DNA from: Reichenbachiella sp.
GTDB taxonomy: Bacteria; Bacteroidota; Bacteroidia; Cytophagales; Cyclobacteriaceae
NCBI RefSeq assembly: GCF_033344935.1
Contig: NZ_JAWPMM010000001.1
Location: 4,615,501 to 4,679,500 of the forward strand
Direction: 5' to 3'
DNA length: 64,000 bases
This document shows positions 1-64,000 of this stretch, in pieces. The notes under the pieces are model-generated. The model did no database searches and was not told the DNA's origin. It saw only the letters and a list, made by a program, of their open reading frames with translations. Made by a program: the position numbers and the translations under genes. Numbering within the stretch: the first letter of the stretch is position 1; every line of letters starts with the position of its first letter.

Positions 1-1732
1 CTGCAGAAGCCCAGTTGAGTTCTTTCTTGTCGAAGAACATCTCCTTGCGCTGCTTCAGCACTTTGTCGATTTGCTTCAATGCCTTGAAACCTTTCGGCAC
101 TTTAGACATTGCTTCGCCTACTTTCTTCACTGCATCCAATGAAATCGAAGTATCAGGCGACTGATCAAAATCTTCTGGCTTTGAAAGTCTCATTTCTGAG
201 AATTCCTTTTCGCTTTGTTGCAATGTGTACGGCAACTTATCCTGCTTCACCTGATTCAAACGATCCTGAAGCATAGCTTTAAATTCTTTGTCCATAGACT
301 TCGCCAATCCCGCGTCTATGTCTCCTCTATCGATCAGCGACTTATTATAAACTTCCCTTGGGTTCGCATGCTTCGAAATCAGATTGTATAAAGAAGGCTG
401 AGTGAATTTCGGCTCATCTGATTCGTTGTGTCCATGACGTCTATAACATACCATGTCCACAAATATGTCTCTCTTGAATTTCTGACGATATTCAACAGCC
501 ATTTTCATGCAGAATACTACAGCTTCAGGATTATCACCATTTACGTGTAGCACTGGCGCATCTACAGTTTTAGCCAAATCTGTACAGTAGATACTAGATC
601 TTGCTTCATCAAAGTCCGTTGTAAACCCTACCTGATTGTTGATAACAAAGTGGATCGTGCCACCCGTGGTATAGGCATCCAACTTCGACATTTGCACGAG
701 TTCATAACCGATGCCCTGCCCAGCTATCGCAGCATCGCCGTGAATCAAAATCGGCATGATCTTAGAATTGTCGTTGCCGTACAAGCTGTCAATTTTCGCT
801 CGAGCGAAACCTTCTACTACTGGATTTACTGCCTCCAGGTGAGAAGGGTTCGGTGCTAATTTTAGATCAACAGTATGTCCTTCTGGCGTTACGACCTGAG
901 ATGAAAAGCCCATGTGATATTTCACATCACCGTCTCCCATCGTTTGGTCTGGCACGTAGCCGCCTTCAAATTCGTTGAATACTTGCTCATAGGTTTTACC
1001 CATGATATTTACAAGCACATTGAGCCGGCCTCTGTGTGCCATACCCATGACCACTTCCTGAACACCTAGTTCAGCGCCTTTGTTAATCGCTGCGTCTAAG
1101 GCTGGAATAGTGGTTTCTCCTCCTTCGAGGGAAAATCGCTTTTGTCCTAAATACTTAGTATGAAGGAAGTTTTCAAAAACAACAGCTTCATTCAGCTTGG
1201 AGAGAATTTGTTTTTTCTCATCGAGTGGTGGGTTAAAGTTGAGGGCTTCTCTCTCCACTTTTTCTTTGAACCATTCAAGGATATGCGGCTTTCGAATATA
1301 CATGTATTCAAAGCCCACAGTACCCTCATATATATCTTTTAAAGAATCAACAATCTTCTTCAATGAAGCCTTTCCAATACCTATAATGCTACCGCACTCA
1401 AATTCAGTATCTAAATCCTCCTTAGTCAACCCGAAGTCTTCGATTTCAAGAAGAGCTCTTCTGTCCTTCCTTTGTCGGACAGGGTTCGTATTAGATTTTA
1501 AATGACCACGCGAGCGGTAAGCATGAATAAGGTCGCGAACAGCTAGTTCCTTACTTGAAACTCCACTGGCTGTATCACCACCCTCTTCGCCATACTTTTG
1601 TAGAGAGAACTCAAAGCCCTCAAAAAATCGTTGCCAAGAAACATCTACAGAATCCGGGTCGGCTTTGTAAGATTGGTACATATCGTCAATCACTCCACTA
1701 TGTGCATTGGCGATATAAGAATATTTATCCAT
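1..1732 (-). CDS. sucA: 2-oxoglutarate dehydrogenase E1 component, 5' part (runs off left edge)
   Basis: This is the N-terminal 577 codons of a thiamine-dependent E1 subunit of the 2-oxoglutarate dehydrogenase complex, which decarboxylates 2-oxoglutarate in the TCA cycle. The reading frame stays open from ATG at 1732 to the window edge. The protein begins MDKYSYIANAHSGVIDDMY and then has SVDVSWQRFFEGF, the usual E1o lead-in (N-terminal peptide followed by the PxSVDxSW..FF segment). The last visible residues, ending KKELNWASA, match the region just before the transketolase-like pyrimidine domain. About 350 residues are missing beyond the edge. It is divergent from rpsP, and a TATATTTG -7 element lies 24 bp upstream. 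Family identity is confident; completeness cannot be judged. Confidence 0.93.
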   Translation of the reverse strand, partial: MDKYSYIANAHSGVIDDMYQSYKADPDSVDVSWQRFFEGFEFSLQKYGEEGGDTASGVSSKELAVRDLIHAYRSRGHLKSNTNPVRQRKDRRALLEIEDFGLTKEDLDTEFECGSIIGIGKASLKKIVDSLKDIYEGTVGFEYMYIRKPHILEWFKEKVEREALNFNPPLDEKKQILSKLNEAVVFENFLHTKYLGQKRFSLEGGETTIPALDAAINKGAELGVQEVVMGMAHRGRLNVLVNIMGKTYEQVFNEFEGGYVPDQTMGDGDVKYHMGFSSQVVTPEGHTVDLKLAPNPSHLEAVNPVVEGFARAKIDSLYGNDNSKIMPILIHGDAAIAGQGIGYELVQMSKLDAYTTGGTIHFVINNQVGFTTDFDEARSSIYCTDLAKTVDAPVLHVNGDNPEAVVFCMKMAVEYRQKFKRDIFVDMVCYRRHGHNESDEPKFTQPSLYNLISKHANPREVYNKSLIDRGDIDAGLAKSMDKEFKAMLQDRLNQVKQDKLPYTLQQSEKEFSEMRLSKPEDFDQSPDTSISLDAVKKVGEAMSKVPKGFKALKQIDKVLKQRKEMFFDKKELNWASA

Positions 1733-1755
1733 TGTTAATTTTATCTTTGCTGGCA

Positions 1756-1763
1756 CAAATATA
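1756..1763 (-). promoter_or_regulatory. Candidate -7 element for sucA
   Basis: On the minus strand this reads TATATTTG, a perfect match to the Bacteroidota -7 consensus TAnnTTTG, 24 bp upstream of the sucA ATG. A clear TTG -33 element at normal spacing is not obvious, so the call rests on the -7 element only. Confidence 0.5.
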
Positions 1764-1896
1764 ACAGGCTTGTTTAACAATTGAAAACCGTATAATCGTG
1801 TATCCGATTATATTTGATTTATGAACATAACAAGCCTTTTTCATTTTCAACTCGCTCATTATTTGGCTCACATTTATTTAATAAATAAAAAAGCGC

Positions 1897-1904
1897 TACA
1901 TTTG
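1897..1904 (+). promoter_or_regulatory. Candidate -7 element for rpsP operon
   Basis: The sequence TACATTTG matches the Bacteroidota sigma-70 -7 consensus TAnnTTTG. It lies 57 bp before the rpsP ATG, leaving a leader of roughly 45-50 nt. The preceding AT-rich stretch holds a weak TTTA at -33. The element probably drives rpsP-rimM-trmD. Confidence 0.6.
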
Positions 1905-1960
1905 CGGACTTTTTAATACAAGTGGACGTGATCCACAACATTTAAACTATACCATATAAA

Positions 1961-2668
1961 ATGGCAGTAAAAATTAGACTAGCCCGAAGAGGGCGAAAAA
2001 AACAGGCAATTTACGATGTAGTCGTAGCAGACGCCCGTGCACCACGTGATGGCCGATTTATCGAAAAGTTAGGTTCGTACAATCCAAACTCAAATCCTGC
2101 TTTCATCAGCATTGATGAAGAAAGAGCATTTAAATGGGTAATGGACGGTGCACAACCTACCGACACAGCAAGAGCAATCCTTTCATACAGAGGTGTGATG
2201 TACAAGAAACACTTACAAGTAGGTGTTAACAAAGGCGCAATCACTCAAGAAGATGCTGACAAGAAATTCGAAGCATGGATGAATGAGAAAGAAGCTAAGG
2301 TTCAAGGCAAAGTAGATTCATTAGCGAAAGCTAAGGATGCTGAGAACAAAACTAAGCTAGAAGCTGAAGCTAAAGTAAATGCAGCTAGAGCAGAAGAGAT
2401 CGCTAAGAAAAGATTAGCAATCGATGAAGCGGAAGCAGCAGCAAAGGCGGAAGCAGAAGCTGAAGCAGCGCCAGCTGAGGAAGCAGCAACTCCTGCAGAG
2501 GAGGCTCCAGCAGTAGAGGCAGCAGCTCCAGTTGAAGAGGCTCCAGCAGCGGAAGCAACTCCAGAAGCTCCTGTAGAGGAGAAGAAGGAAGAAGCTCCGG
2601 CAGCAGAAGCTAAGGAAGAAGCACCTGCAGCTGAAGAAGCTAAAAAAGAAGATAAAGCCGCTGAATAA
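1961..2668 (+). CDS. rpsP: 30S ribosomal protein S16 with long acidic/alanine-rich C-terminal tail
   Basis: S16 is a small-subunit protein needed for 30S assembly. Residues 1-85 are a standard S16 core ([15 protein letters not shown], then [20 protein letters not shown]). The remaining 150 residues are an extension: a Lys/Glu-rich, probably helical segment (about 95-160) and then a low-complexity Ala/Glu/Pro tail of repeated EEAPAAEA-like units. S16 is usually 80-90 residues; long tails of this kind are known in Bacteroidota. The gene is followed after 6 bp by rimM and then trmD, the conserved rpsP-rimM-trmD-rplS ribosome-maturation cluster. The tail's role is unknown, and its biased codons create long open frames on the opposite strand that are not genes. 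Confidence 0.95.
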
Positions 2669-2674
2669 TTTATT

Positions 2675-3205
2675 ATGACGGTTGATGATTGCTACCAGAT
2701 TGGTCACGTAATCAAGACCCACGGCTTAAAAGGTGAAGTTCAGCTCTTTTTAGATGTTGACGATCCTTTAGCATATCAAGAAATGGAATCAATGCTCGTT
2801 CAACAGAACGATTCGTTGGTTCCATTTTTCATTGAACATCTTCAGATCAATTCTGCTAAGACCATTGCAAAATTTGAAGAAATCGATGATATAGAACAAG
2901 CCAAGTCTTTGGTTGCCTGTCAACTTTACTTACCACTAGATGTATTACCTGAGCTGAAGGACGGCGAATATTATTTACATCAACTAGTAGGTATGGACGT
3001 ATATGACCGAGATACTCATCTAGGGCAGGTCAAGGAGTTGTTTGAAATTGGCCCACAAGAACTCATTTCTGTTATTCATCAGGAAAAAGAAATATTAATT
3101 CCTATTAAAGATGAAATCATCACAAAAGTGGACATTGAAAACAACAGAATCGATGCGGAAATACCAGATGGTCTTATAGACATATACCTTGAAGATGAGA
3201 ATTGA
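2675..3205 (+). CDS. rimM: 16S rRNA processing protein RimM
   Basis: RimM binds S19 and helps maturation of the 30S head domain. The 176-residue length is typical. The N-terminal RimM domain carries [18 protein letters not shown], and the C-terminal PRC-barrel half contains [16 protein letters not shown] and the [14 protein letters not shown] strand pattern ending in GLIDIYL. It begins 6 bp after rpsP and its stop overlaps the start of trmD by 11 bp, so the three are translationally coupled. Identity rests on motifs plus gene order and is secure. Confidence 0.95.
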
Positions 3206-3887
3206 TATCATTTCATGTGTTCCTGCTACGTTTAGTGGCCTGATTGACCAAAGCATCCTCAAAAGGGCTGGAGAAAAAGGTCTTGCCGAAATACACATCC
3301 ATGATCTTCGTGACTATGCAATCAATAAGCATAATCAAATCGATGACTACGCCTTTGGCGGTGGCGCCGGTATGGTGCTCATGATCGAACCTATTGATAA
3401 ATGTATTGCCAAACTCAAATCCGAAAGAGATTATGATGAGGTTATATATATGAGTCCTGACGGAAAAACACTTTCTCAAGGTATATCCAACGAATTGAGC
3501 CTTAAGAAAAACCTCATCCTACTTTGCGGACATTATAAGGGCGTAGACGAAAGAGTTCGTGAGCATTTGGTGACACGTGAAATCAGTATTGGCGACTACG
3601 TGCTCACTGGAGGCGAATTGGCAGCAGCAGTGGTGGCTGACTCTGTCATCAGACTTTTACCTGGGGTAATGAACGATGAAACTTCAGCACTTACAGATTC
3701 TTTCCAAGATGACTTGATTGCACCTCCGGTTTACACGAGGCCAGCAGAATACAAGGACTGGAAAGTGCCGGAAGTGCTAACATCTGGGCATCAGGCTAAA
3801 ATTGAAGCTTGGAGATTCGACCAACAAGTAGAAAGAACCAAGGCGAAAAGGCCTGATTTACTCAATAGATCAGGTTCCGAAGATTGA
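3195..3887 (+). CDS. trmD: tRNA (guanine-N1-)-methyltransferase TrmD
   Basis: TrmD methylates G37 of tRNAs reading CNN codons, using S-adenosylmethionine in a trefoil-knot (SPOUT) fold. I chose ATG at 3195 ([10 protein letters not shown]), which matches the usual TrmD start; an upstream TTG at 3189 adds two residues and is less likely. Diagnostic segments are [32 protein letters not shown] and [17 protein letters not shown] (knot and cofactor loop). The C-terminal domain ends [10 protein letters not shown]. Length is about 230 residues, normal for the family. It sits in the rpsP-rimM-trmD-rplS cluster and overlaps rimM. Confidence 0.96.
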
Positions 3888-3944
3888 TCAAAGGAATTTC
3901 AATTTTATTTTGAATGCCCTTGAATTATTTAAAAAATAAATTTC

Positions 3945-3952
3945 TATATTTG
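3945..3952 (+). promoter_or_regulatory. Candidate -7 element for rplS
   Basis: TATATTTG matches TAnnTTTG exactly. A TTG at about 3920 sits 22 bp upstream as a -33 element. The start codon of rplS is 37 bp downstream, so rplS can be transcribed independently of trmD. Confidence 0.6.
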
Positions 3953-3989
3953 CAGTCCGATTTTTGGAAGGGCATATAAAGCTAATAAA

Positions 3990-4343
3990 ATGAGCGACTT
4001 AATTAAATTAATCGAAGACGAGTACAAAGAGAAGAGAGCAGCAATGCCATCTTTCAACCCTGGCGATACCGTGAATGTTCACGTAAAGATCAAAGAGGGT
4101 AATAAAGAAAGAATTCAGCAGTTTCAGGGAACTGTTTTACAAATCAAAAACCCTAGCTCTAATGGCGAAACCTTCACAGTAAGAAAAATCTCTAGCGGTA
4201 TCGCAGTAGAGAGAATTTTCCCAATGCTTTCTCCTAACATCGAGAAAATCGAGGTGTTGAGAAAAGGTAAAGTGAGAAGAGCGAAACTATACTACTTAAG
4301 AGGTAGAAAAGGAAAAGCAGCTAGAATTAAAGAAAAACTTTAA
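3990..4343 (+). CDS. rplS: 50S ribosomal protein L19
   Basis: L19 lies at the 30S-50S interface. The 117-residue protein has the standard L19 pattern: [20 protein letters not shown], then [12 protein letters not shown], then [27 protein letters not shown] and the basic C-terminus [19 protein letters not shown]. It has its own candidate promoter and is followed by a strong hairpin terminator. Identity is secure. Confidence 0.97.
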
Positions 4344-4369
4344 TCCTCGCTCACCAAAATATTTAAAGG

Positions 4370-4398
4370 GTCCCGATCTATCAATCGGGACTTTTTTT
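4370..4398 (+). terminator. Rho-independent terminator after rplS
   Basis: A perfect 8-bp stem, GTCCCGAT (4370-4377) pairing with ATCGGGAC (4384-4391), closes a 6-nt loop and is followed directly by seven T residues. It ends the rplS transcript 27 bp after the stop codon. Confidence 0.9.
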
Positions 4399-4449
4399 GT
4401 TTCTAGTTTTGTGGACTTAATCTGATAATTCACGTATTCCGAATAGCGA

Positions 4450-5220
4450 ATGAATATCACCTTTTACAAATACCAAGGCACTGGCAACGACTTCGTGATG
4501 ATCGACAACCGCGAAGGAATATTCACACACGACACCTCATTAGTGGCAAAAATGTGCGATCGTAAATTCGGCATTGGAGCTGACGGCCTCATACTCATCG
4601 AAAATCATGAATCTCTTGATTTCGAAATGGTGTACTTCAATGCAGACGGCAGTCAAAGCTTATGTGGGAATGGCAGCAGATGCGCCGTAGCATTCGCCAA
4701 TTTTCTAGGCGTGATCGGAAATCATACAAAATTCTTAACCATAGATGGTGAATACGAAGCTGATATAAAAGAAGGAATCGTTCATTTACACATGCGGGAT
4801 CAGAATTGTCCAGAGAAGTTTAATTCGCACTATTTCCTCAACAATGGTTCGCCTCACCATATAGAATTTGTAAAAGACGCAAACAAACAAAATGTTTATG
4901 CTCAGGGAGCTGAAGTACGGTATTCTGATACCTACAAACCAGACGGCACGAATGTCAACTTTGTTGAATTAAAAGCAGAGAATACGATCTTCGTTCGCAC
5001 ATACGAAAGAGGTGTTGAAGACGAGACTTTGTCCTGTGGCACAGGCATCACTGCTTCTGCGCTCGCTGCAGCCGACAAAGGATTGAAGAGTCCAATTGCT
5101 ATTGAAGCCAAAGGCGGGAAACTAGAAGTTCGTTTTGAACAAAAAAATGATACTTCCTTTACAAACATCTGGTTGATCGGCCCGGCTGAGCAAGTTTTTG
5201 TCGGTCAGTTTGACATATAA
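4450..5220 (+). CDS. dapF: Diaminopimelate epimerase
   Basis: DapF interconverts LL- and meso-diaminopimelate for lysine and peptidoglycan synthesis in the cytoplasm. Both catalytic cysteines are visible: Cys72 in LCGNGSRCAV and Cys196 in ETLSCGTGITASA. The N-terminus FYKYQGTGNDFVMIDNR and the GIGADGLIL motif are also canonical. The length of 256 residues is slightly shorter than the E. coli enzyme (about 274). It stands alone between the rplS terminator and secA. Confidence 0.96.
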   Translation: MNITFYKYQGTGNDFVMIDNREGIFTHDTSLVAKMCDRKFGIGADGLILIENHESLDFEMVYFNADGSQSLCGNGSRCAVAFANFLGVIGNHTKFLTIDGEYEADIKEGIVHLHMRDQNCPEKFNSHYFLNNGSPHHIEFVKDANKQNVYAQGAEVRYSDTYKPDGTNVNFVELKAENTIFVRTYERGVEDETLSCGTGITASALAAADKGLKSPIAIEAKGGKLEVRFEQKNDTSFTNIWLIGPAEQVFVGQFDI

Positions 5221-5318
5221 AAACCTTGCGGTTCATTTTTTGCTAATACCCCTCTCAGATTCACGTCTAGAACAAAAAAGAAATTAAATTTACCGATTCA
5301 TTAAAAACGTAAATATTC

Positions 5319-8300
5319 ATGTTAAATATTATTACAAAAGGCATAGCCAAAGTATTTGGAACGAAGGCTGACAGGGATTTAAAGGAGCTTTTGCCTTATG
5401 TGGATTTGATCAATGGTGAATATGAGAAATTAGCCCAAATTTCAGATGATGAGTTGAGAGGCAAATCTCAGGAACTTAAGGAAGAAATTGCTGCACATTT
5501 GAAGTCTATTGATGACGAAATGGCTGCATTGCACCAACAAGTAGAAGACAATCCTGAGCTTGATATTGTTGAAAAAGAAACCGTTTTTAATAAAATTGAT
5601 GCGCTCGAGAAGCAAAGAGATGAGCAACTAGAAGAAAAACTTCTAGATATACTCCCAAGAGCATTCGCTATCGTAAAGGATACCGCTCGACGACTAACCG
5701 AAAATAAAAAATTGACCGTGCAGGCGACCATGATGGACAAGCAGCTTGCAGCCACCAAAGAGCACATTGAAATCAATGGCGAAACCGCTACTTGGCGCAA
5801 TGAATGGAAAGCCTTCGGTCAAGACGTGGTTTGGAATATGGTTCATTACGATGTCCAGCTTCTTGGCGGCGTCGTACTACACCAAGGTAAAATCGCCGAG
5901 ATGGCTACGGGAGAGGGTAAAACTTTAGTAGCTACGCTTCCTGCCTTCTTGAATGGATTATCTGGCCGAGGTGTTCACGTTATTACTGTAAATGACTACT
6001 TAGCCAAACGGGATGCGGAATGGAATGCGCCACTTTTCGAATTCCATGGATTGAAAGTCGATTGTATCGACAAGCACCAACCGAGTACTCCGCAGAGAAA
6101 AGCTGCATACGAAAGCGACATTATTTACGGTACTAACAATGAGTTTGGTTTTGACTACCTAAGAGACAATATGGCCCGTCACCCAGACGAGCTGATGCAA
6201 GGCAAACACCACTTTGCTATGGTCGATGAGGTCGATTCTGTTTTGATTGATGATGCCAGAACACCATTAATCATCTCAGGTCCGATTCCTAAAGGTGACG
6301 AACATGAGTTCTACGAACTAAAACCAAGAATTAGCAAGTTGGTAGGTGCACAACGCAAGACCACTTCTCAATTCTTGAACGAAGCCAAGAAACTGATCGC
6401 AGAGGGTAATGAAAATGAAGGTGGGCTAGCGCTATTCAGGGCATTTAGAGGGCTCCCTAAATACAAGCCTTTGATTAAGTTTTTGAGTGAAACAGGCATT
6501 CGTCAGATTCTTCAAAAAACAGAAAACATTTATCTGGCAGATAATCAAAAGTTGATGCCAGAAGCTGACGAGCCTTTATACTTTACTATTGATGAAAAAA
6601 CCAATGGCATCGAGTTAACAGACAAGGGAATTGATTTAATTACCGGCGAGGGAGAAGATCAAAACTTCTTTATTCTTCCTGATATTGGATTAGAGATTGC
6701 TCAACTAGAGCAAGACACTACTTTGAGTGAAAACGACATGCTTCACAAGAAAGAGGAGCTGATCCGTGACTATTCCGTAAAGGGGCAAAGAATCCACTCG
6801 GTGAACCAGTTGTTGAAAGCCTATACCCTCTTCGAAAAAGACACTGAATACATTGTAGTCGATGACAAAGTAAAAATTGTTGACGAGCAAACGGGTCGTG
6901 TGATGGACGGCAGAAGGTATTCTGACGGACTACACCAAGCAATCGAAGCTAAGGAAAATGTAAAGGTCGAAGACGCTACCCAAACGTATGCGACCATTAC
7001 GTTACAGAACTACTTCAGAATGTACCACAAGCTGGCAGGTATGACCGGTACGGCGGAGACCGAAGCCGGTGAATTCATGGAGATTTACAAGTTGGACGTT
7101 ATTGTAATCCCTACCAATCGTCCGATCCAAAGGAAAGACATGGAGGATAAGGTCTATAAGACCATCCGTGAAAAATTTAATGCAGTTGCTGATGAAATTG
7201 TAGAATTAACTCAAGCAGGTAGGCCGGTTCTTGTAGGTACCACTTCGGTAGAGATATCTGAATTGATCAGTAGAATGCTGACTATGAAGAACATCAAGCA
7301 CCAAGTCTTGAATGCGAAGCAGCATGCAAAAGAAGCTGATGTAGTTGCGGAAGCTGGTAAGCCCGGTACCGTAACCATTGCCACCAACATGGCTGGTCGT
7401 GGTACGGATATTAAGCTTACCCCTGAATCTAAAGCTGCTGGTGGTTTGGCCATCATTGGTACAGAAAGACATGAATCCAGACGAGTAGACAGACAGTTAA
7501 GAGGTCGATCTGGTCGTCAAGGAGATGTGGGATCTTCTCAGTTTTTCGTTTGTTTGGAAGACAACTTGATGAGACTTTTTGGCTCGGATCGTATCGCCAG
7601 AATTATGGACCGTTTAGGTTTGGAAGAAGGCGAAGTGATTCAGCATAGCATGATTACCAAATCAATCGAAAGAGCTCAAACCAAAGTAGAAGAAAACAAC
7701 TTCGCTACGCGTAAAAACCTCCTAGAGTATGATGATGTCATGAACTCGCAACGTGAGGTAATCTACGCTAGAAGAAAGAATGCACTCTACGGTGAAAGAT
7801 TGGACCTTGATATCCTAAACATGCTTTATGATACGGCCGATGATATCGCAGCCAATGCCAAGGCCTCTGGTGACTTTGACAGCTTGAAGCTAAACTGCTT
7901 GGGTATTTTAGGCATGGACTCTAAAATGGATCAGGATGGCTTTGCCAGTCAAAGTGCAGAGCAATTAGGTGAAAAATTGTATCATGAAGCGTTGGATGCC
8001 TACCACGCTAAAAACAAGATGGTGCGTGAAAGAGCATTGCCTGTACTGAAAAACATACAGTTGACTAGAGGAGCCACTGTTAAAGAAGTTCAGATTCCAT
8101 TTAGCGATGGTAAAAAACAAATCGGCGTAGTAGCTGGGTTAGAAAAATCTATTGAAACTGAAGGTCGTGAGATGATCAAGGCTATGGAGAAAATGATCGC
8201 TTTGGCAATCATTGACCAGAGTTGGAAAGAGCACTTACGTGAAATGGATGACTTGAAGCAGTCTGTAAGAATGGCCGTGCACGAGCAAAAGGATCCATTG

Positions 8301-8666
8301 CTGATCTATAAATTCGAGGCTTTTGAAATGTTCAAACAATTCCTAGCAAGAGTAAATGAAGACACGGTTTCTTTCTTGACTAAAGCAGAAATTGCTGTAC
8401 AAGAGCCCGATGAGGTCCAGGAAGCACGTCAGCAAAGAGCCGCTCAAAACTATAGTGAATCTAAAGCAGACAGTGGGTCAGCATTAGCAGCGAACAATCG
8501 CACAGCACCTGTGGAAAAAACAGCTCCAATCAAGTCGGAAAAAGTATATGGCCGTAACGATCGAGTAACTGCGCAATATGCTGATGGATCGTTGAAAGAA
8601 GATGTGAAATTCAAAAGTGTAGAGGCAGACGTGGCGCAGGGAAAATGTGTAATTGTTGAAAGTTAA
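5319..8666 (+). CDS. secA: Preprotein translocase ATPase SecA
   Basis: SecA is the ATPase motor that pushes unfolded preproteins through SecYEG. Walker A (MATGEGKTLVATLPAF, about residue 195-210) and Walker B (MVDEVDSVLIDDARTPLI) are intact. The second nucleotide fold has TNMAGRGTDIKL, GTERHESRRVDRQLRGR and GRQGDVGSSQFF. At 1115 residues it is longer than the E. coli protein (901) because of an insertion after the DEAD-type motif, usual in Bacteroidota. The C-terminus (ending GKCVIVES) lacks the CxCxSGxxxK zinc tail. The next gene begins about 10-50 bp after the stop. Confidence 0.97.
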   Translation: MLNIITKGIAKVFGTKADRDLKELLPYVDLINGEYEKLAQISDDELRGKSQELKEEIAAHLKSIDDEMAALHQQVEDNPELDIVEKETVFNKIDALEKQRDEQLEEKLLDILPRAFAIVKDTARRLTENKKLTVQATMMDKQLAATKEHIEINGETATWRNEWKAFGQDVVWNMVHYDVQLLGGVVLHQGKIAEMATGEGKTLVATLPAFLNGLSGRGVHVITVNDYLAKRDAEWNAPLFEFHGLKVDCIDKHQPSTPQRKAAYESDIIYGTNNEFGFDYLRDNMARHPDELMQGKHHFAMVDEVDSVLIDDARTPLIISGPIPKGDEHEFYELKPRISKLVGAQRKTTSQFLNEAKKLIAEGNENEGGLALFRAFRGLPKYKPLIKFLSETGIRQILQKTENIYLADNQKLMPEADEPLYFTIDEKTNGIELTDKGIDLITGEGEDQNFFILPDIGLEIAQLEQDTTLSENDMLHKKEELIRDYSVKGQRIHSVNQLLKAYTLFEKDTEYIVVDDKVKIVDEQTGRVMDGRRYSDGLHQAIEAKENVKVEDATQTYATITLQNYFRMYHKLAGMTGTAETEAGEFMEIYKLDVIVIPTNRPIQRKDMEDKVYKTIREKFNAVADEIVELTQAGRPVLVGTTSVEISELISRMLTMKNIKHQVLNAKQHAKEADVVAEAGKPGTVTIATNMAGRGTDIKLTPESKAAGGLAIIGTERHESRRVDRQLRGRSGRQGDVGSSQFFVCLEDNLMRLFGSDRIARIMDRLGLEEGEVIQHSMITKSIERAQTKVEENNFATRKNLLEYDDVMNSQREVIYARRKNALYGERLDLDILNMLYDTADDIAANAKASGDFDSLKLNCLGILGMDSKMDQDGFASQSAEQLGEKLYHEALDAYHAKNKMVRERALPVLKNIQLTRGATVKEVQIPFSDGKKQIGVVAGLEKSIETEGREMIKAMEKMIALAIIDQSWKEHLREMDDLKQSVRMAVHEQKDPLLIYKFEAFEMFKQFLARVNEDTVSFLTKAEIAVQEPDEVQEARQQRAAQNYSESKADSGSALAANNRTAPVEKTAPIKSEKVYGRNDRVTAQYADGSLKEDVKFKSVEADVAQGKCVIVES

Positions 8667-8675
8667 GTCCTGACT

Positions 8676-9254
8676 TTGTACCTTGAGTTATTGATCAGTT
8701 ATTTTAAATTTCGTATTTTGAAAACCATTGCATCAAAGTTAACCTTCGTGTTTCCAATAGTCACTATTGCTACCCTTCTGCAGTTTTGTGCTCCTACAGC
8801 ATCTACAAGTACGAGCCCCGCAGTATATGAAGAAGATTTATCGATCTATCGACCTTCTTATACGCTGGAGGAAGAATCAACGACTGAGGAAACTTCATCG
8901 GAAGAAGCCATTGCACCGACGGTAGAATATGTCACGCCTACGAATGACATCAAAGCCGAATTGGATACAGTCTTATACAGAATCAAAAAGTCTCGAGAAA
9001 ACATTCAATATGTGGATGGCTATTCGATTCAGCTTTATTCTGGCAACAACAGAGACAAAGCCAATCAAGTGAAGGTTAAAACATACGAAGTGCTAGAAGA
9101 TCAGCGTCCTAGAGTGAGCTATGACCAACCCAACTACAAAGTGCGCGTTGGGGAATACTATTCACGATTGGAAGCAAATACAGATTTTGTTACACTGCAA
9201 AAACACTTTTCAAGAGCCGTATTGGTACCAGTAAAAATTAAAATTGAAGAGTAA
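8676..9254 (+). CDS. SPOR-domain protein with N-terminal membrane or lipoprotein anchor
   Basis: The C-terminal 75 residues (from YVDGYSIQLYSG to the end) have the SPOR fold pattern: a GYSIQLYSGNNRDKANQVK strand-helix, then YKVRVGEYYSRLEA. This pattern is associated with binding denuded glycan at septa. The middle is rich in Ser/Thr/Glu and probably a flexible linker. The start is uncertain: TTG at 8676 gives an extended N-terminus, while TTG at 8718 gives MKTIASKLTF followed by a hydrophobic stretch ending LLQFC, an imperfect lipobox with Phe at -1. It closely follows secA and may be co-transcribed. Function in division or the cell envelope is inferred from the domain only. Confidence 0.75.
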   Translation: MYLELLISYFKFRILKTIASKLTFVFPIVTIATLLQFCAPTASTSTSPAVYEEDLSIYRPSYTLEEESTTEETSSEEAIAPTVEYVTPTNDIKAELDTVLYRIKKSRENIQYVDGYSIQLYSGNNRDKANQVKVKTYEVLEDQRPRVSYDQPNYKVRVGEYYSRLEANTDFVTLQKHFSRAVLVPVKIKIEE

Positions 9255-9374
9255 TCCATTTGTCATTCCTTCAATTAAACTGACGCTCCTTTAGATAGAT
9301 TTTAAAAAACTCTAACTGTCCCAAATAGGCTCAATCAACTTGGTGAATTTCATTAAATTACCAAAAATTCATCC

Positions 9375-10568
9375 ATGGCGCTACTAGATAAAATAAAGAC
9401 CCTTTCTGTTTCTCTTCACAAGGAAACCATCGCCAACAGGCATCATTTGCACGCCAACCCAGAGCTTTCATTTCAGGAAACTGAAACAGCCAAATACGTG
9501 ATTGCTCAACTTGAAAAATTTGGTGTAAAATATAAATCAGGCATTGCAGGCAACGGAATTGAAGCAATTATTGAAGGCAAGAACCCGAGCAAAAAAGTAA
9601 TTGCCTTGAGAGCAGACATGGATGCGCTGCCAATCTTCGAAGACACAAACAAGCCTTACAAATCAAAAAACGAAGGTGTGATGCACGCTTGTGGTCATGA
9701 TGTGCACACCTCCTCTTTGCTCGGCACAGTAAATATTCTGAATCAGGTAAAAGATGATTTTGAAGGTACGATCAAGTTTATCTTCCAACCTGGAGAAGAA
9801 GTGTTTCCAGGAGGAGCTTCTTTGATGATCAAAGAAGGCATTCTTGAAAACCCTAAACCTCATGCGATCATTGGGCAACATGTAATGCCATTGGTTCCTG
9901 TTGGTAAGGTAGGGTTTCGAAAAGGCATGTACATGGCTAGTGCGGATGAATTATACGTCACCGTTACGGGCAAAGGCGGACATGGCGCTTTGCCGGAACA
10001 CAATGTAGACCCGGTAGTGATCGCTTCTCACATCATCATCGCGCTCCAGCAAGTGGTCAGTAGAATGGCGGCTCCTAAAATCCCAAGTGTATTGAGCTTT
10101 GGCAAAGTACAAGCCATGGGTGCGACAAACGTGATTCCAAACGAAGTGAAAATTGAAGGTACTTTCAGAACGCTAGACGAAATTTGGAGGAAGGAAGCGC
10201 ACATCAAAATGAAGAAAATGGCTGAAGGCATGGCTGAATCTATGGGAGGTTCGTGCGACTTCAATATCCAGGTAGGTTATCCTTTCTTGAAAAACGAGCC
10301 AGAGCTTACAGAACGCGCCAGACAAGCCGCCATTGCATACTTAGGAAAAGAAAATGTAGTGGATTTGGACATCTGGATGGCTGCAGAAGATTTTTCTTAC
10401 TACTCTCAGGAAGTAGATGCTTGTTTTTACCGATTGGGTACACGAAATGAAGAAAAAGGTATCGTGTCGGGTGTGCACACCCCTACATTTGACATTGACG
10501 AAGACGCTTTATCACACGGTCCAGGACTTATGGCTTGGCTGGCCATTAATGAGTTAAACGCTCAATGA
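9375..10568 (+). CDS. M20-family amidohydrolase (N-acyl-amino-acid or hippurate hydrolase type)
   Basis: This is a zinc/cobalt aminoacylase-like peptidase of 397 residues. Metal and catalytic motifs are present: HANPELSFQETETA near the start, ALRADMDALPI, MHACGHDVHTSSLLG (metal His and Asp), IFQPGEE (general base Glu) and the dimerisation-domain GKGGHGALPEHNVDP. A late AAEDFSYY segment supplies another metal ligand. The family hydrolyses N-acyl amino acids; the precise substrate cannot be read here. The stop codon overlaps the following transporter start by 4 bp, so uptake and hydrolysis may be coupled. Confidence 0.88.
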   Translation: MALLDKIKTLSVSLHKETIANRHHLHANPELSFQETETAKYVIAQLEKFGVKYKSGIAGNGIEAIIEGKNPSKKVIALRADMDALPIFEDTNKPYKSKNEGVMHACGHDVHTSSLLGTVNILNQVKDDFEGTIKFIFQPGEEVFPGGASLMIKEGILENPKPHAIIGQHVMPLVPVGKVGFRKGMYMASADELYVTVTGKGGHGALPEHNVDPVVIASHIIIALQQVVSRMAAPKIPSVLSFGKVQAMGATNVIPNEVKIEGTFRTLDEIWRKEAHIKMKKMAEGMAESMGGSCDFNIQVGYPFLKNEPELTERARQAAIAYLGKENVVDLDIWMAAEDFSYYSQEVDACFYRLGTRNEEKGIVSGVHTPTFDIDEDALSHGPGLMAWLAINELNAQ

Positions 10569-12004
10569 CAATGGACAGAAAGCTTATTGGTAAAACTTTA
10601 GGCCCTGCCTCATTCATTATTATTTATTTCCTCCTGCCCTTAGAAGGCTTAAGCCCTGAAGGCAGAGCTGTTTTGGCTACGACTGCGTGGGTTGGCATCT
10701 GGTGGATGACTGAAGCCATCCCGATAGAAGCGACTGCTTTATTGCCCATGGTCCTATTCCCGGTTACAGGGGCTATGGACATGAAGTCTACCACATTCCC
10801 ATACGCCCACCCTTTGATCTTTCTTTTTCTGGGCGGATTTATGATTGCCATAGCCATTGAAAGGTGGAATCTCCATAAACGTATAGCCCTAAATATTATC
10901 TCTTTTTTGGGGTCTAATCCCAGTCGTCTGATTCTTGGATTTATGATCGCTACTGGTTTTTTATCTATGTGGATATCCAATACAGCCACGACTTTAATGA
11001 TGATACCCATTGGGCTATCTGTTATTGCCAATTTAGATGAAAATAAAAACTTCTCTAAAGCACTACCATTGGCCATCGCTTACTCAGCTTCTATTGGTGG
11101 AATGGCCACTTTAATAGGCACACCGCCCAACATTGTATTCGCAGGTGTCATCAAAGACACTTTTGGCGTAGAGGTCAACTTCCTAGAATGGATGATGATA
11201 GGTCTCCCTTTCTCTATCCTGATGATTTCAATTACCTGGTGGGTCATTACGAAATACTCATTTAAAATCTCATCAGATATGAATATTTCCAATTCCGGTA
11301 TTCAGGAAAAACTGGCCGAATTGGGGAAAATGAGCACCGAAGAAAAAAGGGTATTGGCTGTGTTCGCATTTACAGCATTTTGTTGGATTTCGAGAACGCA
11401 CTTGCTCAATCCATTAATACCCGGGTTGAATGATACAACCATAGGCATTTTTGGAGGGCTTTGCCTATTCCTAATTCCGAATACTGAAGGAGGCAAATTA
11501 CTGAATTGGCAATTGATGAATAAAGTGCCTTGGGGAGTTTTGGTATTATACGGGGGAGGACTATCCATCGCCAATGCTGTGGCCAAGACCGACTTAGCGT
11601 CATGGATTGGCGACTTGCTAAATCATTGGGGAAATTTAGAGCTTGTTCTCTTGATTTTACTTATCGTAGCTGCTGTCAATTTCATGACAGAGATCACATC
11701 CAATATTGCTACTGCTAGCATGGTATTACCAATTTTAGCCGCATTAGCCGTATCCATTGGTGCTCACCCCTATTACCTAATGGTAGGTGCTATTTTAGCC
11801 GCCTCGTGTGCTTTTATGCTACCTGTAGCCACGGCTCCCAACGCTATCGCCTTTAGCGCTGGAACCATAAGAATGCAGGATATGATTAAAGTTGGTGTAC
11901 TCTTAAATATTCTCTCCATTCTTTTAATCACATTCGTGGTGTATGTGGTCATGCCGATCGTATGGACCTTAGATATTTCTCTGTTTTTATCTTCGATCAA
12001 GTAA
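10565..12004 (+). CDS. DASS-family sodium:dicarboxylate/anion symporter (SLC13-like)
   Basis: This polytopic membrane protein of 479 residues has about 11-12 hydrophobic segments. DASS signatures are visible: WMTEAIPIEATALLPMVLFP near the N-terminus, SMWISNTATTLMMIPIGLSV (first SNT motif) and TEITSNIATASMVLPILAAL with VATAPNAIAFSAGTI (second SNT motif and C-terminal sodium site). The family imports succinate, citrate or related anions with Na+, which fits a marine organism. It overlaps the upstream amidohydrolase by 4 bp (ATGA) and is therefore likely translated with it. Confidence 0.88.
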   Translation: MTMDRKLIGKTLGPASFIIIYFLLPLEGLSPEGRAVLATTAWVGIWWMTEAIPIEATALLPMVLFPVTGAMDMKSTTFPYAHPLIFLFLGGFMIAIAIERWNLHKRIALNIISFLGSNPSRLILGFMIATGFLSMWISNTATTLMMIPIGLSVIANLDENKNFSKALPLAIAYSASIGGMATLIGTPPNIVFAGVIKDTFGVEVNFLEWMMIGLPFSILMISITWWVITKYSFKISSDMNISNSGIQEKLAELGKMSTEEKRVLAVFAFTAFCWISRTHLLNPLIPGLNDTTIGIFGGLCLFLIPNTEGGKLLNWQLMNKVPWGVLVLYGGGLSIANAVAKTDLASWIGDLLNHWGNLELVLLILLIVAAVNFMTEITSNIATASMVLPILAALAVSIGAHPYYLMVGAILAASCAFMLPVATAPNAIAFSAGTIRMQDMIKVGVLLNILSILLITFVVYVVMPIVWTLDISLFLSSIK

Positions 12005-12058
12005 TCCTTCGTCTAAACGATATCCTTTATATTTATGCCATAAACGACAGTATAGCAA

Positions 12059-12418
12059 GTGGATATATTAAAGATTACTAAACTCAAGGAGACTTTCACG
12101 GAATACATTCGTGTAAAATTCGAACTATTCAAACTAGACCTAACAGAGCACCTTTCCAATGTATTGGCGCAGATGATAGCCTATCTGGTTATTTTAGTTA
12201 TTTCTGGTTTGATGGTTACTTTCTTAAGTATAGCGCTGGCACATTATCTCAATTCATTCTTTGAGCAGGAAGCCATTGGATATTTAATCGTAGCAGGGAT
12301 TTATTTATTGTTCTTACTCTTGGTATTCTTCCTTTTGAAATCAGGAAAACTGAAAACTTTCTTCGAAACTAAATTGATGGAAAACATTTCTAAAGAAAAA
12401 TCAAATGAAGAAGAATAG
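12059..12418 (+). CDS. Small membrane protein, phage-holin/Holin-X (DUF1469)-like
   Basis: A 119-residue protein starting at GTG. A charged N-terminal helix (TEYIRVKFELFKLDLTEHLS) precedes two long hydrophobic segments (about residues 38-62 and 73-97) and a charged Lys/Glu tail. This layout matches the phage_holin_3_6/Actinobacterial Holin-X family, which in Bacteroidota chromosomes is not phage-associated and usually sits beside a small partner protein, as here. The stop overlaps the next gene by 14 bp. The function is unknown; the holin name should not be taken as lysis activity. Confidence 0.65.
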   Translation: MDILKITKLKETFTEYIRVKFELFKLDLTEHLSNVLAQMIAYLVILVISGLMVTFLSIALAHYLNSFFEQEAIGYLIVAGIYLLFLLLVFFLLKSGKLKTFFETKLMENISKEKSNEEE

Positions 12419-12782
12419 TAGCCAATTGATTCCATCGAAAAGAGAAGAACTTTTATCAAAGGAGCGCCAATTGATGGCTGAATTGGAAGGCGAGGCTAAC
12501 GAAGTTGAGTCAAAATTAGAGAGCACCTTAAAAACACTTGCCGTGATAAGTGCTGGAGTTATAGCCGCAACTATTTTGTATAAACTAGTTGCTCCAGAGA
12601 CCAAAACTAAAGAAGGCAAAAAGAAAAAGGTCAAAGTAGCTGCCAGTAAGCCATCGGCTATTACTGCATCAGTGATCTCAATGGCCCTTCAGAAATTAAT
12701 ACCACTAGCGATACAAAAATTCACACAAGCCAACAGCAAAAAAACTGAAAATGAAAAAGCTGCTGAATCAACTTCAAGATAA
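12405..12782 (+). CDS. Hypothetical protein with single membrane segment, partner of the holin-like gene
   Basis: A 125-residue protein that I do not recognise as a named family. It has an N-terminal Glu/Lys-rich, coiled-coil-like region (about 8-42), a hydrophobic segment around residues 44-64 (TLAVISAGVIAATILYKLVA), a basic Lys stretch (EGKKKKVKVAA) and an amphipathic C-terminal half. It overlaps the preceding holin-like gene by 14 bp and the following GGGP synthase by 32 bp, so the three are an overlapping operon. The overlaps support that it is translated. Confidence 0.6.
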   Translation: MKKNSSQLIPSKREELLSKERQLMAELEGEANEVESKLESTLKTLAVISAGVIAATILYKLVAPETKTKEGKKKKVKVAASKPSAITASVISMALQKLIPLAIQKFTQANSKKTENEKAAESTSR

Positions 12783-13515
12783 AAAGTCTAATCAGCTTAA
12801 ATCTCTAGCCGTACTCATCGACCCGGACAAGTCCACCGATCTAGGGAAGCTGATGCGGCTTATTAATCTTTGTGTAGAAAATAAAGTGGATTACCTATTG
12901 GTAGGTGGCAGCTTGATGACCAACGACAATTTTTCCAGAGTGGTTTCTGTTATCAAGTCGAATTGTCAAATACCCGTGATCATATTTCCTGGCAATCACA
13001 TCCAAATAGATTCAAATGCTGATGCCATTTTTCTGTTGTCATTGATTTCAGGAAGAAATCCTGATTTCCTTATTGGCCAGCATGTGCTTGCCGCTCCAGT
13101 ACTAAAGAAAAGTAAATTAGAAATCATCCCCATGGGTTATATGCTTGTGAACTCAGGTGCGCCTACTTCAGCCAGCTACATGAGCAATACAGTACCTCTC
13201 CCATCCAACAAACCTACAATTGCTGCCTGTACTGCTATGGCGGGTGAAATGCTAGGCATGCAAACGATTTACTTGGATGCAGGTAGTGGCGCTGAAGACC
13301 CCATTCCTCAGAAGCTTATTTCCACTGTCGCTAGATCTATTGAAGTGCCACTTGTAGTAGGAGGTGGATTAAATTCGATCAGTAGAGTGAACAAGGCACT
13401 AGAAGCTGGTGCCGACATGATTGTGATTGGAAACGCAATTGAAAAAGAGGAAAACTTTTTAATTCAGGTTTCAGACAGGATCAACGCTATCAACGAAAAA
13501 TTAGACGTTCATTAG
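12751..13515 (+). CDS. Geranylgeranylglyceryl-phosphate synthase family protein (bacterial group II)
   Basis: This TIM-barrel prenyltransferase joins a polyprenyl diphosphate to glycerol 1-phosphate. Visible signatures are SLAVLIDPDKS (N-terminal phosphate/metal region), DYLLVGGSLM, VIIFPGN, IPMGYMLVNSG, TIYLDAGSGA and the phosphate-binding LVVGGGLNS plus GADMIVIGNAIE. At 254 residues it matches the Bacteroidota group II enzymes, whose ether-lipid product in bacteria is poorly understood. The start overlaps the preceding small gene by 32 bp, and the 3' end overlaps the convergent AraC gene by 15 bp. Confidence 0.88.
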   Translation: MKKLLNQLQDKKSNQLKSLAVLIDPDKSTDLGKLMRLINLCVENKVDYLLVGGSLMTNDNFSRVVSVIKSNCQIPVIIFPGNHIQIDSNADAIFLLSLISGRNPDFLIGQHVLAAPVLKKSKLEIIPMGYMLVNSGAPTSASYMSNTVPLPSNKPTIAACTAMAGEMLGMQTIYLDAGSGAEDPIPQKLISTVARSIEVPLVVGGGLNSISRVNKALEAGADMIVIGNAIEKEENFLIQVSDRINAINEKLDVH

Positions 13516-14421
13516 GGTCTCTCTCCTTCTCATTTTCCCCGCAGGTATACCAAACATCATTTTAAATCTTCTACAAAAATAGGCTGTATCCTTGTACCCT
13601 ACTTCTTTGCCAATTTCTCTGATGCTCTTTTTGGTTGTCCGTAGCATATTTACGGCCATTTCCATACGCTGATATTCGATATAATCCTGTGGATTGATAC
13701 CAGTCAGCATTTTGAAGTACTGCCCAACGTAGTCTTCTGATACGTTCGCTACATTGGCCAATACTTTATTAGATAAATCCTCTTGTAAATTATCTTTGAT
13801 AAAGGAGAAAATATCAATTAATCTAGGATCCTTGAAGTAGGTAGAATTAGTAGCCAATTGCTCGACAAATAATCCTTTGTTGAGAATATGCCTAATCAAT
13901 TCCACCACGAGGTGATCCGTTTCCAAATTCACCACTCTAGCTTTACCAGGGGTATTTGAATAAATTTCAGTTACAATCAGCTTTACCAATGAAATCAGAT
14001 TGTGATTGCCCTTTATCACGAAGGCTGGGATATCCAATGAAGCAAAGAAATTAACGGTATCAAAAACCTTAGCCTCAAAGTTGATCATGGTGATATTCTC
14101 ATGTTCAGGCATTGGGTTGAATTCCTCACTGGTCTGGAAAAATTTCTCCTTATTATTTATGAAGTCATCATTAGACAGGTTCATAGAGTTGCCACTCCCA
14201 TAGGACAATCCCACCATTTTCCCGCCGGGAACGAATAGGATTTCATTCTCCTTTACAAGCTCCTTTTCCTTCCCAAATCTCACCTCTCCTTTGTGCACAT
14301 AGATGAACACATTTTCTACATCATAATAGTTTTCAACCGTGAGTGGTTGTAAAATATTAATATTCTTAGCTGAGATGAATCTTACGGATAGAGATTCAAT
14401 GATCTTATTGTAGTCCTCCAT
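13501..14421 (-). CDS. AraC-family transcriptional regulator
   Basis: A 306-residue regulator. The N-terminal half resembles a cupin-like sensor (FIYVHKGEVRFGKEKELV, then NEILFVPGGK). The C-terminal 100 residues form the AraC/HTH_18 pair: NKVLANVANVSEDYVGQYF and, in the second helix-turn-helix, KSIREIGKEVGYKDTAYF followed by CRRFKMMFGIPAGKMR. The gene is convergent with the GGGP synthase (15-bp overlap) and stands alone. It has no metal-binding N-terminus and is unrelated in layout to the HMA-AraC proteins at 26.6 and 41.0 kb. The ligand is unknown. Confidence 0.85.
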   Translation of the reverse strand: MEDYNKIIESLSVRFISAKNINILQPLTVENYYDVENVFIYVHKGEVRFGKEKELVKENEILFVPGGKMVGLSYGSGNSMNLSNDDFINNKEKFFQTSEEFNPMPEHENITMINFEAKVFDTVNFFASLDIPAFVIKGNHNLISLVKLIVTEIYSNTPGKARVVNLETDHLVVELIRHILNKGLFVEQLATNSTYFKDPRLIDIFSFIKDNLQEDLSNKVLANVANVSEDYVGQYFKMLTGINPQDYIEYQRMEMAVNMLRTTKKSIREIGKEVGYKDTAYFCRRFKMMFGIPAGKMRRRETLMNV

Positions 14422-14544
14422 TGAATTATTTCGGAGTAGCCTTTCGAATCAGGCTAATTTCCATTGGTATTATTGTATAAATCTAATATAATGTATAATA
14501 AATACAAAGATTATAAATAAATTAATACCAGAGGACTATTTATA

Positions 14545-15684
14545 CTATTTTAATATCTCTCGAGCAATTACGATTTTTTGGATCTCTGAAGTGCCTTCAT
14601 AAATCTGCGTAATCTTGGCATCACGCATCAATCTTTCTACATGAAACTCCTTCACAAATCCGTAGCCACCATGCACTTGAACCGCCTCAACGGTAGTTTC
14701 CATTGCAACCTTAGAGGCAAATAGCTTCGCCATTGCCGCCTCCTTTACGAAGTCTTCTTTTCTATCTTTTTTAGCTGCGGCTTGTAGGCACAAGAGACGA
14801 GCGGCTTCAATATTAGTCGCCATTTCTGACAATTTAAATTGAATGCCTTGGTGCTGACAGATAGGTTTCCCGAACGATTGACGCTCCTTAGAGTACTTCA
14901 CCGCCAACTCCATGGCACCACTAGCAATACCTAAAGCTTGTGAAGCGATACCGATTCTCCCTCCGTTTAGTACTTGCATGGCTAGTGAAAAGCCAAAGCC
15001 ATCTTCACCAATTCTATTTTCTTTTGGAACTTTTACATCTTGAAACATCAAAGAATGCGTATCAGATCCTCTTATACCCAACTTATTTTCTTTCGGCCCG
15101 ATTGTGAAACCTTCCATTCCCTTTTCAACGATTATAGCATTGATTCCTTTATGCTTTTTCTCCACGTCGGTCTGAGCCATCACTATGTAAAAAGAAGCGC
15201 TACTCCCATTGGTAATCCAGTTTTTCGTGCCATTTAGCAGGTAATGGTCTCCCTTATCTTCTGCTGTTGTTCTTTGCGAAGTAGCATCCGATCCAGCTTC
15301 AGGTTCAGAAAGACAGAAAGCCCCAATACACTCACCAGTTGCTAACTTTGTTAAGTATTTCTGTTTTTGCTCCTCGGTACCAAATTTTTCCAATCCCCAG
15401 CAAACCAATGAATTGTTTACAGACATGACAACAGAACAAGAGGCATCTACTTTCGAAATTTCTTCCATGGCGAGAACATAAGATATGGTATCCATACCTC
15501 CTCCATTATACTTTGGATCAACCATCATTCCCATGAATCCCAGCTCGCCCATCTTTTTAATTTGCTCAGCAGGAAACTGTTGCTTCTCATCTCGCTCAAT
15601 CACTCCTGGTAAAAGTTCTGTTTGAGCAAATTCTCTTGCTGCGTCTCTTACGGCTAATTGTTCTTCTGTCAATGCAAAATTCAT
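14545..15684 (-). CDS. Acyl-CoA dehydrogenase (short/butyryl-chain type)
   Basis: This FAD enzyme of 379 residues introduces the alpha-beta double bond in acyl-CoA. Characteristic segments are NFALTEEQLAVRDAAREFA at the N-terminus, GAFCLSEPEAGSDATSQ (FAD/acyl site), GTKNWITNGSSASFYIV, GIRGSDTHSLMF, MQVLNGGRIGIASQALGI and the C-terminal VQVHGGYGFVKEFHVERLMRDAKITQIYEGTSEIQ. The catalytic Glu is in the IYEGTSE motif, as in bacterial short-chain enzymes. It is monocistronic, with AT-rich flanks on both sides. Confidence 0.93.
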   Translation of the reverse strand: MNFALTEEQLAVRDAAREFAQTELLPGVIERDEKQQFPAEQIKKMGELGFMGMMVDPKYNGGGMDTISYVLAMEEISKVDASCSVVMSVNNSLVCWGLEKFGTEEQKQKYLTKLATGECIGAFCLSEPEAGSDATSQRTTAEDKGDHYLLNGTKNWITNGSSASFYIVMAQTDVEKKHKGINAIIVEKGMEGFTIGPKENKLGIRGSDTHSLMFQDVKVPKENRIGEDGFGFSLAMQVLNGGRIGIASQALGIASGAMELAVKYSKERQSFGKPICQHQGIQFKLSEMATNIEAARLLCLQAAAKKDRKEDFVKEAAMAKLFASKVAMETTVEAVQVHGGYGFVKEFHVERLMRDAKITQIYEGTSEIQKIVIAREILK

Positions 15685-15877
15685 TTTGGGATTTGTTTTA
15701 GTTGCAAAATATAATTCGTATTAATTTTACCATACAAATCATTATTCTGAATAATTATTATATGGCCACATTTTCAACATATTATTCTGAATTAAAATAG
15801 TATGTATGCATACAAATATATAAAAAAAGGACTTGAACAACGTTCAAATCCTTTACAATATCTTGTGCCTATTCGGC

Positions 15878-16564
15878 TTAGTCCCTGCTTCCTAAGAAAA
15901 GCATGACAAAATATAGTAACTGCGTAATAGCAGCTAAAGCTGCAACAACATAAGTCATAGCCGCCCAATGCAAAGCATCTTTGGCCATGTCATGCTCCTG
16001 GCTTGTCACTATTCCTCTTTGATCTATCCAAGCCAAGGCTCGTTTACTTGCGTCAAACTCAACCGGAAGAGTGACTAAGGAAAACAGAGTAATTACAAAC
16101 TGAGCAGCTACAACCACCAAGAAAATAGTTTCTAAACCAAAAGAGTGCATGGCAAATCCGAAAAAGAACATGCCTATGAGTATGAAATTTAAAATCTTGG
16201 CACTCACATTTTGAATTGGCACCATCGCCGATCTAAATTCCAAGAAACTATATGCAGTGGCATGTTGCACTGCATGACCGCACTCATGTGCTGCTACAGC
16301 TGCAGCTGCCGCGCTTCGTCCACCATACACTTCAGGGCTAAGGTTGACAGTTTTGTTAGCTGGGTTATAATGATCGGACAGGTGACCTTCTACTGAAATG
16401 ACTTGCACATCAGTAATTCCATTGTCACGAAGCATCAACTCAGCAATCTCTCTACCAGACAGACCTGACTGCAAGCCAATCTGAGAATACTTCTTAAACT
16501 TGCTTTTGAGCTTGTTGCTGACATAGAGTCCAACAACAAAAAAGACTAAAAATATGATCAACAT
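15878..16564 (-). CDS. Membrane zinc metallopeptidase (YugP/DUF2268-like neutral protease 2)
   Basis: A 228-residue integral membrane protein. The zinc motif HExxH appears as AAHECGHAVQHATAY near residue 90-104, preceded by SGREIAELMLRDNGI and HYNPANKTVNLSPEVY, the usual layout of the YugP-type Zn-dependent protease family. An N-terminal signal-anchor and three or four later hydrophobic segments (for example around 124-165 and 200-225) place it in the inner membrane. Its natural substrate is not established. It lies 39 bp downstream of the flippase-like gene in the same direction. Confidence 0.85.
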   Translation of the reverse strand: MLIIFLVFFVVGLYVSNKLKSKFKKYSQIGLQSGLSGREIAELMLRDNGITDVQVISVEGHLSDHYNPANKTVNLSPEVYGGRSAAAAAVAAHECGHAVQHATAYSFLEFRSAMVPIQNVSAKILNFILIGMFFFGFAMHSFGLETIFLVVVAAQFVITLFSLVTLPVEFDASKRALAWIDQRGIVTSQEHDMAKDALHWAAMTYVVAALAAITQLLYFVMLFLGSRD

Positions 16565-16603
16565 TTATTTATAATTTAATAGTTCAATTTACCTCATTAC
16601 ACT

Positions 16604-17617
16604 TTACGATTCGAACGCCATTTCTGTTTTTCTTTTTCGGTTGACGAATACAGTTCCTAGTACACTCAACCCACCAAAGAGCAAAATGCAAATCAACTGC
16701 GAAGTATGCAATAGCGTCGCAAAAAATAAGCCAGTCGTGGCTTCTATTCCATAAATAATTAACACGCCACTAACCAAAGTATGATAAGCCCCAATGCCAC
16801 CTTGCACCGGCATGGCCATGGCCACTCCAGCAGCTGCCAATATTGACAACCCCGCTCCAAAGCCTAATACAGAAGTTTCCGAAATGGAGAAGAAAATCAC
16901 ATAGCTCATAAGGTAGTAGAAAACCCAAATCCCAATAGTGGAAACTACAAAACCACCGATGTTCTGAACTTTTCGAATAGAAAGCAACCCATTGACAATG
17001 TCGGTTAATACGCGATGAATTTTTTGAAGCAAACTATTTTCAAACTCATGCTCAAGAATTTTTTTCAATATTAAAATTCCAATAACTCCTAAAAAAATAA
17101 GCGTACTAGCAATTAGAATTATATTCATCGTATGGTCTACTTGCGTATCCCAGCCGACGGCTGTAATAAAAAACTCATATACACGATCGAACTCAATAAT
17201 AAAGTCCAGCAGGATGAGTGACAAAAGGATTAAGAAGTCTATTGTTCTTTCTGTAATCACTGTTCCAAAAGAAATACTCATTGGAATTTTTTCACTCCTT
17301 TTCATCACCCCACATCGCGTTACTTCTCCCAATCTAGGAAAGGCCAGATTTGCCAGATATCCAGTCATTACTGCCAAAAATGTTCTTCCATCAGATAGTT
17401 TCTCATACCCTAGAGGTTTGAGCATCAAATTCCATCTATATGCACGAAGCCAATGGCTCATTAGGGAGAGTACGATGGATAGTATCACCCACCAATAATT
17501 CACTTCTGATATTTTATCCAGAAACTCATCGATGGAGACATTTCGAAAAGCAAAGTAGAACAGAACCCCTGCCAAAACGAGTGAAAAACTATATTTTACA
17601 ACTGCTGAAATCTTCAA
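16604..17617 (-). CDS. Flippase-like/lysylphosphatidylglycerol-synthase transmembrane-domain protein
   Basis: A 337-residue polytopic protein of the LPG_synthase_TM (UPF0104) type: hydrophobic helices throughout, SLMSHWLRAYRWNLML in the early loop, LGEVTRCGVMKRSEKIP (the conserved R-rich cytoplasmic motif) and a Gly/Ala-rich AGVAMAMPVQGGIGAYH segment. No catalytic lysyl-transferase domain follows, so this is the stand-alone membrane domain, proposed in related proteins to flip lipids. Its start overlaps the end of panC by 4 bp. The substrate is unknown. Confidence 0.8.
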   Translation of the reverse strand: MKISAVVKYSFSLVLAGVLFYFAFRNVSIDEFLDKISEVNYWWVILSIVLSLMSHWLRAYRWNLMLKPLGYEKLSDGRTFLAVMTGYLANLAFPRLGEVTRCGVMKRSEKIPMSISFGTVITERTIDFLILLSLILLDFIIEFDRVYEFFITAVGWDTQVDHTMNIILIASTLIFLGVIGILILKKILEHEFENSLLQKIHRVLTDIVNGLLSIRKVQNIGGFVVSTIGIWVFYYLMSYVIFFSISETSVLGFGAGLSILAAAGVAMAMPVQGGIGAYHTLVSGVLIIYGIEATTGLFFATLLHTSQLICILLFGGLSVLGTVFVNRKRKTEMAFES

Positions 17618-18471
17618 TTTTCTTGTTTTATGTACAAATTATCTATCAGTCGGACACCTCCAACATAGGCCGCGATACAAATAGAAATGTTTAGGGCTTC
17701 TGAAAGCTCCTCTACCTTACTCATGGTGTCCGAATTAACGATATCCAGATATTCCAATTCAATACCCTCAATTTTCTCCAACTCTACTTTTGCAGAAGTC
17801 AATCCCGACAACACCTGCTCTCCAGCAAGAATCTTGGTCTTAACAGAGTCAATCACTCGGTATAGATTTGCAGCCACTACTGCCTCTCTCTCAGATAGTC
17901 TCAGATTCCTTGAAGACATGGCTAAACCACTCTTTTCTCTCACGGTCGGGACAGATACTATTTTTGATTGAATATTTAAATCCTTCACCAGTTTTCTTAT
18001 CACCGCCAATTGCTGCAAATCCTTTTGTCCAAAAAAGGCCAAATCGGGCTGTGCAACATTCAATAGTTTTGAAACAACCACTCCCACTCCAGAAAAATGA
18101 CCAGGCCTAAAAGCACCTTCCAAGAGATTCTCAAGTTGGCCAAAGTTAATGGTGATTGTCTTCTCTTGATCAGGATACATTTCATCGACTGATGGGATAA
18201 AAACCACATCACACCCGACCATGGTCAGCAATTCCAAGTCTTTCTCTAATTGTTTCGGGTATTTCAACAGGTCATCAGGGTTATTGAACTGCGTCGGATT
18301 CACAAAAATGCTACAAACCGTCAGGTCGCAAGCTCGAACAGATTCTTTCACTAATTCAGCATGCCCTTCATGAAGTGCTCCCATGGTTGGGACTAAACCA
18401 ATAGACATCCTTTCTGCTCTCTTTGAATCCAAATAGTGTCGGAGTTCAACTATACTGTCAATTATTTCCAT
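17614..18471 (-). CDS. panC: Pantothenate synthetase
   Basis: PanC ligates pantoate and beta-alanine with ATP. Motifs are complete in 285 residues: LVPTMGALHEGHAELVKE (HIGH-like ATP site), SIFVNPTQFNNPDDLLKYP, PGHFSGVGVVVSKLLN, AFFGQKDLQQLAVIRKLV and the KMSKS-like loop SGLAMSSRNLRLS. No panD follows; instead the membrane flippase-like gene overlaps by 4 bp. In relatives panC and panD are often adjacent, so panD must be elsewhere or replaced. The gene is divergent from the glycogen-synthase-like gene. Confidence 0.95.
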   Translation of the reverse strand: MEIIDSIVELRHYLDSKRAERMSIGLVPTMGALHEGHAELVKESVRACDLTVCSIFVNPTQFNNPDDLLKYPKQLEKDLELLTMVGCDVVFIPSVDEMYPDQEKTITINFGQLENLLEGAFRPGHFSGVGVVVSKLLNVAQPDLAFFGQKDLQQLAVIRKLVKDLNIQSKIVSVPTVREKSGLAMSSRNLRLSEREAVVAANLYRVIDSVKTKILAGEQVLSGLTSAKVELEKIEGIELEYLDIVNSDTMSKVEELSEALNISICIAAYVGGVRLIDNLYIKQEN

Positions 18472-18543
18472 TATTTCCTGCTACTCAGCCAACTATATCC
18501 GTCTAAACTCCATTTCTCTGTTGAAAATGATTCAAAAATAGTG

Positions 18544-18551
18544 TAATTTTG
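18544..18551 (+). promoter_or_regulatory. Candidate promoter for the 18.6-22.6 kb operon
   Basis: TAATTTTG fits the TAnnTTTG -7 consensus, with TTG at 18521-18523 about 20 bp upstream as -33 element. It lies 37 bp before the ATG at 18589. Confidence 0.55.
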
Positions 18552-18588
18552 TGGTCATTTTGAAATTATCAAACTAAAAACACGGTTT

Positions 18589-19401
18589 ATGTCAAAGTAC
18601 AAAATACTATATGTGGCGAGTGAAATTAATCCTTTTCTACAAACCACAGAAGTAGCCGATTTTGTGAGAGCGTTGCCTCAGGCAATGCAGGAGAGGGGAA
18701 TGGAAATTAGGATATTGGTTCCAAGGTTTGGATTGATCAATGAAAGAAAAAACCGACTGCATGAAGTCGTAAGACTCTCGGGTATAAACATTGCCGTAGG
18801 TGATGAAGAAAAGCCGCTAATCATTAAGGTGGCCTCCATTCCAAACGCCAAACTTCAGGTATATTTCATAGATAACGAAGACTACTTTCATAGAAAATCA
18901 GTCTTTTTCGATAAAGAAGAGAATTTTCACGCCGACAATGACGAACGTGCCATTTTCTTCTGTAAAGGTGTATTAGAAACAGTTAAAAAATTGGGATGGT
19001 CACCAGATATCGTTCATTGTAATGATTGGATGACTAGCTTGATCCCACTTTATTTGAAAACTACGTATAAAAACGACCCAATCTTCAAGGATTCTAAGTC
19101 TGTTTTTACTTTATACGATAACGAATTTGAACACAAATTCGAAGGCGACCTCATCAACAAAGTAATGATGATGGACATAGAAGAGAGTATGCTAGAGCAC
19201 CTCAACACAAAAGATTTCGAAGGTTTTGTAAAGCTAGGCATCGAATATGCTGATGCTGTCATTAAGTCTAAGAATGAGACGAACAAAATCATAGACAAAT
19301 TGATATCTTCGGCGCCGAAAGACAAAAAAGTAGAAACCATTCAAAAAGACGACAACTTTTTAGACTCCTATTATAATTTATATAATGAACTTGTTGGATA
19401 A
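18589..19401 (+). CDS. Glycogen/starch synthase-like protein (GT5 N-terminal domain only)
   Basis: A 270-residue protein resembling the N-terminal Rossmann half of GT5 glycogen synthases: YVASEINPFLQTTEVADFVR, EIRILVPRFGLINER, then DIVHCNDWMTSLIPLYLK. The ADP-glucose-binding KxGGL motif is replaced (TEVADF), and the C-terminal GT-B half is absent, since full enzymes have about 480 residues. Such short forms are common in Cytophagales directly opposite panC. Catalytic activity is therefore doubtful and a regulatory or structural role is possible. The 3' end overlaps the DUF4270 gene by 17 bp. Confidence 0.75.
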   Translation: MSKYKILYVASEINPFLQTTEVADFVRALPQAMQERGMEIRILVPRFGLINERKNRLHEVVRLSGINIAVGDEEKPLIIKVASIPNAKLQVYFIDNEDYFHRKSVFFDKEENFHADNDERAIFFCKGVLETVKKLGWSPDIVHCNDWMTSLIPLYLKTTYKNDPIFKDSKSVFTLYDNEFEHKFEGDLINKVMMMDIEESMLEHLNTKDFEGFVKLGIEYADAVIKSKNETNKIIDKLISSAPKDKKVETIQKDDNFLDSYYNLYNELVG

Positions 19402-20788
19402 AAACTGGTATGGGTTATTGATACTCGTAGCCCTAACCATTTTTTCGTGTGAAGATGCCCATGACATTGGCTTGGGACTGGATCCGGAGGGTCTAAGGCT
19501 TAAAGTTTTATATACAGAAATCCCATTGGAAGCATCTAATGTGCGCATTGACAGTATTAGAACGAGCAACGACGTAAGGTTGTTGATTGGTAAAAATTCT
19601 AATCCAATTTTTGGAACGACCACTAGCACTGCATATTCAAGATTGACTTTTCTTACAGCAATTCCAAGCAGCTCTATTTATGATGATGACTTAACGGATT
19701 ACGGCCAGGATCCCATTGTGTATGACTCGATCGTCTTTAACATGGATATTAAAAAAGTCCATTCTAATGACATTTTACCAAGTCAATCATTTGAGATCTA
19801 TCAAGTGGAAGACACCTTATTTGCCGGAGCCTTTTATCTGTCAGACTTTAACATTCCCTATAACTCCTCCGCATCAGAGGGCTCTTTTAGTTTTAACTTA
19901 AGCGAATCAGAAATAGGCTATTTGGAAGACGACAGCACCTATTTACTCTCTTTTCGACTTAATGACTCAATGGGAGAAAAAATGATGGCGTATGTAAAAG
20001 ATGCAAGCATCAGTCTTAACGCATCTACTTGGTATGATTACAAAGGTATTGCCATAGTTCCAGATCCTGCAAACACAGCCCTCATCGGCATTAGCCCTAA
20101 TGATTCCACCTCAATTAAGGTACATTATCATATACAAGATTTTTATGAGGAAAGTGGCATTGTTAAAGATTCCTTATTTCAGGATTCACTAACATTAGAT
20201 TTAACCTTAGGAGGCAGCGGTTTATACTATTCTCAAATATCTACTGATAGGGGCGGATCCTTAATGATGGCCGAGAATGGAGATTACAATAAGTTTTTAG
20301 TCAATGATGGAAACGTATACTTGCAACCAGCTAGTGGCATTTTTCCTAAAGTAGATTTAACTGCTTTGACCGATTTTTTCAATGAGAATCCAAATATTCA
20401 AGTCAATAGGATGGAGTTTGCTATTGAAACTCAGGAAAATACAGATTTCTATAATAACGCGTCAAATTTGAGGTTTATGTTCGTTGACAATGAAGACGGC
20501 TCAAAAATTAATTCTCAAGGATTGGTTGCAAATCAGTTGATTAATACCGCAATCCTTACGGACAACGGATATTTATCAGGCACATCTGAAGTCTTAACCA
20601 CTGAACTTGACAATACAACGCTTACCTATCAAGGAATCCCTACATTTTTTGGCCAATTGGTTGAAAACAAAACACTTGAAATAGATCATGCGATTCTAAT
20701 GCCAACGGACATCACCACTCCTGATTTTTCCGTATTTGATGAAAAAAATGGGTTTAGAATAAAACTTTATTATACTCTTCCTGAATAA
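19385..20788 (+). CDS. DUF4270 lipoprotein
   Basis: A 467-residue secreted protein with a lipoprotein signal (LLILVALTIFSCED, lipobox Cys at about residue 22). The mature part matches the DUF4270 family found almost only in Bacteroidota: DIGLGLDPEGLRLKVLYTE, then SNPIFGTTTSTAYSRLTFL, and repeated beta-rich segments ending in FRIKLYYTLPE. The function of the family is unknown; outer-membrane surface exposure is likely. It sits between the glycogen-synthase-like gene (17-bp overlap) and glmS (6 bp gap), an arrangement that seems conserved in this order. Confidence 0.85.
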   Translation: MNLLDKNWYGLLILVALTIFSCEDAHDIGLGLDPEGLRLKVLYTEIPLEASNVRIDSIRTSNDVRLLIGKNSNPIFGTTTSTAYSRLTFLTAIPSSSIYDDDLTDYGQDPIVYDSIVFNMDIKKVHSNDILPSQSFEIYQVEDTLFAGAFYLSDFNIPYNSSASEGSFSFNLSESEIGYLEDDSTYLLSFRLNDSMGEKMMAYVKDASISLNASTWYDYKGIAIVPDPANTALIGISPNDSTSIKVHYHIQDFYEESGIVKDSLFQDSLTLDLTLGGSGLYYSQISTDRGGSLMMAENGDYNKFLVNDGNVYLQPASGIFPKVDLTALTDFFNENPNIQVNRMEFAIETQENTDFYNNASNLRFMFVDNEDGSKINSQGLVANQLINTAILTDNGYLSGTSEVLTTELDNTTLTYQGIPTFFGQLVENKTLEIDHAILMPTDITTPDFSVFDEKNGFRIKLYYTLPE

Positions 20789-20794
20789 GAACCT

Positions 20795-22630
20795 ATGTGC
20801 GGAATAGTTGCTTACATTGGCCATCAAGAGGCCTTCCCTTTGATAATTAAAGGACTTAAAAGACTTGAATATAGAGGGTATGACAGTACTGGTATTTCAG
20901 TACACGATAATGGCCTTAAGATTTATAAAAAAGCTGGCAAAGTAGCCGAATTGGAGGCATCCGTAGAAGGGGTCAGCATAAACGGATCCATTGGCATTGG
21001 CCACACCAGATGGGCAACCCACGGTGAACCAAATGACAAAAACGCCCACCCACACTTTTCTGCCAATAAGTCTTTGTCAATCATACACAATGGCATCATA
21101 GAAAACTATGATACCATTAAGGAACAGCTCCTTTCAAAAGGATACACCTTTCAAAGTGATACCGACACAGAGGTATTAATCACTTTTATTGAAGACATTA
21201 AGAAACAAAATGGCGGTGACCTGGAACAAGCCGTGAGATCAGCACTCCATGCCGTTGAAGGCGCCTATGCTATTGTAATTCTAAACGAAGAGAATCCTGA
21301 CCAGCTCATAGCGGCGAGAAAAGGCAGCCCCATGGTACTTGGTGTAGGCAACAAAGAATATTTCATCGCTTCTGATGCTACTCCTATCATAGAGTACACC
21401 AATGAAGTGGTCTATCTAAAGGACAGAGAAATTGCTATCGTCAATCGAGAGGATTTCAGAATTACCAATATCGATGATGTAGAACAAACACCTTACATCC
21501 AAAAGGTAGAAATGAAGTTGGAAGAGCTTGAAAAAGGAGGCTACGAGCACTTCATGCTCAAGGAAATTTTCGAACAACCCAATTCTATCGCAGATAGCAT
21601 GCGTGGGCGCCTCGATGCAGTCAATGGCAACCTGACCCTTGGCGGCATCTATGAGTACTCTCAAGCCCTTATTAATGCAAGGCGAATCATCGTTTTAGCC
21701 TGTGGCACCTCTTGGCATTCGGGATTGGTAGCTGAATATCTATTCGAAGAATATTGCAGAATACCTGTAGAAGTAGAATATGCTTCAGAATTCAGGTATA
21801 GAAATCCTGTTATTCACGAAGGAGACATCGTCATTGCGATTTCTCAATCCGGTGAAACAGCAGATACGTTGGCAGCCATTGAATTAGCCAAATCTAAAGG
21901 TGCCATTATTTTAGGCATAGTAAACGTAGTAGGATCATCCATCTCTAGGGTGACTCACGAAGGGGCCTACTTGCATACAGGACCAGAAATTGGCGTGGCA
22001 AGTACAAAAGCCTTTACCGGACAACTATCTGTTCTTACTATGATTGCTTTAAAAGTAGCGTATCAAAAAGGAACGATAACACAAACCCGATTCAAGGAAT
22101 TACTTATTGAACTCTCAAATATTCCAGGAAAAATAAAGGAAGTACTCGATAATAATAGTGAGGTTGAAAAAATTGCTGAACGATTCAAAGACGCCAAAAA
22201 CTTCATTTATTTAGGGCGAGGTTATAATTTCCCAGTTGCTCTTGAAGGAGCGCTCAAGCTGAAAGAAATTTCTTATATCCACGCAGAAGGATATCCTGCT
22301 GCTGAGATGAAGCATGGCCCAATCGCTTTGATTGATGAGGAAATGCCGGTTGTATTTATTGCAACACGGGACAGCTCATACGACAAAGTAGTCTCTAACA
22401 TTCAGGAAGTAAAAGCACGAAAAGGTGTAGTCATAGCCGTAGTCACTAAAGGTGACGCTTTGATACCTGCTCTGGCTGATTACATCATAGAAGTGCCAGC
22501 TTGCGAAGAGGCATTGATGCCTTTGGTATCGGTTATTCCTTTGCAATTGCTTTCTTATCACATCGCGGTGATGAGAGGTTGTAATGTGGACCAGCCAAGA
22601 AACTTAGCCAAATCTGTAACTGTAGAATAA
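20795..22630 (+). CDS. glmS: Glutamine--fructose-6-phosphate aminotransferase (isomerizing)
   Basis: GlmS makes glucosamine-6-phosphate from fructose-6-phosphate and glutamine, the first committed step of amino-sugar synthesis. The 611 residues contain the N-terminal nucleophile Cys2 (MCGIVAYIGHQ), GHTRWATHGEPNDKNAHPH, and two SIS domains (ACGTSWHSGLVAEY; AISQSGETADTLAAI; GVASTKAFTGQL). The C-terminus ends NVDQPRNLAKSVTVE, the canonical fructose-6-P site tail. It is the last core gene before the decayed junction; a hairpin starts within 3 bp of its stop. Confidence 0.97.
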   Translation: MCGIVAYIGHQEAFPLIIKGLKRLEYRGYDSTGISVHDNGLKIYKKAGKVAELEASVEGVSINGSIGIGHTRWATHGEPNDKNAHPHFSANKSLSIIHNGIIENYDTIKEQLLSKGYTFQSDTDTEVLITFIEDIKKQNGGDLEQAVRSALHAVEGAYAIVILNEENPDQLIAARKGSPMVLGVGNKEYFIASDATPIIEYTNEVVYLKDREIAIVNREDFRITNIDDVEQTPYIQKVEMKLEELEKGGYEHFMLKEIFEQPNSIADSMRGRLDAVNGNLTLGGIYEYSQALINARRIIVLACGTSWHSGLVAEYLFEEYCRIPVEVEYASEFRYRNPVIHEGDIVIAISQSGETADTLAAIELAKSKGAIILGIVNVVGSSISRVTHEGAYLHTGPEIGVASTKAFTGQLSVLTMIALKVAYQKGTITQTRFKELLIELSNIPGKIKEVLDNNSEVEKIAERFKDAKNFIYLGRGYNFPVALEGALKLKEISYIHAEGYPAAEMKHGPIALIDEEMPVVFIATRDSSYDKVVSNIQEVKARKGVVIAVVTKGDALIPALADYIIEVPACEEALMPLVSVIPLQLLSYHIAVMRGCNVDQPRNLAKSVTVE

Positions 22631-22632
22631 CA

Positions 22633-22681
22633 TGCACAAAATCATTAACACCTGTTGGATTATGTTAATAAAGTTTGTGCA
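22633..22681. repeat. Imperfect inverted repeat after glmS
   Basis: TGCACAAA (22633-22640) and ATTAACA (22644-22650) are mirrored by TGTTAAT (22663-22669) and TTTGTGCA (22674-22681), giving arms of 18 and 19 nt around a 12-nt loop. It could terminate glmS or be the end of a lost insertion sequence, because the same TTTGTGCA motif is then repeated in direct orientation. Confidence 0.65.
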
Positions 22682-22726
22682 GGAATAATAAAGACTGTGC
22701 AGAAATAATAAAGTTTGTGCATCCCA
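22667..22726 (+). repeat. Three tandem 20-bp direct repeats (AATAAAGTTTGTGCA core)
   Basis: Copies of a 15-bp core start at 22667 (AATAAAGTTTGTGCA), 22687 (AATAAAGACTGTGCA) and 22707 (AATAAAGTTTGTGCA), an exact 20-bp period. Multiple short repeats near a terminus are known for IS21-family elements, where the transposase binds them. No intact istA/istB follows, so this would be a relic end. Confidence 0.75.
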
Positions 22727-23545
22727 GTGACTTCTTTTGCCTTAAGAGAATTCAAAATTTGAATTTTCAATCATGAAGGACAAAACCCGCATCAGACAAT
22801 TACTTCATTATTTTCATGAAAACTACAATTTAAAATTGCACGGAAGAGGTTTGCCTCAGATAATGTTTCATCTAAACGGTTGATGGTTTCCTAATATTCT
22901 TTGATTTGTACTGGATCAACCAATACCTTTTTATAGGCTTCAATGGTCCAACTGGATTTATTGTACATCGAGCTTGCTACTTCTTGCGGCCAATTTACTT
23001 GAACTGTGTAAAATTACCCCGTGTCACTAAAAAGCTCTAACAGGCCTTTCCTTTTTTTGCAAATGCAACTTCCTTTACATTTTAAGCCCAAAGATAGTCG
23101 TTTCAATTCGAGGACAAGGAGACCAAAGGTGTCGAATTACCCTATTAGGCTTCTACACTAAAATTGGATAAATCCGTAACAGTTACATACTTGAGGGTCT
23201 TTCCAGTCTTAGAGGGCTCTGAAGTGTAGATGAGACAAAATCCGCAATAGCCTGTTTATAAGTTAGTTAACCAATTCTATGGTCAAATTGAAAAATCCTG
23301 CGTCAATTAATTCATGAATATGAGTTGTGCTGCGAGAGCTGTGCATTAAACCTGCATGAAAGATGCCCCTTTTGGGTATCCTAAAATTTTAGATATTCAT
23401 GTTGTTTTAGATAGATCTTGAAGGATAGATTAGATGAAAAGTTCAGTATCATAACTTTCAGGTACTTGCCAAATTTGTTTTTTATGGATTGAACCTGCGG
23501 AACAAAGATTGGCCAACTGCTAAACGTTATTTAAGGTAGTGTAAA

Positions 23546-23755
23546 CTAAACTTTTTCAATCTCAAATCCCGCGTTGATAACTGCGTCAACTACGGTTTTT
23601 TCATCACCACTTTCTAGCTTTACCTCCAAGATTTTATTGGGATTTTCGATATCGACCTTCCAGGACTCAATATTGTCTAATTCGTTCAAGTGAGGTGTCA
23701 CTGACTTTAGACATCCCCCACAATTTATATTGGTTTTAAATTTTATCGTTTCCAT
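23546..23755 (-). CDS. Small heavy-metal-associated (HMA) domain protein, copper-chaperone type
   Basis: A 69-residue protein consisting of one ferredoxin-like HMA domain. The metal loop is NCGGCLKSV (CxxC at residues 12-15), and the rest follows the beta-alpha-beta-beta-alpha-beta pattern ending INAGFEIEKV. Proteins of this size pass Cu(I) to P-type ATPases. It is downstream of copA in the same direction, with the DoxX-like gene between them, supporting a copper-chaperone role. The Met usually preceding the first Cys (MxCxxC) is replaced here by Asn with Ile before it. Confidence 0.82.
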   Translation of the reverse strand: METIKFKTNINCGGCLKSVTPHLNELDNIESWKVDIENPNKILEVKLESGDEKTVVDAVINAGFEIEKV

Positions 23756-23831
23756 TATTATCTATTTATTTGTTGTACATTTTTTATAAATCAAATTTCC
23801 AAGGTCTTCGATAGTGAAGCACTATTGATTT

Positions 23832-24212
23832 TTAGGGCTTTAGTAAAATTGCCAGCTCGTTCCTTTTCCTAAAAAGCATATATACATTCAAGTTTGCCAC
23901 CGCTACTCCTGGTATAATACCCGGTAAGTCAACGGCCAGGTGAAATGCTATAATGCCAAAACTAATAGGGAATAAAGCCAACAAAGAAAGGTTTGTAAAC
24001 CTGTTGGTCAACAATGAAAGTCCAACCAACATTTCTATAATGCCTACTGTAGGAAGTATGAACTTGTTTGCCATTAGTCCCATGAAAGCATTCATCAAGG
24101 TTTCTGTCATAACATGACCATGGGGCATAAATTCTAAAAATTTATCAGATCCGAATGCAATAAGTGCAACTCCAAATATGACCCTGACTCCAGTATTAAT
24201 TTTTGTTCTCAT
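23832..24212 (-). CDS. DoxX-like four-helix membrane protein
   Basis: A 126-residue protein with four predicted membrane helices (about 8-24, 44-66, 72-90 and 96-116) and the DoxX-type segment GVALIAFGSDKFLEFMPHGH followed by GIIEMLVGLSLLTNRF. The DoxX/DUF417-like families are linked to redox or envelope functions but have no fixed activity. It lies 23 bp after copA and before the HMA chaperone, so it is probably part of the copA transcript. Confidence 0.6.
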   Translation of the reverse strand: MRTKINTGVRVIFGVALIAFGSDKFLEFMPHGHVMTETLMNAFMGLMANKFILPTVGIIEMLVGLSLLTNRFTNLSLLALFPISFGIIAFHLAVDLPGIIPGVAVANLNVYMLFRKRNELAILLKP

Positions 24213-24235
24213 AATTTTTTTGTTTTATTTTTATT

Positions 24236-26485
24236 TTATTTATCGATTTGGTTTTTCAATCTTAGACTGTTGGAGACTACAGAAACTGAACTCATTGCCA
24301 TGGCCGCTCCTGCTATCATGGGATTTAATAGAAATCCAAACAATGGGAATAGCGCACCAGCAGCTACCGGAATGGCTATCACATTGTAAATAAATGCCCA
24401 AAATAAATTCTGCCTTATAGTGCGTATGGTGGCCTTGGAAAGAGTAATGGCCCGAGTGATTTGCAGCAAGTCTGAGTGCATCAATGTAATACCGGCACTT
24501 TCCATAGCAATATCTGTCCCACTACCCATAGCAATACCAATATCTGCCTGAGCCAACGCATGAGAATCATTGATTCCATCACCTGCCATTGCTACTATTT
24601 TACCCTGACTTTGAAGATCAGTGATAAAAGCCCCTTTGTCCGCTGGCTTGACTTGAGCTTGATAATTATCTATTCCAACCTGATTTGCAATAGCCTCAGC
24701 AGTTTCCTGGTTATCCCCTGTTAGCATGTGGATTTCGATCCCCATTTTTTTAAGGGTGTGAATTGCTTGTTTTGAAGATTCCGTGATATTGTCCGCAATA
24801 GCCATTACTCCAAGTACTTCATGATGGTCAGCAAACAAAACGACGGTTTTTGCCTGACTCTTCAGTTCACTCGCCAAGGTTTGTAGTTCTGTGCTGAAAT
24901 CAATGTTATTATCCAGTACTAGCTCATCATTCCCAATAAAAAACCACTCATCTTCATATTTGGCTTTCGCCCCTTGACCAGTGATACTTTGGAATGATGT
25001 TATATCGACCGGCTTGCTTCCATTCTTTCTTAAGTGTTGTGCAACAGCCTCGGCAATGGGATGCTCTGATTTGGATTCAATAGTTAGTAGTATGTCTTCG
25101 AACAGTTCTTTGCCAGAGTTGTTTTTCCAATTAACATCAGTCACTTGAGGTTTACCCTGAGTAATTGTACCTGTTTTATCTAATACCAATGCATTAGTCT
25201 TATAGGCCACTTCCAGAGCTTGTGCATCTTTGATCAATATTCCCTGCTCTGCACCTTTGCCGATTCCAACCATTAACGCTGTGGGTGTAGCCAAGCCTAA
25301 AGCACAAGGGCATGCAATGATCAGCACAGTGATCAATGTCACGAAGGCATATGTGATTGAAGGATCCGGCCCAAGGAAGTACCACATGAAGAATGTAAGC
25401 AACGCCAATCCAATTACTATCGGCACAAATACTCCTGCCACCTTGTCTACCAGTTTTTGAATGGGTGGCTTACTCGCCTGTGCAGATTTCACCAACTGAA
25501 TGATCTGTGCTAAGAGTGTTTCTCCACCCACCTTATTGGCCAGTATTTGCAAACTACCTTTTTGATTTACAGTACCTGCATAGACTTGTTCCCCCTTAAG
25601 TTTATGTACCGGAATAGGTTCTCCGGTAATCATACTTTCATCAATATAGGAGTCACCACGCTTGACTTTACCGTCTACGGGGATTTTATCTCCGGGCTTC
25701 AGCAATATTAGCTCTCCTTTCACCACCTCACTTATAGGAATGGATATTTCCTCACCATTTCTGAAGACCACTACCTGCTTAGGCTGTAAACCCATCAATT
25801 TTTTTATAGCGGACGATGTTTTCCCCTTGGCACGTTCTTCAAGATACCTCCCCAGGAGTATTAGAGTCACTATAATTACCGCAGACTCATAATAAACATG
25901 GGGTGTAATACTGTGGTCAAGGAAAAATTGTGGATAGATTGTATTGAAAAAACTAAATACAAAAGCCACACCTGTACTCAGAGCAACTAGTGTATCCATA
26001 TTGGATGAAAAGTGTTGTAATTTTTTCCAGGCGTTTAAGAAAAACTCCGAGCCACTCCAAAACAGTACAGGGGCAGAGAGTACAAGCATGATCCAATTTT
26101 CATAAGGAACCTGCCCCATAAAAAACATGGCCATTACAAAAACAGGGCTGGAAAGCACCACCGCAAAAATTAGTTTTGATTTAAGCTGCTCAAGCCTTTT
26201 GTCCTCTTTTTGATCCAGGACTTCCTGCTGTTCAGCCTCATCTCCGGTCAGAATTTCATATCCTATTTCTAGTGCCTTGCTTTTGATCTGGTCAAGAGCA
26301 ATAATTCCTGTGTCAAAGGTCAAAGCCACTGATTTATTGGGATAATTCACTGATATCTCACGAATACCTTCACTTGGTTTCAGATAAGATTCAAGACTTA
26401 CAGCACATGATGCACAGGTCATCCCAACAACACCATAACTTTCTTTTACTACTGCATCTATTTCTTCTTCAGCTTTCATGTCCAT
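24236..26485 (-). CDS. copA: Copper-exporting P1B-1-type ATPase CopA
   Basis: This 749-residue Cu(I) pump moves copper from cytoplasm to periplasm. It has one N-terminal HMA domain (GMTCASCAVSLE, CxxC near residues 24-27), the TM6 motif ACPCALGLATPTAL (CPC), the phosphorylation motif LVLDKTGTITQGKPQV, the actuator motif ESMITGEPIPV, and GDGINDSHALAQADIGIA. The last helices contain YNVIAIPVAAGAL and MAMSSVSVVSNSLRL, the MxxSS signature of P1B-1 pumps. It is preceded by a TACCTTTG promoter and a 21-bp-spaced direct repeat, and followed by a DoxX-like gene and an HMA chaperone, forming a copper export operon. Confidence 0.95.
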   Translation of the reverse strand: MDMKAEEEIDAVVKESYGVVGMTCASCAVSLESYLKPSEGIREISVNYPNKSVALTFDTGIIALDQIKSKALEIGYEILTGDEAEQQEVLDQKEDKRLEQLKSKLIFAVVLSSPVFVMAMFFMGQVPYENWIMLVLSAPVLFWSGSEFFLNAWKKLQHFSSNMDTLVALSTGVAFVFSFFNTIYPQFFLDHSITPHVYYESAVIIVTLILLGRYLEERAKGKTSSAIKKLMGLQPKQVVVFRNGEEISIPISEVVKGELILLKPGDKIPVDGKVKRGDSYIDESMITGEPIPVHKLKGEQVYAGTVNQKGSLQILANKVGGETLLAQIIQLVKSAQASKPPIQKLVDKVAGVFVPIVIGLALLTFFMWYFLGPDPSITYAFVTLITVLIIACPCALGLATPTALMVGIGKGAEQGILIKDAQALEVAYKTNALVLDKTGTITQGKPQVTDVNWKNNSGKELFEDILLTIESKSEHPIAEAVAQHLRKNGSKPVDITSFQSITGQGAKAKYEDEWFFIGNDELVLDNNIDFSTELQTLASELKSQAKTVVLFADHHEVLGVMAIADNITESSKQAIHTLKKMGIEIHMLTGDNQETAEAIANQVGIDNYQAQVKPADKGAFITDLQSQGKIVAMAGDGINDSHALAQADIGIAMGSGTDIAMESAGITLMHSDLLQITRAITLSKATIRTIRQNLFWAFIYNVIAIPVAAGALFPLFGFLLNPMIAGAAMAMSSVSVVSNSLRLKNQIDK

Positions 26486-26507
26486 AATACTTCACTTTGT
26501 ATAAAAG

Positions 26508-26515
26508 CAAAGGTA
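26508..26515 (-). promoter_or_regulatory. Candidate -7 element for copA
   Basis: The minus strand reads TACCTTTG (TAnnTTTG), 22 bp before the copA ATG. The 21-bp-spaced direct repeat at 26538-26571 lies just upstream, where an activator of the AraC family would contact RNA polymerase. Confidence 0.6.
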
Positions 26516-26537
26516 TCGGTGGTTCTAGGACAACTTG

Positions 26538-26571
26538 TTATGCAATTTTTGTAAAGGTTTATGAGATTATT
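26538..26571 (-). promoter_or_regulatory. Candidate HMA-AraC operator upstream of copA (21-bp direct repeat)
   Basis: In gene orientation the two 13-mers are AATAATCTCATAA (26559-26571) and AAAAATTGCATAA (26538-26550), with corresponding bases 21 bp apart. The proximal copy ends 52 bp before the start codon of copA. The site overlaps the stop codon region of the upstream HMA-AraC gene. The same paired element occurs upstream of six other metal genes in this window. Confidence 0.6.
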
Positions 26572-27145
26572 GGGTAGCTACCTTGTCAAGGGGTAATCTC
26601 TCTTTTGTTGTAAGCTTCCTAAATTCTGAAGGTGACATGCCTGTCACTCTTCTAAACTGCCCGGAAAGGTATTGAACACTGCTGTAATCCAGTTTGTAAG
26701 ATATTTCACTTAGCGTCAATTCATCATAGATGAGAAGCTCTTTTACCTTTTCGACTTTTTGCAAAATCAGATATCGCTCAATAGTGACATTTTCGACAGA
26801 AGAAAATAAGTTGCTTAAGTAACTATAATCTTTGCCGATTCTCTGTTCCAGATAATGAGAAACATTCTGATTTATCGTTATTTCAGGGTTGTGAATAAGA
26901 TCAATGATAGCGGTTTTTATGTGTTCTATGAGCTTGCTATTACTATCCTCCAATAATTCAAATTCTCGATCCATGAGCACCTCACGGATTTGATCTAGCT
27001 GTATTAAGTTAACCTTCTCTGCAAGCTTCACTTCTCCAAGTTGGATATCCACCACCTCTATTCCCAACTGTGAAAGTTCCTCTCTTACCACTTGGATGCA
27101 GCGATTGCATACCATGTTTTTTATATATAAAATTTCTGACACCAT
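26567..27145 (-). CDS. HMA-AraC fusion transcriptional regulator
   Basis: A 192-residue regulator with an unusual layout. Residues 1-75 form an HMA-like beta-alpha domain with the metal loop IKNMVCNRCIQVV (CxxC at 13-16). Residues about 95-190 are the AraC pair of helix-turn-helices, with LTLSEISYKLDYSSVQYLSGQFRR and TGMSPSEFRKL. I infer that Cu(I) binding by the HMA loop sets DNA binding. The gene lies directly upstream of copA; both it and copA carry the 21-bp-spaced operator, so autoregulation and copA activation are likely. A paralogue is at 41.0-41.8 kb. Confidence 0.85.
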   Translation of the reverse strand: MVSEILYIKNMVCNRCIQVVREELSQLGIEVVDIQLGEVKLAEKVNLIQLDQIREVLMDREFELLEDSNSKLIEHIKTAIIDLIHNPEITINQNVSHYLEQRIGKDYSYLSNLFSSVENVTIERYLILQKVEKVKELLIYDELTLSEISYKLDYSSVQYLSGQFRRVTGMSPSEFRKLTTKERLPLDKVATQ

Positions 27146-27193
27146 ACCTAAGTTTGAATATTCACAATGTACGAAAATCCCTGATTAAAAAAT

Positions 27194-27227
27194 TTGCGAA
27201 ATTCCAGAAATGAGTTACGAAATTTTT
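27194..27227 (-). promoter_or_regulatory. Candidate operator upstream of the HMA-AraC gene
   Basis: Gene-orientation 13-mers are AAAAATTTCGTAA (27215-27227) and TGGAATTTCGCAA (27194-27206), 21 bp apart. The proximal copy ends 48 bp before the ATG at 27145. Its position implies autoregulation. Confidence 0.6.
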
Positions 27228-27240
27228 GTAGTAGCTACAA
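27226..27240. repeat. Short perfect inverted repeat TTGTAG-TAG-CTACAA
   Basis: Two 6-bp arms around a 3-bp spacer lie between the divergent operators for the HMA-AraC gene (27194-27227) and the GDCCVxC gene (27252-27285). It may be a binding site of a second, dimeric regulator or chance; no other copy was seen. Confidence 0.4.
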
Positions 27241-27251
27241 TCGAATTCGAG

Positions 27252-27285
27252 GATTAAATCGTAAATCTTTATCGCAATATCATAA
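27252..27285 (+). promoter_or_regulatory. Candidate operator upstream of the GDCCVxC gene
   Basis: The paired 13-mers are GATTAAATCGTAA (27252-27264) and CGCAATATCATAA (27273-27285), 21 bp apart, ending 48 bp before the ATG at 27334. This copy reads toward the plus-strand gene, making the intergenic region a pair of divergent operators. Confidence 0.55.
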
Positions 27286-27333
27286 ATGCCTAACTTGATT
27301 ATTTCTCTTCTTACTACCTAAACAAGAATAATC

Positions 27334-27570
27334 ATGGCGAACCTTCCCAAGACCCAGATGGTCACGCTTATTATCTGCAATGACTGTCAGCACGCATTTG
27401 TTACAGAAATGCCTTTGATAGAAGAGGTGCATCAAATAGTCTGTATTCACTGCGAAAGTGTAATGACGACCAACAAAGATCAATGTTGTGTCTATTGCTC
27501 TTATGGGTCTGAAAAGTACCCCAAGATGCAGCTCTGGGACATACTCAGAAGTTCTTTGGATAGTTCCTAA
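27334..27570 (+). CDS. Small Cys-rich GDCCVxC-type protein (variant motif)
   Basis: A 78-residue protein with a zinc-ribbon-like first half (IICNDCQHAF and IVCIHCESVM) and the second-half motif DQCCVYCSYGSEKYPKMQ. This is a clear relative of the GDCCVxC domain family, whose hallmark is GDCCVFCSYG followed by a CPPxQ motif. Here Gly-Asp becomes Asp-Gln and CPP becomes YPK, so the distal Cys is lost. Family members often travel with metal or mercury resistance genes, but their activity is unknown. It is preceded by an operator shared with copA. Confidence 0.7.
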   Translation: MANLPKTQMVTLIICNDCQHAFVTEMPLIEEVHQIVCIHCESVMTTNKDQCCVYCSYGSEKYPKMQLWDILRSSLDSS

Positions 27571-27578
27571 TACTTTCT

Positions 27579-27612
27579 CAAAATTTCATAAAACGTACTT
27601 AAAACATCGTAA
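27579..27612 (+). promoter_or_regulatory. Candidate operator upstream of the DUF4136 lipoprotein gene
   Basis: CAAAATTTCATAA (27579-27591) and TAAAACATCGTAA (27600-27612) are 21 bp apart. This copy begins only 8 bp after the GDCCVxC stop codon and lies 128 bp before the next ATG, a longer leader than at the other sites. Confidence 0.55.
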
Positions 27613-27740
27613 GACCTTTGGAGGTTTTAGTAGTTTTTTTGAGTAAAGGTTTTCTAATCCCAAACCTCTGGGGTATGACTGGCTTGCCTTAAGCGCAAAG
27701 CTCGGGACAGGCCGGTTTTCCCGGAGACCAATACCTAACT

Positions 27741-28346
27741 ATGACAAAATTTACCAATATATTATTAGCAGGTGCAGCGTTTCTTTTTACATCATGCAAT
27801 GTGTACCAAGATGTCCAGATCACAAAAGATAAGACTGTAGATTTCTCTCAATATGAAACCTACGCTTGGCTGCCTGATGTTGAAAACGTCAGCGAATCAG
27901 ATTACAATAACGACTTTATCCGGCAAAAAACCCGAAACTATTTCGGCCATTGCATGGCTCAGAGACAACTTGAACCTGATACCATAAACCCACAGCTTTT
28001 ATTACGAATCGAGTGGCTTAGTCATGCAAGAGCAGTGGAAGTTCCTCAAGTCAGGAATTGGCCAGACTACTACGATGCTGAGTATTACAATGCACCAACA
28101 GTTTACATCTACGATGGCAAAGTTACCGGCAGATCCGTGTGGGGTAAAGAGAATCCTGAACCTGAAGTAATACAGTATGCACATGGGGGAGCAAAATTGA
28201 CCGCAATAGACAGACTTACCAACCGCAAGGTTTGGGAGGGGGTTGCACAGGGAGATCTATATGACCCAAATATCATGTATAATCATCTGCACCCTGCCAT
28301 CCATAAACTAATGAAACGGTTTCCAATAAAAATCTCTAAAGAATAA
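27741..28346 (+). CDS. DUF4136 lipoprotein
   Basis: A 201-residue lipoprotein: signal peptide with lipobox LFTSCNVY (Cys at about 19), then the DUF4136 pattern, DVQITKDKTVDFSQYETYAWLPD and the late YAHGGAKLTAIDRLTNRKVWEGVAQG. DUF4136 proteins are small outer-membrane lipoproteins of unknown function, normally with a C-terminal region ending near a basic patch, as here (MKRFPIKISKE). It lies between the GDCCVxC gene and copB, and its own upstream region carries the 21-bp repeat, which argues for a role in copper stress. Confidence 0.8.
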   Translation: MTKFTNILLAGAAFLFTSCNVYQDVQITKDKTVDFSQYETYAWLPDVENVSESDYNNDFIRQKTRNYFGHCMAQRQLEPDTINPQLLLRIEWLSHARAVEVPQVRNWPDYYDAEYYNAPTVYIYDGKVTGRSVWGKENPEPEVIQYAHGGAKLTAIDRLTNRKVWEGVAQGDLYDPNIMYNHLHPAIHKLMKRFPIKISKE

Positions 28347-28391
28347 GTGTTAGCAAAAAATTATCAGAGAAGGAGACCAGACTCTACATTT

Positions 28392-28425
28392 CAAAATATC
28401 ATAAGTTTTAACCAAAATATCATAA
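28392..28425 (+). promoter_or_regulatory. Candidate operator upstream of copB (two identical 13-mers)
   Basis: CAAAATATCATAA occurs twice, at 28392-28404 and 28413-28425, an exact 21-bp repeat and the cleanest of the series. It ends 50 bp before the copB ATG. Confidence 0.7.
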
Positions 28426-28475
28426 AATAAGAAACATCTATTTTCTTTATATAACAGAACCTTAAAAAGACTTTA

Positions 28476-30482
28476 ATGAATCATACTCAACATACAGATC
28501 ACCAACACGAACATCACGATCATTCAGATCACCATGCACACATGATCGAAGACTTCAAAAAGCGCTTTTGGATCTCCTTAATACTTACCATACCGGTACT
28601 CATACTCTCCCCAATGATTCAGTCGTTCTTGGGCATTTTCTGGGGTTTTTCGGGCGACCGGTACGTGCTGTTTGGTTTATCCTCGGTTGCCTTTTTTTAT
28701 GGGGGATGGCCTTTCCTAAAGGGATTGTATGAAGAGCTGAAAGACAAAAACCCTGGTATGATGACTCTGATAGCTGTGGCAATTGGAGTCGCTTATTTCT
28801 ACAGTTCTGCGGTGGTATTTGGATTGGAGGGCAAGATGTTTTTCTGGGAACTGGTTACCCTAATTGATATCATGCTTTTAGGGCATTGGATCGAAATGAA
28901 ATCCGTGATGGGTGCGTCAAGAGCCTTAGAGCTATTGGTGAATATGATGCCCTCTGAAGCACATCTGGTTGATGGCGATAGTACGAGGGACATTGCTCTG
29001 AAAGAAGTAAAGCCAGGAGATCTCCTCTTGGTAAAACCAGGAGAAAAAATCCCGGCAGATGCCGTCGTTACTGAAGGCGAGAGCCATGTCAACGAATCCA
29101 TGCTCACCGGAGAATCAGTCCCCGTAAAGAAAGGTATGGATGATAAGGTAATCGGAGGGTCGATAAACGGCAATAGCTCCATTACCATCAAAGTATCGCA
29201 TACCGGAGAAGAAAGCTATTTGAACAAAGTCATTACCTTGGTTCAGGAAGCTCAAAAAACCAAATCCAAAACTCAGAATCTCGCTAACAGAGCTGCAAAA
29301 TGGCTTACCTACATTGCACTCTCCGTAGGATTTGCAACATTGGCCGTGTGGCTGATTCTGGGTTACGACTTTGTTTTTGCACTTGAGCGAATGGTGACCG
29401 TGATGGTAATTTCGTGTCCACATGCGCTAGGTCTGGCCGTTCCATTAGTAGTGGCTATTTCTACCTCATTGTCTGCCCAAAACGGACTATTAATTCGAAA
29501 TAGAACAGCATTTGAGAATTCTCGGAAAATTTCAACACTCGTTTTCGATAAAACTGGAACCCTAACAAAAGGGGAATTTGGGGTTACTCGTTTTCATTCT
29601 TTCATTCATGAATTTAATGATGAAGAGCTTCTGCTTTGGGCGGCAACACTTGAGCAAAACTCTGAACACCCTATTGCAGAAGGAATTGTGAAGAAAGCTG
29701 CCGGTCTTTCAAAGGCAATTCCAAAAGCGCTGGATTTCAAGGCAATTACAGGGAAAGGGATACAAGCAAATGTGCATAACAAAAAAGTGATGGTTGTGAG
29801 CCCAAGATACCTTCGGGATGAAAGCATTGAAGCGCCTGAAGAAGCGGTTGGGAATGCTGCAGAAACGGTTGTATTTGTACTAATTGATGGGAAGCTGTCA
29901 GGGTTCATTGCATTGGCCGATGAGGTGCGCCCAGAAAGTAAAACGGCGATAAAGCTGTTTCAGGACGAAGGGATCAAGGTAATGATGGCTACTGGAGACA
30001 ATGAAAAAGTTGCCAAATCTGTAAGTGAGCATTTGGGACTGGATGGCTACTATGCCGAGGTGCTGCCACATCAAAAGGTGGAGATTGTCAAGAAACTACA
30101 GGAACAAGACCAGTTTGTGGCCATGACTGGTGACGGTGTAAATGACGCACCTGCTCTGGCACAAGCCGATGTGGGTATAGCGGTAGGTTCCGGTACTGAT
30201 ATAGCGGCTGAAACAGCAGACATTATTTTAGTTAATAGTAATCCAAAGGATATAGCCAATCTGATATTTTTTGGAAAAGCCACTTATCAAAAAATGATTC
30301 AAAACCTGGCATGGGCGACAGGTTATAATGCCATCGCCATTCCACTAGCCGCAGGAGTACTATATGGTGTTGGGTTTATACTAAGCCCTGCTGTGGGTGC
30401 AGTGTTCATGAGTTTAAGTACGGTTATTGTAGCAATCAACGCTCAATTACTGAAGAAGAAGGTAATGGCCGATACGAAATGA
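28476..30482 (+). CDS. copB: Copper P1B-3-type ATPase CopB
   Basis: This 668-residue pump has the P1B-3 hallmark CPH in TM6 (MVISCPHALGLAVPLVV) instead of CPC, and a His-rich N-terminus (HTQHTDHQHEHHDHSDHH) in place of an HMA domain. Phosphorylation (LVFDKTGTLTKGEFGV), actuator (ESMLTGESVPV) and hinge (TGDGVNDAPALAQADVGIA) motifs are intact. P1B-3 pumps export copper, with a preference for Cu(II) reported in some. It has its own operator and overlaps the following secreted protein by 4 bp. Together with CopA it gives two parallel copper exporters. Confidence 0.94.
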   Translation: MNHTQHTDHQHEHHDHSDHHAHMIEDFKKRFWISLILTIPVLILSPMIQSFLGIFWGFSGDRYVLFGLSSVAFFYGGWPFLKGLYEELKDKNPGMMTLIAVAIGVAYFYSSAVVFGLEGKMFFWELVTLIDIMLLGHWIEMKSVMGASRALELLVNMMPSEAHLVDGDSTRDIALKEVKPGDLLLVKPGEKIPADAVVTEGESHVNESMLTGESVPVKKGMDDKVIGGSINGNSSITIKVSHTGEESYLNKVITLVQEAQKTKSKTQNLANRAAKWLTYIALSVGFATLAVWLILGYDFVFALERMVTVMVISCPHALGLAVPLVVAISTSLSAQNGLLIRNRTAFENSRKISTLVFDKTGTLTKGEFGVTRFHSFIHEFNDEELLLWAATLEQNSEHPIAEGIVKKAAGLSKAIPKALDFKAITGKGIQANVHNKKVMVVSPRYLRDESIEAPEEAVGNAAETVVFVLIDGKLSGFIALADEVRPESKTAIKLFQDEGIKVMMATGDNEKVAKSVSEHLGLDGYYAEVLPHQKVEIVKKLQEQDQFVAMTGDGVNDAPALAQADVGIAVGSGTDIAAETADIILVNSNPKDIANLIFFGKATYQKMIQNLAWATGYNAIAIPLAAGVLYGVGFILSPAVGAVFMSLSTVIVAINAQLLKKKVMADTK

Positions 30483-31075
30483 AGATTCAAAATTTTAATG
30501 CTATGATAAAGCTAATCAAGACAATAATTTTTACAATTCTCATGGCAATTGGTCAAGCGGGAATGTCCCAATCTGTAACGAGTGGTATTTATATGACCTT
30601 TGAGGATTATTTGAATGGTGAGATGGAGTATGCAATTAACTGCTCTGAAGAATCGCACAAGATCCGTCCTCATGGCACATGGAAGGGAGACAAGTTTATC
30701 GTGGTTCACCGTGGTGAAAAATTCACTCATGATCGGTCTGAAATTTTCGGGTATAGGGGTTGTGATGGGAAAGACTGGAGGGTTCACGGAAAGGATGATT
30801 ATCAAATAGCCGAGTCAAGATCTATAATCATCTATAAAAAGGATGAAGAGGAGCTCCATTTTGATGACGGGCCCATACCTCCAACTTATTACTTCTCGGT
30901 AAACAATGGTCATATTCTTAGACTTACGAAAATGAACCTTAAGAAAGCATTTGCTGATGACCATGATTTACATGACAAACTGGATGAAACTTTCATTGGC
31001 GAAGACCTGACCTCATACGACAAATACCACAAAATGTACAAGGTAAACCGAGTATTGGCAATCACCGGTAATTAG
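30479..31075 (+). CDS. Secreted hypothetical protein after copB
   Basis: A 198-residue protein I cannot assign to a named family. It has a signal peptide (the real start may be ATG at 30503, MIKLIKTIIFTILMAIGQ) with a cleavage site near AGMSQS. The mature part is compact and beta-rich, with Trp/Gly positions in SHKIRPHGTWKGDKFIVV and CDGKDWRVHGKDDY. It overlaps copB by 4 bp (ATGA), so it is part of the copB transcript and probably acts in the periplasm or outer membrane in copper stress. Confidence 0.65.
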   Translation: MKIQNFNAMIKLIKTIIFTILMAIGQAGMSQSVTSGIYMTFEDYLNGEMEYAINCSEESHKIRPHGTWKGDKFIVVHRGEKFTHDRSEIFGYRGCDGKDWRVHGKDDYQIAESRSIIIYKKDEEELHFDDGPIPPTYYFSVNNGHILRLTKMNLKKAFADDHDLHDKLDETFIGEDLTSYDKYHKMYKVNRVLAITGN

Positions 31076-31082
31076 CTAATCA

Positions 31083-32222
31083 ATGGACATTGATATAGAG
31101 ATGAACAAAAAAATATTGGTCGTAGGTGGCTATGGTGATGTAGGAAGCAGAATCTGCCTGATCCTGGCCAAGTATTATCCAGGAAGTGTAGTGGCAGCTG
31201 GTAGAAGCCTAGGCAAAGCTGAAAAATTCAGTATAAGAACATCAGGCAAAGTGCTGCCTCGTCAGCTGGACCTTTCAAAAGATTGGGCTAATCATGAATT
31301 AAATGATGTGGGAATGGTGATAATGTCTTTAGATCTTCTGTCTCCAGAATTTGCAAAACACTGCCTAAAATCAGGGATTAATTACATAGATATTACTGCC
31401 TCCCAGGTGCTTATCAATAATTTAGATGGGTTAAAAGGTCAGGCAAAGGAAAATAACGCTAGCGGAATTATCAGTGTGGGTCTTGATCCAGGAATATCCA
31501 ATCTGTTAGTAAAGCAATGTAGTAGGGAAATGGATTACCCGGAAAAAGCAGAAATCAACCTGCTATTTGGATTAGGAGAAGATCATGGTGATGGTTCAAT
31601 AGAATGGATCCTCAATAACCTACAAAATGACTTTGAATTAAATCTCCGCGGATCCACTATACTGGTACTAAGTTTTCAAGATGGTAAAAGTGTAATCTTT
31701 CCTCGGGAGTTGGGTAAACGCACCGCATATGCATTTAATTTTTCTGACCAACATGTACTAAAGAAAACCCTGGGCATCCCTGAAGTTCGAACAAGAATGT
31801 GTTTTGAGAGTAAAGTCACCACTTGGTTAGTGGCTGCACTTGCACAGATCAGATTTTTCAAATTGTTGAAATATTCTATAATAAAAAGTTCGTTTAAGTT
31901 CCTCCTGAAAAACCTGAAATTGGGTTCGGATGTGTATTCGATTAAAGTAACTGTTCGGGGAGTGAAAAATGGCAAGGAAGTTTTTAGTCATGGGGCAATC
32001 CAAGGTAATGGTGAGGCTCAGATTACTGCAGAGGTGGCAACACTTGTAGCAAGAAGACTTCTTGAGTTAAAACCCAATCCAGGAGTGTACCATATTGAAG
32101 AGCTTTTCGAACCAAAAGACATTCTGAAGCATATCAAAGGTGCCAGGCTATTTGATGAAAGTAATGATGTTCAAATTGAAAATACAAAACAACAACTTTT
32201 AATACACCTAAATGAAAATTAG
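31083..32222 (+). CDS. Saccharopine dehydrogenase-like NAD(P)-binding protein
   Basis: A 379-residue protein (the start may be ATG at 31101, MNKKILVVGGYGDVG). The N-terminal Rossmann fold shows ILVVGGYGDVGSRICLIL with the GxGxxG-type loop, then VAAGRSLGKAEKF. The central GIISVGLDPGISNLLVK is the saccharopine-dehydrogenase/homospermidine-synthase-type substrate loop. The enzyme's substrate is unknown, and lysine metabolism is not implied. Its position between copB and a broken lipoprotein gene, 7 bp after the secreted protein, is unusual for a metabolic enzyme and suggests an operon passenger or a stress role. Confidence 0.75.
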   Translation: MDIDIEMNKKILVVGGYGDVGSRICLILAKYYPGSVVAAGRSLGKAEKFSIRTSGKVLPRQLDLSKDWANHELNDVGMVIMSLDLLSPEFAKHCLKSGINYIDITASQVLINNLDGLKGQAKENNASGIISVGLDPGISNLLVKQCSREMDYPEKAEINLLFGLGEDHGDGSIEWILNNLQNDFELNLRGSTILVLSFQDGKSVIFPRELGKRTAYAFNFSDQHVLKKTLGIPEVRTRMCFESKVTTWLVAALAQIRFFKLLKYSIIKSSFKFLLKNLKLGSDVYSIKVTVRGVKNGKEVFSHGAIQGNGEAQITAEVATLVARRLLELKPNPGVYHIEELFEPKDILKHIKGARLFDESNDVQIENTKQQLLIHLNEN

Positions 32223-32652
32223 CACACTATACTTATTGACTATCGCCTTTCTGATTAGTTGTAATCAGAAAGAAAGCAACTCACCTGGCTCTGAAGAGGT
32301 AATATCCATTGTTGAGAAAGCAATCAATGACCGACAACTCATCAATCTCAATCCCTAATTTTCAAAAGATGCCAAAATTTATGAGCAAGGATCTATAGAT
32401 GAGTCTTGGGAACATTATAGAGACGGTCACCTAGGCTATGAAATTGAAGCTTTTGAGTCTTTCTATATGAACTTTGAAATAAACGAAACCTTCAACAAAG
32501 ATGCTATGGCTCTTGTCAGGGGGTTCTATAATCTCTCTGCAATTATGGATGGTGATTCCATCTCATCAAGAGGCTTGGTCACATTTGCGATGATATCGGA
32601 AAATTCAAACTGGAAGATTGTCCATTTACAATTCTCACGAAGTTGCAGATAA
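32212..32652 (+). pseudogene. Lipoprotein with SnoaL/NTF2-like domain, interrupted by an in-frame TAA
   Basis: The frame opens at ATG 32212 with a lipoprotein signal (LLTIAFLISCNQKES). It meets a TAA at 32356 (codon 49), and then continues in the same frame for another 98 codons without further stops. The downstream part (SWEHYRDGHLGYEIEAF, then NWKIVHLQFSRSC) resembles SnoaL-like/DUF4440 proteins, which end in a WKIVHxHxS motif. Because phase is kept, one nucleotide substitution accounts for the break. The start overlaps the preceding gene by 11 bp. Either a recent pseudogene or a sequence error; a short 48-residue product is also possible. Confidence 0.7.
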
Positions 32653-32724
32653 TTTGGAAAGGCTCACAAGCTTCGGTTTAAATAATGTAAGAAATTTTAT
32701 CAATAACTAAATGAATAAATACCT

Positions 32725-33360
32725 ATGAAGAAAGTATTCTACACTGCGATTATTATGGCTTTTATAATGTCATCATGCACAAGTAAAAGTTCGCAATCCA
32801 ACGAGGATGATCATGGAAATGATCACGAACACCCCACCGAAGAAGCATCCAAGGAACATGAAGGTCACTCCATGGAGAAGGAGACAGCTACTGAATCTGG
32901 GAGTAATGCTAAGAGCCCGCACACGAGTGCGATGGCAATGGTGGAAGGGGCACATGTACATATTGATTACTCATCACCGCGAGTAAGAGGTCGTGTGGTT
33001 TTCGGAGGATTGGTAGCTTATGATGAAGTTTGGGTGTCTGGGGCACATAGAGCCACCTGGCTAGATACTAACAAAGAACTTCTTATAAATGGAGTGGTAC
33101 TACCTAAAGGTAAGTACGGTCTCTTCACTATACCTGGAAAAGAAAAATGGACAATCATACTGAACAAAAACTGGGATCAACATGGAGCTGATGAGTACTC
33201 GATTGATGACGATGTAATGAGATTCATTGTAGCACCCGAGGAACTTCCAGAAACAAAGGAAGAACTGACTTATACTGTGACCAGAGCAGATAATGGTGGA
33301 GACATCTCACTTGAGTGGGAAAAAGTCCGAGTGAGTTTTGATTTTAAAGTGAATGACTAA
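32725..33360 (+). CDS. DUF2911 lipoprotein with His-rich linker
   Basis: A 211-residue lipoprotein (lipobox MSSCTSK, Cys at about residue 18). A low-complexity His/Glu stretch follows (DDHGNDHEHPTEEASKEHEG), which could bind metal. The C-terminal domain is DUF2911: IDYSSPRVRGRVVFGGLVAYDEVW, LLINGVVLPKGKYGLFTIPGKEKW and IILNKNWDQHGADEYS. The family is frequent in Bacteroidota and of unknown function. It is the last gene of the copB group, downstream of the broken SnoaL-like gene. Confidence 0.82.
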   Translation: MKKVFYTAIIMAFIMSSCTSKSSQSNEDDHGNDHEHPTEEASKEHEGHSMEKETATESGSNAKSPHTSAMAMVEGAHVHIDYSSPRVRGRVVFGGLVAYDEVWVSGAHRATWLDTNKELLINGVVLPKGKYGLFTIPGKEKWTIILNKNWDQHGADEYSIDDDVMRFIVAPEELPETKEELTYTVTRADNGGDISLEWEKVRVSFDFKVND

Positions 33361-33703
33361 TTAAGATAAAAGTTATTACTCTACTAATTTTTGGGTTAAG
33401 ATCAATAGATGGTATGTTAAATGAAAATTAGGGTCAATAGTCACGATTTAAAATTGACATTATAGCCATTGCAGTCGTGTTTTACTCATGATTTTTCTTG
33501 AGAAATAGGCTTCAAGCACTCTATACATGGCTTGAGTATGACAATTGGGTTATAAACCCTTTATCTGGAAGATGCCACTCTACTTCTTCAGCTACCATTC
33601 CATTGCATCGTAAATGAGCTGAATCATCAAAGTTGTCATCTTTTGTACAAAAAAAGGTCTGCTGTTTCCAGCAGACCTCACTCTTACTTCTACTCAAACC
33701 TAA
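33361..33703. other. Gene-free intergenic region (343 bp)
   Basis: No convincing gene. It separates the plus-strand copB group from the minus-strand porin/cytochrome block. Its right end carries the porin terminator (33649-33678). A stretch of about 40 open codons on the minus strand ending at 33521 has no start codon and was not called. Confidence 0.7.
33649..33678 (-). terminator. Rho-independent terminator after the 33.7-kb porin gene
   Basis: A perfect 10-bp stem, AGGTCTGCTG (33655-33664) with CAGCAGACCT (33669-33678), encloses a 4-nt loop. Seven As at 33649-33655 become the U tract on the minus strand. It ends the YceI-porin transcript. Confidence 0.9.
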
Positions 33704-34969
33704 CTAAAAACTAATTGCTGCCTCAATCACAATACCATTGAATTCTGCTCCCTGAAACTTTGAGCCATTAAATCCATCGCCATCATATTTAGAAGTCACA
33801 TATTCAATTTTGGTCAGTACATTATTGGTCATGAACCACCCGCCTCCAATGTTTAGTCTACTAATATCCATGGAAGGTGTAGCATCCGAAGATTCACCAT
33901 TCACGCTGTTATATCGGCCACCTAGATATAACTGCTCCGAACTACCAAAACGGTAGATGACTTCTGCTCCAAGTTGAGTATACCCGCCCCCAATAGCATC
34001 GTCACCATTGTTGGCCACCTCAAGTACTCCAAAAAATTCTAAACCCTGAAATTTGACAAAAGGGTTAATCTGAAAAGCTGTCTGATAACCAAAGCCTGGA
34101 TTAAATCGAGGCAGAAATGCACTTACTCGAGAATCATTAATTCCTTCCAATACACTGTAGTAACGCGCCCCTGCCCGGTCACCATTATATAGGTAGTCAC
34201 GTGTACTTTTACTAGAGCTGCTATAAATGGAACCAGTTAATCTAAGTCGCAGATCATCGTTAACCTGATTGTCATATCCTAACTTGGCAAAAAATGCAAT
34301 GCCATCATCACCAGAAATGGGTTCTTGATTCAGTCTGCCGTTACTGACACCTATAACGCCTAAAAAACCAGATTTTTGAAGTGTTAATTCTGCAAATGGC
34401 TCTGTGGTAAAAGCGTCCATAATGTAGTTTCCAACAAAAGGATTAAATATAGCTCGTGCATTGTCAGACCTTCTAAAATGTGTGTCACCATAGTTGATTT
34501 CATCCATACCAAATTTCAAAGTGGCTATTTCCATAAATCCACTTAAAAGTCCTTCTTGAATAAAATCAAGTTTGTCTACTTGTAGATAACCGCCTTTCAC
34601 CCATCCTTCATTGTGGTTTCTAGAGGACAAGTAATTTCTTAAGTGCATTCTCAATCCATCTGCAAGTTGAACGTCCAGATTCAAATTTGCTGAGGGGAGG
34701 TTGAAATTAGATGAAAGGTCTACTAAAGTGTCTCCTACCAGATCATTTGATTGAGAAAGTCCCTGAAATTGAAGGGCAAAATCACCCCCAATACGTACTC
34801 TCAATCCTTCAAACTTAACCGTGTCATCCTTGGCCGTTTCAAAAGTGTTAAGTCCTTGCTTGTCATTCGGTCTGAAAAAACCAATGGAAGGTTGTTGTGC
34901 ATACACTGATCCAGTTGCTAGTAGCGAAAAGACCAGTATCCATATATGCTTGGTTTTACTTGTTTTCAT
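33704..34969 (-). CDS. Outer-membrane porin (phosphate-selective porin/OprO-like beta barrel)
   Basis: A 421-residue protein with a signal peptide (ending SVYAQQPS) and alternating beta-strand pattern. Barrel-like segments include FEGLRVRIGGDFALQFQG, LDVQLADGLRMHLRNYLSS, LKFGMDEINYGDTHFRRSDN and GGWFMTNNVLTKIEYVTSKY, and it ends in Phe (EAAISF), the usual C-terminal residue for barrel assembly. It belongs with OprO/OprP-like porins; the solute is not readable. It follows YceI by 18 bp and is followed by a terminator, so the two form an operon. Confidence 0.8.
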   Translation of the reverse strand: MKTSKTKHIWILVFSLLATGSVYAQQPSIGFFRPNDKQGLNTFETAKDDTVKFEGLRVRIGGDFALQFQGLSQSNDLVGDTLVDLSSNFNLPSANLNLDVQLADGLRMHLRNYLSSRNHNEGWVKGGYLQVDKLDFIQEGLLSGFMEIATLKFGMDEINYGDTHFRRSDNARAIFNPFVGNYIMDAFTTEPFAELTLQKSGFLGVIGVSNGRLNQEPISGDDGIAFFAKLGYDNQVNDDLRLRLTGSIYSSSSKSTRDYLYNGDRAGARYYSVLEGINDSRVSAFLPRFNPGFGYQTAFQINPFVKFQGLEFFGVLEVANNGDDAIGGGYTQLGAEVIYRFGSSEQLYLGGRYNSVNGESSDATPSMDISRLNIGGGWFMTNNVLTKIEYVTSKYDGDGFNGSKFQGAEFNGIVIEAAISF

Positions 34970-34987
34970 AGTTAATTTATTTTGTGT

Positions 34988-35551
34988 TTAAAGATTGAAT
35001 TCTAACGTTATATTGTATGATATGGTGATTTCATCACCGGTTTTCAATGTGCCTAACATGGCTGTGGGGGGCTCAATATTGAAGTCCGACATCTTGAAGG
35101 AAACCGAACCTTTGAAAGTCATGAGCCTGCTTGTATTTTCTTTGTTGTATACCGCCCTGACAGGGACACTCCGCTCTTCTCCAGCAACTTTCAACTTGCC
35201 ATCGGAGGCGATCACTTCACTATTGTTGTAGTCAAACACTTCTACTTCATAGCTTATGGTTGGAAAGTCCTTATATTTAAGAGCAGAATAGGTTTTATTA
35301 TCCATGATGTCTTTCCCGCTTTTGATCGACTTCACCGGAACGTTTAGTCTTAGGTGGCCTAAAATGAGGGAATCAGCATCTTCCACATGTAATTCAACAT
35401 TCATTTGATCTACCAAAACGTCAGACTTCCAGTCATGCAAAGAGGATGTGCCTTTTAAGGTCATGCTGCTTTTATCTGCATGAAAACGGGCCTGTGAAAA
35501 GGCGGTATTGGCAAATAGTAGCAGGAAGGTTATCCTTAGAAATGTTTTCAT
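34988..35551 (-). CDS. YceI-family periplasmic lipid-binding protein
   Basis: A 187-residue protein with a signal peptide (LLFANTAFSQARF). The YceI/lipocalin-like barrel is seen in HADKSSMTLKGTSSLHDWKS, PVKSIKSGKDIMDNKTYSALKYKDFPTI, the DGKLKVAGEERSVPVRA strand pair and the C-terminal LKTGDEITISYNITLEF. YceI proteins bind isoprenoid or amide lipids in the periplasm. A 21-bp-spaced repeat lies 80 bp upstream, and the porin follows by 18 bp. A more distant YceI-like protein is at 39.8 kb. Confidence 0.85.
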   Translation of the reverse strand: MKTFLRITFLLLFANTAFSQARFHADKSSMTLKGTSSLHDWKSDVLVDQMNVELHVEDADSLILGHLRLNVPVKSIKSGKDIMDNKTYSALKYKDFPTISYEVEVFDYNNSEVIASDGKLKVAGEERSVPVRAVYNKENTSRLMTFKGSVSFKMSDFNIEPPTAMLGTLKTGDEITISYNITLEFNL

Positions 35552-35631
35552 ATCACCACTTTTTAATTGTCCATCAGATCACTTGATTCTGATATCATGA
35601 GTGAAGATACGAGCGAGTCAGGGTGTAGTAT

Positions 35632-35665
35632 TTATCAAATTTTGGGTGATCTTTACCGAATTTTG
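35632..35665 (-). promoter_or_regulatory. Candidate class 2 operator upstream of the YceI-porin operon
   Basis: Gene-orientation 13-mers CAAAATTCGGTAA (35653-35665) and CAAAATTTGATAA (35632-35644) are exactly 21 bp apart. They share CAAAATT with the copper-type sites but end in GGTAA/GATAA rather than TCRTAA. Confidence 0.6.
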
Positions 35666-35701
35666 AAAAATGATTTAAGTCATGTCAAAAAATGAGATGC
35701 G

Positions 35702-36571
35702 TCAATTTTTGGAAGTTAAGTTATTGCCGACTTTCACACCAACTTTACACACCTGCTTTCCTTCGCGGACTACTTTTCGAACTTTGCTGTATTCGAATCC
35801 AATTTGTAAGAGGATATCAGGCTGATCGCATATTGTTCGGCAAAGGACAATGCCTTTCTTTAATAAGCGTTTTTTATCCTCTCTGGTTAGCGATGATAAG
35901 CATGTAATAGGGTGCAGTCCATAGGAAGAGATAAGTACTTTAAGGCTTTCATTTTCGGGATAGTCCCAACTTAGCATTTTCAGGCCAGCACATTCTCCGA
36001 AAGCAATAGCATCCGAAGTAAATCGAGCATTGGTTACCACCCATCCTTGATGAAATTTGTCTCTACGCCCAGATTTTCTTCTCCAACTAAATTCTACATC
36101 ATTAAACCTGGACTGGATGTACAAGGGGACTTTTACGTCTGTTTTGGAACCATGCCGGTTGTGAAATTTACACTCGATCATAAAGTGATGATCATCCTTT
36201 TCTGCCACTACATCCACTTCGTGATGTACACACTTACCCGCTACAATTACATTGGTTTGGGTCTCATACCCGATAGCTTCGAAGATGGAACCCACATAGG
36301 CTTCAAAGGGGTATCCGCTAGGGCCAAGCTCTAGTATTGCCTGCTTTAGTCGATACTTTGACGCATACTCATTGGAGTATTTTAGTAATAATCTACGGAC
36401 TTCCTGGTAGATTCTTTTTGTATGGATACCTTCGTAAAGTACTTTCTTGATTTCACTCAAAATAAAAGTAACTGCTGGCTGTTCTATCCCCGAACTCTCT
36501 AATCCACTGATGAGTTTTTCTTCAGAAAACTCTTCTTTGTCTCCTGTGTATTTTGTAATGACCATAAACAA
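35702..36571 (-). CDS. ATP-cone plus Mrr-like restriction-endonuclease-fold protein
   Basis: A 289-residue protein. Residues 1-90 look like an ATP-cone (ITKYTGDKEEFSEEKLISGLESSGI, then EIKKVLYEGIHTKRIYQEVRRLLL). Residues about 105-205 carry an Mrr-type nuclease core: FEAYVGSIFEAIGYETQTN, EVDVVAEKDDHHFMIECKFHN (D...ExK metal site) and HQGWVVTNARFTSDAIAFG. ATP-cone/Mrr architectures are known; nucleotide-controlled DNA cleavage is inferred. It sits 18 bp after the frameshifted gene, at the end of the cytochrome/porin operon, an unexpected place for a nuclease. Confidence 0.75.
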   Translation of the reverse strand: MFMVITKYTGDKEEFSEEKLISGLESSGIEQPAVTFILSEIKKVLYEGIHTKRIYQEVRRLLLKYSNEYASKYRLKQAILELGPSGYPFEAYVGSIFEAIGYETQTNVIVAGKCVHHEVDVVAEKDDHHFMIECKFHNRHGSKTDVKVPLYIQSRFNDVEFSWRRKSGRRDKFHQGWVVTNARFTSDAIAFGECAGLKMLSWDYPENESLKVLISSYGLHPITCLSSLTREDKKRLLKKGIVLCRTICDQPDILLQIGFEYSKVRKVVREGKQVCKVGVKVGNNLTSKN

Positions 36572-36589
36572 AAAATAGCCTGTAATGAA

Positions 36590-37139
36590 TTAATAACCAC
36601 CTCTCTCAAATTCATCGAGGGACTTCTGACTTAGAACTGTCTGAAACAAATGAAGTTCTTTCACTTTTCCAAAAGGCTCCATTATCAGCTCGAAATTTTC
36701 CATCGCTTCTAATCGTAGCATTAAATAACACGCTAGTGTTTGGCTACCATCATGATGTTTTAATTCTCCATTGCCAGCCATGTAGTAGACCTTTTCATTG
36801 AAATATAGCTCGCCTTCTGTATGAAAATCCCAATCAGGATGAGGCTGTGTTTCAATCTTTGGTATGGATAATCGTGTAGTGATTTTCGCATCATGATCAG
36901 AAAAAAAAACGGTTGGACGGCACTATATCGTCCAGACTATCATCGAGCTTGAAACTCATATCTACATAGGCCTTCTCATAATCCAGGATCACCACAATAT
37001 TGTTGAACCGATAGGTATTTAATGAATCACCCTTGAAAGCCTTGATCACCATGAAAGCCTGCTTTGTCACGTAGGTTCTTTGAGCAATTGCTCCACTGTA
37101 TGTTGTGAGAAAAAAAATGAGGTAAAATAATTGTCTCAT
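36590..37139 (-). pseudogene. Secreted protein, frame broken in a 9-T run (YceI-like length)
   Basis: The 5' part starts at ATG 37139 with a signal peptide (MRQLFYLIFFLTTYSGAIAQ) and reads to a stop at 36897, just inside a run of nine Ts (coding strand; 36901-36909). Removing one T opens the frame onward through SDHDAKITTRLSIPKI, HPDWDFHTEGELYF and the downstream 63-codon frame to the stop at 36590, giving a continuous protein of about 182 residues. The total length (550 bp, 3n+1) agrees with one extra base. The product is an unrecognised periplasmic protein in the cytochrome/porin operon. Homopolymer read error, phase variation or true loss are all possible. Confidence 0.7.
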
Positions 37140-37167
37140 ACTCTTAGAAAACTGTACACCTATCATA

Positions 37168-37707
37168 TTATCTGGTTGCCCACCAAATACCAATACCCAT
37201 GAGTGATATGGCAGCAAATGCAATCCAAAAGCCAGTCATTATAGCTTTTCTTGTGGCAGCTCTTTGATCATCCGGTATTTTTGGGCGAACTCTTTCTTGT
37301 GTCTTTGCAGGAGTAGTAACTTTTTTCTCGACAACTATAGGTTCAGGCTCAGGTTCTCCTTTACTTACCTTAGCGATATGATCCAATAATGCATCAATTT
37401 GTTCATCGCTCAGAGGCGTAGAAGGCATGGGTATCATGCTATACGCATTAAAAACAGCTACTGCTTTTTCATCGCCCTCTTCCACCATGGTTTGGGATTC
37501 ACGAATGAATCGCGTGATCCATGGCTTTTCATATTTGTCGCTTACTCCTTTCAGATCAGGCCCTACCAACTGGCCTTGGCCAATAGTATGGCAAGCTGCA
37601 CAGTTGGTAGCAAATATGCCCGACCCGTCTACTTCCTGAGTGTAACCTCCATAGCTAAAACCTAGTGCCACCAAGATCAGAAAGTAACGTACCTTTTTTA
37701 CTTCCAT
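37168..37707 (-). CDS. Membrane-anchored mono-heme c-type cytochrome
   Basis: A 179-residue protein with an N-terminal signal, a class I cytochrome c fold with FATNCAACHTIGQGQLVGPDL (CAACH heme site) and an axial Met in AYSMIPMPSTPLSDEQIDALLDHI, then a Glu/Lys-rich linker (about 105-145) and a C-terminal membrane helix (TGFWIAFAAISLMGIGIWW). It should face the periplasm as an electron carrier. It lies 3 bp after a second small cytochrome and 28 bp before the frameshifted gene, in the operon starting at 39592. Confidence 0.85.
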   Translation of the reverse strand: MEVKKVRYFLILVALGFSYGGYTQEVDGSGIFATNCAACHTIGQGQLVGPDLKGVSDKYEKPWITRFIRESQTMVEEGDEKAVAVFNAYSMIPMPSTPLSDEQIDALLDHIAKVSKGEPEPEPIVVEKKVTTPAKTQERVRPKIPDDQRAATRKAIMTGFWIAFAAISLMGIGIWWATR

Positions 37708-37710
37708 TGG

Positions 37711-38025
37711 TCAATTTGCAGATTGAATAAACTCAAGGATCTTTTCTGCTTCCACCTTAGTCAATTGTGCCCTAATCTCCATGTGTTTAAGTGCTACGTC
37801 CCATTGTGTATCGCTGAATGTAGCTGGTGAAGCAGTATTGTGACATCTAATACAAGATTCAGCCCAAAGCTGAGCACCACTTTTCTGCAAAACATACTCA
37901 GGAGTTCCCTTAGAAGCATTGTCAGTACTGCTAGTAGCTTTTTGCTGCGAAGCACACTGTGTGAAAACAGTAGCCACAAAGACTACAACAGTAATTAAGA
38001 GTAGTATTTTATTGATATTCTTCAT
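37711..38025 (-). CDS. Small lipoprotein c-type cytochrome
   Basis: A 104-residue protein with a lipoprotein signal (FVATVFTQCASQQ, Cys at about 24). The mature part has one heme motif (LWAESCIRCHNTASPATF, CIRCH) and a short helix containing HMEIRAQLTKVEAEKILEF, where Met could be the sixth ligand. It is compact, like the small dihaem-less c-type subunits linked to oxidases. It is followed after 3 bp by the membrane-anchored cytochrome and preceded by the 38.0-kb porin gene. Confidence 0.8.
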   Translation of the reverse strand: MKNINKILLLITVVVFVATVFTQCASQQKATSSTDNASKGTPEYVLQKSGAQLWAESCIRCHNTASPATFSDTQWDVALKHMEIRAQLTKVEAEKILEFIQSAN

Positions 38026-38035
38026 TTTTCAGGAT

Positions 38036-39205
38036 TTAAAAGCCTAAAGTCCATTGTATATAGAAGGTGTTTACATCCAACTCTTCCGGTTCCTCTCCAT
38101 CTTCAGCATGTCCTCCTGTCACACTGTCCATTTGGTAAGCGAACTTGATTGCTGTTCTCCAGTCTATCCAATAATTAAGCCCCAAGGTTAATTGCGTGCT
38201 TTCAGATTCCCATGGAGCTTCCTCTGGGGTATTAAGTGTAGAATATCGGCCTACTAGTTCAAGGTTTTTGACCAATTGGCTGGAACCAAATGTTGGCCGA
38301 TAGCCTAATTGAAAAAAAGTGGAATTGGACTTGTTATCAAATGTGTAGGATTCCATCACGCTATCTTCTTCTACTTCGTAAGTTTGGTCATCTACGTTGA
38401 TAAAATTGACCTGTCCTTTTAGGTCAATGATCCCTCCCAAAAAAGAGACTTTGCGTACATATGTCCAGTCAAACGCATAAAGAAATGCACCTACATCTTC
38501 TAGTTCCGAATCACGGTTTCCAAGTTTAGCTGATTGAGCCGAAAATCCTAATTCCAACGACTGATCTCGAAGTGGAAACAAACCTAATCGTCCTCCGACT
38601 GCCTTGTTATTATTGTTATCTTCGTCAGGTTCGTGTACGATCATTCCTACTTCTTCAGCTTCTTCCTCACCATCTTCTATTTTCGGGCCGTTCATTACGT
38701 ATAGTGAGTAATTGAACTTCATTCCTCCCAGGTAGGAAGCTCCTCTTAATTCAGCACCCAAGTCTGAGGTTGGGAGTATGCCATCATGTCCATAGCCAAG
38801 TGGAACGGTAGGTAGTCGATTGATCCAAGAGGGATGCAGTCTATCGAAAAAGATCCCAAATGGAATAAGAATTTTACCCGCTCTGAGGTTTAAATTGGGA
38901 GCAAGACTATAATTGAAGTTTGCATACTCTAGTGCAATTTCAACCTCTCCATCCTCTATGCCGAATTCTAACTCTCCTTCGAAGAACAATTTATCGGACT
39001 GCTTGTACAAAAACAATGGTACGAAACGGGCGTTTCCAAAAGTCGTTTCTTCATCGTTGGACATAAATGTTGCATCTGAGTAGCCACGTAGCAAAAACCG
39101 ACTGTCGCCAGGTTTGGAATTGAGTGTGCCTGGCTGATTTTGTGCTTCTGCTTCAATTAAAACAAGCATGATCAACGCAGAGCTTAAAAAGTATCTGTAT
39201 TTCAT
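38036..39205 (-). CDS. Outer-membrane porin-like beta barrel in a cytochrome operon
   Basis: A 389-residue protein with a signal peptide (SALIMLVLIEAEAQ) and barrel-type alternation: SRFLLRGYSDATFMSNDEE, LFFEGELEFGIEDGEVEIAL, LRAGKILIPFGIFFDRLHP and a C-terminal strand ending FYIQWTLGF (terminal Phe). A Glu-rich acidic loop (EDGEEEAEEVGMIV) is noticeable. The operon order of cytochrome (39592), porin, lipoprotein cytochrome and membrane cytochrome suggests electron or metal transfer across the envelope. No family name beyond porin is claimed. Confidence 0.72.
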   Translation of the reverse strand: MKYRYFLSSALIMLVLIEAEAQNQPGTLNSKPGDSRFLLRGYSDATFMSNDEETTFGNARFVPLFLYKQSDKLFFEGELEFGIEDGEVEIALEYANFNYSLAPNLNLRAGKILIPFGIFFDRLHPSWINRLPTVPLGYGHDGILPTSDLGAELRGASYLGGMKFNYSLYVMNGPKIEDGEEEAEEVGMIVHEPDEDNNNNKAVGGRLGLFPLRDQSLELGFSAQSAKLGNRDSELEDVGAFLYAFDWTYVRKVSFLGGIIDLKGQVNFINVDDQTYEVEEDSVMESYTFDNKSNSTFFQLGYRPTFGSSQLVKNLELVGRYSTLNTPEEAPWESESTQLTLGLNYWIDWRTAIKFAYQMDSVTGGHAEDGEEPEELDVNTFYIQWTLGF

Positions 39206-39217
39206 AAGCTAGTAGTT

Positions 39218-39592
39218 TTATTGTTTTAGAGTTCTTATGTAGCTAACCAACTGCCATCTTTTTTCCTCTGAAAGAGTAGCCTTGTATGCTGCCATAGGAG
39301 CACGGCCTTCTGTGATTTTCCAAAAGATGGCTCCATCGCTTTGCGAATGAAAAGCGGTGTTCGTAAAATTGGTTGGTTTGGGATTGAGCGCTGCACCGGC
39401 AATTCCATCTCCCTTTCCTTTTTCACCATGACAAATGGCACACATGGTGGCAAAGATCTTTTTGCCACCTTTTATTGCCTCTTCTTTTCCAACCAAAGGG
39501 TTTTTCAGTTTATCAGCTTCCGGTGGAGCTTTCCATGCATCCTGTGCGGTTCCCAAAGCCATTAAAAAAACAATTATTAGTGCACTTTTCAT
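39218..39592 (-). CDS. Periplasmic c-type cytochrome (class I)
   Basis: A 124-residue secreted cytochrome: signal peptide (LIIVFLMALGTAQ), then IFATMCAICHGEKGKGDGIAGAALNPKPTNF (CAICH heme site) and the axial-Met region EGRAPMAAYKATLSEEKRWQLVSYIRTL. This is the pattern of small soluble cytochromes feeding terminal oxidases. It is the first gene of the operon, 12 bp before the 38-kb porin. A candidate class 2 operator lies 125 bp upstream. Confidence 0.87.
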   Translation of the reverse strand: MKSALIIVFLMALGTAQDAWKAPPEADKLKNPLVGKEEAIKGGKKIFATMCAICHGEKGKGDGIAGAALNPKPTNFTNTAFHSQSDGAIFWKITEGRAPMAAYKATLSEEKRWQLVSYIRTLKQ

Positions 39593-39717
39593 ATTTGATC
39601 ATTCGCTTTAATGTTCAGAAAATCGAGGATTTCATGCCCTTCTTTACCACATAAATAAGAAACAAGGTCTCCTATTTGTGGTTGATAGTAAACTTAAGCG
39701 TAAAGCCTACTGATCAT

Positions 39718-39751
39718 TTACCTTATTGTGGTTATGATTTAAGGAATTTTG
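39718..39751 (-). promoter_or_regulatory. Candidate class 2 operator upstream of the cytochrome/porin operon
   Basis: Gene-orientation 13-mers CAAAATTCCTTAA (39739-39751) and CACAATAAGGTAA (39718-39730) are 21 bp apart. The match is weaker than at 35632 but shares CAAAATT and GGTAA. Confidence 0.45.
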
Positions 39752-39798
39752 ACTTCTACCAAAAGGGTAGATACAATAGATTCAAATCATTAAAAAAA

Positions 39799-40371
39799 TC
39801 AGTTTTTTGTGAGCTTTGGCTGTGCCGAAACCGGGGATAAAAAGGTGTTCGTAACATGAATGTTTACTGCGGGGAATTCAGACCTACCTAAGAATTTTTG
39901 ACCAAACCATTTGGTTCCAATTCCACATGAAATTGAAAACTGGTATCCATGATTTTCTTTCTCTTGAGAGAGAGACACACGCCCGGAGGCGACAACAGGA
40001 CTGGTGTCGTGATCATTAAATATTCTTCCTATAAAAGAGAATTGTCCAAAGCCAAAATCTTTGTTAATAATGTGGTCAAAAGGTACCTCCCCTCTAAGTG
40101 TGAATTTTGCATTATTTTTCTTAAACAGCTTTTTTCTTAATTTCTTATTTTCCATTTGGAACGACTCTACCTGGAAGGTAATCCAAACCGTTTCGGTTTT
40201 TTCATTGTATATGATTTCTACCTGGTCTGTGGTAGCTGTGGCCAGCTCACCGGATACCAGGAAATGAATGTTGGCTTTACCCTCATTGGTAAAGTACTGC
40301 TGTCCTACGGAGGCATGGGAAAAGGCAATGAGTAAAAGGTACCAGATAATGCGAGGTGTTTTGCAGAACAT
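39799..40371 (-). CDS. Secreted YceI-like protein
   Basis: A 190-residue protein with a signal peptide (LLLIAFSHASVGQQYF) and beta-rich YceI-like layout: TNEGKANIHFLVSGELATA, then KKNNAKFTLRGEVPFDHII with the motif that pairs barrel strands, and FQVESFQMENKKLRKKLFKK. It has no clear C-terminal barrel end, so it is a distant member at best. It is the first gene downstream of a class 2 operator and is transcribed away from the 40.5-kb unknown gene toward the cytochrome operon. Confidence 0.6.
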   Translation of the reverse strand: MFCKTPRIIWYLLLIAFSHASVGQQYFTNEGKANIHFLVSGELATATTDQVEIIYNEKTETVWITFQVESFQMENKKLRKKLFKKNNAKFTLRGEVPFDHIINKDFGFGQFSFIGRIFNDHDTSPVVASGRVSLSQEKENHGYQFSISCGIGTKWFGQKFLGRSEFPAVNIHVTNTFLSPVSAQPKLTKN

Positions 40372-40466
40372 TTACGATCATTATTTAGATTCCTAGTCTA
40401 TTGTTATGCAGCTTATCATAATCCAAAGCAGCTACTGCAAGTTAGGTTTGACCGGAAGGGTTGCGT

Positions 40467-40500
40467 TTACCAAATTTTGAATATGATTTGTGATATTCTG
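40467..40500 (-). promoter_or_regulatory. Candidate class 2 operator upstream of the 40.4-kb YceI-like gene
   Basis: Gene-orientation 13-mers CAGAATATCACAA (40488-40500) and CAAAATTTGGTAA (40467-40479) are 21 bp apart and lie 95 bp before the ATG at 40371. The proximal copy is nearly identical to those at 35632. Confidence 0.5.
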
Positions 40501-40516
40501 ATCCAACCTCAGACTC

Positions 40517-41014
40517 CTATTCGCAATACCAAAGTAGCTTGTTGAATAGGAAGTAATCAAGACCTGATAATTCGTTTTCAGTCATGAAATCGTCTATTTT
40601 TAGTTTCAGGTCTAAGTAGGTGAGATTGCCATTTTCAAGTTGCCAGTTATTTATCAGCGTTTTTCGTACATCCCATATCGGGAAGTAGTTTGGCCTATGA
40701 GCACAAAGAAATCGTGTGATAATAAACTTTGCTTCGTCCAGATAGGACAGCTCATGAAAGAGTATTTTGAAGATGCTAAAATCTCCATCCATGACAGCCT
40801 GTCGAACATCATCATCTGCTATACTTTGCAAAAAGTATCCATATTGGTGATCTGGGACTAGCCTATTAATACCCAATGCTCCAATCTTGCCATTGAGTGT
40901 GTGCTTGTCCCAGATCCCCAGGTTTGTGTTGATGTAGTTAAGTGCTCTTTTGTCGGACAAAAAATATCCCTTAACGGAGTTGAACTCCTTTAGTCTTTTG
41001 CTGATACTCTCCAT
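40517..41014 (-). CDS. Hypothetical protein, possibly distant DNA-glycosylase-like fold
   Basis: A 165-residue soluble protein not assigned to any family. It has the segment AKFIITRFLCAHRPNYFPIWDVRKTL, which loosely resembles the SKxLhFHxPxxFPIxD region seen in some Ogg/AlkD-like proteins, and ends SGLDYFLFNKLLWYC. No catalytic residues can be picked out. It starts 6 bp after the HMA-AraC regulator at 41021 and is probably co-transcribed with it, so a link to that regulator is possible. Confidence 0.5.
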   Translation of the reverse strand: MESISKRLKEFNSVKGYFLSDKRALNYINTNLGIWDKHTLNGKIGALGINRLVPDHQYGYFLQSIADDDVRQAVMDGDFSIFKILFHELSYLDEAKFIITRFLCAHRPNYFPIWDVRKTLINNWQLENGNLTYLDLKLKIDDFMTENELSGLDYFLFNKLLWYCE

Positions 41015-41020
41015 TTTCCA

Positions 41021-41803
41021 TCAGGATGAAGTATGCACTCTATATTCACCGAAGTTTTCCAACGGGATTTGTAAAGCTTGCATGGATGAACCGTTTTTAT
41101 CCTGGATGGAATTTGGGGTATGAGAGTTAATCCCATCTGGGAAGGATCCATTGTTTCCTTCGCAATCACATCCCTCACATCCACAATCGCATTCACGATC
41201 TTCGTTGTTTTTTGTTTCGTCTAGTGATTTACTACTGGTATCCCCAAGGCTACTCAAAGATGCTTCCCACTCCTGCTTGTACTTTGATAGTGATTTCCCT
41301 GTGTATTTTTTGAACTGACCAGATAGATAATGAATACTGCTGTACCCAACATTAACTGCAATTTGGCTGAGGTTAAGTTTACCTTGTTTGACCAACTCCT
41401 TTACTTTGTTAGTCCTAAGTTCAATAAAGTATTGTTCTATCGTCTCTCCTTTGTATTGACTATAGATTTTACTGAGTTGATGGTAGTTTCGGGCCAGTTG
41501 TTGTGAAATGTATTGCGACAACTTAAGCTTATGGCTTAATAGACTTATGTTATCCATATAGTCGTGAATGGCCTTATTTATTTCTGTAACTATTACTTCA
41601 TTGGTATCTCTAACAAGTCCTAGATCCAGTGCTTCTAATCTTTGGTTTACTGTTTGGAGATTCAGTACTTGTCCTGCCCCTAATACAGCATAACCAAGTT
41701 CCACCTCATTATATTGGATCCCAAGATCTGTCAAAATCTGTTTTACAACATGGATACACCTGGGGCATACCATGTTCTTTATTTGTATTGTGAAAGTTTT
41801 CAT
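41021..41803 (-). CDS. HMA-AraC regulator with Cys-rich C-terminal tail
   Basis: A 260-residue paralogue of the 26.6-kb regulator. The HMA-like N-terminus has IKNMVCPRCIHVV (CxxC at 13-16), and the AraC domain follows (KLNLSQIAVNVGYSSIHYL, then SGQFKKYTGKSLSKYKQEW). Unlike the first copy it continues for about 75 residues, including the acidic Cys cluster CDCGCEGCDCEGN, five or six cysteines in 13 residues that look like a second metal site. The downstream 40.5-kb gene follows by 6 bp. The class 2 operators nearby are its most likely targets (inference). Confidence 0.83.
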   Translation of the reverse strand: MKTFTIQIKNMVCPRCIHVVKQILTDLGIQYNEVELGYAVLGAGQVLNLQTVNQRLEALDLGLVRDTNEVIVTEINKAIHDYMDNISLLSHKLKLSQYISQQLARNYHQLSKIYSQYKGETIEQYFIELRTNKVKELVKQGKLNLSQIAVNVGYSSIHYLSGQFKKYTGKSLSKYKQEWEASLSSLGDTSSKSLDETKNNEDRECDCGCEGCDCEGNNGSFPDGINSHTPNSIQDKNGSSMQALQIPLENFGEYRVHTSS

Positions 41804-41884
41804 GGCAATATTGATTTTTAGTGAGAAAAAGAAAGTGGAGACACAGGAATGTGTACCCGCAGCGATAAAATCAATATTACCGGC

Positions 41885-42358
41885 CTATAGAAGGAATGAT
41901 TGGAATAGAATACGTGCAAAATAACCTCCAATGGGAGGGGAAAGAGCACTATTCAGTCTATGGGGATTTTTTTCTTTATGATTGAAGCTGATTGGGGGCA
42001 AAGAGATCCAAAGCACTGTATAAAGTACTAACTCCTGATCCAAATCAAACTTTGGTATTTCATGCTTTACTAAACTGGCGTAAAGCTTGTTAGTTTCTTC
42101 TTCACAACAATCTTCATCTTGTGACTCTCCGTGAGCCGTATCCATCTCAGATGGAGCCGATTCATGATCGTGTGAGTGTTTATGATGATCTTCTGAAGCC
42201 ACTACCTCATGGCTATGATGAGAGTCATTTCCATGTGTGACAGAATTATTCATGATCCCTACATCACATAAAAAATCGCATACGAAAACACTTGTCAATG
42301 CAATTAACAAGGTCAATGCGATGTTTTTTCTGTAGATATTGAGTTTTCTAATGAACAT
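41885..42358 (-). CDS. His-rich membrane-anchored small protein of metal-efflux operons
   Basis: A 157-residue protein with an N-terminal hydrophobic anchor (YRKNIALTLLIALTSVFVC) and a His/Asp/Glu-rich region (HGNDSHHSHEVVASEDHH, then KHSHDHESAPSEMD) that could bind Cu, Zn or Ni. The C-terminus is hydrophobic (LVLYTVLWISLPPISF). It resembles the small proteins at the heads of the other efflux operons (54.15 and 63.3 kb) in having a Cys/His-rich middle, but I see no named family. It is transcribed toward the HMA-AraC gene, 81 bp upstream of it. Confidence 0.6.
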   Translation of the reverse strand: MFIRKLNIYRKNIALTLLIALTSVFVCDFLCDVGIMNNSVTHGNDSHHSHEVVASEDHHKHSHDHESAPSEMDTAHGESQDEDCCEEETNKLYASLVKHEIPKFDLDQELVLYTVLWISLPPISFNHKEKNPHRLNSALSPPIGGYFARILFQSFLL

Positions 42359-42459
42359 AAATAAATACCTATACTAAGATATGCCAAAGAAGATATTATT
42401 TAATGATAGATAAAATGATATTTGTTGACCTTCACATATGACGTAAATCATATATTCTA

Positions 42460-42845
42460 TTAGACGTTGCTAATCACATTCTCTAGCTTATTTCTAATTT
42501 CCAGCGCTATTATCTCCAAGTTTTCATTCTCTACTGCCTGCATTGAAGTAAGTGGATCCACTGCCGCAATATCAATATGATCTGCCTCTTGTTTGACTAT
42601 TACATTGCATGGGAGCATTAACCCTATAAAACCCTCTGATTTGAGTACTTTGTACGCATAAGGCGGATTGCAAGCACCCAAAATATGTAAGGCCTAAAAT
42701 CCACATCTAATTTGTTTTTCAAGGTAGCCTTTATATCTATTTCTGTTAAGATACCAAAGCCTTCATCTTTCAGCGCTTTGGTAACCTTGTCAATTGCTTG
42801 CTCAAATGACAAGCCTTTTACTGATTTGTTTATGTAGTATTTCAT
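42460..42845 (-). pseudogene. DUF302 protein, frameshifted near codon 55
   Basis: The N-terminal half (YYINKSVKGLSFEQAIDKV, then EGFGILTEIDIKATLKNKLDVDF) and C-terminal half (GACNPPYAYKVLKSEGFIGLMLPC, then EADHIDIAAVDPLTSMQ) are the two parts of one DUF302 domain in different frames. The switch falls around 42678-42690, where coding-strand TACATATTTTGGG would read correctly with one extra base (for example TTTTT). The span is 386 bp (3n+2), as expected for one missing base. DUF302 proteins often accompany metal or heme genes. It overlaps the PepSY gene by 4 bp. Confidence 0.75.
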
Positions 42846-43583
42846 GACTTTTTGAGTGTTAGAAATTTGAATTCCCTTTTATTGCATGTTACTGTAAATA
42901 GTAAAAAGCCGGACAGGACAGTAATTAAACCCAAAATGGAGAATCCTTTCAGTAACCGGTTCCCAAAGTCGTCCCTGGCTTCATAGTCCATAGTGTGTAA
43001 CATCCAGAGCCAGTCAAAGACACGCCAGTTATTGTGCCTTACTCGTTCAAACTGCCCGGTTACAGCATCAACATAAATGACAGGTTGGCTTTCATAGTCA
43101 AAGGTGATAGCCCATGCAGGGAGATGTCTTTCTCTGTATTCATGATTTTTACCTACCGAGGTTAACAATTGCACATCTTTGATTTCAGCTTCAAATGTGA
43201 TGTATTCTTTAGCGATGGCTATTGCTTCCGACTCAGCGAGCTGCTTTCTTAACTGACCTTTTGCAGCTGAAAATAATTTAAGTTTCCCATTAGGCAGGTG
43301 AAATAAATAATAGGGTTCACCAAGCAGATCTACTACCTCAACCCTGGATATTTGTGCGTTTTCGTCATTTTTTATAGCTGACAAAATACTTGCTGGAGGG
43401 TTGATATCTTTTGAAATTGAAAGTCCACCTTTCTTAGTTACAAGGTGGTCTCCATGTATTTTATCGAGGTTGCTCCAGCTAAAGTTAAGTCCGCCTATAG
43501 TCCAGAACAAAAATTGGATTCCCAGGAATACTCCCAGATATCTATCTGTTTTTCTAATGTAGTAGTTAGTGTTTTTTTCTCAT
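42842..43583 (-). pseudogene. PepSY-domain membrane protein, frameshifted in an A7 run at codon 4
   Basis: From TTG at 43510 the frame is open and encodes GGLNFSWSNLDKIHGDHL, a PepSY region (GEPYYLFHLPNGKLKLFSA) and a C-terminal helix (LLKGFSILGLITVLSGFLLF). The natural N-terminus is upstream: ATG at 43583 reads MRK and hits a stop, but dropping one A from the seven-A run (coding strand of 43572-43578) gives RKTDRYLGVFLGIQFLFWT joined in frame. That matches the usual start of this Bacteroidota family and places it 3 bp after the upstream channel gene. The total is 742 bp (3n+1). Confidence 0.75.
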
Positions 43584-43586
43584 ATT

Positions 43587-44162
43587 TTAGTTTTTATTCG
43601 GTGTTGTATTGTTGATTTTACGCAAATTGGAAATCACAAATGTGATCATGATAAAACTGGATATGATCTCTAATAGCACGAGCAGTTTAGCTTCCCATAC
43701 TAAGGGCACAATGTCGCCATATCCAATTGTTGCAAAGGTGACGATACTAAAGTATAAGAAGTCAAAGGCGAGTGTGAGGGGGTCTGTGATGGCTTGCGCC
43801 AGTAAAAATGAGTTAGGCATGCAACTCATAAGACAATAGTAATCCACTGCAAACGATGCAACCATTATGCCTAAAATAAGGGCATAGACTCCCAATACTT
43901 CATAAAAAGATTGACAGCAAACAAGGCATGTCTTTAACCTTTTGACTGAAAAGGCCAGAAGGTAATAGACTTTAAGCCCAGAAAACAATACTACGATCTT
44001 TGACAGAATCCAAGCATACTCATGGTGAGGTATTGCCCATAGGAGTAGGTTGTACGCTACCAGGAGACTAAGTATCAAGCTAATTTCCCTTGTTGCCAGC
44101 GCCCTCAGCACAGATGGTATTGTAAGGTTTTTGGACGGTATGGAGCTACTGTCTTTTTGCAC
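43587..44162 (-). CDS. Two-TM potassium-channel-like protein
   Basis: A 191-residue protein with hydrophobic helices and the selectivity filter in VTFATIGYGDIVPLVWEAKL (TIGYGD), preceded by a pore helix (ITDPLTLAFDFLYFSIVTF) and followed by LEIISSFIMITFVISNLRK. The N-terminal third adds two or three helices and a Cys-rich segment (LKTCLVCCQSFYEV). Ion_trans_2-type channels in this context may adjust membrane potential during metal stress, but that is inference. Its start overlaps the stop of the MlpB-like gene and its stop is 3 bp before the PepSY ATG. Confidence 0.72.
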   Translation of the reverse strand: MQKDSSSIPSKNLTIPSVLRALATREISLILSLLVAYNLLLWAIPHHEYAWILSKIVVLFSGLKVYYLLAFSVKRLKTCLVCCQSFYEVLGVYALILGIMVASFAVDYYCLMSCMPNSFLLAQAITDPLTLAFDFLYFSIVTFATIGYGDIVPLVWEAKLLVLLEIISSFIMITFVISNLRKINNTTPNKN

Positions 44163-44596
44163 TAATTTTCGCTCTCCTCTTTATACTTTTCGAAAGTATC
44201 TTTGGACTCAAAGTAATGTACTGCTCCTGTGGACTTGGATTTTAGTACAATGAAGGCATCTGCCTTGTCTACCTTTTCTCCAGTGAAAGGATCTGTACCG
44301 AATCTGACGGACTCTAACGTATTCAATTTGTCAACACACATTTCGCAGCATCCATAGTACATTTTATCGGCTACTGGAACCTCGATCTGATCGACTCCCA
44401 TGTATGCATCATTGACCATACAGACTTTGTTGTTGGGTAGCTGCTCTTCTGTTGATACCCAAGTAGCAGGTGAGGTGTTGTCGTAGATCTGGTAAGCCAC
44501 TAACCCTAGCACCACTAGTCCAAAGAATGACAGTGTAAATATGGATTCTCGATCTACCCTTAACTTCCTACTTTTTGATGTTCTTTTTCGGTTCAT
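44162..44596 (-). CDS. Membrane-anchored MlpB-like Cys protein (TRASH-type metal site)
   Basis: A 144-residue protein with a basic N-terminus, a single hydrophobic anchor (ESIFTLSFFGLVVLGLVAYQIYD) and a periplasmic domain containing KVCMVNDAYMGVDQIEVPVADKMYYGCCEMC, a pair of Cys motifs resembling TRASH/MlpB-type metal sites, then YFESKDTFEKYKEE. Similar proteins are found next to copper and cobalt genes in Bacteroidota. It is upstream of the channel, PepSY and DUF302 genes in one chain with overlaps of 0-4 bp. Confidence 0.6.
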   Translation of the reverse strand: MNRKRTSKSRKLRVDRESIFTLSFFGLVVLGLVAYQIYDNTSPATWVSTEEQLPNNKVCMVNDAYMGVDQIEVPVADKMYYGCCEMCVDKLNTLESVRFGTDPFTGEKVDKADAFIVLKSKSTGAVHYFESKDTFEKYKEESEN

Positions 44597-44725
44597 TTCT
44601 TCTCATTTTGGCCCTGTGCTAAGAGTACCGCACAACTTCACTGACCTTTCTGCTGAAGCGGTATCCCTTAGCCAGGATGTGTTCTACATCTTCATGCGAA
44701 GGATTATGACCTTCGAATCAGACTC

Positions 44726-45328
44726 TTAATTGAGCATCTCTTTCGTACTTCCGCATGTCAGCATGCTACCGCCGAAATAAGGGTTTCGGATCTCTTTACT
44801 ATTGCTAAGCCAAAAGGCTCCCTGGTTATCTAATGCCATAGGGCAATGTTGATAGTAAATAGTGCTTTCAGTCGTACCAAAAGCTTTAACACTTTTGTAA
44901 AGTGCCTGATTAAAAGAGGCGTAGGCTGTTTTCTGCGTTTTGGTCTCAGCAGTATTGGAGATAGTTTCCAATGCACTGTTCATTTCCTTCAAATTCATCA
45001 TCCAGTCCATGTGCGCCTCGGAGCTTTTGAGCAGATTCATATCTACTTTTTTCAGAATTTCCTTTACCTGTGCACTGGTGTTGGATATATCATTTCCCTC
45101 ACCGGTTATAAAGTTTTCTGTCAATACTAGTGAGGTTTTGTAAACCTCACCGAGTTGATTCCGAAATTCTGAAGGAGTATCATAAGTCATGACCTGACCA
45201 CTCTCTGGGGTCATTCCAGCATGCATAGAATGATCCATTTTTGAGCCTTCTTTTTGGCTATGGTCATGTTGTGCATATGCCCCCAATGCTACAAAGAGGG
45301 CAGCTATCATCATTATCTGTTTTTTCAT
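44726..45328 (-). CDS. Stand-alone DUF3347 periplasmic protein
   Basis: A 200-residue secreted protein (signal peptide to about AQHDH), with a His/Met-rich start (HDHSQKEGSKMDHSMHAGM) and a DUF3347 helical domain: LGEVYKTSLVLTENFITGEG, MDWMMNLKEMNSALETIS, FNQALYKSVKAFGTTESTIYYQHCPMA and the end NPYFGGSMLTCGSTKEML. The same domain is fused to the C-terminus of CusB at 46.7 kb, where YYQFCPMARDNEGAYWLS is nearly identical. The stand-alone copy probably carries copper ions near CusB. Confidence 0.85.
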   Translation of the reverse strand: MKKQIMMIAALFVALGAYAQHDHSQKEGSKMDHSMHAGMTPESGQVMTYDTPSEFRNQLGEVYKTSLVLTENFITGEGNDISNTSAQVKEILKKVDMNLLKSSEAHMDWMMNLKEMNSALETISNTAETKTQKTAYASFNQALYKSVKAFGTTESTIYYQHCPMALDNQGAFWLSNSKEIRNPYFGGSMLTCGSTKEMLN

Positions 45329-45360
45329 TTTAATTTTTGTTAAGTGTTTCTTTTAATTCA

Positions 45361-46161
45361 TTAATTACCATCTCCAGTATCCACAATTACAGGTAACCCA
45401 TCTTTACCCATTGGGATAAAGAAGAATTTTGTGTTTGGGCTAGTGGTTAGTTTGTCTTGTACTTCCAAAGCCTTATACTGCAAATACTTTTGTGTGAGTC
45501 CGGCATCTATAATTTGTTGGGCATCTCGTTGGCCTTTGGCAAGTATGCGCTGTATTTCAGCCTGCTTCTCAGCTATCTTTATTTCATAATCCTTTTGCTG
45601 TATGTCTTGCTCTACAGCTAATTTTCGATCTACGGCTGAAGTGACAACCTCGGGATATTTTATATGATCGACGGTCACATTATCAATCTCAAGGTGTTTT
45701 CCCTCGATTTTAACTATCAATTGTTTGTAGATTTCAGCTTCAATCTCAGGGCTTTTTGGCGAAACAACCTTGTATTCATAGTCCGCAAAAATGTTCCTGG
45801 TTAGGCTTACAAACTCAGGCCTAACTACGTTCTTGTAGTAATCCTGACCAATCTCCAATTCAAGTTGTGCAAGCTCCGCTTCAATAGGTCTTAAGGTTAC
45901 GGAAACCGTGATAGGGATATGGAGTTCATCTTTGGTGAGCACCGCTACATCCTCTGTGTAAGTCTGCCATTGAACACTGTAACGTACCACCCCATTCCAG
46001 GGCATATGCCAGACCACTCCGTTCTTAAAGACTTCTTGCGTTTGAAGACCTTTTCCGTATGGCTTCCACTTCATTGCATGTGTGCCGGGTCTCACTACTG
46101 AGCAGCCTACTGCGAACATTGCAATAACTGCTACACTTAAAATGCTAATTTTCGTTTTCAT
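45361..46161 (-). CDS. SPFH/prohibitin-like lipoprotein
   Basis: A 266-residue protein with a lipoprotein signal (AVIAMFAVGCSVVRP, Cys at about 20) and an SPFH domain: VFKNGVVWHMPWNGVVRYSV, TVSVTLRPIEAELAQLELEI and the helical KDYEIKIAEKQAEIQRILAKGQRDAQQ. SPFH proteins build membrane-bound rings that organise membrane protein complexes. A lipid anchor at the N-terminus puts it in the outer membrane or periplasm. A candidate operator lies 57 bp upstream. It is followed by DUF3347 and the MlpB chain. Confidence 0.8.
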   Translation of the reverse strand: MKTKISILSVAVIAMFAVGCSVVRPGTHAMKWKPYGKGLQTQEVFKNGVVWHMPWNGVVRYSVQWQTYTEDVAVLTKDELHIPITVSVTLRPIEAELAQLELEIGQDYYKNVVRPEFVSLTRNIFADYEYKVVSPKSPEIEAEIYKQLIVKIEGKHLEIDNVTVDHIKYPEVVTSAVDRKLAVEQDIQQKDYEIKIAEKQAEIQRILAKGQRDAQQIIDAGLTQKYLQYKALEVQDKLTTSPNTKFFFIPMGKDGLPVIVDTGDGN

Positions 46162-46218
46162 TGTCTCTGATGTTTTAATTTGACATGCTCATCAGTACGG
46201 GTTGTAGGTATCCTATTT

Positions 46219-46252
46219 TGATGGAATTTTGACTTAGGTTTATGATGTTCCA
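46219..46252 (-). promoter_or_regulatory. Candidate operator upstream of the SPFH gene
   Basis: Gene-orientation 13-mers TGGAACATCATAA (46240-46252) and CAAAATTCCATCA (46219-46231) are 21 bp apart and end 57 bp before the ATG. It overlaps the stop codon of the 46.24-kb small gene. This is a weaker match than at copB, but it has the same spacing and distance. Confidence 0.45.
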
Positions 46253-46428
46253 TTTTTCTGAGTTTCAAAATTCTCCAAACACCATACTCTCAATTCTCTG
46301 CTTTCATTTTCTGCGAGCATATCCAATGATTTGGTAAATTCCTTCTTGAAGAGTTCATGGCTGAAGCTTACTTTCCTAAGGATGATCTTGCTGTATTCTA
46401 ACCAAGAGGTTTTAGTTTTTATTTTCAT
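46240..46428 (-). CDS. Small hypothetical protein downstream of cusCBA
   Basis: A 62-residue protein of unknown family: Lys/Trp-rich start (MKIKTKTSWLEYSKIILRKV), a helical Phe/Lys segment (SFSHELFKKEFTKSLDMLAE) and end GTS. No Cys or His cluster. It lies after the 43-residue membrane protein gene and before the SPFH gene in the same direction. Existence as a gene is plausible but not certain. Confidence 0.4.
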   Translation of the reverse strand: MKIKTKTSWLEYSKIILRKVSFSHELFKKEFTKSLDMLAENESRELRVWCLENFETQKNGTS

Positions 46429-46546
46429 TGTTGATTTTTTGATTATTACTTATCAATCACAACGGGTACAGATTCCTGTATTTTCATGGTATTTGGGTTT
46501 TGATTTAATGTATCTGGCTATAATCGTAGAACCTAACATTCTTTTA

Positions 46547-46678
46547 TCAAGAGCCCATAGTGTCAGCTATGGCTAACCCGACAACTATTAGAATCAAAAT
46601 CAACCAAATACCCCATTTCAGGATCTTTTTCCCCTTAGATGGTGGTGACTCTTCACCAACTCTACAACATGCCTTCAT
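46547..46678 (-). CDS. 43-residue membrane protein in the cus operon
   Basis: A short frame that automated callers may miss. It reads MKACCRVGEESPPSKGKK (two adjacent Cys at 4-5), then a hydrophobic helix (ILKWGIWLILILIVVGLAIA) and ends MGS. Very small proteins with a CC start and one helix occur after CusA/B genes in other Bacteroidota, as here, 70 bp after cusB. A role in the efflux complex is inference only. Confidence 0.5.
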   Translation of the reverse strand: MKACCRVGEESPPSKGKKILKWGIWLILILIVVGLAIADTMGS

Positions 46679-46748
46679 GTGCTTATTATTTCTGGTTTTA
46701 AGCGTAATAAAATCCCTGGTATGGATCCAGTGACCAGGGACTCACCGC

Positions 46749-48584
46749 TTACTTAATCACTTCTTTGTTTTCGCCACATGTCAGCATTGCATCACCGAAG
46801 TAAGGGTTTTTAATCTCTTCAACCGAGCTTAGCCAGTAGGCACCCTCATTGTCTCTGGCCATGGGACAAAATTGATAGTAGATTGTTTCTCCCACCGTAC
46901 CGAACATCTTTATTGCACTATAAAGAGCATCGTTGAAATCAGCATAAGCTAGTCGCTGCTTTTTAATGTCCTTAGATGATTCTATTTTATCTAATGATTC
47001 AGTAAGTGTCTTTAACCCACTCATCCAATGGTTGTGCATTTCACCCTTGACCAGGCTCATGTTTACCTTTTTTAAAGCATCTTGTACTTTTGAAACTTCA
47101 GCATTAGCCTTGGAAGCATCAGTGGCCAGAAAAGCTTGCTGCAATATCAACTGAGCTTTATAAACTTCTGTTAGCTGCTTCTTGAAGTTCTCATCCACAG
47201 ACATGTCCATTTTCATGGTGTTCTCCGTACTGCTTGTTTCATGGCCTTCATGTTCAGGAGCCGATGGCTTCTTTTCTTCACTGGTGCCTCCATGGTTATG
47301 CCCCGTGGATACTTTGCCACCTTCAGGGTTCATCATGCTCTTTTCACCTTTCAACTGCGCAGCAGCATCAATTTTAAATACTCCATTTGATGCAACCATT
47401 TCGCCTTGTTGCAAGCCAGATTTTACTATGTAGTAGTCACCGGCTTCCGCACCAAGTTCGATTTCCCTGAATTGGAACATATTGTTGTGGTCGCTGGTCA
47501 TTACATACACTACGGCTTTTTTACCTGTCCACAATACAGCTGATTTAGGCACAACCAATTGATCTCCTGATCCAGGCAGCATTGTTTTCAATAATCCCGC
47601 TGCTAACATTTGGGGCTTGAGTAATTCACCTGGATTTTTCAGTTCTGCTCTTACCCCCGCTACTCGGGACATCCTGTCTAGCACCGGATCAATGAAGGTC
47701 ACAGTGCTTTCAAATTCTCGATCTGGTATGGATTTAATTCTAAATTTGATCTTGTCATGCAGTTTGATCCAGGGGATGTCGCTTTCATAAGCATCAAACA
47801 TTACCCATACATGTCGCAGGTCTACCACTTCAAACAATGCAGACCCCTCTTTTACATAGTCACCAAGTGTTACATGGCGCATGGTGACTGTACCTGTGAT
47901 GGGTGACAATACGTCAAAGTAGAAATCAACATCTCCTGATTCCTCAATCGCGGCAATCTGCTCTTCTGTTAAGTCCCAAAGCTTTAATTTGTTGCGTGTG
48001 GCTTTATAATAGTTGGGATTTGTTTCCTTCAACTTCATTGCTTCGAACAATTCCCTCTGTGCCGTGACTAGCTCTGGTGAGTAAATCTTAGCTAAGACTT
48101 GTCCTTTTCTCACTTTTTCGCCTGTAAAGTTTACAAAGAGCTTTTCGATCCTTCCAGGATACCGAGAAGTCAATTCTGAAATCTTCCGCTCATCTGCCAT
48201 AACCTTCCCTGGTAAATACACTTCTTTATATGGAGCTTTCTTTTCGATGGTACTCATCTCAACCTCTGCGATTTTCATAGCAGCATTAGAAAGTTTGACC
48301 GTGAATTGTGCATCTCCATCTTCATCTCCTTCATCTTCCAGGGGGATAAGTTCCATTCCGCAAATAGGGCAGCTCCCAGGCTTGTCTGCTTTTATTTGAG
48401 GGTGCATTGAGCATGTCCAAACTGTTCCATCCTCATGTTCCTCTATTGAATGTTCTTCGGGGAGCATCTCAGCAGATTTTGAACCTGAACCACCGAAAAG
48501 GAGCCATCCCAATAGAACACCTACAATCAATACTCCTATATTGATTAGCAATTTCTTATTTTTTAAGGCTTCTAATATTTTCAT
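46749..48584 (-). CDS. cusB: CusB-type RND adaptor with N-terminal metal site and C-terminal DUF3347
   Basis: A 611-residue membrane-fusion protein. An N-terminal anchor is followed by a YHS/heavy-metal binding motif (WTCSMHPQIKADKPGSCPICGMELIPLE), then the adaptor region with hairpin and barrel segments (YLPGKVMADERKISELTSRY, GEKVRKGQVLAKIYSPELV, SPITGTVTMRHVTLGDYVKEG). A His/Met-rich linker (about 440-475) leads to a fused DUF3347 domain ending NPYFGDAMLTCGENKEVIK. CusB metal-binding and adaptor functions are known; the extra DUF3347 domain could deliver copper to the pump. It begins 1 bp after the cusC stop. Confidence 0.93.
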   Translation of the reverse strand: MKILEALKNKKLLINIGVLIVGVLLGWLLFGGSGSKSAEMLPEEHSIEEHEDGTVWTCSMHPQIKADKPGSCPICGMELIPLEDEGDEDGDAQFTVKLSNAAMKIAEVEMSTIEKKAPYKEVYLPGKVMADERKISELTSRYPGRIEKLFVNFTGEKVRKGQVLAKIYSPELVTAQRELFEAMKLKETNPNYYKATRNKLKLWDLTEEQIAAIEESGDVDFYFDVLSPITGTVTMRHVTLGDYVKEGSALFEVVDLRHVWVMFDAYESDIPWIKLHDKIKFRIKSIPDREFESTVTFIDPVLDRMSRVAGVRAELKNPGELLKPQMLAAGLLKTMLPGSGDQLVVPKSAVLWTGKKAVVYVMTSDHNNMFQFREIELGAEAGDYYIVKSGLQQGEMVASNGVFKIDAAAQLKGEKSMMNPEGGKVSTGHNHGGTSEEKKPSAPEHEGHETSSTENTMKMDMSVDENFKKQLTEVYKAQLILQQAFLATDASKANAEVSKVQDALKKVNMSLVKGEMHNHWMSGLKTLTESLDKIESSKDIKKQRLAYADFNDALYSAIKMFGTVGETIYYQFCPMARDNEGAYWLSSVEEIKNPYFGDAMLTCGENKEVIK

Positions 48585-48585
48585 C

Positions 48586-49851
48586 TTAAAGTTGTTTTCC
48601 TGTTAAATAATTGATGTATGCCACGAAAGTGTTCTGATCGGCACGTGCTTTTTCAAGCTCCAGTTCGTATCTAAGTAATTGTCGCTCCATGCGCAATACT
48701 TCTTCGAAATCGCTCCCTGCTGTCGTGTATTGTGCGATAAGGATATCAAGCGATTGATTTGCATATCGCATCAGTCTCTGATACAAGCCCACTCTTCTGA
48801 CCGCATCCGAATAGTCTCTCCATCCCTTTTCCAGGGAAGTCTCAAGCTCATTCGTCTTGTCCTCTTTTTTATAGGTAACTGATGTCCTTAGAAGTTCTTT
48901 CTCCTTTACCATCGACTGATACTTTTTCCTGTAAAGGGGGATTCGAACTCCTACTTGGGGAAATATCAAAGCGTCTTTCCCATTATCCGGAATATCCACA
49001 CCAGACCTTGGTGAGATATTGGTGTAGGAAACTCCAAGGTTGAAAGAGGGTAACCCCATTTTTTGGGCGACATCTATTTCAGCATCCAGAGCTTGTAACT
49101 CGAAATCCAGGCCTCTAAGAAGTGGGTTCTGAGCAACGATTGAGTCCAGCAGGATATTTTTCCCTTCCGAAAAGGCAATAGTTGCCAACGAATCAGGAAT
49201 GGCAATATCCAGTGGATTTTCGGTATTCAGCAGTTCATTGAACTTTGCCTGAATTGGGGATCTTGTGTCTTGGAGATACAACAATTGGTTGTTCAGTTCT
49301 TCAAGATCCATTTCTACTCGCAACAGATCAACAGCGCTTCCGGTGGCAGATTCCAATCTGACACTGGCTAGCTCACGGAATGACTCTAAGAGAACAATAT
49401 TCTCTTCGACAATATCAATTGCCGCTTCCAGCACATATAAATCGAAATACTCGGAACGAACATCAAAAAAGAGCCTGTTTTTGGTCTCCTCAAATGCTTC
49501 GAAGCGAGCTTTTGCCAATTGTGCAACTGCTCTTTCCTGTGACTTCAACTGGCCAAACCATGGAAAGGCCTGACTTAATGATATACCAGCATTTTGAGCA
49601 CCAACCCGTGTTTCTACCGGACTAGTGAAAATATTGAACATCACAGTGGGGTCTGGCAAAGCCCTTGCCTGCGGCATCCGCTCCAATGTGGCCAGGTATT
49701 GATTGAAAACTGCTTTAAGCTCAGGGTTATTCTCTGCTGCTATTTTCAGGTACTCAATTGTAGGGTCTTGCGCTTCTTGTGCATTGACTTTGGTGACAAT
49801 CAGAAGAAGTATCAAAAGCCAGCTATAGGTGTTTTTTATAGTAAATTTCAT
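48586..49851 (-). CDS. cusC: TolC-family outer-membrane efflux protein (CusC-like)
   Basis: A 421-residue protein with a signal peptide (LLLIVTKVNAQEA) and long helical hairpins typical of TolC-like trimers: YLKIAAENNPELKAVFNQYL, RLESATGSAVDLLRVEMDLEEL and the internal repeat near residues 280-380 (YANQSLDILIAQYTTAGSDFEEVLRMERQLLRYELELEKARAD). It provides the outer-membrane duct of the copper RND pump. The gene starts 1 bp after cusA ends and is followed after 1 bp by cusB, giving gene order A-C-B. Confidence 0.9.
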   Translation of the reverse strand: MKFTIKNTYSWLLILLLIVTKVNAQEAQDPTIEYLKIAAENNPELKAVFNQYLATLERMPQARALPDPTVMFNIFTSPVETRVGAQNAGISLSQAFPWFGQLKSQERAVAQLAKARFEAFEETKNRLFFDVRSEYFDLYVLEAAIDIVEENIVLLESFRELASVRLESATGSAVDLLRVEMDLEELNNQLLYLQDTRSPIQAKFNELLNTENPLDIAIPDSLATIAFSEGKNILLDSIVAQNPLLRGLDFELQALDAEIDVAQKMGLPSFNLGVSYTNISPRSGVDIPDNGKDALIFPQVGVRIPLYRKKYQSMVKEKELLRTSVTYKKEDKTNELETSLEKGWRDYSDAVRRVGLYQRLMRYANQSLDILIAQYTTAGSDFEEVLRMERQLLRYELELEKARADQNTFVAYINYLTGKQL

Positions 49852-49852
49852 C

Positions 49853-52800
49853 TTATGCTGATTTAAGTTGTTTTTTGACTAATCGTTCCTGCCACATGCA
49901 ATAGAGGACGGGCACTACGAATACCGTAATCACTTGTACAAGCATCCCTCCGAAAGTAGGGATGGCCATAGGAACCATGATATCGGAACCTTTACCCACT
50001 GAAGTAAAAATGGGTAACAAGGCAATGATGGTCGTTGCAGTAGTCATGATTGCCGGCCTGATCCTAAGCTTGCCTGCATGTAGTACTGCCGCTCTTACAC
50101 CTTTTATATCTTTCGGCTTTTCTTCAGCAAAAATTTGCTTTAGATAGGTGGCCATAATTACCCCATTATCGGAAGCAACTCCGAACAAAGCGATAAAGCC
50201 AACCCAAACTGCCACACTGAGGTTGACAGTGTGTACCTGGAAGAGGTCTCGCATATTGTTACCTGCCAGGGAAAAGTTCATAAACCAATCCTGACCAAAT
50301 GCCCATATAAGAATGAATCCTCCAGCGAAGGCCACAAAAACACCCGAAAAGACCATGGATGTTGCCGGTACATTACCGAATTGGAAATACAAAATGAGAA
50401 AAATAGCAAGCAAACAGACCGGCACTACTATGGCTAATCTTTTGGTGGCCCTGATCTGGTTTTCGTAATTACCAGTGAATTTGTAGGATACACCTGCTGG
50501 AAGCATAAATTCTCCTGCATCCATTTTGGCTTGTATGAAGCGCTGAGCCTCTTCTACAACATCCACTTCCGCATAACCTTCTCTTTTATCGAAGATCACA
50601 TAACCATCCAGAAAAGTGTCTTCACTTTTGATTACTTGTGGTCCTCTTCTATAGGTGATTTCGGCAAGTTCTCCTAATGGAATTTGTGCTCCGGAGGGAG
50701 TTGGGATAAGTACGTTTTTCACATCTTCCGGATTGTCCCTGAACTCCCTGGCGTACCTCACCCTGACAGGAAATCGTTCTCGACCTTCAACTGTAGTGGT
50801 CAACTTGATTCCACCGATGGCCACTTCTATGAAGTTTTGAATATTCTTCATGGTAAGCCCGTATCTCGCAATAGCATCTCTGTCAACATCGAACTCCAGG
50901 TAGGGTTTCCCTACTATTCTATCTGCAAAAACAGATGAAGATTCGATACTTGGCACCTGTTGCAAGATTTTCTCAAGATCCAGACCTACACGCTCGATAG
51001 TCTCCAAATCTGGCCCAAACACTTTGATGCCAATTGGGGCTCGCATACCGGTCGAAAGCATAATCAAACGTGTTTGGATGGGTTGCAATTTTGGCGCTGA
51101 AGTCATGCCTGGGACTTTGGTAGATTTAAGTATCTCCTGCCAAATGTCGTCTGGTGACTTGACATGATCTCGCCATTGTCGATAGTATTCGCCTTTTCGT
51201 CTATCCACAACCAGTTCCTCGTTTTGCACAATTCTGAAACCATCTTTTTGTGGATGATAAAATGAACCGTCTTTTAAAACATAGTTTCCATCCGAATCTG
51301 TTTTGAAACGTAACCTGTGCCCATTTTCATCTACCATATACTCCGGTTTGTAGTTAATGGTATTTTCGAACATAGAAATAGGGGCTGGATCCAATGCTGA
51401 GTTTACCCGACCCCATTTACCAACTACAGATTCCACTTCCGGTATTTGCGCTACATAGGCATCTACCTTTTTTATCACGTCAATGTTCTCTTCTATTCCC
51501 GAATGCGACATGGTGGTTGGCATCAACAGATAAGACCCTTCATCCAAAGCAGGCATAAATTCTTTGCCTGTTCCTGGAAAAGTTTCATTAATACCTTGCC
51601 ATAAACTGGTTTGTCTGATTTGCCAACCCATCTTTTCGGCACCATTTCCTACAAATCCGAAAAAGCTTTCAAAACCACTCCATGATAACATGCCCCATAG
51701 AAAAATGACGATTGGAGCCATTAGGAATTTCCATTTATTCTCAAGACACCATTTTAGAATAGGGGTATAGAACTTTACTACCGCAAGTAGCAGACCAAGG
51801 ACAAGAACTATCACGCCAATGACAAAAATGAAATTAGCAAAAAGGCTGTTTTGAGATCCCAAAGGCAGCCATTCGCGTGTCAGGAAAATGGCAACCGTTG
51901 TGATGATGATCCCTATGTTCAGGTATTCATGAATCCATTTCCTGTTTTCAGGAAGGTATTTTTCCGCTAGGTTGTTGATCCCCAAAGCCAAAAGAACAAT
52001 TCCTAGCCAGCTACCTGACCAGAAGAGCACTAATATACCAAGAGCAACAAGTGCAACATTCCATATTCTTTTGGTTCGATCTTTACCTATCTTTATAGAG
52101 AATAATGAATGGGCTAGTGCCGGAATTACCACAAGGCCTATAAAAAGAGCGGCCAGCATAGCAAATGTTTTAGTGAATGCCAATGGTTTGAATAGCTTGC
52201 CTTCGGCGGCCTGCATAGCAAAAACCGGTAGGAAACTCACTACTGTAGTGGTAAGGGCAGTGATCACAGCTGTAGCTACTTCGGTAGTGGCCTTGTAGAT
52301 TACCTCCAGCTTTTGCTTTCCTGAAATGCCTTTATTTTCCGGCAGATCCAAGTGCCGGATTATGTTTTCTGTAAATACTACACCGACATCCACCATCACT
52401 CCAATGGCGATGGCTATCCCCGACAAGGCGACAATATTTGCATCTACACCTGCGTATCGCATGACAATGAAGGTCATCAACACTCCAAGCGGCAACAGGC
52501 TTGAAATAAGAATAGAGGCTCTTAGATTAAACACCACGATAATCACTACAATGATGCTGATAAGTATCTCTTCAGAAAGGGCTTTTTCCAGTGTGCCTAG
52601 TGTCTCCTTGATCAGTCCTGTTCTGTCATAGAACGGAACTATGGTGACCTTGGAAACCGTTCCGTCAGGAAGTACTTTTGACGGCAGTCCTGGTGAAACT
52701 TCCTCGATTTTCTTTTTCACATTTTCAATGACGGCTAATGGATTTGCTCCAAAGCGGGAAACCACCACAGCACCTGTAGCTTCAGCCCCACCTTTGTCCA

Positions 52801-53680
52801 AGCCCCCCCGTCGCGTTGCTGGCCCGAAATGCACTTGGGCTACATCTTTGATCCGAATAGCTGTATTGTTGTGCTGAGTGATGACGGCCTTTTCCAAGTC
52901 TTCCAGGTTCCGTATATAGCCCAAACCCCTCACAAGGTATTCGGCATTGTTGACCTCCATCGTCCTTGCACCCACATCCAGGTTACTTTCCTTGACGGCC
53001 TTCATGATTTGGGCAATGTTGACATTGTATTCTTTCATTGCCACCGGGTCAATATCTACCTGGTACTCTTTCACAAATCCTCCAATTGCCGCTACTTCAG
53101 ACACACCGCTTGCAGAAGTCAGAGCATAACCTACGTAGAAATCCTGTAGGGTCCTTAATTCCTGTGGATCCCAACCTCCGGCCGGTTCACCTGTTTCAGG
53201 ATTGCGACCTTCCAGTGTGTACCAGTAAATCTGGCCGAGGGCCGTAGCGTCAGGTCCTAATGCCGGCTGCACTTCTGAGGGGATTATACCAGCAGGTAGG
53301 GAATTCAGCTTTTCAAGAATCCTCGTTCTGCCCCAGTAGAACTCTATATCCTCCTCAAAAATGATATAAATGGTGGATAGGCCGAAAATGGAATTACTTC
53401 TTATGGTCTTAACTCCTGGTACCCCCAATAGGGCTGTAGTTAAAGGATAAGAAATTTGATCCTCAATGTCCTGCGGAGATCTACCCATCCAGGTGGTAAA
53501 TACAATTTGCTGGTTTTCTCCTATATCAGGAATGGCATCAACAGGCACTGGATCTCTTGGAAACCAGTCCATTTTCCAGTTGAAAGGGGCTGTGGACACT
53601 CCCCATCCTATAAAGACTAGTACAATTAATGCTGTAACCAGCTTGTTCTCTAAAAAGAACCTGATTAGTTTATTAAGCAT
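49853..53680 (-). CDS. cusA: Copper-type heavy-metal RND transporter CusA
   Basis: A 1275-residue inner-membrane RND pump. The N-terminal segment is canonical (MDWFPRDPVPVDAIPDIGEN, then MGRSPQDIEDQISYPLTTALLG). The central helix has IAIAIGVMVDVGVVFTENIIRHL, the HME4-like version of the proton-relay region (DVG rather than DFGxxxDGAV). Periplasmic loops carry MLSTGMRAPIGIKVFGPDL and ARYGLTMKNIQNFIEVAIGG. It is longer than CusA of E. coli (1047) owing to an inserted hydrophobic module (about 540-640). With CusB carrying a Cu-site, copper/silver efflux is likely. Confidence 0.94.
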   Translation of the reverse strand: MLNKLIRFFLENKLVTALIVLVFIGWGVSTAPFNWKMDWFPRDPVPVDAIPDIGENQQIVFTTWMGRSPQDIEDQISYPLTTALLGVPGVKTIRSNSIFGLSTIYIIFEEDIEFYWGRTRILEKLNSLPAGIIPSEVQPALGPDATALGQIYWYTLEGRNPETGEPAGGWDPQELRTLQDFYVGYALTSASGVSEVAAIGGFVKEYQVDIDPVAMKEYNVNIAQIMKAVKESNLDVGARTMEVNNAEYLVRGLGYIRNLEDLEKAVITQHNNTAIRIKDVAQVHFGPATRRGGLDKGGAEATGAVVVSRFGANPLAVIENVKKKIEEVSPGLPSKVLPDGTVSKVTIVPFYDRTGLIKETLGTLEKALSEEILISIIVVIIVVFNLRASILISSLLPLGVLMTFIVMRYAGVDANIVALSGIAIAIGVMVDVGVVFTENIIRHLDLPENKGISGKQKLEVIYKATTEVATAVITALTTTVVSFLPVFAMQAAEGKLFKPLAFTKTFAMLAALFIGLVVIPALAHSLFSIKIGKDRTKRIWNVALVALGILVLFWSGSWLGIVLLALGINNLAEKYLPENRKWIHEYLNIGIIITTVAIFLTREWLPLGSQNSLFANFIFVIGVIVLVLGLLLAVVKFYTPILKWCLENKWKFLMAPIVIFLWGMLSWSGFESFFGFVGNGAEKMGWQIRQTSLWQGINETFPGTGKEFMPALDEGSYLLMPTTMSHSGIEENIDVIKKVDAYVAQIPEVESVVGKWGRVNSALDPAPISMFENTINYKPEYMVDENGHRLRFKTDSDGNYVLKDGSFYHPQKDGFRIVQNEELVVDRRKGEYYRQWRDHVKSPDDIWQEILKSTKVPGMTSAPKLQPIQTRLIMLSTGMRAPIGIKVFGPDLETIERVGLDLEKILQQVPSIESSSVFADRIVGKPYLEFDVDRDAIARYGLTMKNIQNFIEVAIGGIKLTTTVEGRERFPVRVRYAREFRDNPEDVKNVLIPTPSGAQIPLGELAEITYRRGPQVIKSEDTFLDGYVIFDKREGYAEVDVVEEAQRFIQAKMDAGEFMLPAGVSYKFTGNYENQIRATKRLAIVVPVCLLAIFLILYFQFGNVPATSMVFSGVFVAFAGGFILIWAFGQDWFMNFSLAGNNMRDLFQVHTVNLSVAVWVGFIALFGVASDNGVIMATYLKQIFAEEKPKDIKGVRAAVLHAGKLRIRPAIMTTATTIIALLPIFTSVGKGSDIMVPMAIPTFGGMLVQVITVFVVPVLYCMWQERLVKKQLKSA

Positions 53681-53778
53681 AATTAATATGATTTAATAGT
53701 TAGACGAAACAAAAAAGTGAAGCCCATCTAATGGTCTAGGACAGACCAAAAGGGCATCTAAAATGTTGTGTAGCTATT

Positions 53779-54150
53779 TTAAAGAAGAAAAGACTGATAC
53801 CTGGTGAGTCTGTCAGGAACAGTCAACGGGTGTAGGAGATAGGTATTATCTATAAAAGTGGAACGTATAACTACCCGAACAAGTGAGGGGTATGTAATGG
53901 TATAAAGTAATACTTGTTCAGGAGGATCTACACTTTGAAATGAGATTTGGGTGTTGTCATCATGCTGAACTACCTCATGCTCCAATTCACAACAGGGCGT
54001 TGGCATATCCATCCCTTCACAACATGAATGTAGTTCTTCGAAAAAAGCGGTTTCTACCAGCTCGCCCCCACAAAAATGTTTAGCCATTACCACTCCTCCT
54101 GATGAGGATAGGATAAGAAAACTGAAGAATATGGCTAAAAATCTTTTCAC
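53779..54150 (-). CDS. HYC_CC_PP-family periplasmic protein, head of the cus operon
   Basis: A 123-residue protein with a signal peptide (FLILSSSGGVVMAKHFCGGEL). The family's Cys pattern is visible: HFCGGELVE, then HSCCEGMDMPTPCCELEH. These small Cys-rich proteins are common at the start of Bacteroidota copper-efflux operons; metal binding is likely but unproven. A class 1 operator and a TACGTTTG promoter lie upstream, 60 and 24 bp away, so this is the first gene of the cus transcript; a 98-bp gap separates it from cusA. Confidence 0.8.
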   Translation of the reverse strand: MKRFLAIFFSFLILSSSGGVVMAKHFCGGELVETAFFEELHSCCEGMDMPTPCCELEHEVVQHDDNTQISFQSVDPPEQVLLYTITYPSLVRVVIRSTFIDNTYLLHPLTVPDRLTRYQSFLL

Positions 54151-54174
54151 GTAAAATATTTACTTCTGGTATCT

Positions 54175-54182
54175 CAAACGTA
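54175..54182 (-). promoter_or_regulatory. Candidate -7 element of the cus operon
   Basis: The minus strand reads TACGTTTG, an exact TAnnTTTG match, 24 bp before the ATG at 54150. The class 1 operator (54211-54244) is 28 bp further upstream. Confidence 0.6.
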
Positions 54183-54210
54183 AAGCTACCTTTTTGGATG
54201 CATTGAAAAG

Positions 54211-54244
54211 TTACGAAATTTTTGTTAATGTTTATGATATTGTG
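54211..54244 (-). promoter_or_regulatory. Candidate class 1 operator of the cus operon
   Basis: Gene-orientation 13-mers CACAATATCATAA (54232-54244) and AAAAATTTCGTAA (54211-54223) are 21 bp apart. The surrounding 30 bp closely match the copA site (26538): on the plus strand the two share AATTTTTGT and GTTTATGA at the same spacing. Confidence 0.65.
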
Positions 54245-54297
54245 TCATACTTGATAGACAAGAGTCTTAAACGTAATAGGCCATTTTTCCTATTAAT

Positions 54298-54390
54298 TTA
54301 AAATCTCTTTCGAGCAGGAATACTGATTGTCAAAATAATTAAGGAGTAAAGGACAAAAGCCTTTAGTGGTCTATTGAGTAATTTGGTCAT
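54298..54390 (-). pseudogene. Truncated histidine-kinase stub coupled to the response regulator
   Basis: A 30-codon frame starts at ATG 54390, overlapping the response regulator stop by 4 bp (ATGA). It reads MTKLLNRPLKAFVLYSLIIL then TISIPA and RKRF. The start is typical of the signal-anchor of Bacteroidota sensor kinases paired with OmpR-type regulators. It then stops, and no sensor, dimerisation or ATP-binding domain follows before the HYC gene at 54150. The kinase gene was probably lost by deletion, leaving the regulator without its cognate partner. Confidence 0.65.
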
Positions 54391-55058
54391 TGTTCCCATT
54401 TATATCCTGTTCCGTAAATGGTTTTGATGTATTCCCCATAACCTTTCTCTTTCAGTTTTCTCTTTAGGTTTTTGACATGGGCGTACACAAAATCATGGTT
54501 GTCAAACATATCAGCGAAATCACCTGAAAGGTGCTCGGCTAACGCTCCTTTTGAAAGGACTCTATTCTTGTTACCAATGAAAAAGAGAAGTAGGTCGTAT
54601 TCTTTCTTTGTTAGATTAAGAAACTGATCATGAACCATCACTGTCTTTGCATTGATGTCAATGGTCAATTCTTTTTGAACAATTATAGTGTTGCTATCAA
54701 ATTGCCTTCGCCTAATCAATGATTCTATTCTTGCTGCTAATTCTGCTTGATGAAATGGTTTGGCGAGATAATCATCTGCTCCAAGTTTCAGCCCTCTTAC
54801 TTTATCTTCAATTGCATTTTTAGCTGAGATAATGATTACACCATCTTGCTTGTTCTGCCTTTTGAGCTCCTCAAGAATAGTAAGTCCGTCTCCTCCCGGG
54901 AGCATAAGGTCAAGCAGGATACAATCATATTCATACGCATACACCTTCATTGCTGACTGGAAATCAGACGCACACTCGCACCGATATTGCTCATTGGCAA
55001 GGTAGTTTACCATATCTTGAGCAAGCTCTTTCTCGTCTTCTATGATTAGGATTTTCAT
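54387..55058 (-). CDS. OmpR-family response regulator (partner kinase lost)
   Basis: A 223-residue regulator with a receiver domain (ILIIEDEKELAQDM, phospho-acceptor in CILLDLMLPGGDG at about residue 51, VIIISAKNAIEDKVRGL, GADDYLAKPFHQAELAARI) and a winged-helix OmpR-type output domain (LTKKEYDLLLFFIGNKNRVL, ending IKTIYGTGYKWEQ). Its downstream partner is only a 30-codon kinase stub. CopR/CusR-type regulators control copper genes, and the location between cus and czc genes fits. Without its kinase it could be inactive, cross-regulated, or small-molecule-phosphorylated. Confidence 0.9.
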   Translation of the reverse strand: MKILIIEDEKELAQDMVNYLANEQYRCECASDFQSAMKVYAYEYDCILLDLMLPGGDGLTILEELKRQNKQDGVIIISAKNAIEDKVRGLKLGADDYLAKPFHQAELAARIESLIRRRQFDSNTIIVQKELTIDINAKTVMVHDQFLNLTKKEYDLLLFFIGNKNRVLSKGALAEHLSGDFADMFDNHDFVYAHVKNLKRKLKEKGYGEYIKTIYGTGYKWEQ

Positions 55059-55110
55059 TAATGCAAACTACGAATTCAATTTGGAAGAAATTTGGAATTT
55101 AAATACTCTT

Positions 55111-55998
55111 TTAACACTCCTCCAACTCGCAGTTCTCATCCTTTCCTTCAAACTCAATAGTGACATGATTGATGGATTCATCTATGAGATGATTTCTCAC
55201 TTTCTCTTTTAGCTTGGCTTGCTCTGAAAGTTTGTAGTCATTATCTAGTCTAAGATGAAGAGTAAGAATGTTGTACTGACCGTCCATTGACCAAATGTGG
55301 CAATCGTGAATATCCATGACTGCTGGTATGTTCTTTAGCTTTTCTCTGATGTCCCCAATAGATACTTCACGTGGTATGCCTTGTAAAATCACAAGCATAC
55401 TCTTTCGAAGATTTTTAAAGACATTATGTAATACAAAAAGCGAGATGAGTACTGAAAGAAGTGGGTCTATGAATGGAGCATCCGTGTACATCATGATGAT
55501 GCTACCAATCAATACAGCTACCCAGCCTAATACATCTTCTAATAAATGAAGTGAGACTACTTTTTCATTTAGAGATTCTCCTTTCCTTAGCTTGAAAACT
55601 GCCGCCCCATTGACCACTATTCCTAAAATGGCTAGGTACAACATACCTTGAGCGTCAGTTTCTCCGGGATTGAATAGTTCTGGAATAGCCTTGGTCAAAA
55701 TGAAAATGGAACCAACTAGCAATACGACGGAATTGATGATAGCCCCCAGTAATGAGAACCTTTTGTATCCATACGAAAAAGCCTTAGTGCGTCCTTTCTT
55801 TGATAGCCTTTGGAAGTACCAGGAAAGTCCTAAACTCAGGCTATCACCTAAGTCGTGCAAGGCATCTGAAAGGATGGCCAAGCTGTTGGTATAAAGGCCA
55901 CCGATGATCTCTATAATGGTAAAGCTGAGATTGAGGAAGAAGGCCACTTTTACATTGCCCCCTGAGTGATGATGTGAATGGTCGTGCTTGTGTCCCAT
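55111..55998 (-). CDS. czcD: Cation diffusion facilitator (CzcD-like)
   Basis: A 295-residue zinc-type exporter with a His-rich N-terminus (MGHKHDHSHHHSGG) and six membrane segments. TM2 carries LAILSDALHDLGDSLSL (the D-x-x-x-D/H site) and TM5 carries HLLEDVLGWVAVL, matching the zinc (HxxxD) class. The C-terminal domain has LKNIPAVMDIHDCHIWSMDG and ends in a Cys/Glu stretch (GKDENCELEEC). It exports Zn/Co/Cd from the cytoplasm, and 43 bp separate it from a second, distinct CDF gene upstream. Confidence 0.9.
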   Translation of the reverse strand: MGHKHDHSHHHSGGNVKVAFFLNLSFTIIEIIGGLYTNSLAILSDALHDLGDSLSLGLSWYFQRLSKKGRTKAFSYGYKRFSLLGAIINSVVLLVGSIFILTKAIPELFNPGETDAQGMLYLAILGIVVNGAAVFKLRKGESLNEKVVSLHLLEDVLGWVAVLIGSIIMMYTDAPFIDPLLSVLISLFVLHNVFKNLRKSMLVILQGIPREVSIGDIREKLKNIPAVMDIHDCHIWSMDGQYNILTLHLRLDNDYKLSEQAKLKEKVRNHLIDESINHVTIEFEGKDENCELEEC

Positions 55999-56041
55999 AG
56001 TTTTTCATTTTAATCTAAATACCCGATCGGCAAAGCGTCGG

Positions 56042-56929
56042 TTAAACGGGTTCGATATGAATATGTACATCAATAATTTGAGGAAAACCTTCAATTAGCC
56101 TATCCTTAACTTTATGAGCGATCATATGCCCATTCTCTACCGTAAGCTCGCCATTTACCCAAATGTGTAGATCAACATGGTAGGCAGTGCCCATTTTTCT
56201 GACATGACATTTCTCCACTTTTTTAACATTCATAATTTGCTCTGCGAGCAAGATAATCTGCTCATGAAGTTCAGGTTCCAATGACTCATCTAATAATTCA
56301 CCAACAGCATGTCGGCCGATCCCGTAGGCATTGTAAATAATAAAGGCAGCTGCGATGAGTGCTGCGTAATCATCCGCAACTTCATATCCCTCCCCACCCC
56401 AAAGTGCAATAGATATTCCCATGAATGCGGCTACCGAAGTAATGGCATCACTTCTATGGTGAAAAGCATCTGCTTTTACTGCTTCACTTTGTATTTCTTT
56501 TCCTGCTTTCAACACAAAACGATATAGTAGTTCTTTTGTAATCACCACCACCACTAAAATAATTAGGGTAAATGGTGCGGGAGTTTTATGAGGACTTTGA
56601 ATGTGGAAAATGCTGTCTTTTATAATGATAAAGGCTGCACCCACAAGTGCCAGTGAAATTCCAAGTGCCACCAAAGCTTCCGCCTTACCGTGTCCATACG
56701 GATGGTTTTCATCCGCTGGCTTGGTTGACCATCTCAAGCCTAACCAAAGCATCCCGGACGTTACTACATCAGTGCCCGATTCTATTGCGTCAGCTATAAG
56801 TGCATAAGAGTTACCAAAAATTCCTCCAAGCGCTTTTACTATTGCTAATACTGCGCTTATAATAATTCCAATTAGGGTTGTTTTCAATCCTTTTTCAGAA
56901 ATAGCGTTGGGATTTCTTTTACGCTTCAT
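56042..56929 (-). CDS. Second cation diffusion facilitator (FieF/MamM-like group)
   Basis: A 295-residue protein of a different CDF subgroup: no His-rich start, TM2 motif ALIADAIESGTDVVTSG, TM5 motif VKADAFHHRSDAITSVAAF, and a C-terminal domain with VKKVEKCHVRKMGTAYHVDLHI and ending IDVHIHIEPV. Membrane segments and length are normal. The D-rich sites suggest Fe/Zn/Mn-type transport, but specificity cannot be assigned. An inverted repeat 35 bp before its start may be an operator. Confidence 0.88.
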   Translation of the reverse strand: MKRKRNPNAISEKGLKTTLIGIIISAVLAIVKALGGIFGNSYALIADAIESGTDVVTSGMLWLGLRWSTKPADENHPYGHGKAEALVALGISLALVGAAFIIIKDSIFHIQSPHKTPAPFTLIILVVVVITKELLYRFVLKAGKEIQSEAVKADAFHHRSDAITSVAAFMGISIALWGGEGYEVADDYAALIAAAFIIYNAYGIGRHAVGELLDESLEPELHEQIILLAEQIMNVKKVEKCHVRKMGTAYHVDLHIWVNGELTVENGHMIAHKVKDRLIEGFPQIIDVHIHIEPV

Positions 56930-56963
56930 TTTATGGAGATTAATTGTTCTGATTCAGTTTTTA

Positions 56964-56984
56964 ATATGGGTTTAATACCCATAT
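56964..56984. repeat. Inverted repeat ATATGGGT-5-ACCCATAT upstream of the second CDF gene
   Basis: Two perfect 8-bp arms surround a 5-bp AT-rich spacer. It lies 34 bp upstream of the CDF ATG and could be the operator for a dimeric regulator or part of a hairpin. No second copy was found. Confidence 0.5.
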
Positions 56985-57057
56985 CGGCATTTTCAATGTT
57001 CTTAGTTTTTTACCCTGCCAATTCAGTCATGCGCCTTTTCAGTATTTCTAAAAACAA

Positions 57058-57073
57058 ACGGGTACGCACCCGT
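57058..57073. repeat. Short hairpin ACGGGT-acgc-ACCCGT
   Basis: A 6-bp perfect stem with a 4-nt loop, followed by ATGTTT on the plus strand. It lies 24 bp after the small frame at 57097 on the minus strand and may end that transcript; there is no clear U tract, so a terminator is not certain. Confidence 0.35.
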
Positions 57074-57096
57074 ATGTTTCCAAAGAATAACTAAGC

Positions 57097-57162
57097 TTAA
57101 ACAAACACCGACAGGATGTATAACAGTGTCGCTATTGGAAGGAATATTTGATAGAAGTTCAT
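57097..57162 (-). pseudogene. Very short membrane-protein frame after the CzcB-like gene (possible truncated fragment)
   Basis: A 21-residue frame, MNFYQIFLPIATLLYILSVF plus V, starts 15 bp after the adaptor stop. It resembles the first helix of isoprenylcysteine methyltransferase-like membrane proteins found near czc genes in relatives, and then stops. It may be a relic of a longer gene or a tiny membrane protein; the evidence is thin. Confidence 0.3.
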
Positions 57163-57177
57163 GTTCTTGTAGCCTAA

Positions 57178-58380
57178 TTAATGTCCGTGACCACCACCCT
57201 CTTCTTCAGTATTTTTGGCCTTTGCCAACAGCGTGAAAGCACCTTTTGTAACCAGCTTTACCTCGTTGTATCCCAACGAACTATTTATTAGTTCAACTTG
57301 CGCAAAGCCATCTTCAGTATTACCAACAACAACTTCCAACATGTCAAAAGAATGAATTTTTTCATCTCCTTTTTTGGACGTTTCAGTATATGCAAAAATG
57401 AAGTGCTTGCCACCAAAACGAACAACGGCTTGTTCAGGCACAGCCCACACTTCTTGCATGTCCGTCTCAATTTTGGCCGAAACGTACATTCCTGGAAGTA
57501 AATTTTCATATTTCTCTTTCAGATGTCCGTGTACGGTTACAGAACGATCTTCGCGAACACCTCTTCCAATTAAAAAGACTTCTGCCTCACGCCATTGATC
57601 TGGTGTGTTTGCCAGAGAAAAACGAATGCGTTGACCATCTTTAACCTTAGGAATATCATTTTCATAGACTGTTAGTTCTACATGAAGATCGTCAGCATTA
57701 GTTATATCCATGATCACATCCTTGGGATTGATGAATTTACCAATATTGGTATACACCTCTCTTACATATCCGGATACAGGAGCATAAATATTCACTGAGG
57801 TAGAAACCTTTCCATTACGGATACTTGTTGTGTTTAACCCGATGAGTTTCAGTCTAGCTACCATCGATTTGATTCGAGCTTCATTAGCTAAATAGGAACT
57901 CTTGGCCTGTTGAAATGATTTTCCTGAAGCTACCTTTTCGTTGTACAACTTTTGTTGACGGTCAAATTCTGCCTTCAAATACTCTTGATTAGCTAAGCCT
58001 TCCAGATAGTCTTGTTGATACTGAATAAATTCAGGGTTTTCTATTACAGCTAACAACTGTCCCTTTCTTACCTTTGTACCAGGCAACATATCAATAAACT
58101 TTATGAAGCCACCATAGGGCATATTAATTGAAATATTGCTCTGAGGGGGAACGTCTATCATTCCATTCACCTGTAATTCAGATCCAATATTTCTTTTTTT
58201 AATCGACCCTAACTCTAACTTTGCCTGATCATATTGTGCCTGAGTAAGTTCTACTTCATTTTCTTCCTCATGATGTTGAGCTTCTTGCTCTACTTTTGAT
58301 TGAGACTCACAGGCAATTACTACCAATGCCAATAAAGTATGGATAAATATGCTTTTGATATACTTAAATGAATTTTTCAT
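57178..58380 (-). CDS. czcB: CzcB-like RND membrane-fusion adaptor (lipoprotein)
   Basis: The start is taken at ATG 58380 (MKNSFKYIKSIF), since the upstream ATG at 58422 would overlap the czcA end and lacks a signal. The lipobox is LLALVVIACESQ (Cys at about 24). The adaptor segments are SELQVNGMIDVPPQSNISIN, GTKVRKGQLLAVIENPEFIQYQ, NIYAPVSGYVREVYTNIGKFI and VYENDIPKVKDGQRIRFSLA. It ends with His (GGGHGH). No heavy-metal YHS module is present, unlike CusB. It starts 16 bp after the fused RND-TolC gene ends. Confidence 0.9.
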   Translation of the reverse strand: MKNSFKYIKSIFIHTLLALVVIACESQSKVEQEAQHHEEENEVELTQAQYDQAKLELGSIKKRNIGSELQVNGMIDVPPQSNISINMPYGGFIKFIDMLPGTKVRKGQLLAVIENPEFIQYQQDYLEGLANQEYLKAEFDRQQKLYNEKVASGKSFQQAKSSYLANEARIKSMVARLKLIGLNTTSIRNGKVSTSVNIYAPVSGYVREVYTNIGKFINPKDVIMDITNADDLHVELTVYENDIPKVKDGQRIRFSLANTPDQWREAEVFLIGRGVREDRSVTVHGHLKEKYENLLPGMYVSAKIETDMQEVWAVPEQAVVRFGGKHFIFAYTETSKKGDEKIHSFDMLEVVVGNTEDGFAQVELINSSLGYNEVKLVTKGAFTLLAKAKNTEEEGGGHGH

Positions 58381-58396
58381 TGTTTTCTTTTTTTTA

Positions 58397-61300
58397 TTAA
58401 TGAACTCCTGAAATGAATTCAATTTGTATAATGGTCTGGTTGTATTGATCTAGTAAATCCAGATATTTGAATCGTACATCAAGGGATCTGCTGAGTCCTT
58501 GCGTATACTCTACATAACCAATTGCTCCACTTTCAAACCCTTTTTGGGCTTGCGTAAGAATCAATTCTGCCTGTGGAAGTGCATTGGTCTGATAGAATTC
58601 TAAACTATTTTGGAATTTATTAAACTGCTGAACAAGTGATGTCATTTCACCTTTTAATTCATTAGATGCAGCTTCATACCTAGCCTCACTTTCTTGCATT
58701 TTCAATTCACTCTTTTTAATACTAGAAATGTGTGACTTTGCACCAAAAATGGGAATAGCAATACCTACCTGAACCCCTGTAAATCGATCGCTAGAAGTAT
58801 AGTTTATAGGGTTGCCATTGATATCTTGATTTGGACCATTCAACGATTGATTGAAATAACCAATTGAAAAATCTGGCATAAAACGGGATTGTTCTAAGGA
58901 CTTTTCTCTTTTGGCTACTTCTATTTGTTGCTGAAACCAAGCCAAAGTAGGATTCGCAGATAAATCGGAATTTTCTAACAAAATCTTGAGTTCTCTGGTC
59001 TTTAACTCTTGAGCCGCTATGTCCACGAGCTCCTCGGTATTCAACAAGATCCCCAAATGAGTTTGAAAAATTTCAATATCAGATCTATTTTGTTCGAGCA
59101 GCATTTTTATCTCGGCCACTTGGGATTCAGCTGTGGCCTTTTCTAAAAGATTACTTTCGCCTGTTTCATAGCGTAGTGTAGCTGCCCTTACGAAACTCTC
59201 ATAGATACTATCTTGATCAAGGAGTAGATCTCTCTTACTTTTTTCCAACAGTAGCGTGTACCAAACCGATTTTACTTGTCGTACCATTTCATTCTGCGTT
59301 GCAGTACGCATCCATTCACTAGCCTCAATTTTTGCTTTGGCTAACTTGTTTTGATTGCTGTAAACCGTTGGGAAAGCAAAATTTTGACTGATATTGAATT
59401 GGTTGTCATCATCAAAGACGCTGTTATATTGCCCATGTGTCAAACTAAAATTCGTATTAGGCAAATTCCAACTCGACCCTTTTTGCGTAATCTCCTGTTC
59501 TGTTTGAAGCGATGCCGCTTTCAGTCTGGGATTATTGGCAATAGCTGTTTGAATGGCTTCATCCAAAGATGTATAAGTCGTGGTAACCTCTTGTGCGCTT
59601 ACCTGCACAGCTTGGCAAAGCAGGAGGCCCATGACCAATAAAGGTGTAAATACTTTTGATTTCAACTTGACTCCTCTTTCTAAATAATAGTACAGAATTG
59701 GCAAGACAATCAAAGTCAGAAAAGTAGCACTAATCAACCCACCGATTACCACAGTCGCTAAAGGTCTTTGTACTTCGGCACCTCCAGATTGTGAGAGTGC
59801 CATGGGTAGAAATCCCAACGAAGCTACAGCAGCTGTCATGATTACAGGCCGTAAACGTACGCTGACGCCCTTGTAAATCCGATCAATAATGTCCGTTACA
59901 CCATCCTTTTTCAGATGATTAAATTCACCTATTAAGACTATACCGTTCAAAACAGCTACACCAAAAAGTGCGATAAAGCCAACTCCTGCAGAAATACTAA
60001 AAGGCATTCCTCTCGCTGATAATGCCATGACACCACCAATAGCGGAAAGTGGGATAGCAGTGAAAATCAAAAGGCTTTGTTTTATTGAAGAGAATGTAAA
60101 ATAGAGCAATACAAAAATCAGAAGCAATGCCAATGGAACAGCATAACTCAACCGCTCACGGGCTTCTACTAGGTTTTCGAATTGTCCACCATAAGTAGTG
60201 GAATAACCAGGAGCAAAAACGACTGATTTGTCAATTTTCTCCTTCAATTCTGTCACTACGCTTTCAACGTCTCTATTCCGAACATTGAATGCCACTATAA
60301 TACGTCTTCTCGTATCGTCACGCTGAATTTGATAAGCCCCATCCTTAATCTCTACATTAGCGACTTGGTATAATGGTATTTGATGACCATCCCTACGTGT
60401 GATATAAAGGTTTCGCACAGCAGATACATCATTTCGATTCACCTTTGATAATCTGACCACCAAGTCAAACCTCCGTTCATTTTCAAAAACCAAACCAGCC
60501 GAAGCACCAGCAAAAGAGGCTTGAACGGTTCGGTTCACTTCACGGATACTGAGATTATATTTGGCCAGTTGATCGCGTTTGTAACTGATTACGATCTGAG
60601 GAATTCCGGTGACTTCCTCTACGTATAAATCGACAGCTCCCTCTACATTAGAGGCGATTTGCCCGACCTGCCTTGCATACTCAGAGAGTTCATCGAGGTT
60701 CTCTCCATATATTTTCACGGCCACGTCCTGACGTACACCAGTCATCAATTCATTGAATCGCATTTGTATAGGTTGCTGAAAACCAAAAGTGACACCTGGA
60801 ATCACCTCCAACGCCTTGGCCATTTTGTTCGCTAATTCTTCGCGATTTGAAGCTGACACCCATTCTGATTTGTTTTTTAGAATAATCATCAGGTCAGCGG
60901 CTTCTATGGGCATGGGATCTGTGGGGATTTCACCTGCACCTATTTTGGAAACCACCTGCTCGACTTCTGGAAATTGATCCAAAAGGATCTTTTCCGCCTG
61001 CGTGGTAGCGCTGATTGTGTTTTCTAATGAGCTCCCAGTAATCACCCTCGTTTCAACGGCAAAATCTCCTTCTTCCAGTGTGGGAACAAACTCACCTCCC
61101 ATGTTGGCAAAAACCCATAGAGAACATCCAAATAGCCCTAATGCAATGGTCAAAACGAATGGTCTTTTATGCATAACCCACCGAATGGTAGGGTCATACA
61201 ATCGGTGAAAGAAAGCCATGATCTTGTCAGAAATATTGGGTTTGTTGACTGTGTTTTTACTCAACACCAAAGCCGACATCATGGGGACATAAGTCAAAGA

Positions 61301-62773
61301 AAGAATGAAAGCTCCCAGAATGGCAAAACTCACAGTTTGAGCCATAGGACTGAACATTTTACCTTCAACTCCTACTAGAGCCAGGATCGGTAAATAAACT
61401 ATTAGAATGATAATTTCACCAAATGCTGCAGAATTTCGAATCTTGCTAGCCGATTGATAGACTTCGTCATCCATTTCAGTCTGAGTCAGCCGTCTTCCTA
61501 ATTTTACTAATCCTAAATGATGAAGCGTGGCTTCAACAATGATGACTGCCCCATCCACGATTAGGCCAAAGTCTATGGCTCCGAGGCTCATAAGGTTTCC
61601 GGATACCCCAAATAGGTTCATCATCCCAAAAGCAAAAAGAAGAGCCAAAGGAATCATGGAAGCTACAATTAAACCTGCTCTCAGGTTGCCTAATAGGAGT
61701 AACAAAATAAAGATGACAATCAATGCTCCTTCGGCCAGATTCTTGGTCACCGTACCGATGGCTGTATCTACCAGTTTAGTTCTGTCCAAGAATGGCTCTA
61801 TAGTTACACCTTCAGGTAGCGTTTTACGAATTTTGGAAATTCTCCCTTTTACATTATCAATGACTTCAGCTGAATTTTCTCCTTTCAACATCATAACAAT
61901 GGCACTGACAACTTCACCTTCTCCGTTGCGAGTAGTCGCGCCATATCGAACGGCACTGCCAAGCTGCACTTGAGCCACATCTTTAACTAATACTGGAATA
62001 CCATCCGTATTAGTTCTAACTAACATATTTCGGATATCATCCATGCTGCTAACTAAACCTTCACTTCGGATGAAGTAGGCATTCTGGTTTTTTTCGATGT
62101 ATGCTCCTCCGATGTTTTCATTGTTTGCTTCCAATGCCTGAAATATCTCAGCGATGGAAATGTTCATGGACTTGAGCCGATCGGGGTCTATAGCTATTTC
62201 ATACTGTTTTAGATAGCCACCGAAACTGCTCACATCCGCCACGCCAGGAGTGCCTAACAACTGTCTGCGTACTACCCAATCCTGAATGGTTCGCAGTTCA
62301 CGCGCATCGTATTGGTCTTCGTAGCCAGGTTTTGTACCTACTACATATTGATAAATCTCACCCAAGCCTGTTGTGATAGGTGCCATGCCCGGTTGACCCA
62401 CTCCTGGGGGTATTTGCGACTGAACTTCTACCAAACGCTCGCTTACCTGCTGTCTCGCCCAATAGACATCAATATCCTCTTTGAATACTATCGTAACAAC
62501 GGACAAACCAAACCGTGAGAAAGAGCGAATCTCTTCAAGTTGAGGAATGGTAGCCATACCAATCTCTATAGGGAAGGTAATTAAACGTTCAACTTCTTCG
62601 GCCGCCAAAGAAGGTGAACTTGTGATGACCTGTACCTGATTATTTGTTATATCTGGTACTGCATCAATAGGAAGTTTCGTAAGAGAAAAGCTTCCCCAAA
62701 TGACCAAGACGAACGTAAGCAAGCCTATGATCAGTTTGTTTTTAACTGAAAATAATATGATTTTATCCAGCAT
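58397..62773 (-). CDS. czcA: CzcA-type heavy-metal RND transporter fused to a TolC-family channel
   Basis: A single frame of 1458 residues starting at ATG 62773 (MLDKIILFSVKNK), not at the longer upstream frame. Residues 1-1030 form a heavy-metal RND pump: LPIDAVPDITNNQVQVITSS, EVERLITFPIEIGMAT, and SLGAIDFGLIVDGAVIIVEA, the HME1-type proton-relay helix (DFGxxxDGAVxxVE) of Zn/Co/Cd pumps. Residues about 1060-1458 are TolC-like (TTYTSLDEAIQTAIANNPRL, then RYETGESNLLEKATAESQVAEIKM, ending in the second hairpin). The fusion gives pump and outer-membrane duct in one chain, known in Bacteroidota. The adaptor is separate (57.2 kb). Confidence 0.93.
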   Translation of the reverse strand: MLDKIILFSVKNKLIIGLLTFVLVIWGSFSLTKLPIDAVPDITNNQVQVITSSPSLAAEEVERLITFPIEIGMATIPQLEEIRSFSRFGLSVVTIVFKEDIDVYWARQQVSERLVEVQSQIPPGVGQPGMAPITTGLGEIYQYVVGTKPGYEDQYDARELRTIQDWVVRRQLLGTPGVADVSSFGGYLKQYEIAIDPDRLKSMNISIAEIFQALEANNENIGGAYIEKNQNAYFIRSEGLVSSMDDIRNMLVRTNTDGIPVLVKDVAQVQLGSAVRYGATTRNGEGEVVSAIVMMLKGENSAEVIDNVKGRISKIRKTLPEGVTIEPFLDRTKLVDTAIGTVTKNLAEGALIVIFILLLLLGNLRAGLIVASMIPLALLFAFGMMNLFGVSGNLMSLGAIDFGLIVDGAVIIVEATLHHLGLVKLGRRLTQTEMDDEVYQSASKIRNSAAFGEIIILIVYLPILALVGVEGKMFSPMAQTVSFAILGAFILSLTYVPMMSALVLSKNTVNKPNISDKIMAFFHRLYDPTIRWVMHKRPFVLTIALGLFGCSLWVFANMGGEFVPTLEEGDFAVETRVITGSSLENTISATTQAEKILLDQFPEVEQVVSKIGAGEIPTDPMPIEAADLMIILKNKSEWVSASNREELANKMAKALEVIPGVTFGFQQPIQMRFNELMTGVRQDVAVKIYGENLDELSEYARQVGQIASNVEGAVDLYVEEVTGIPQIVISYKRDQLAKYNLSIREVNRTVQASFAGASAGLVFENERRFDLVVRLSKVNRNDVSAVRNLYITRRDGHQIPLYQVANVEIKDGAYQIQRDDTRRRIIVAFNVRNRDVESVVTELKEKIDKSVVFAPGYSTTYGGQFENLVEARERLSYAVPLALLLIFVLLYFTFSSIKQSLLIFTAIPLSAIGGVMALSARGMPFSISAGVGFIALFGVAVLNGIVLIGEFNHLKKDGVTDIIDRIYKGVSVRLRPVIMTAAVASLGFLPMALSQSGGAEVQRPLATVVIGGLISATFLTLIVLPILYYYLERGVKLKSKVFTPLLVMGLLLCQAVQVSAQEVTTTYTSLDEAIQTAIANNPRLKAASLQTEQEITQKGSSWNLPNTNFSLTHGQYNSVFDDDNQFNISQNFAFPTVYSNQNKLAKAKIEASEWMRTATQNEMVRQVKSVWYTLLLEKSKRDLLLDQDSIYESFVRAATLRYETGESNLLEKATAESQVAEIKMLLEQNRSDIEIFQTHLGILLNTEELVDIAAQELKTRELKILLENSDLSANPTLAWFQQQIEVAKREKSLEQSRFMPDFSIGYFNQSLNGPNQDINGNPINYTSSDRFTGVQVGIAIPIFGAKSHISSIKKSELKMQESEARYEAASNELKGEMTSLVQQFNKFQNSLEFYQTNALPQAELILTQAQKGFESGAIGYVEYTQGLSRSLDVRFKYLDLLDQYNQTIIQIEFISGVH

Positions 62774-62911
62774 AATGATTCTTTTGAATTCCTGATAATT
62801 AATAAATGTGGACATTGATTGTCCATAGAAACTTATCGAACAGAATGGGGTATAGCCCAATTTTCTCCATTAATCTGGAGGGATGGCAATACATATACTA
62901 TTCGAGAATTA

Positions 62912-63304
62912 TCAGCCCTGGGGTGGCTGAAAAGGAGTCTCTAAATAGCGAGAAGAGAACATGAATTGGTAAACTCCTTTAGAAGGCTCCAAAGGTTTTA
63001 TATCAAGCTCAACAGAAAACATGAGAGAAGAAGAAAACAAGATATTGGCATGCTGACATTGATGATTGCCGTGAAAGGGTAAATCATCATGCTCATTTTC
63101 ATCATGGTGGTTTTCGCCTTTGCCATGATCAATATAATCTTCCACCAAAAAATCCCAAAAAGAGTCGCCGTCTTGTGCTTTATGCTCAGAATAGTGAGCT
63201 ATGAGGTTAGGGACTTGTTTGATTTCACAGCACAAATCCAATCCCATCACAAGTGCTGCAATGATAAAAAAAACTGATAGTATTATGGATTTGATACCTT
63301 TCAT
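62912..63304 (-). CDS. His-rich periplasmic protein heading the czc operon
   Basis: A 130-residue protein with an N-terminal hydrophobic segment (IILSVFFIIAALVMGLDLCC) and a His/Asp/Glu-rich stretch (HGKGENHHDENEHDDLPFHG, then NHQCQHANILFSSS), likely metal-binding. The mature part ends in a hydrophobic strand region. Its counterpart at the cus operon head is the HYC_CC_PP protein, though the sequences differ. A palindromic site sits 27 bp upstream, between it and the Fur-family gene. Confidence 0.65.
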   Translation of the reverse strand: MKGIKSIILSVFFIIAALVMGLDLCCEIKQVPNLIAHYSEHKAQDGDSFWDFLVEDYIDHGKGENHHDENEHDDLPFHGNHQCQHANILFSSSLMFSVELDIKPLEPSKGVYQFMFSSRYLETPFQPPQG

Positions 63305-63331
63305 TCAGAATACAAGTCTAAACAAAAATTA

Positions 63332-63348
63332 ATGCAACCTGTTTGCAT
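63332..63348. promoter_or_regulatory. Candidate Fur-family operator (ATGCAA-5-TTGCAT palindrome)
   Basis: A perfect 6-bp inverted repeat, ATGCAA with TTGCAT, spaced by 5 bp, lies between the His-rich gene (start 63304) and the Fur-family gene end (63363). It overlaps the region where a promoter for the czc operon would be. Zur and Fur boxes in other bacteria contain TGCAA/TTGCA half sites, so the adjacent regulator is the likely binder. Confidence 0.55.
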
Positions 63349-63362
63349 AGTTTAATATTTCT

Positions 63363-63764
63363 TTATTGGCAGTTTGCACAAGTACCTTTATAGACCATAC
63401 TGGCACTGGAGGCTTTGAAGCCTATTGGAATTTGGGTTTGAGGAATTTTAGATTGTGTCAGGCAGTAGGTTTCTCCGCATTGCACACAATGAAAATGAAT
63501 ATGTTGGTCTTGTGGTGCACATTCGCAACCTTCTTCGCAAAGCGCATATTTCACCGAGCCAGTACCATCTTCAATACCGTGTATTAGTTTGTTTTCTTCG
63601 AAGGTTTTAAGCGTTCGATATAAGGTTGCTTTATCTGCTTTTTCAAACTTGGATTCCAAGTCTTTTAGGCTGATGGCCGAACCACTTTCTACGAGTTGCC
63701 TAAGTACAAGCAGCCTCATGGCAGTGGGTTTGATATTTCTGTTCTCTAATTTTTGTTCGAGCAT
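63363..63764 (-). CDS. Fur-family metal-responsive repressor (Zur-like)
   Basis: A regulator of 133 residues when started at ATG 63764 (MLEQKLENRNIKPTAMRLLVLRQLV); a longer start at 63803 is less likely. The winged helix has LKDLESKFEKADKATLYRTL and EENKLIHGIEDG. The metal region shows CEEGCECAPQDQHIHFHCVQCGETYCL and ends GTCANC, giving Cys pairs (CVQC and CANC) for structural zinc and the HIHFHC site for the sensed metal. The extra Cys-rich loop (EGCECAPQ) is common in Zur-like proteins. It sits upstream of czc genes and the palindrome. Confidence 0.87.
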   Translation of the reverse strand: MLEQKLENRNIKPTAMRLLVLRQLVESGSAISLKDLESKFEKADKATLYRTLKTFEENKLIHGIEDGTGSVKYALCEEGCECAPQDQHIHFHCVQCGETYCLTQSKIPQTQIPIGFKASSASMVYKGTCANCQ

Positions 63765-63803
63765 TATATTAAAAGTACGAAGAATTGCTATTAGAATCGA
63801 CAT

Positions 63804-64000
63804 TTCCGTAACTAGGCTCCCGCACTAAGACCTCAATAGGGTGGTATCAATATTTTGATGATTTTATCATAAAACTGAAATTGTTAGAAGATTGTTTACT
63901 GTTTCTTTTAAGAGGTCTTTTACTTGAGATTTTTAGTGAAAATTTCTAGTAAAGAAGGTATGGATGTTAGAGCACAAGCTATTTGCTCTGTTTCATCGAA
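63804..64000. other. Right-edge intergenic stretch with no gene seen
   Basis: The last 197 bp show no frame with coding character; AT-rich runs only. The region probably holds the promoter of the Fur-family gene. The window ends before any next gene. Confidence 0.5.

Follow-up and report, generated by a model that had tools for sequence, protein, structure and literature searches.

Copper genes, regulators and paired boxes of the window

The DNA analyzed (64,000 nucleotides from Reichenbachiella sp., hereafter the window) contains genes of two copper P-type ATPases, a four-gene cus efflux operon, two paralogous HMA-AraC regulators and several accessory proteins. Seven pairs of 13-bp boxes lie upstream of genes of this set, and three extra pairs were found (Table 1).

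Table 1. Genes, putative operators and promoter elements in the window. Offsets are counted in nt past the proximal box.
Feature	Position	Strand	Remarks
copA, Cu P-type ATPase	24236-26485	−	TIGR01511 above cut-off
−7 element of copA	26508-26515	−	TACCTTTG, offset 22
Operator before copA	26538-26571	−	AATAATCTCATAA-8-AAAAATTGCATAA; read directly and found by scan
HMA-AraC regulator 1, 192 aa	26567-27145	−	N-terminal HMA/CopZ-like domain, C-terminal AraC HTH pair
Operator before regulator 1 gene	27194-27227	−	TACATTGT at offset 22 (27164-27171)
Operator before GDCCVxC gene	27252-27285	+	weakest of the seven; no TA at offset 22
GDCCVxC domain protein	27334-27570	+	NF041374 above cut-off
Operator before DUF4136 gene	27579-27612	+	no TA at offset 22
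DUF4136 protein	27741-28346	+	PF13590
Operator before copB	28392-28425	+	two CAAAATATCATAA boxes; TATATAAC at offset 22 (28448-28455)
copB, second Cu P-type ATPase	28476-30482	+	TIGR01511 above cut-off
Extra pair	35632-35665	−	CAAAATTCGGTAA-8-CAAAATTTGATAA; before YceI gene 34988-35551; TATCTTCA at offset 22
Extra weak pair	39718-39751	−	before cytochrome c gene 39218-39592; no TA at offset 22
Extra pair	40467-40500	−	before gene 39799-40371; TAACTTGC at offset 22
HMA-AraC paralogue 2, 260 aa	41021-41803	−	36% identical to regulator 1; Tyr159; Cys-rich C-terminal tail
SPFH/Band 7 gene (45361-46161) and DUF3347 gene (44726-45328)	44726-46161	−	PF01145, PF11827
Operator before SPFH-DUF3347 genes	46219-46252	−	no TA at offset 22
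cus operon	46749-54150	−	four genes
CusB	46749-48584	−	
Outer-membrane efflux protein of cus operon	48586-49851	−	
CusA RND	49853-53680	−	
HYC_CC_PP, first cus gene	53779-54150	−	
Operator before cus operon	54211-54244	−	TAGCTTTA at offset 22 (54181-54188)
CusR-type OmpR response regulator gene	54387-55058		adjoins cus operon and operator

A preliminary description of the same DNA had reported the seven pairs, with corresponding bases 21 bp apart, and direct reading and the scan recovered seven of seven; the boxes before copB are identical, as stated there. The gap between the proximal box and the start codon measured 52 nt at copA, 48 at the regulator 1 gene, 48 at GDCCVxC, 128 at DUF4136, 50 at copB, 57 at SPFH and 60 at cus, in agreement with the 48–60 bp given for six of the seven. 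A TAnnTTTG element just downstream had been assigned to copA and cus. At copA it is found at offset 22; at cus it is present, but at offset 28; offset 22, the place conserved in relatives, is occupied by the octamer listed in Table 1.

Regulator 1 belongs to AraC/XylS by its HTH part, scoring 57.1 bits with PF12833 (HTH_18; cut-off 33.6) and 43.3 bits with PF00165 (HTH_AraC; cut-off 26.6). An AlphaFold2 model (pLDDT 87) was compared with PDB using Foldseek, and resembles domains of AdpA, GadX, AraC and SoxS. The N-terminal part contains a CxxC motif, MVCNRC. As a single sequence it stays below the Pfam HMA threshold; a profile of 16 homologues matched CopZ (1k0v, 1.9e-4) and ATP7B (7xuk, 5e-7) over residues 3–63, and also AraC/SoxS HTH chains. 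In the model this domain has the strand-helix-strand-strand-helix-strand order and matches CopZ 2qif (TM 0.71 on target, E 0.018). The predicted ferredoxin-like fold and the CxxC motif together fit an HMA domain. No CueR or CsoR profile was detected in regulator 1, for which Pfam and NCBIfam return AraC-type families and a weak CopZ match.

The MVCxRC motif is invariant in two alignments (A2 and A3) whose rows were picked or fetched by that very motif. Among 151 HMA-AraC homologues the first cysteine is replaced by serine in 20, and a copper exporter was found nearby at 1 of 20 Ser-type loci versus 32 of 48 Cys-type loci of relatives. Loss of the first cysteine thus appears to go with lost linkage to copper exporters, an indirect pointer to Cu(I) sensing.

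Paralogue 2 is proposed, judging by proximity, to regulate the three extra pairs. Two more HMA-AraC paralogues, both with His159, are encoded in other parts of the same genome.

Specificity of the 21-bp spacing

Scored with a position weight matrix, the window contains 14 matches of at least 11 bits at spacing 21, including the seven training sites, and 0–5 at any one of the other spacings between 14 and 30. In the control, 18 stretches of 20 kb drawn at random from the same genome, there were 8 matches at spacing 21 and 4–12 elsewhere. Leave-one-out scores of the seven pairs ranged from 15.2 to 32.8, compared to background maxima of 15.2–16.2 across 360 kb of host genome sequence, where no position reached any of the seven scores. 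The GDCCVxC pair is marginal, with 15.2 versus 15.2 bits in the background. A genome scan with a matrix had been proposed in the preliminary description; when a profile of the seven pairs was run against the whole genome (4.88 Mb, with 150 of 2958 first-look candidates scored), significant matches were confined to the window. There were eight at E<0.01. Seven are the training sites, which match by construction, the one at DUF4136 being one register off; the eighth is the new pair at 40467 (19.1 bits, E=0.007). No pair outside the window reached E<0.01 among the 150 of 2958 candidates scored, the next genome match having E=0.195.

The same spacing stood out in relatives. A motif-free search of 60 relatives' loci revealed 28 tandem 13-mers at spacing 21 versus 0–10 at other spacings. 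A trained box profile matched 28 of the 60 training loci at spacing 21 (0–8 elsewhere) and 30 of 80 test loci (0–1 at others), or 29 of 78, again with 0–1 elsewhere, once two duplicates of training loci were removed. Column-permuted profiles matched 0 of 80 test loci in ten tries. At the threshold used, 56 of 151 HMA-AraC homologues are without an operator. Several of the repeats from the motif-free search are simple or degenerate repeats and not operators.

Could the pairs have arisen by chance in intergenic DNA rich in A+T? The GDCCVxC pair sits at the background ceiling, and the CRTAA core by itself occurs often in the genome: a search for CRTAA-N16-CRTAA was not specific, with 48 matches versus 123 for the reversed control. 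The genome scan (150 of 2958 candidates scored) speaks against chance, and so does the enrichment at 21 bp only, seen in the window as well as in relatives and test loci; equal frequency at random positions is contradicted for the whole set by the 360-kb and 18-stretch controls. We reject a chance origin for the set as a whole and give it next to no credence, although individual weak pairs (GDCCVxC, SPFH, 39718) could have arisen that way. The exclusive enrichment of the 21-bp spacing bears out the earlier proposal of an AraC-type tandem operator, as far as sequence comparison can.

Distribution of operators and regulators across genomes

Operator-profile matches at E<=0.01 were present in 37 of 41 genomes with HMA-AraC and in 2 of 18 without it (Fisher 5.6e-9); one of the two exceptions does carry an HMA-AraC gene truncated by a contig end. 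The four HMA-AraC genomes without a match are G010, G025, G026 and G028. At loci of copA-type ATPases the operator was found in 19 of 21 cases beside HMA-AraC versus 1 of 15 in genomes where no HMA-AraC was found, five of these 15 control ATPases being only 27–37% identical to CopA. Since some of the sites behind the profile come from these very genomes, the 37/41 and 19/21 counts are not independent, while the low counts without HMA-AraC are. Of 20 profile matches picked away from known HMA-AraC genes, eight lie upstream of copper-type genes (two CopA-type ATPases, one CopZ-like, one Csp-type and four HYC_CC_PP) and 12 have no obvious copper gene downstream, five of the latter coming from one genome (G051). 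One of the eight (L306) is 1.3 kb from a truncated HMA-AraC gene. The HYC_CC_PP family is that of the first cus gene in the window.

The copper genes had been described earlier as one regulon, and this is supported by recurrence of the putative operator beside HMA-AraC genes in many Bacteroidota and by its co-occurrence with HMA-AraC across genomes. Evidence that the DUF4136, GDCCVxC and SPFH genes are part of the regulon is less strong than for copA, copB, the regulator 1 gene and cus; neither DUF4136 nor SPFH is a family known for a role in copper handling.

The CusR-type gene adjoining the cus operator offers another candidate binder. CusR-type regulators control cus operons, as in CusR/CusS systems, and direct repeats are also bound by OmpR-type proteins. 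Yet OmpR-type half-sites are 10–11 bp apart, not 21, the operator follows HMA-AraC between genomes, and, unlike in CusR/CusS systems, no CusR homologue (E<=1e-6) was found at any of 142 HMA-AraC loci (flanks usually 4–6 kb, some shortened by contig ends), 88 of which have the operator. Finding CusR at 0 of 142 loci, we rejected it as the binder and regard sites of CusR as a very improbable identity for the boxes.

HMA-AraC proteins differ at residue 159 of the second recognition helix, Tyr in regulator 1. The proximal base before RTAA is other than T for 19 of 22 Tyr159 proteins, the other three keeping T, versus 3 of 71 His159 proteins. In the window, all 14 boxes of the seven pairs have C at this place and boxes assigned to paralogue 2 have G or C; sites near the two His159 paralogues, one of them weak, have T. 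The five nearest relatives of regulator 1 among the matches listed are all His159, and a tree-aware look at the correlation left one independent contrast on well-supported branches. Residue 159 appears to track the base before RTAA, with few independent changes behind this. A profile from Tyr159 loci only scored 12.8 bits at spacing 25 versus 11.6 at 21, yet the most favourable offset had TTTG in 5 of 36 cases at spacing 25 versus 23 of 36 at spacing 21. Because it lacks association with the −7 element, spacing 25 was treated as an artefact.

Promoter geometry, proposed mechanism and meaning

Of 74 sites outside the window, 52 have the TTTG of the −7 element at offset 26 (33 of 46 in the test loci alone); 1000 circular-shift controls never gave more than 7. 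Within the window TTTG is at this offset in one of ten sites, that of copA, and TA is at offset 22 in six of ten. No −33 TTTG is visible in the base composition at the expected place. In Flavobacterium psychrophilum the −7 element is located at −12 to −5, according to PMC9723704. The fixed TTTG offset would place the boxes at about −47/−35 and −68/−56. Two tandem half-sites on one DNA face near −35 are thereby predicted, as for AraC/XylS regulators, and the fixed position of the −7 element points to activation.

Our reading, to which we assign a probability of roughly 0.8, is that the seven pairs are tandem operators of regulator 1, a putative cytosolic Cu(I)-sensing activator of copper-export genes. 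We infer physical binding, Cu(I) as the ligand and activation rather than repression. With its CopZ-like domain (CxRC motif), HMA-AraC would sense cytosolic Cu(I); it would occupy head-to-tail half-sites two helical turns apart, the proximal one ending at about −35. It would recruit RNA polymerase to promoters with a TAnnTTTG-like −7 element and no visible −33 element, turning on copA, copB and the cus operon, probably also the accessory genes, and activating its own gene.

The bound protein might instead act as a copper-relieved repressor, or as an apo-repressor that becomes an activator with copper. In favour of these modes, the proximal box borders on −35, a place from which some regulators repress when bound, an operator precedes the regulator's own gene, and AraC itself uses both modes, as stated in PMC4760080. 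However, the boxes are clear of the −7 element, and this, with TTTG fixed at 26 nt and no −33 TTTG, suits activation. We consider repression or a dual mode unlikely and retain activation by HMA-AraC as the preferred reading.

The operator layout is classic AraC-type. The araI1 and araI2 direct repeats have 21-bp spacing. As with AraC at araI1–araI2, described in PMC4760080, an AraC-type HTH pair would use two promoter-proximal half-sites to recruit RNA polymerase. Unlike AraC, HMA-AraC has a 65-residue HMA/CopZ-like sensor in place of the arabinose-binding domain, and the promoter is of the Bacteroidota −7 type (TAnnTTTG). In its proposed role HMA-AraC would resemble CueR (MerR) and CsoR, which also govern CopA-type ATPase and chaperone genes in response to cytosolic Cu(I), but the HMA-AraC fold and operators are unrelated to theirs. 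Among the listed titles and abstract openings of open-licence papers, we found none that describes an HMA-AraC copper sensor, the genes under its control or how its specificity varies, or that explains how these bacteria sense cytosolic copper; such an account may be in print elsewhere. A genome survey, PMC10710014, has no bearing on HMA-AraC.

The CsoR family was found in 4 of 59 genomes searched and is absent from the host genome, and CueR above the curated cut-off was found in none of the 59. With CsoR rare and no CueR above cut-off, HMA-AraC is a candidate cytosolic copper sensor for these genomes. Weaker MerR-type matches occur in 57 of 59 genomes (full-length, 66–88 bits, in seven), the host genome having two weak ones (about 25 bits), and with such CueR relatives in the order another cytosolic copper sensor is possible. 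On balance we lean towards HMA-AraC proteins serving Bacteroidota and allied phyla generally as cytosolic copper sensors, in the place held elsewhere by CueR or CsoR. They would share one architecture, box-8-box-22-TAnnTTTG, with specificity tuned by residue 159 (T before RTAA for His159, C or G for Tyr159), which may insulate the four host paralogues; a branch lacking the metal-binding Cys may have been taken over for a different signal while keeping this operator layout. The operator and promoter grammar predicts regulon members in other genomes and, like the candidate sensor and the one-residue specificity hypothesis, is testable using short DNA probes and natural proteins; the operator could also be put to use as a copper-responsive promoter for Bacteroidota.

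Paired boxes in the window and its genome

The preliminary description had placed seven pairs of 13-bp boxes before copA, the HMA-AraC gene (araC), GDCCVxC, DUF4136, copB, SPFH and cus. Direct reading and layout confirmed 7/7 at the coordinates claimed, with 21 bp between corresponding bases. The boxes of each pair run head to tail on the strand of the downstream gene (7/7 sites). The proposed weight-matrix scan with a 21-bp constraint was performed using a matrix built from the 14 boxes, with a cut-off of at least 11 bits and comparison of spacings 14–30. The window contained 14 matches at spacing 21, seven of which are training sites, versus 0–5 at each other spacing. In 18 random 20-kb control stretches of the same genome there were 8 matches at spacing 21 and 4–12 at others. 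In leave-one-out scoring, the held-out scores of all seven pairs were not reached by any position in 360 kb of this genome, the GDCCVxC pair being the marginal case.

A covariance model built from the seven sites on sequence alone was run against the whole genome (4.88 Mb), and 150 of 2958 candidates were scored. Eight scored matches had E<0.01. Seven are the training sites, as expected by construction, the one at DUF4136 falling one register off; the eighth is a new pair in the window, before a gene without a Pfam match. The next-best scored match had E=0.195. This pair and two others are located near a second HMA-AraC gene, whose product is 36% identical to regulator 1 and carries a 68-residue Cys-rich C-terminal extension missing from most homologues. 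The paired-box observation is real, and larger than first described.

Additional pairs, HMA-AraC genes and other reading frames (window-relative unless marked)
Feature	Coordinates	Description	Source
Additional pair	35632	before YceI gene	scan
Additional pair	39718	before cytochrome c gene	scan
Additional pair	40467	before gene without Pfam match	scan
HMA-AraC regulator 1	26567..27145 (-)	192 aa, Tyr159	
HMA-AraC regulator 2	41021..41803 (-)	260 aa	
Further HMA-AraC gene	2171351 (own genome)		
Further HMA-AraC gene	2446911 (own genome)		
DUF3347 gene	44726-45328	behind SPFH gene	
Efflux fusion ORF	58397-62860	1487 residues, apparent RND permease + outer-membrane efflux protein (ACR_tran plus OEP)	
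L050 reading frame	G000:C1:2950000-2969999 (own genome)	apparent single frame across nearly whole 20 kb, suggesting a giant protein	

Operator and promoter geometry in relatives

HMA-AraC proteins (E<=1e-20) were found in 41/59 searched genomes, the window's own included. In a motif-free analysis of 60 fetched loci, intergenic tandem 13-mers (at least 11/13 identical), some of them simple repeats, numbered 28 at spacing 21, against 0–10 at each of the other spacings between 13 and 35. When a half-site profile was trained separately for each spacing (15–30), 28/60 loci exceeded 18 bits at 21 versus 0–8 at each other spacing. Across the family the consensus approximates CNAAATNATRTAA; the window boxes carry C ahead of RTAA.

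The half-site profile, left unchanged, was next run on 80 named loci, which were the top 80 among 555 confirmed and had been fetched in part via an IKNMVCxRC motif; most are from Bacteroidota, with some Ignavibacteria/Chlorobi and one Acidobacteria MAG. Sites above 20 bits were detected at spacing 21 in 30/80 loci and at other spacings (14–30) in 0–1; ten column-permuted profiles gave 0/80. Removal of two loci identical in DNA to training loci left 29/78 versus 0–1. The operator-bearing locus labelled as Acidobacteria may reflect either transfer or a binning error.

Sequence downstream of the operator, which played no part in operator detection, contained TTTG at offset 26 from the proximal box in 52/74 non-window sites (33/46 in the test loci alone), while 1000 random circular shifts yielded at most 7 of 74. 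The consensus at this fixed position is TAnCTTTGTA. PMC9723704 places this -7 element at -12 to -5 in Flavobacterium psychrophilum, which with the fixed offset puts the proximal box approximately at -47 to -35 and its distal partner at -68 to -56. Base composition of the aligned sites revealed no -33 TTTG. In the window, TA is present at offset 22 in 6/10 sites; among these ten sites, copA alone has a complete TTTG at offset 26. The TAnnTTTG earlier reported at cus is present, at offset 28.

The HMA-AraC protein as candidate binder

Regulator 1 contains AraC HTH motifs. Pfam HMA misses its first 65 residues when given this protein alone, but a profile of 16 sequences matched residues 3–63 to CopZ and ATP7B metal domains. 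An AlphaFold2 model (pLDDT 87) has the HMA strand/helix order followed by an AraC domain, and Foldseek matched it to AdpA, GadX, AraC and SoxS domains, with a weaker match to CopZ. MVCxRC is invariant in two alignments, whose rows had been chosen or fetched by that motif.

A 67-position operator-promoter profile of 60 sites (E<=0.01; no more than 87 candidates were scored in each genome) matched in 37/41 genomes with HMA-AraC versus 2/18 without (Fisher 5.6e-9); the 37 is not independent, the profile containing sites of these relatives. One exception, G053, does carry HMA-AraC, cut by a contig end; in the other, G049, none was found. At CopA-type ATPase loci the operator (at least 16 bits) was present in 19/21 beside an HMA-AraC gene, 20 of the 21 being training loci, and in 1/15 from genomes scored without it, that one in G053; ten of the 15 comparison ATPases are 45–56% identical to the window CopA and five only 27–37%. 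CusR was rejected as the binder, homologues of the window's CusR being encoded in 0/142 loci. Among 20 matches picked from those distant from known HMA-AraC genes, eight precede copper-type genes: two Pfam-confirmed CopA-type ATPases, one CopZ-like, one Csp-type and four HYC_CC_PP proteins, a family to which the product of the leading cus gene belongs. One of the eight lies 1.3 kb from the contig-cut gene of G053. The other 12 do not precede such genes; five of them are in G051.

With box columns 9–11 kept neutral, a site was found for 95/151 homologues. The proximal base before RTAA was non-T for 19/22 Tyr159 versus 3/71 His159 proteins (3/70 without duplicates), and residue 159 ranked first among 271 residue tests with column 9 alone neutral. 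This residue would align with a base-contacting residue of MarA. Regulator 1 adds a useful case: it has Tyr159, its five nearest listed rows all having His159, and C in 14/14 boxes. At the three pairs close to the other Tyr159 regulator, the base is G or C in 6/6 boxes. Elsewhere in the genome, a His159 paralogue adjoins another copA-type gene; both boxes there have T, and TTTG follows at offset 26. The tree has seven changes of residue 159 among scored rows but only one contrast on well-supported branches, so relatedness may be a source of the correlation.

Proposed copper sensing

The first Cys of the metal site is Ser in 20/151 homologues. A copper exporter (CopA, CopB or CusA homologue) was encoded in the relatives' locus for 1/20 homologues with Ser versus 32/48 with Cys (Fisher 2e-6), or 85/131 with Cys when named loci, fetched by a Cys-bearing motif, were added. 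This indirect contrast suits predicted Cu(I) binding by CxRC. The Ser branch (L040, G000:C1:2446911 and 19 others) reads YMVSxRCK, with exporters adjoining in just that one of 20; several members have a related operator, also of 21-bp spacing, whose distal box is of the TGTGAAT type. The SPFH-DUF3347 operon is tied to copper because DUF3347 homologues occur in HMA-AraC loci (6/62 and 8/80).

CsoR is absent from the window's genome and present in 4/59 genomes searched; CueR above the cut-off was found in 0/59, and weaker MerR-type matches in 57/59. The operator layout resembles that of AraC and is already known in kind; no description of an HMA-AraC copper sensor or regulon was found in the literature searched. 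Judged from sequence, the boxes define a putative copper regulon with tandem operators, controlled by a predicted sensor of the widespread HMA-AraC type. Because MerR-type relatives could still be copper sensors, a broader reading is given a slightly reduced probability of roughly 0.58: that HMA-AraC proteins would be general cytosolic copper sensors of Bacteroidota and allied phyla, acting through one promoter architecture, with specificity tuned by residue 159.
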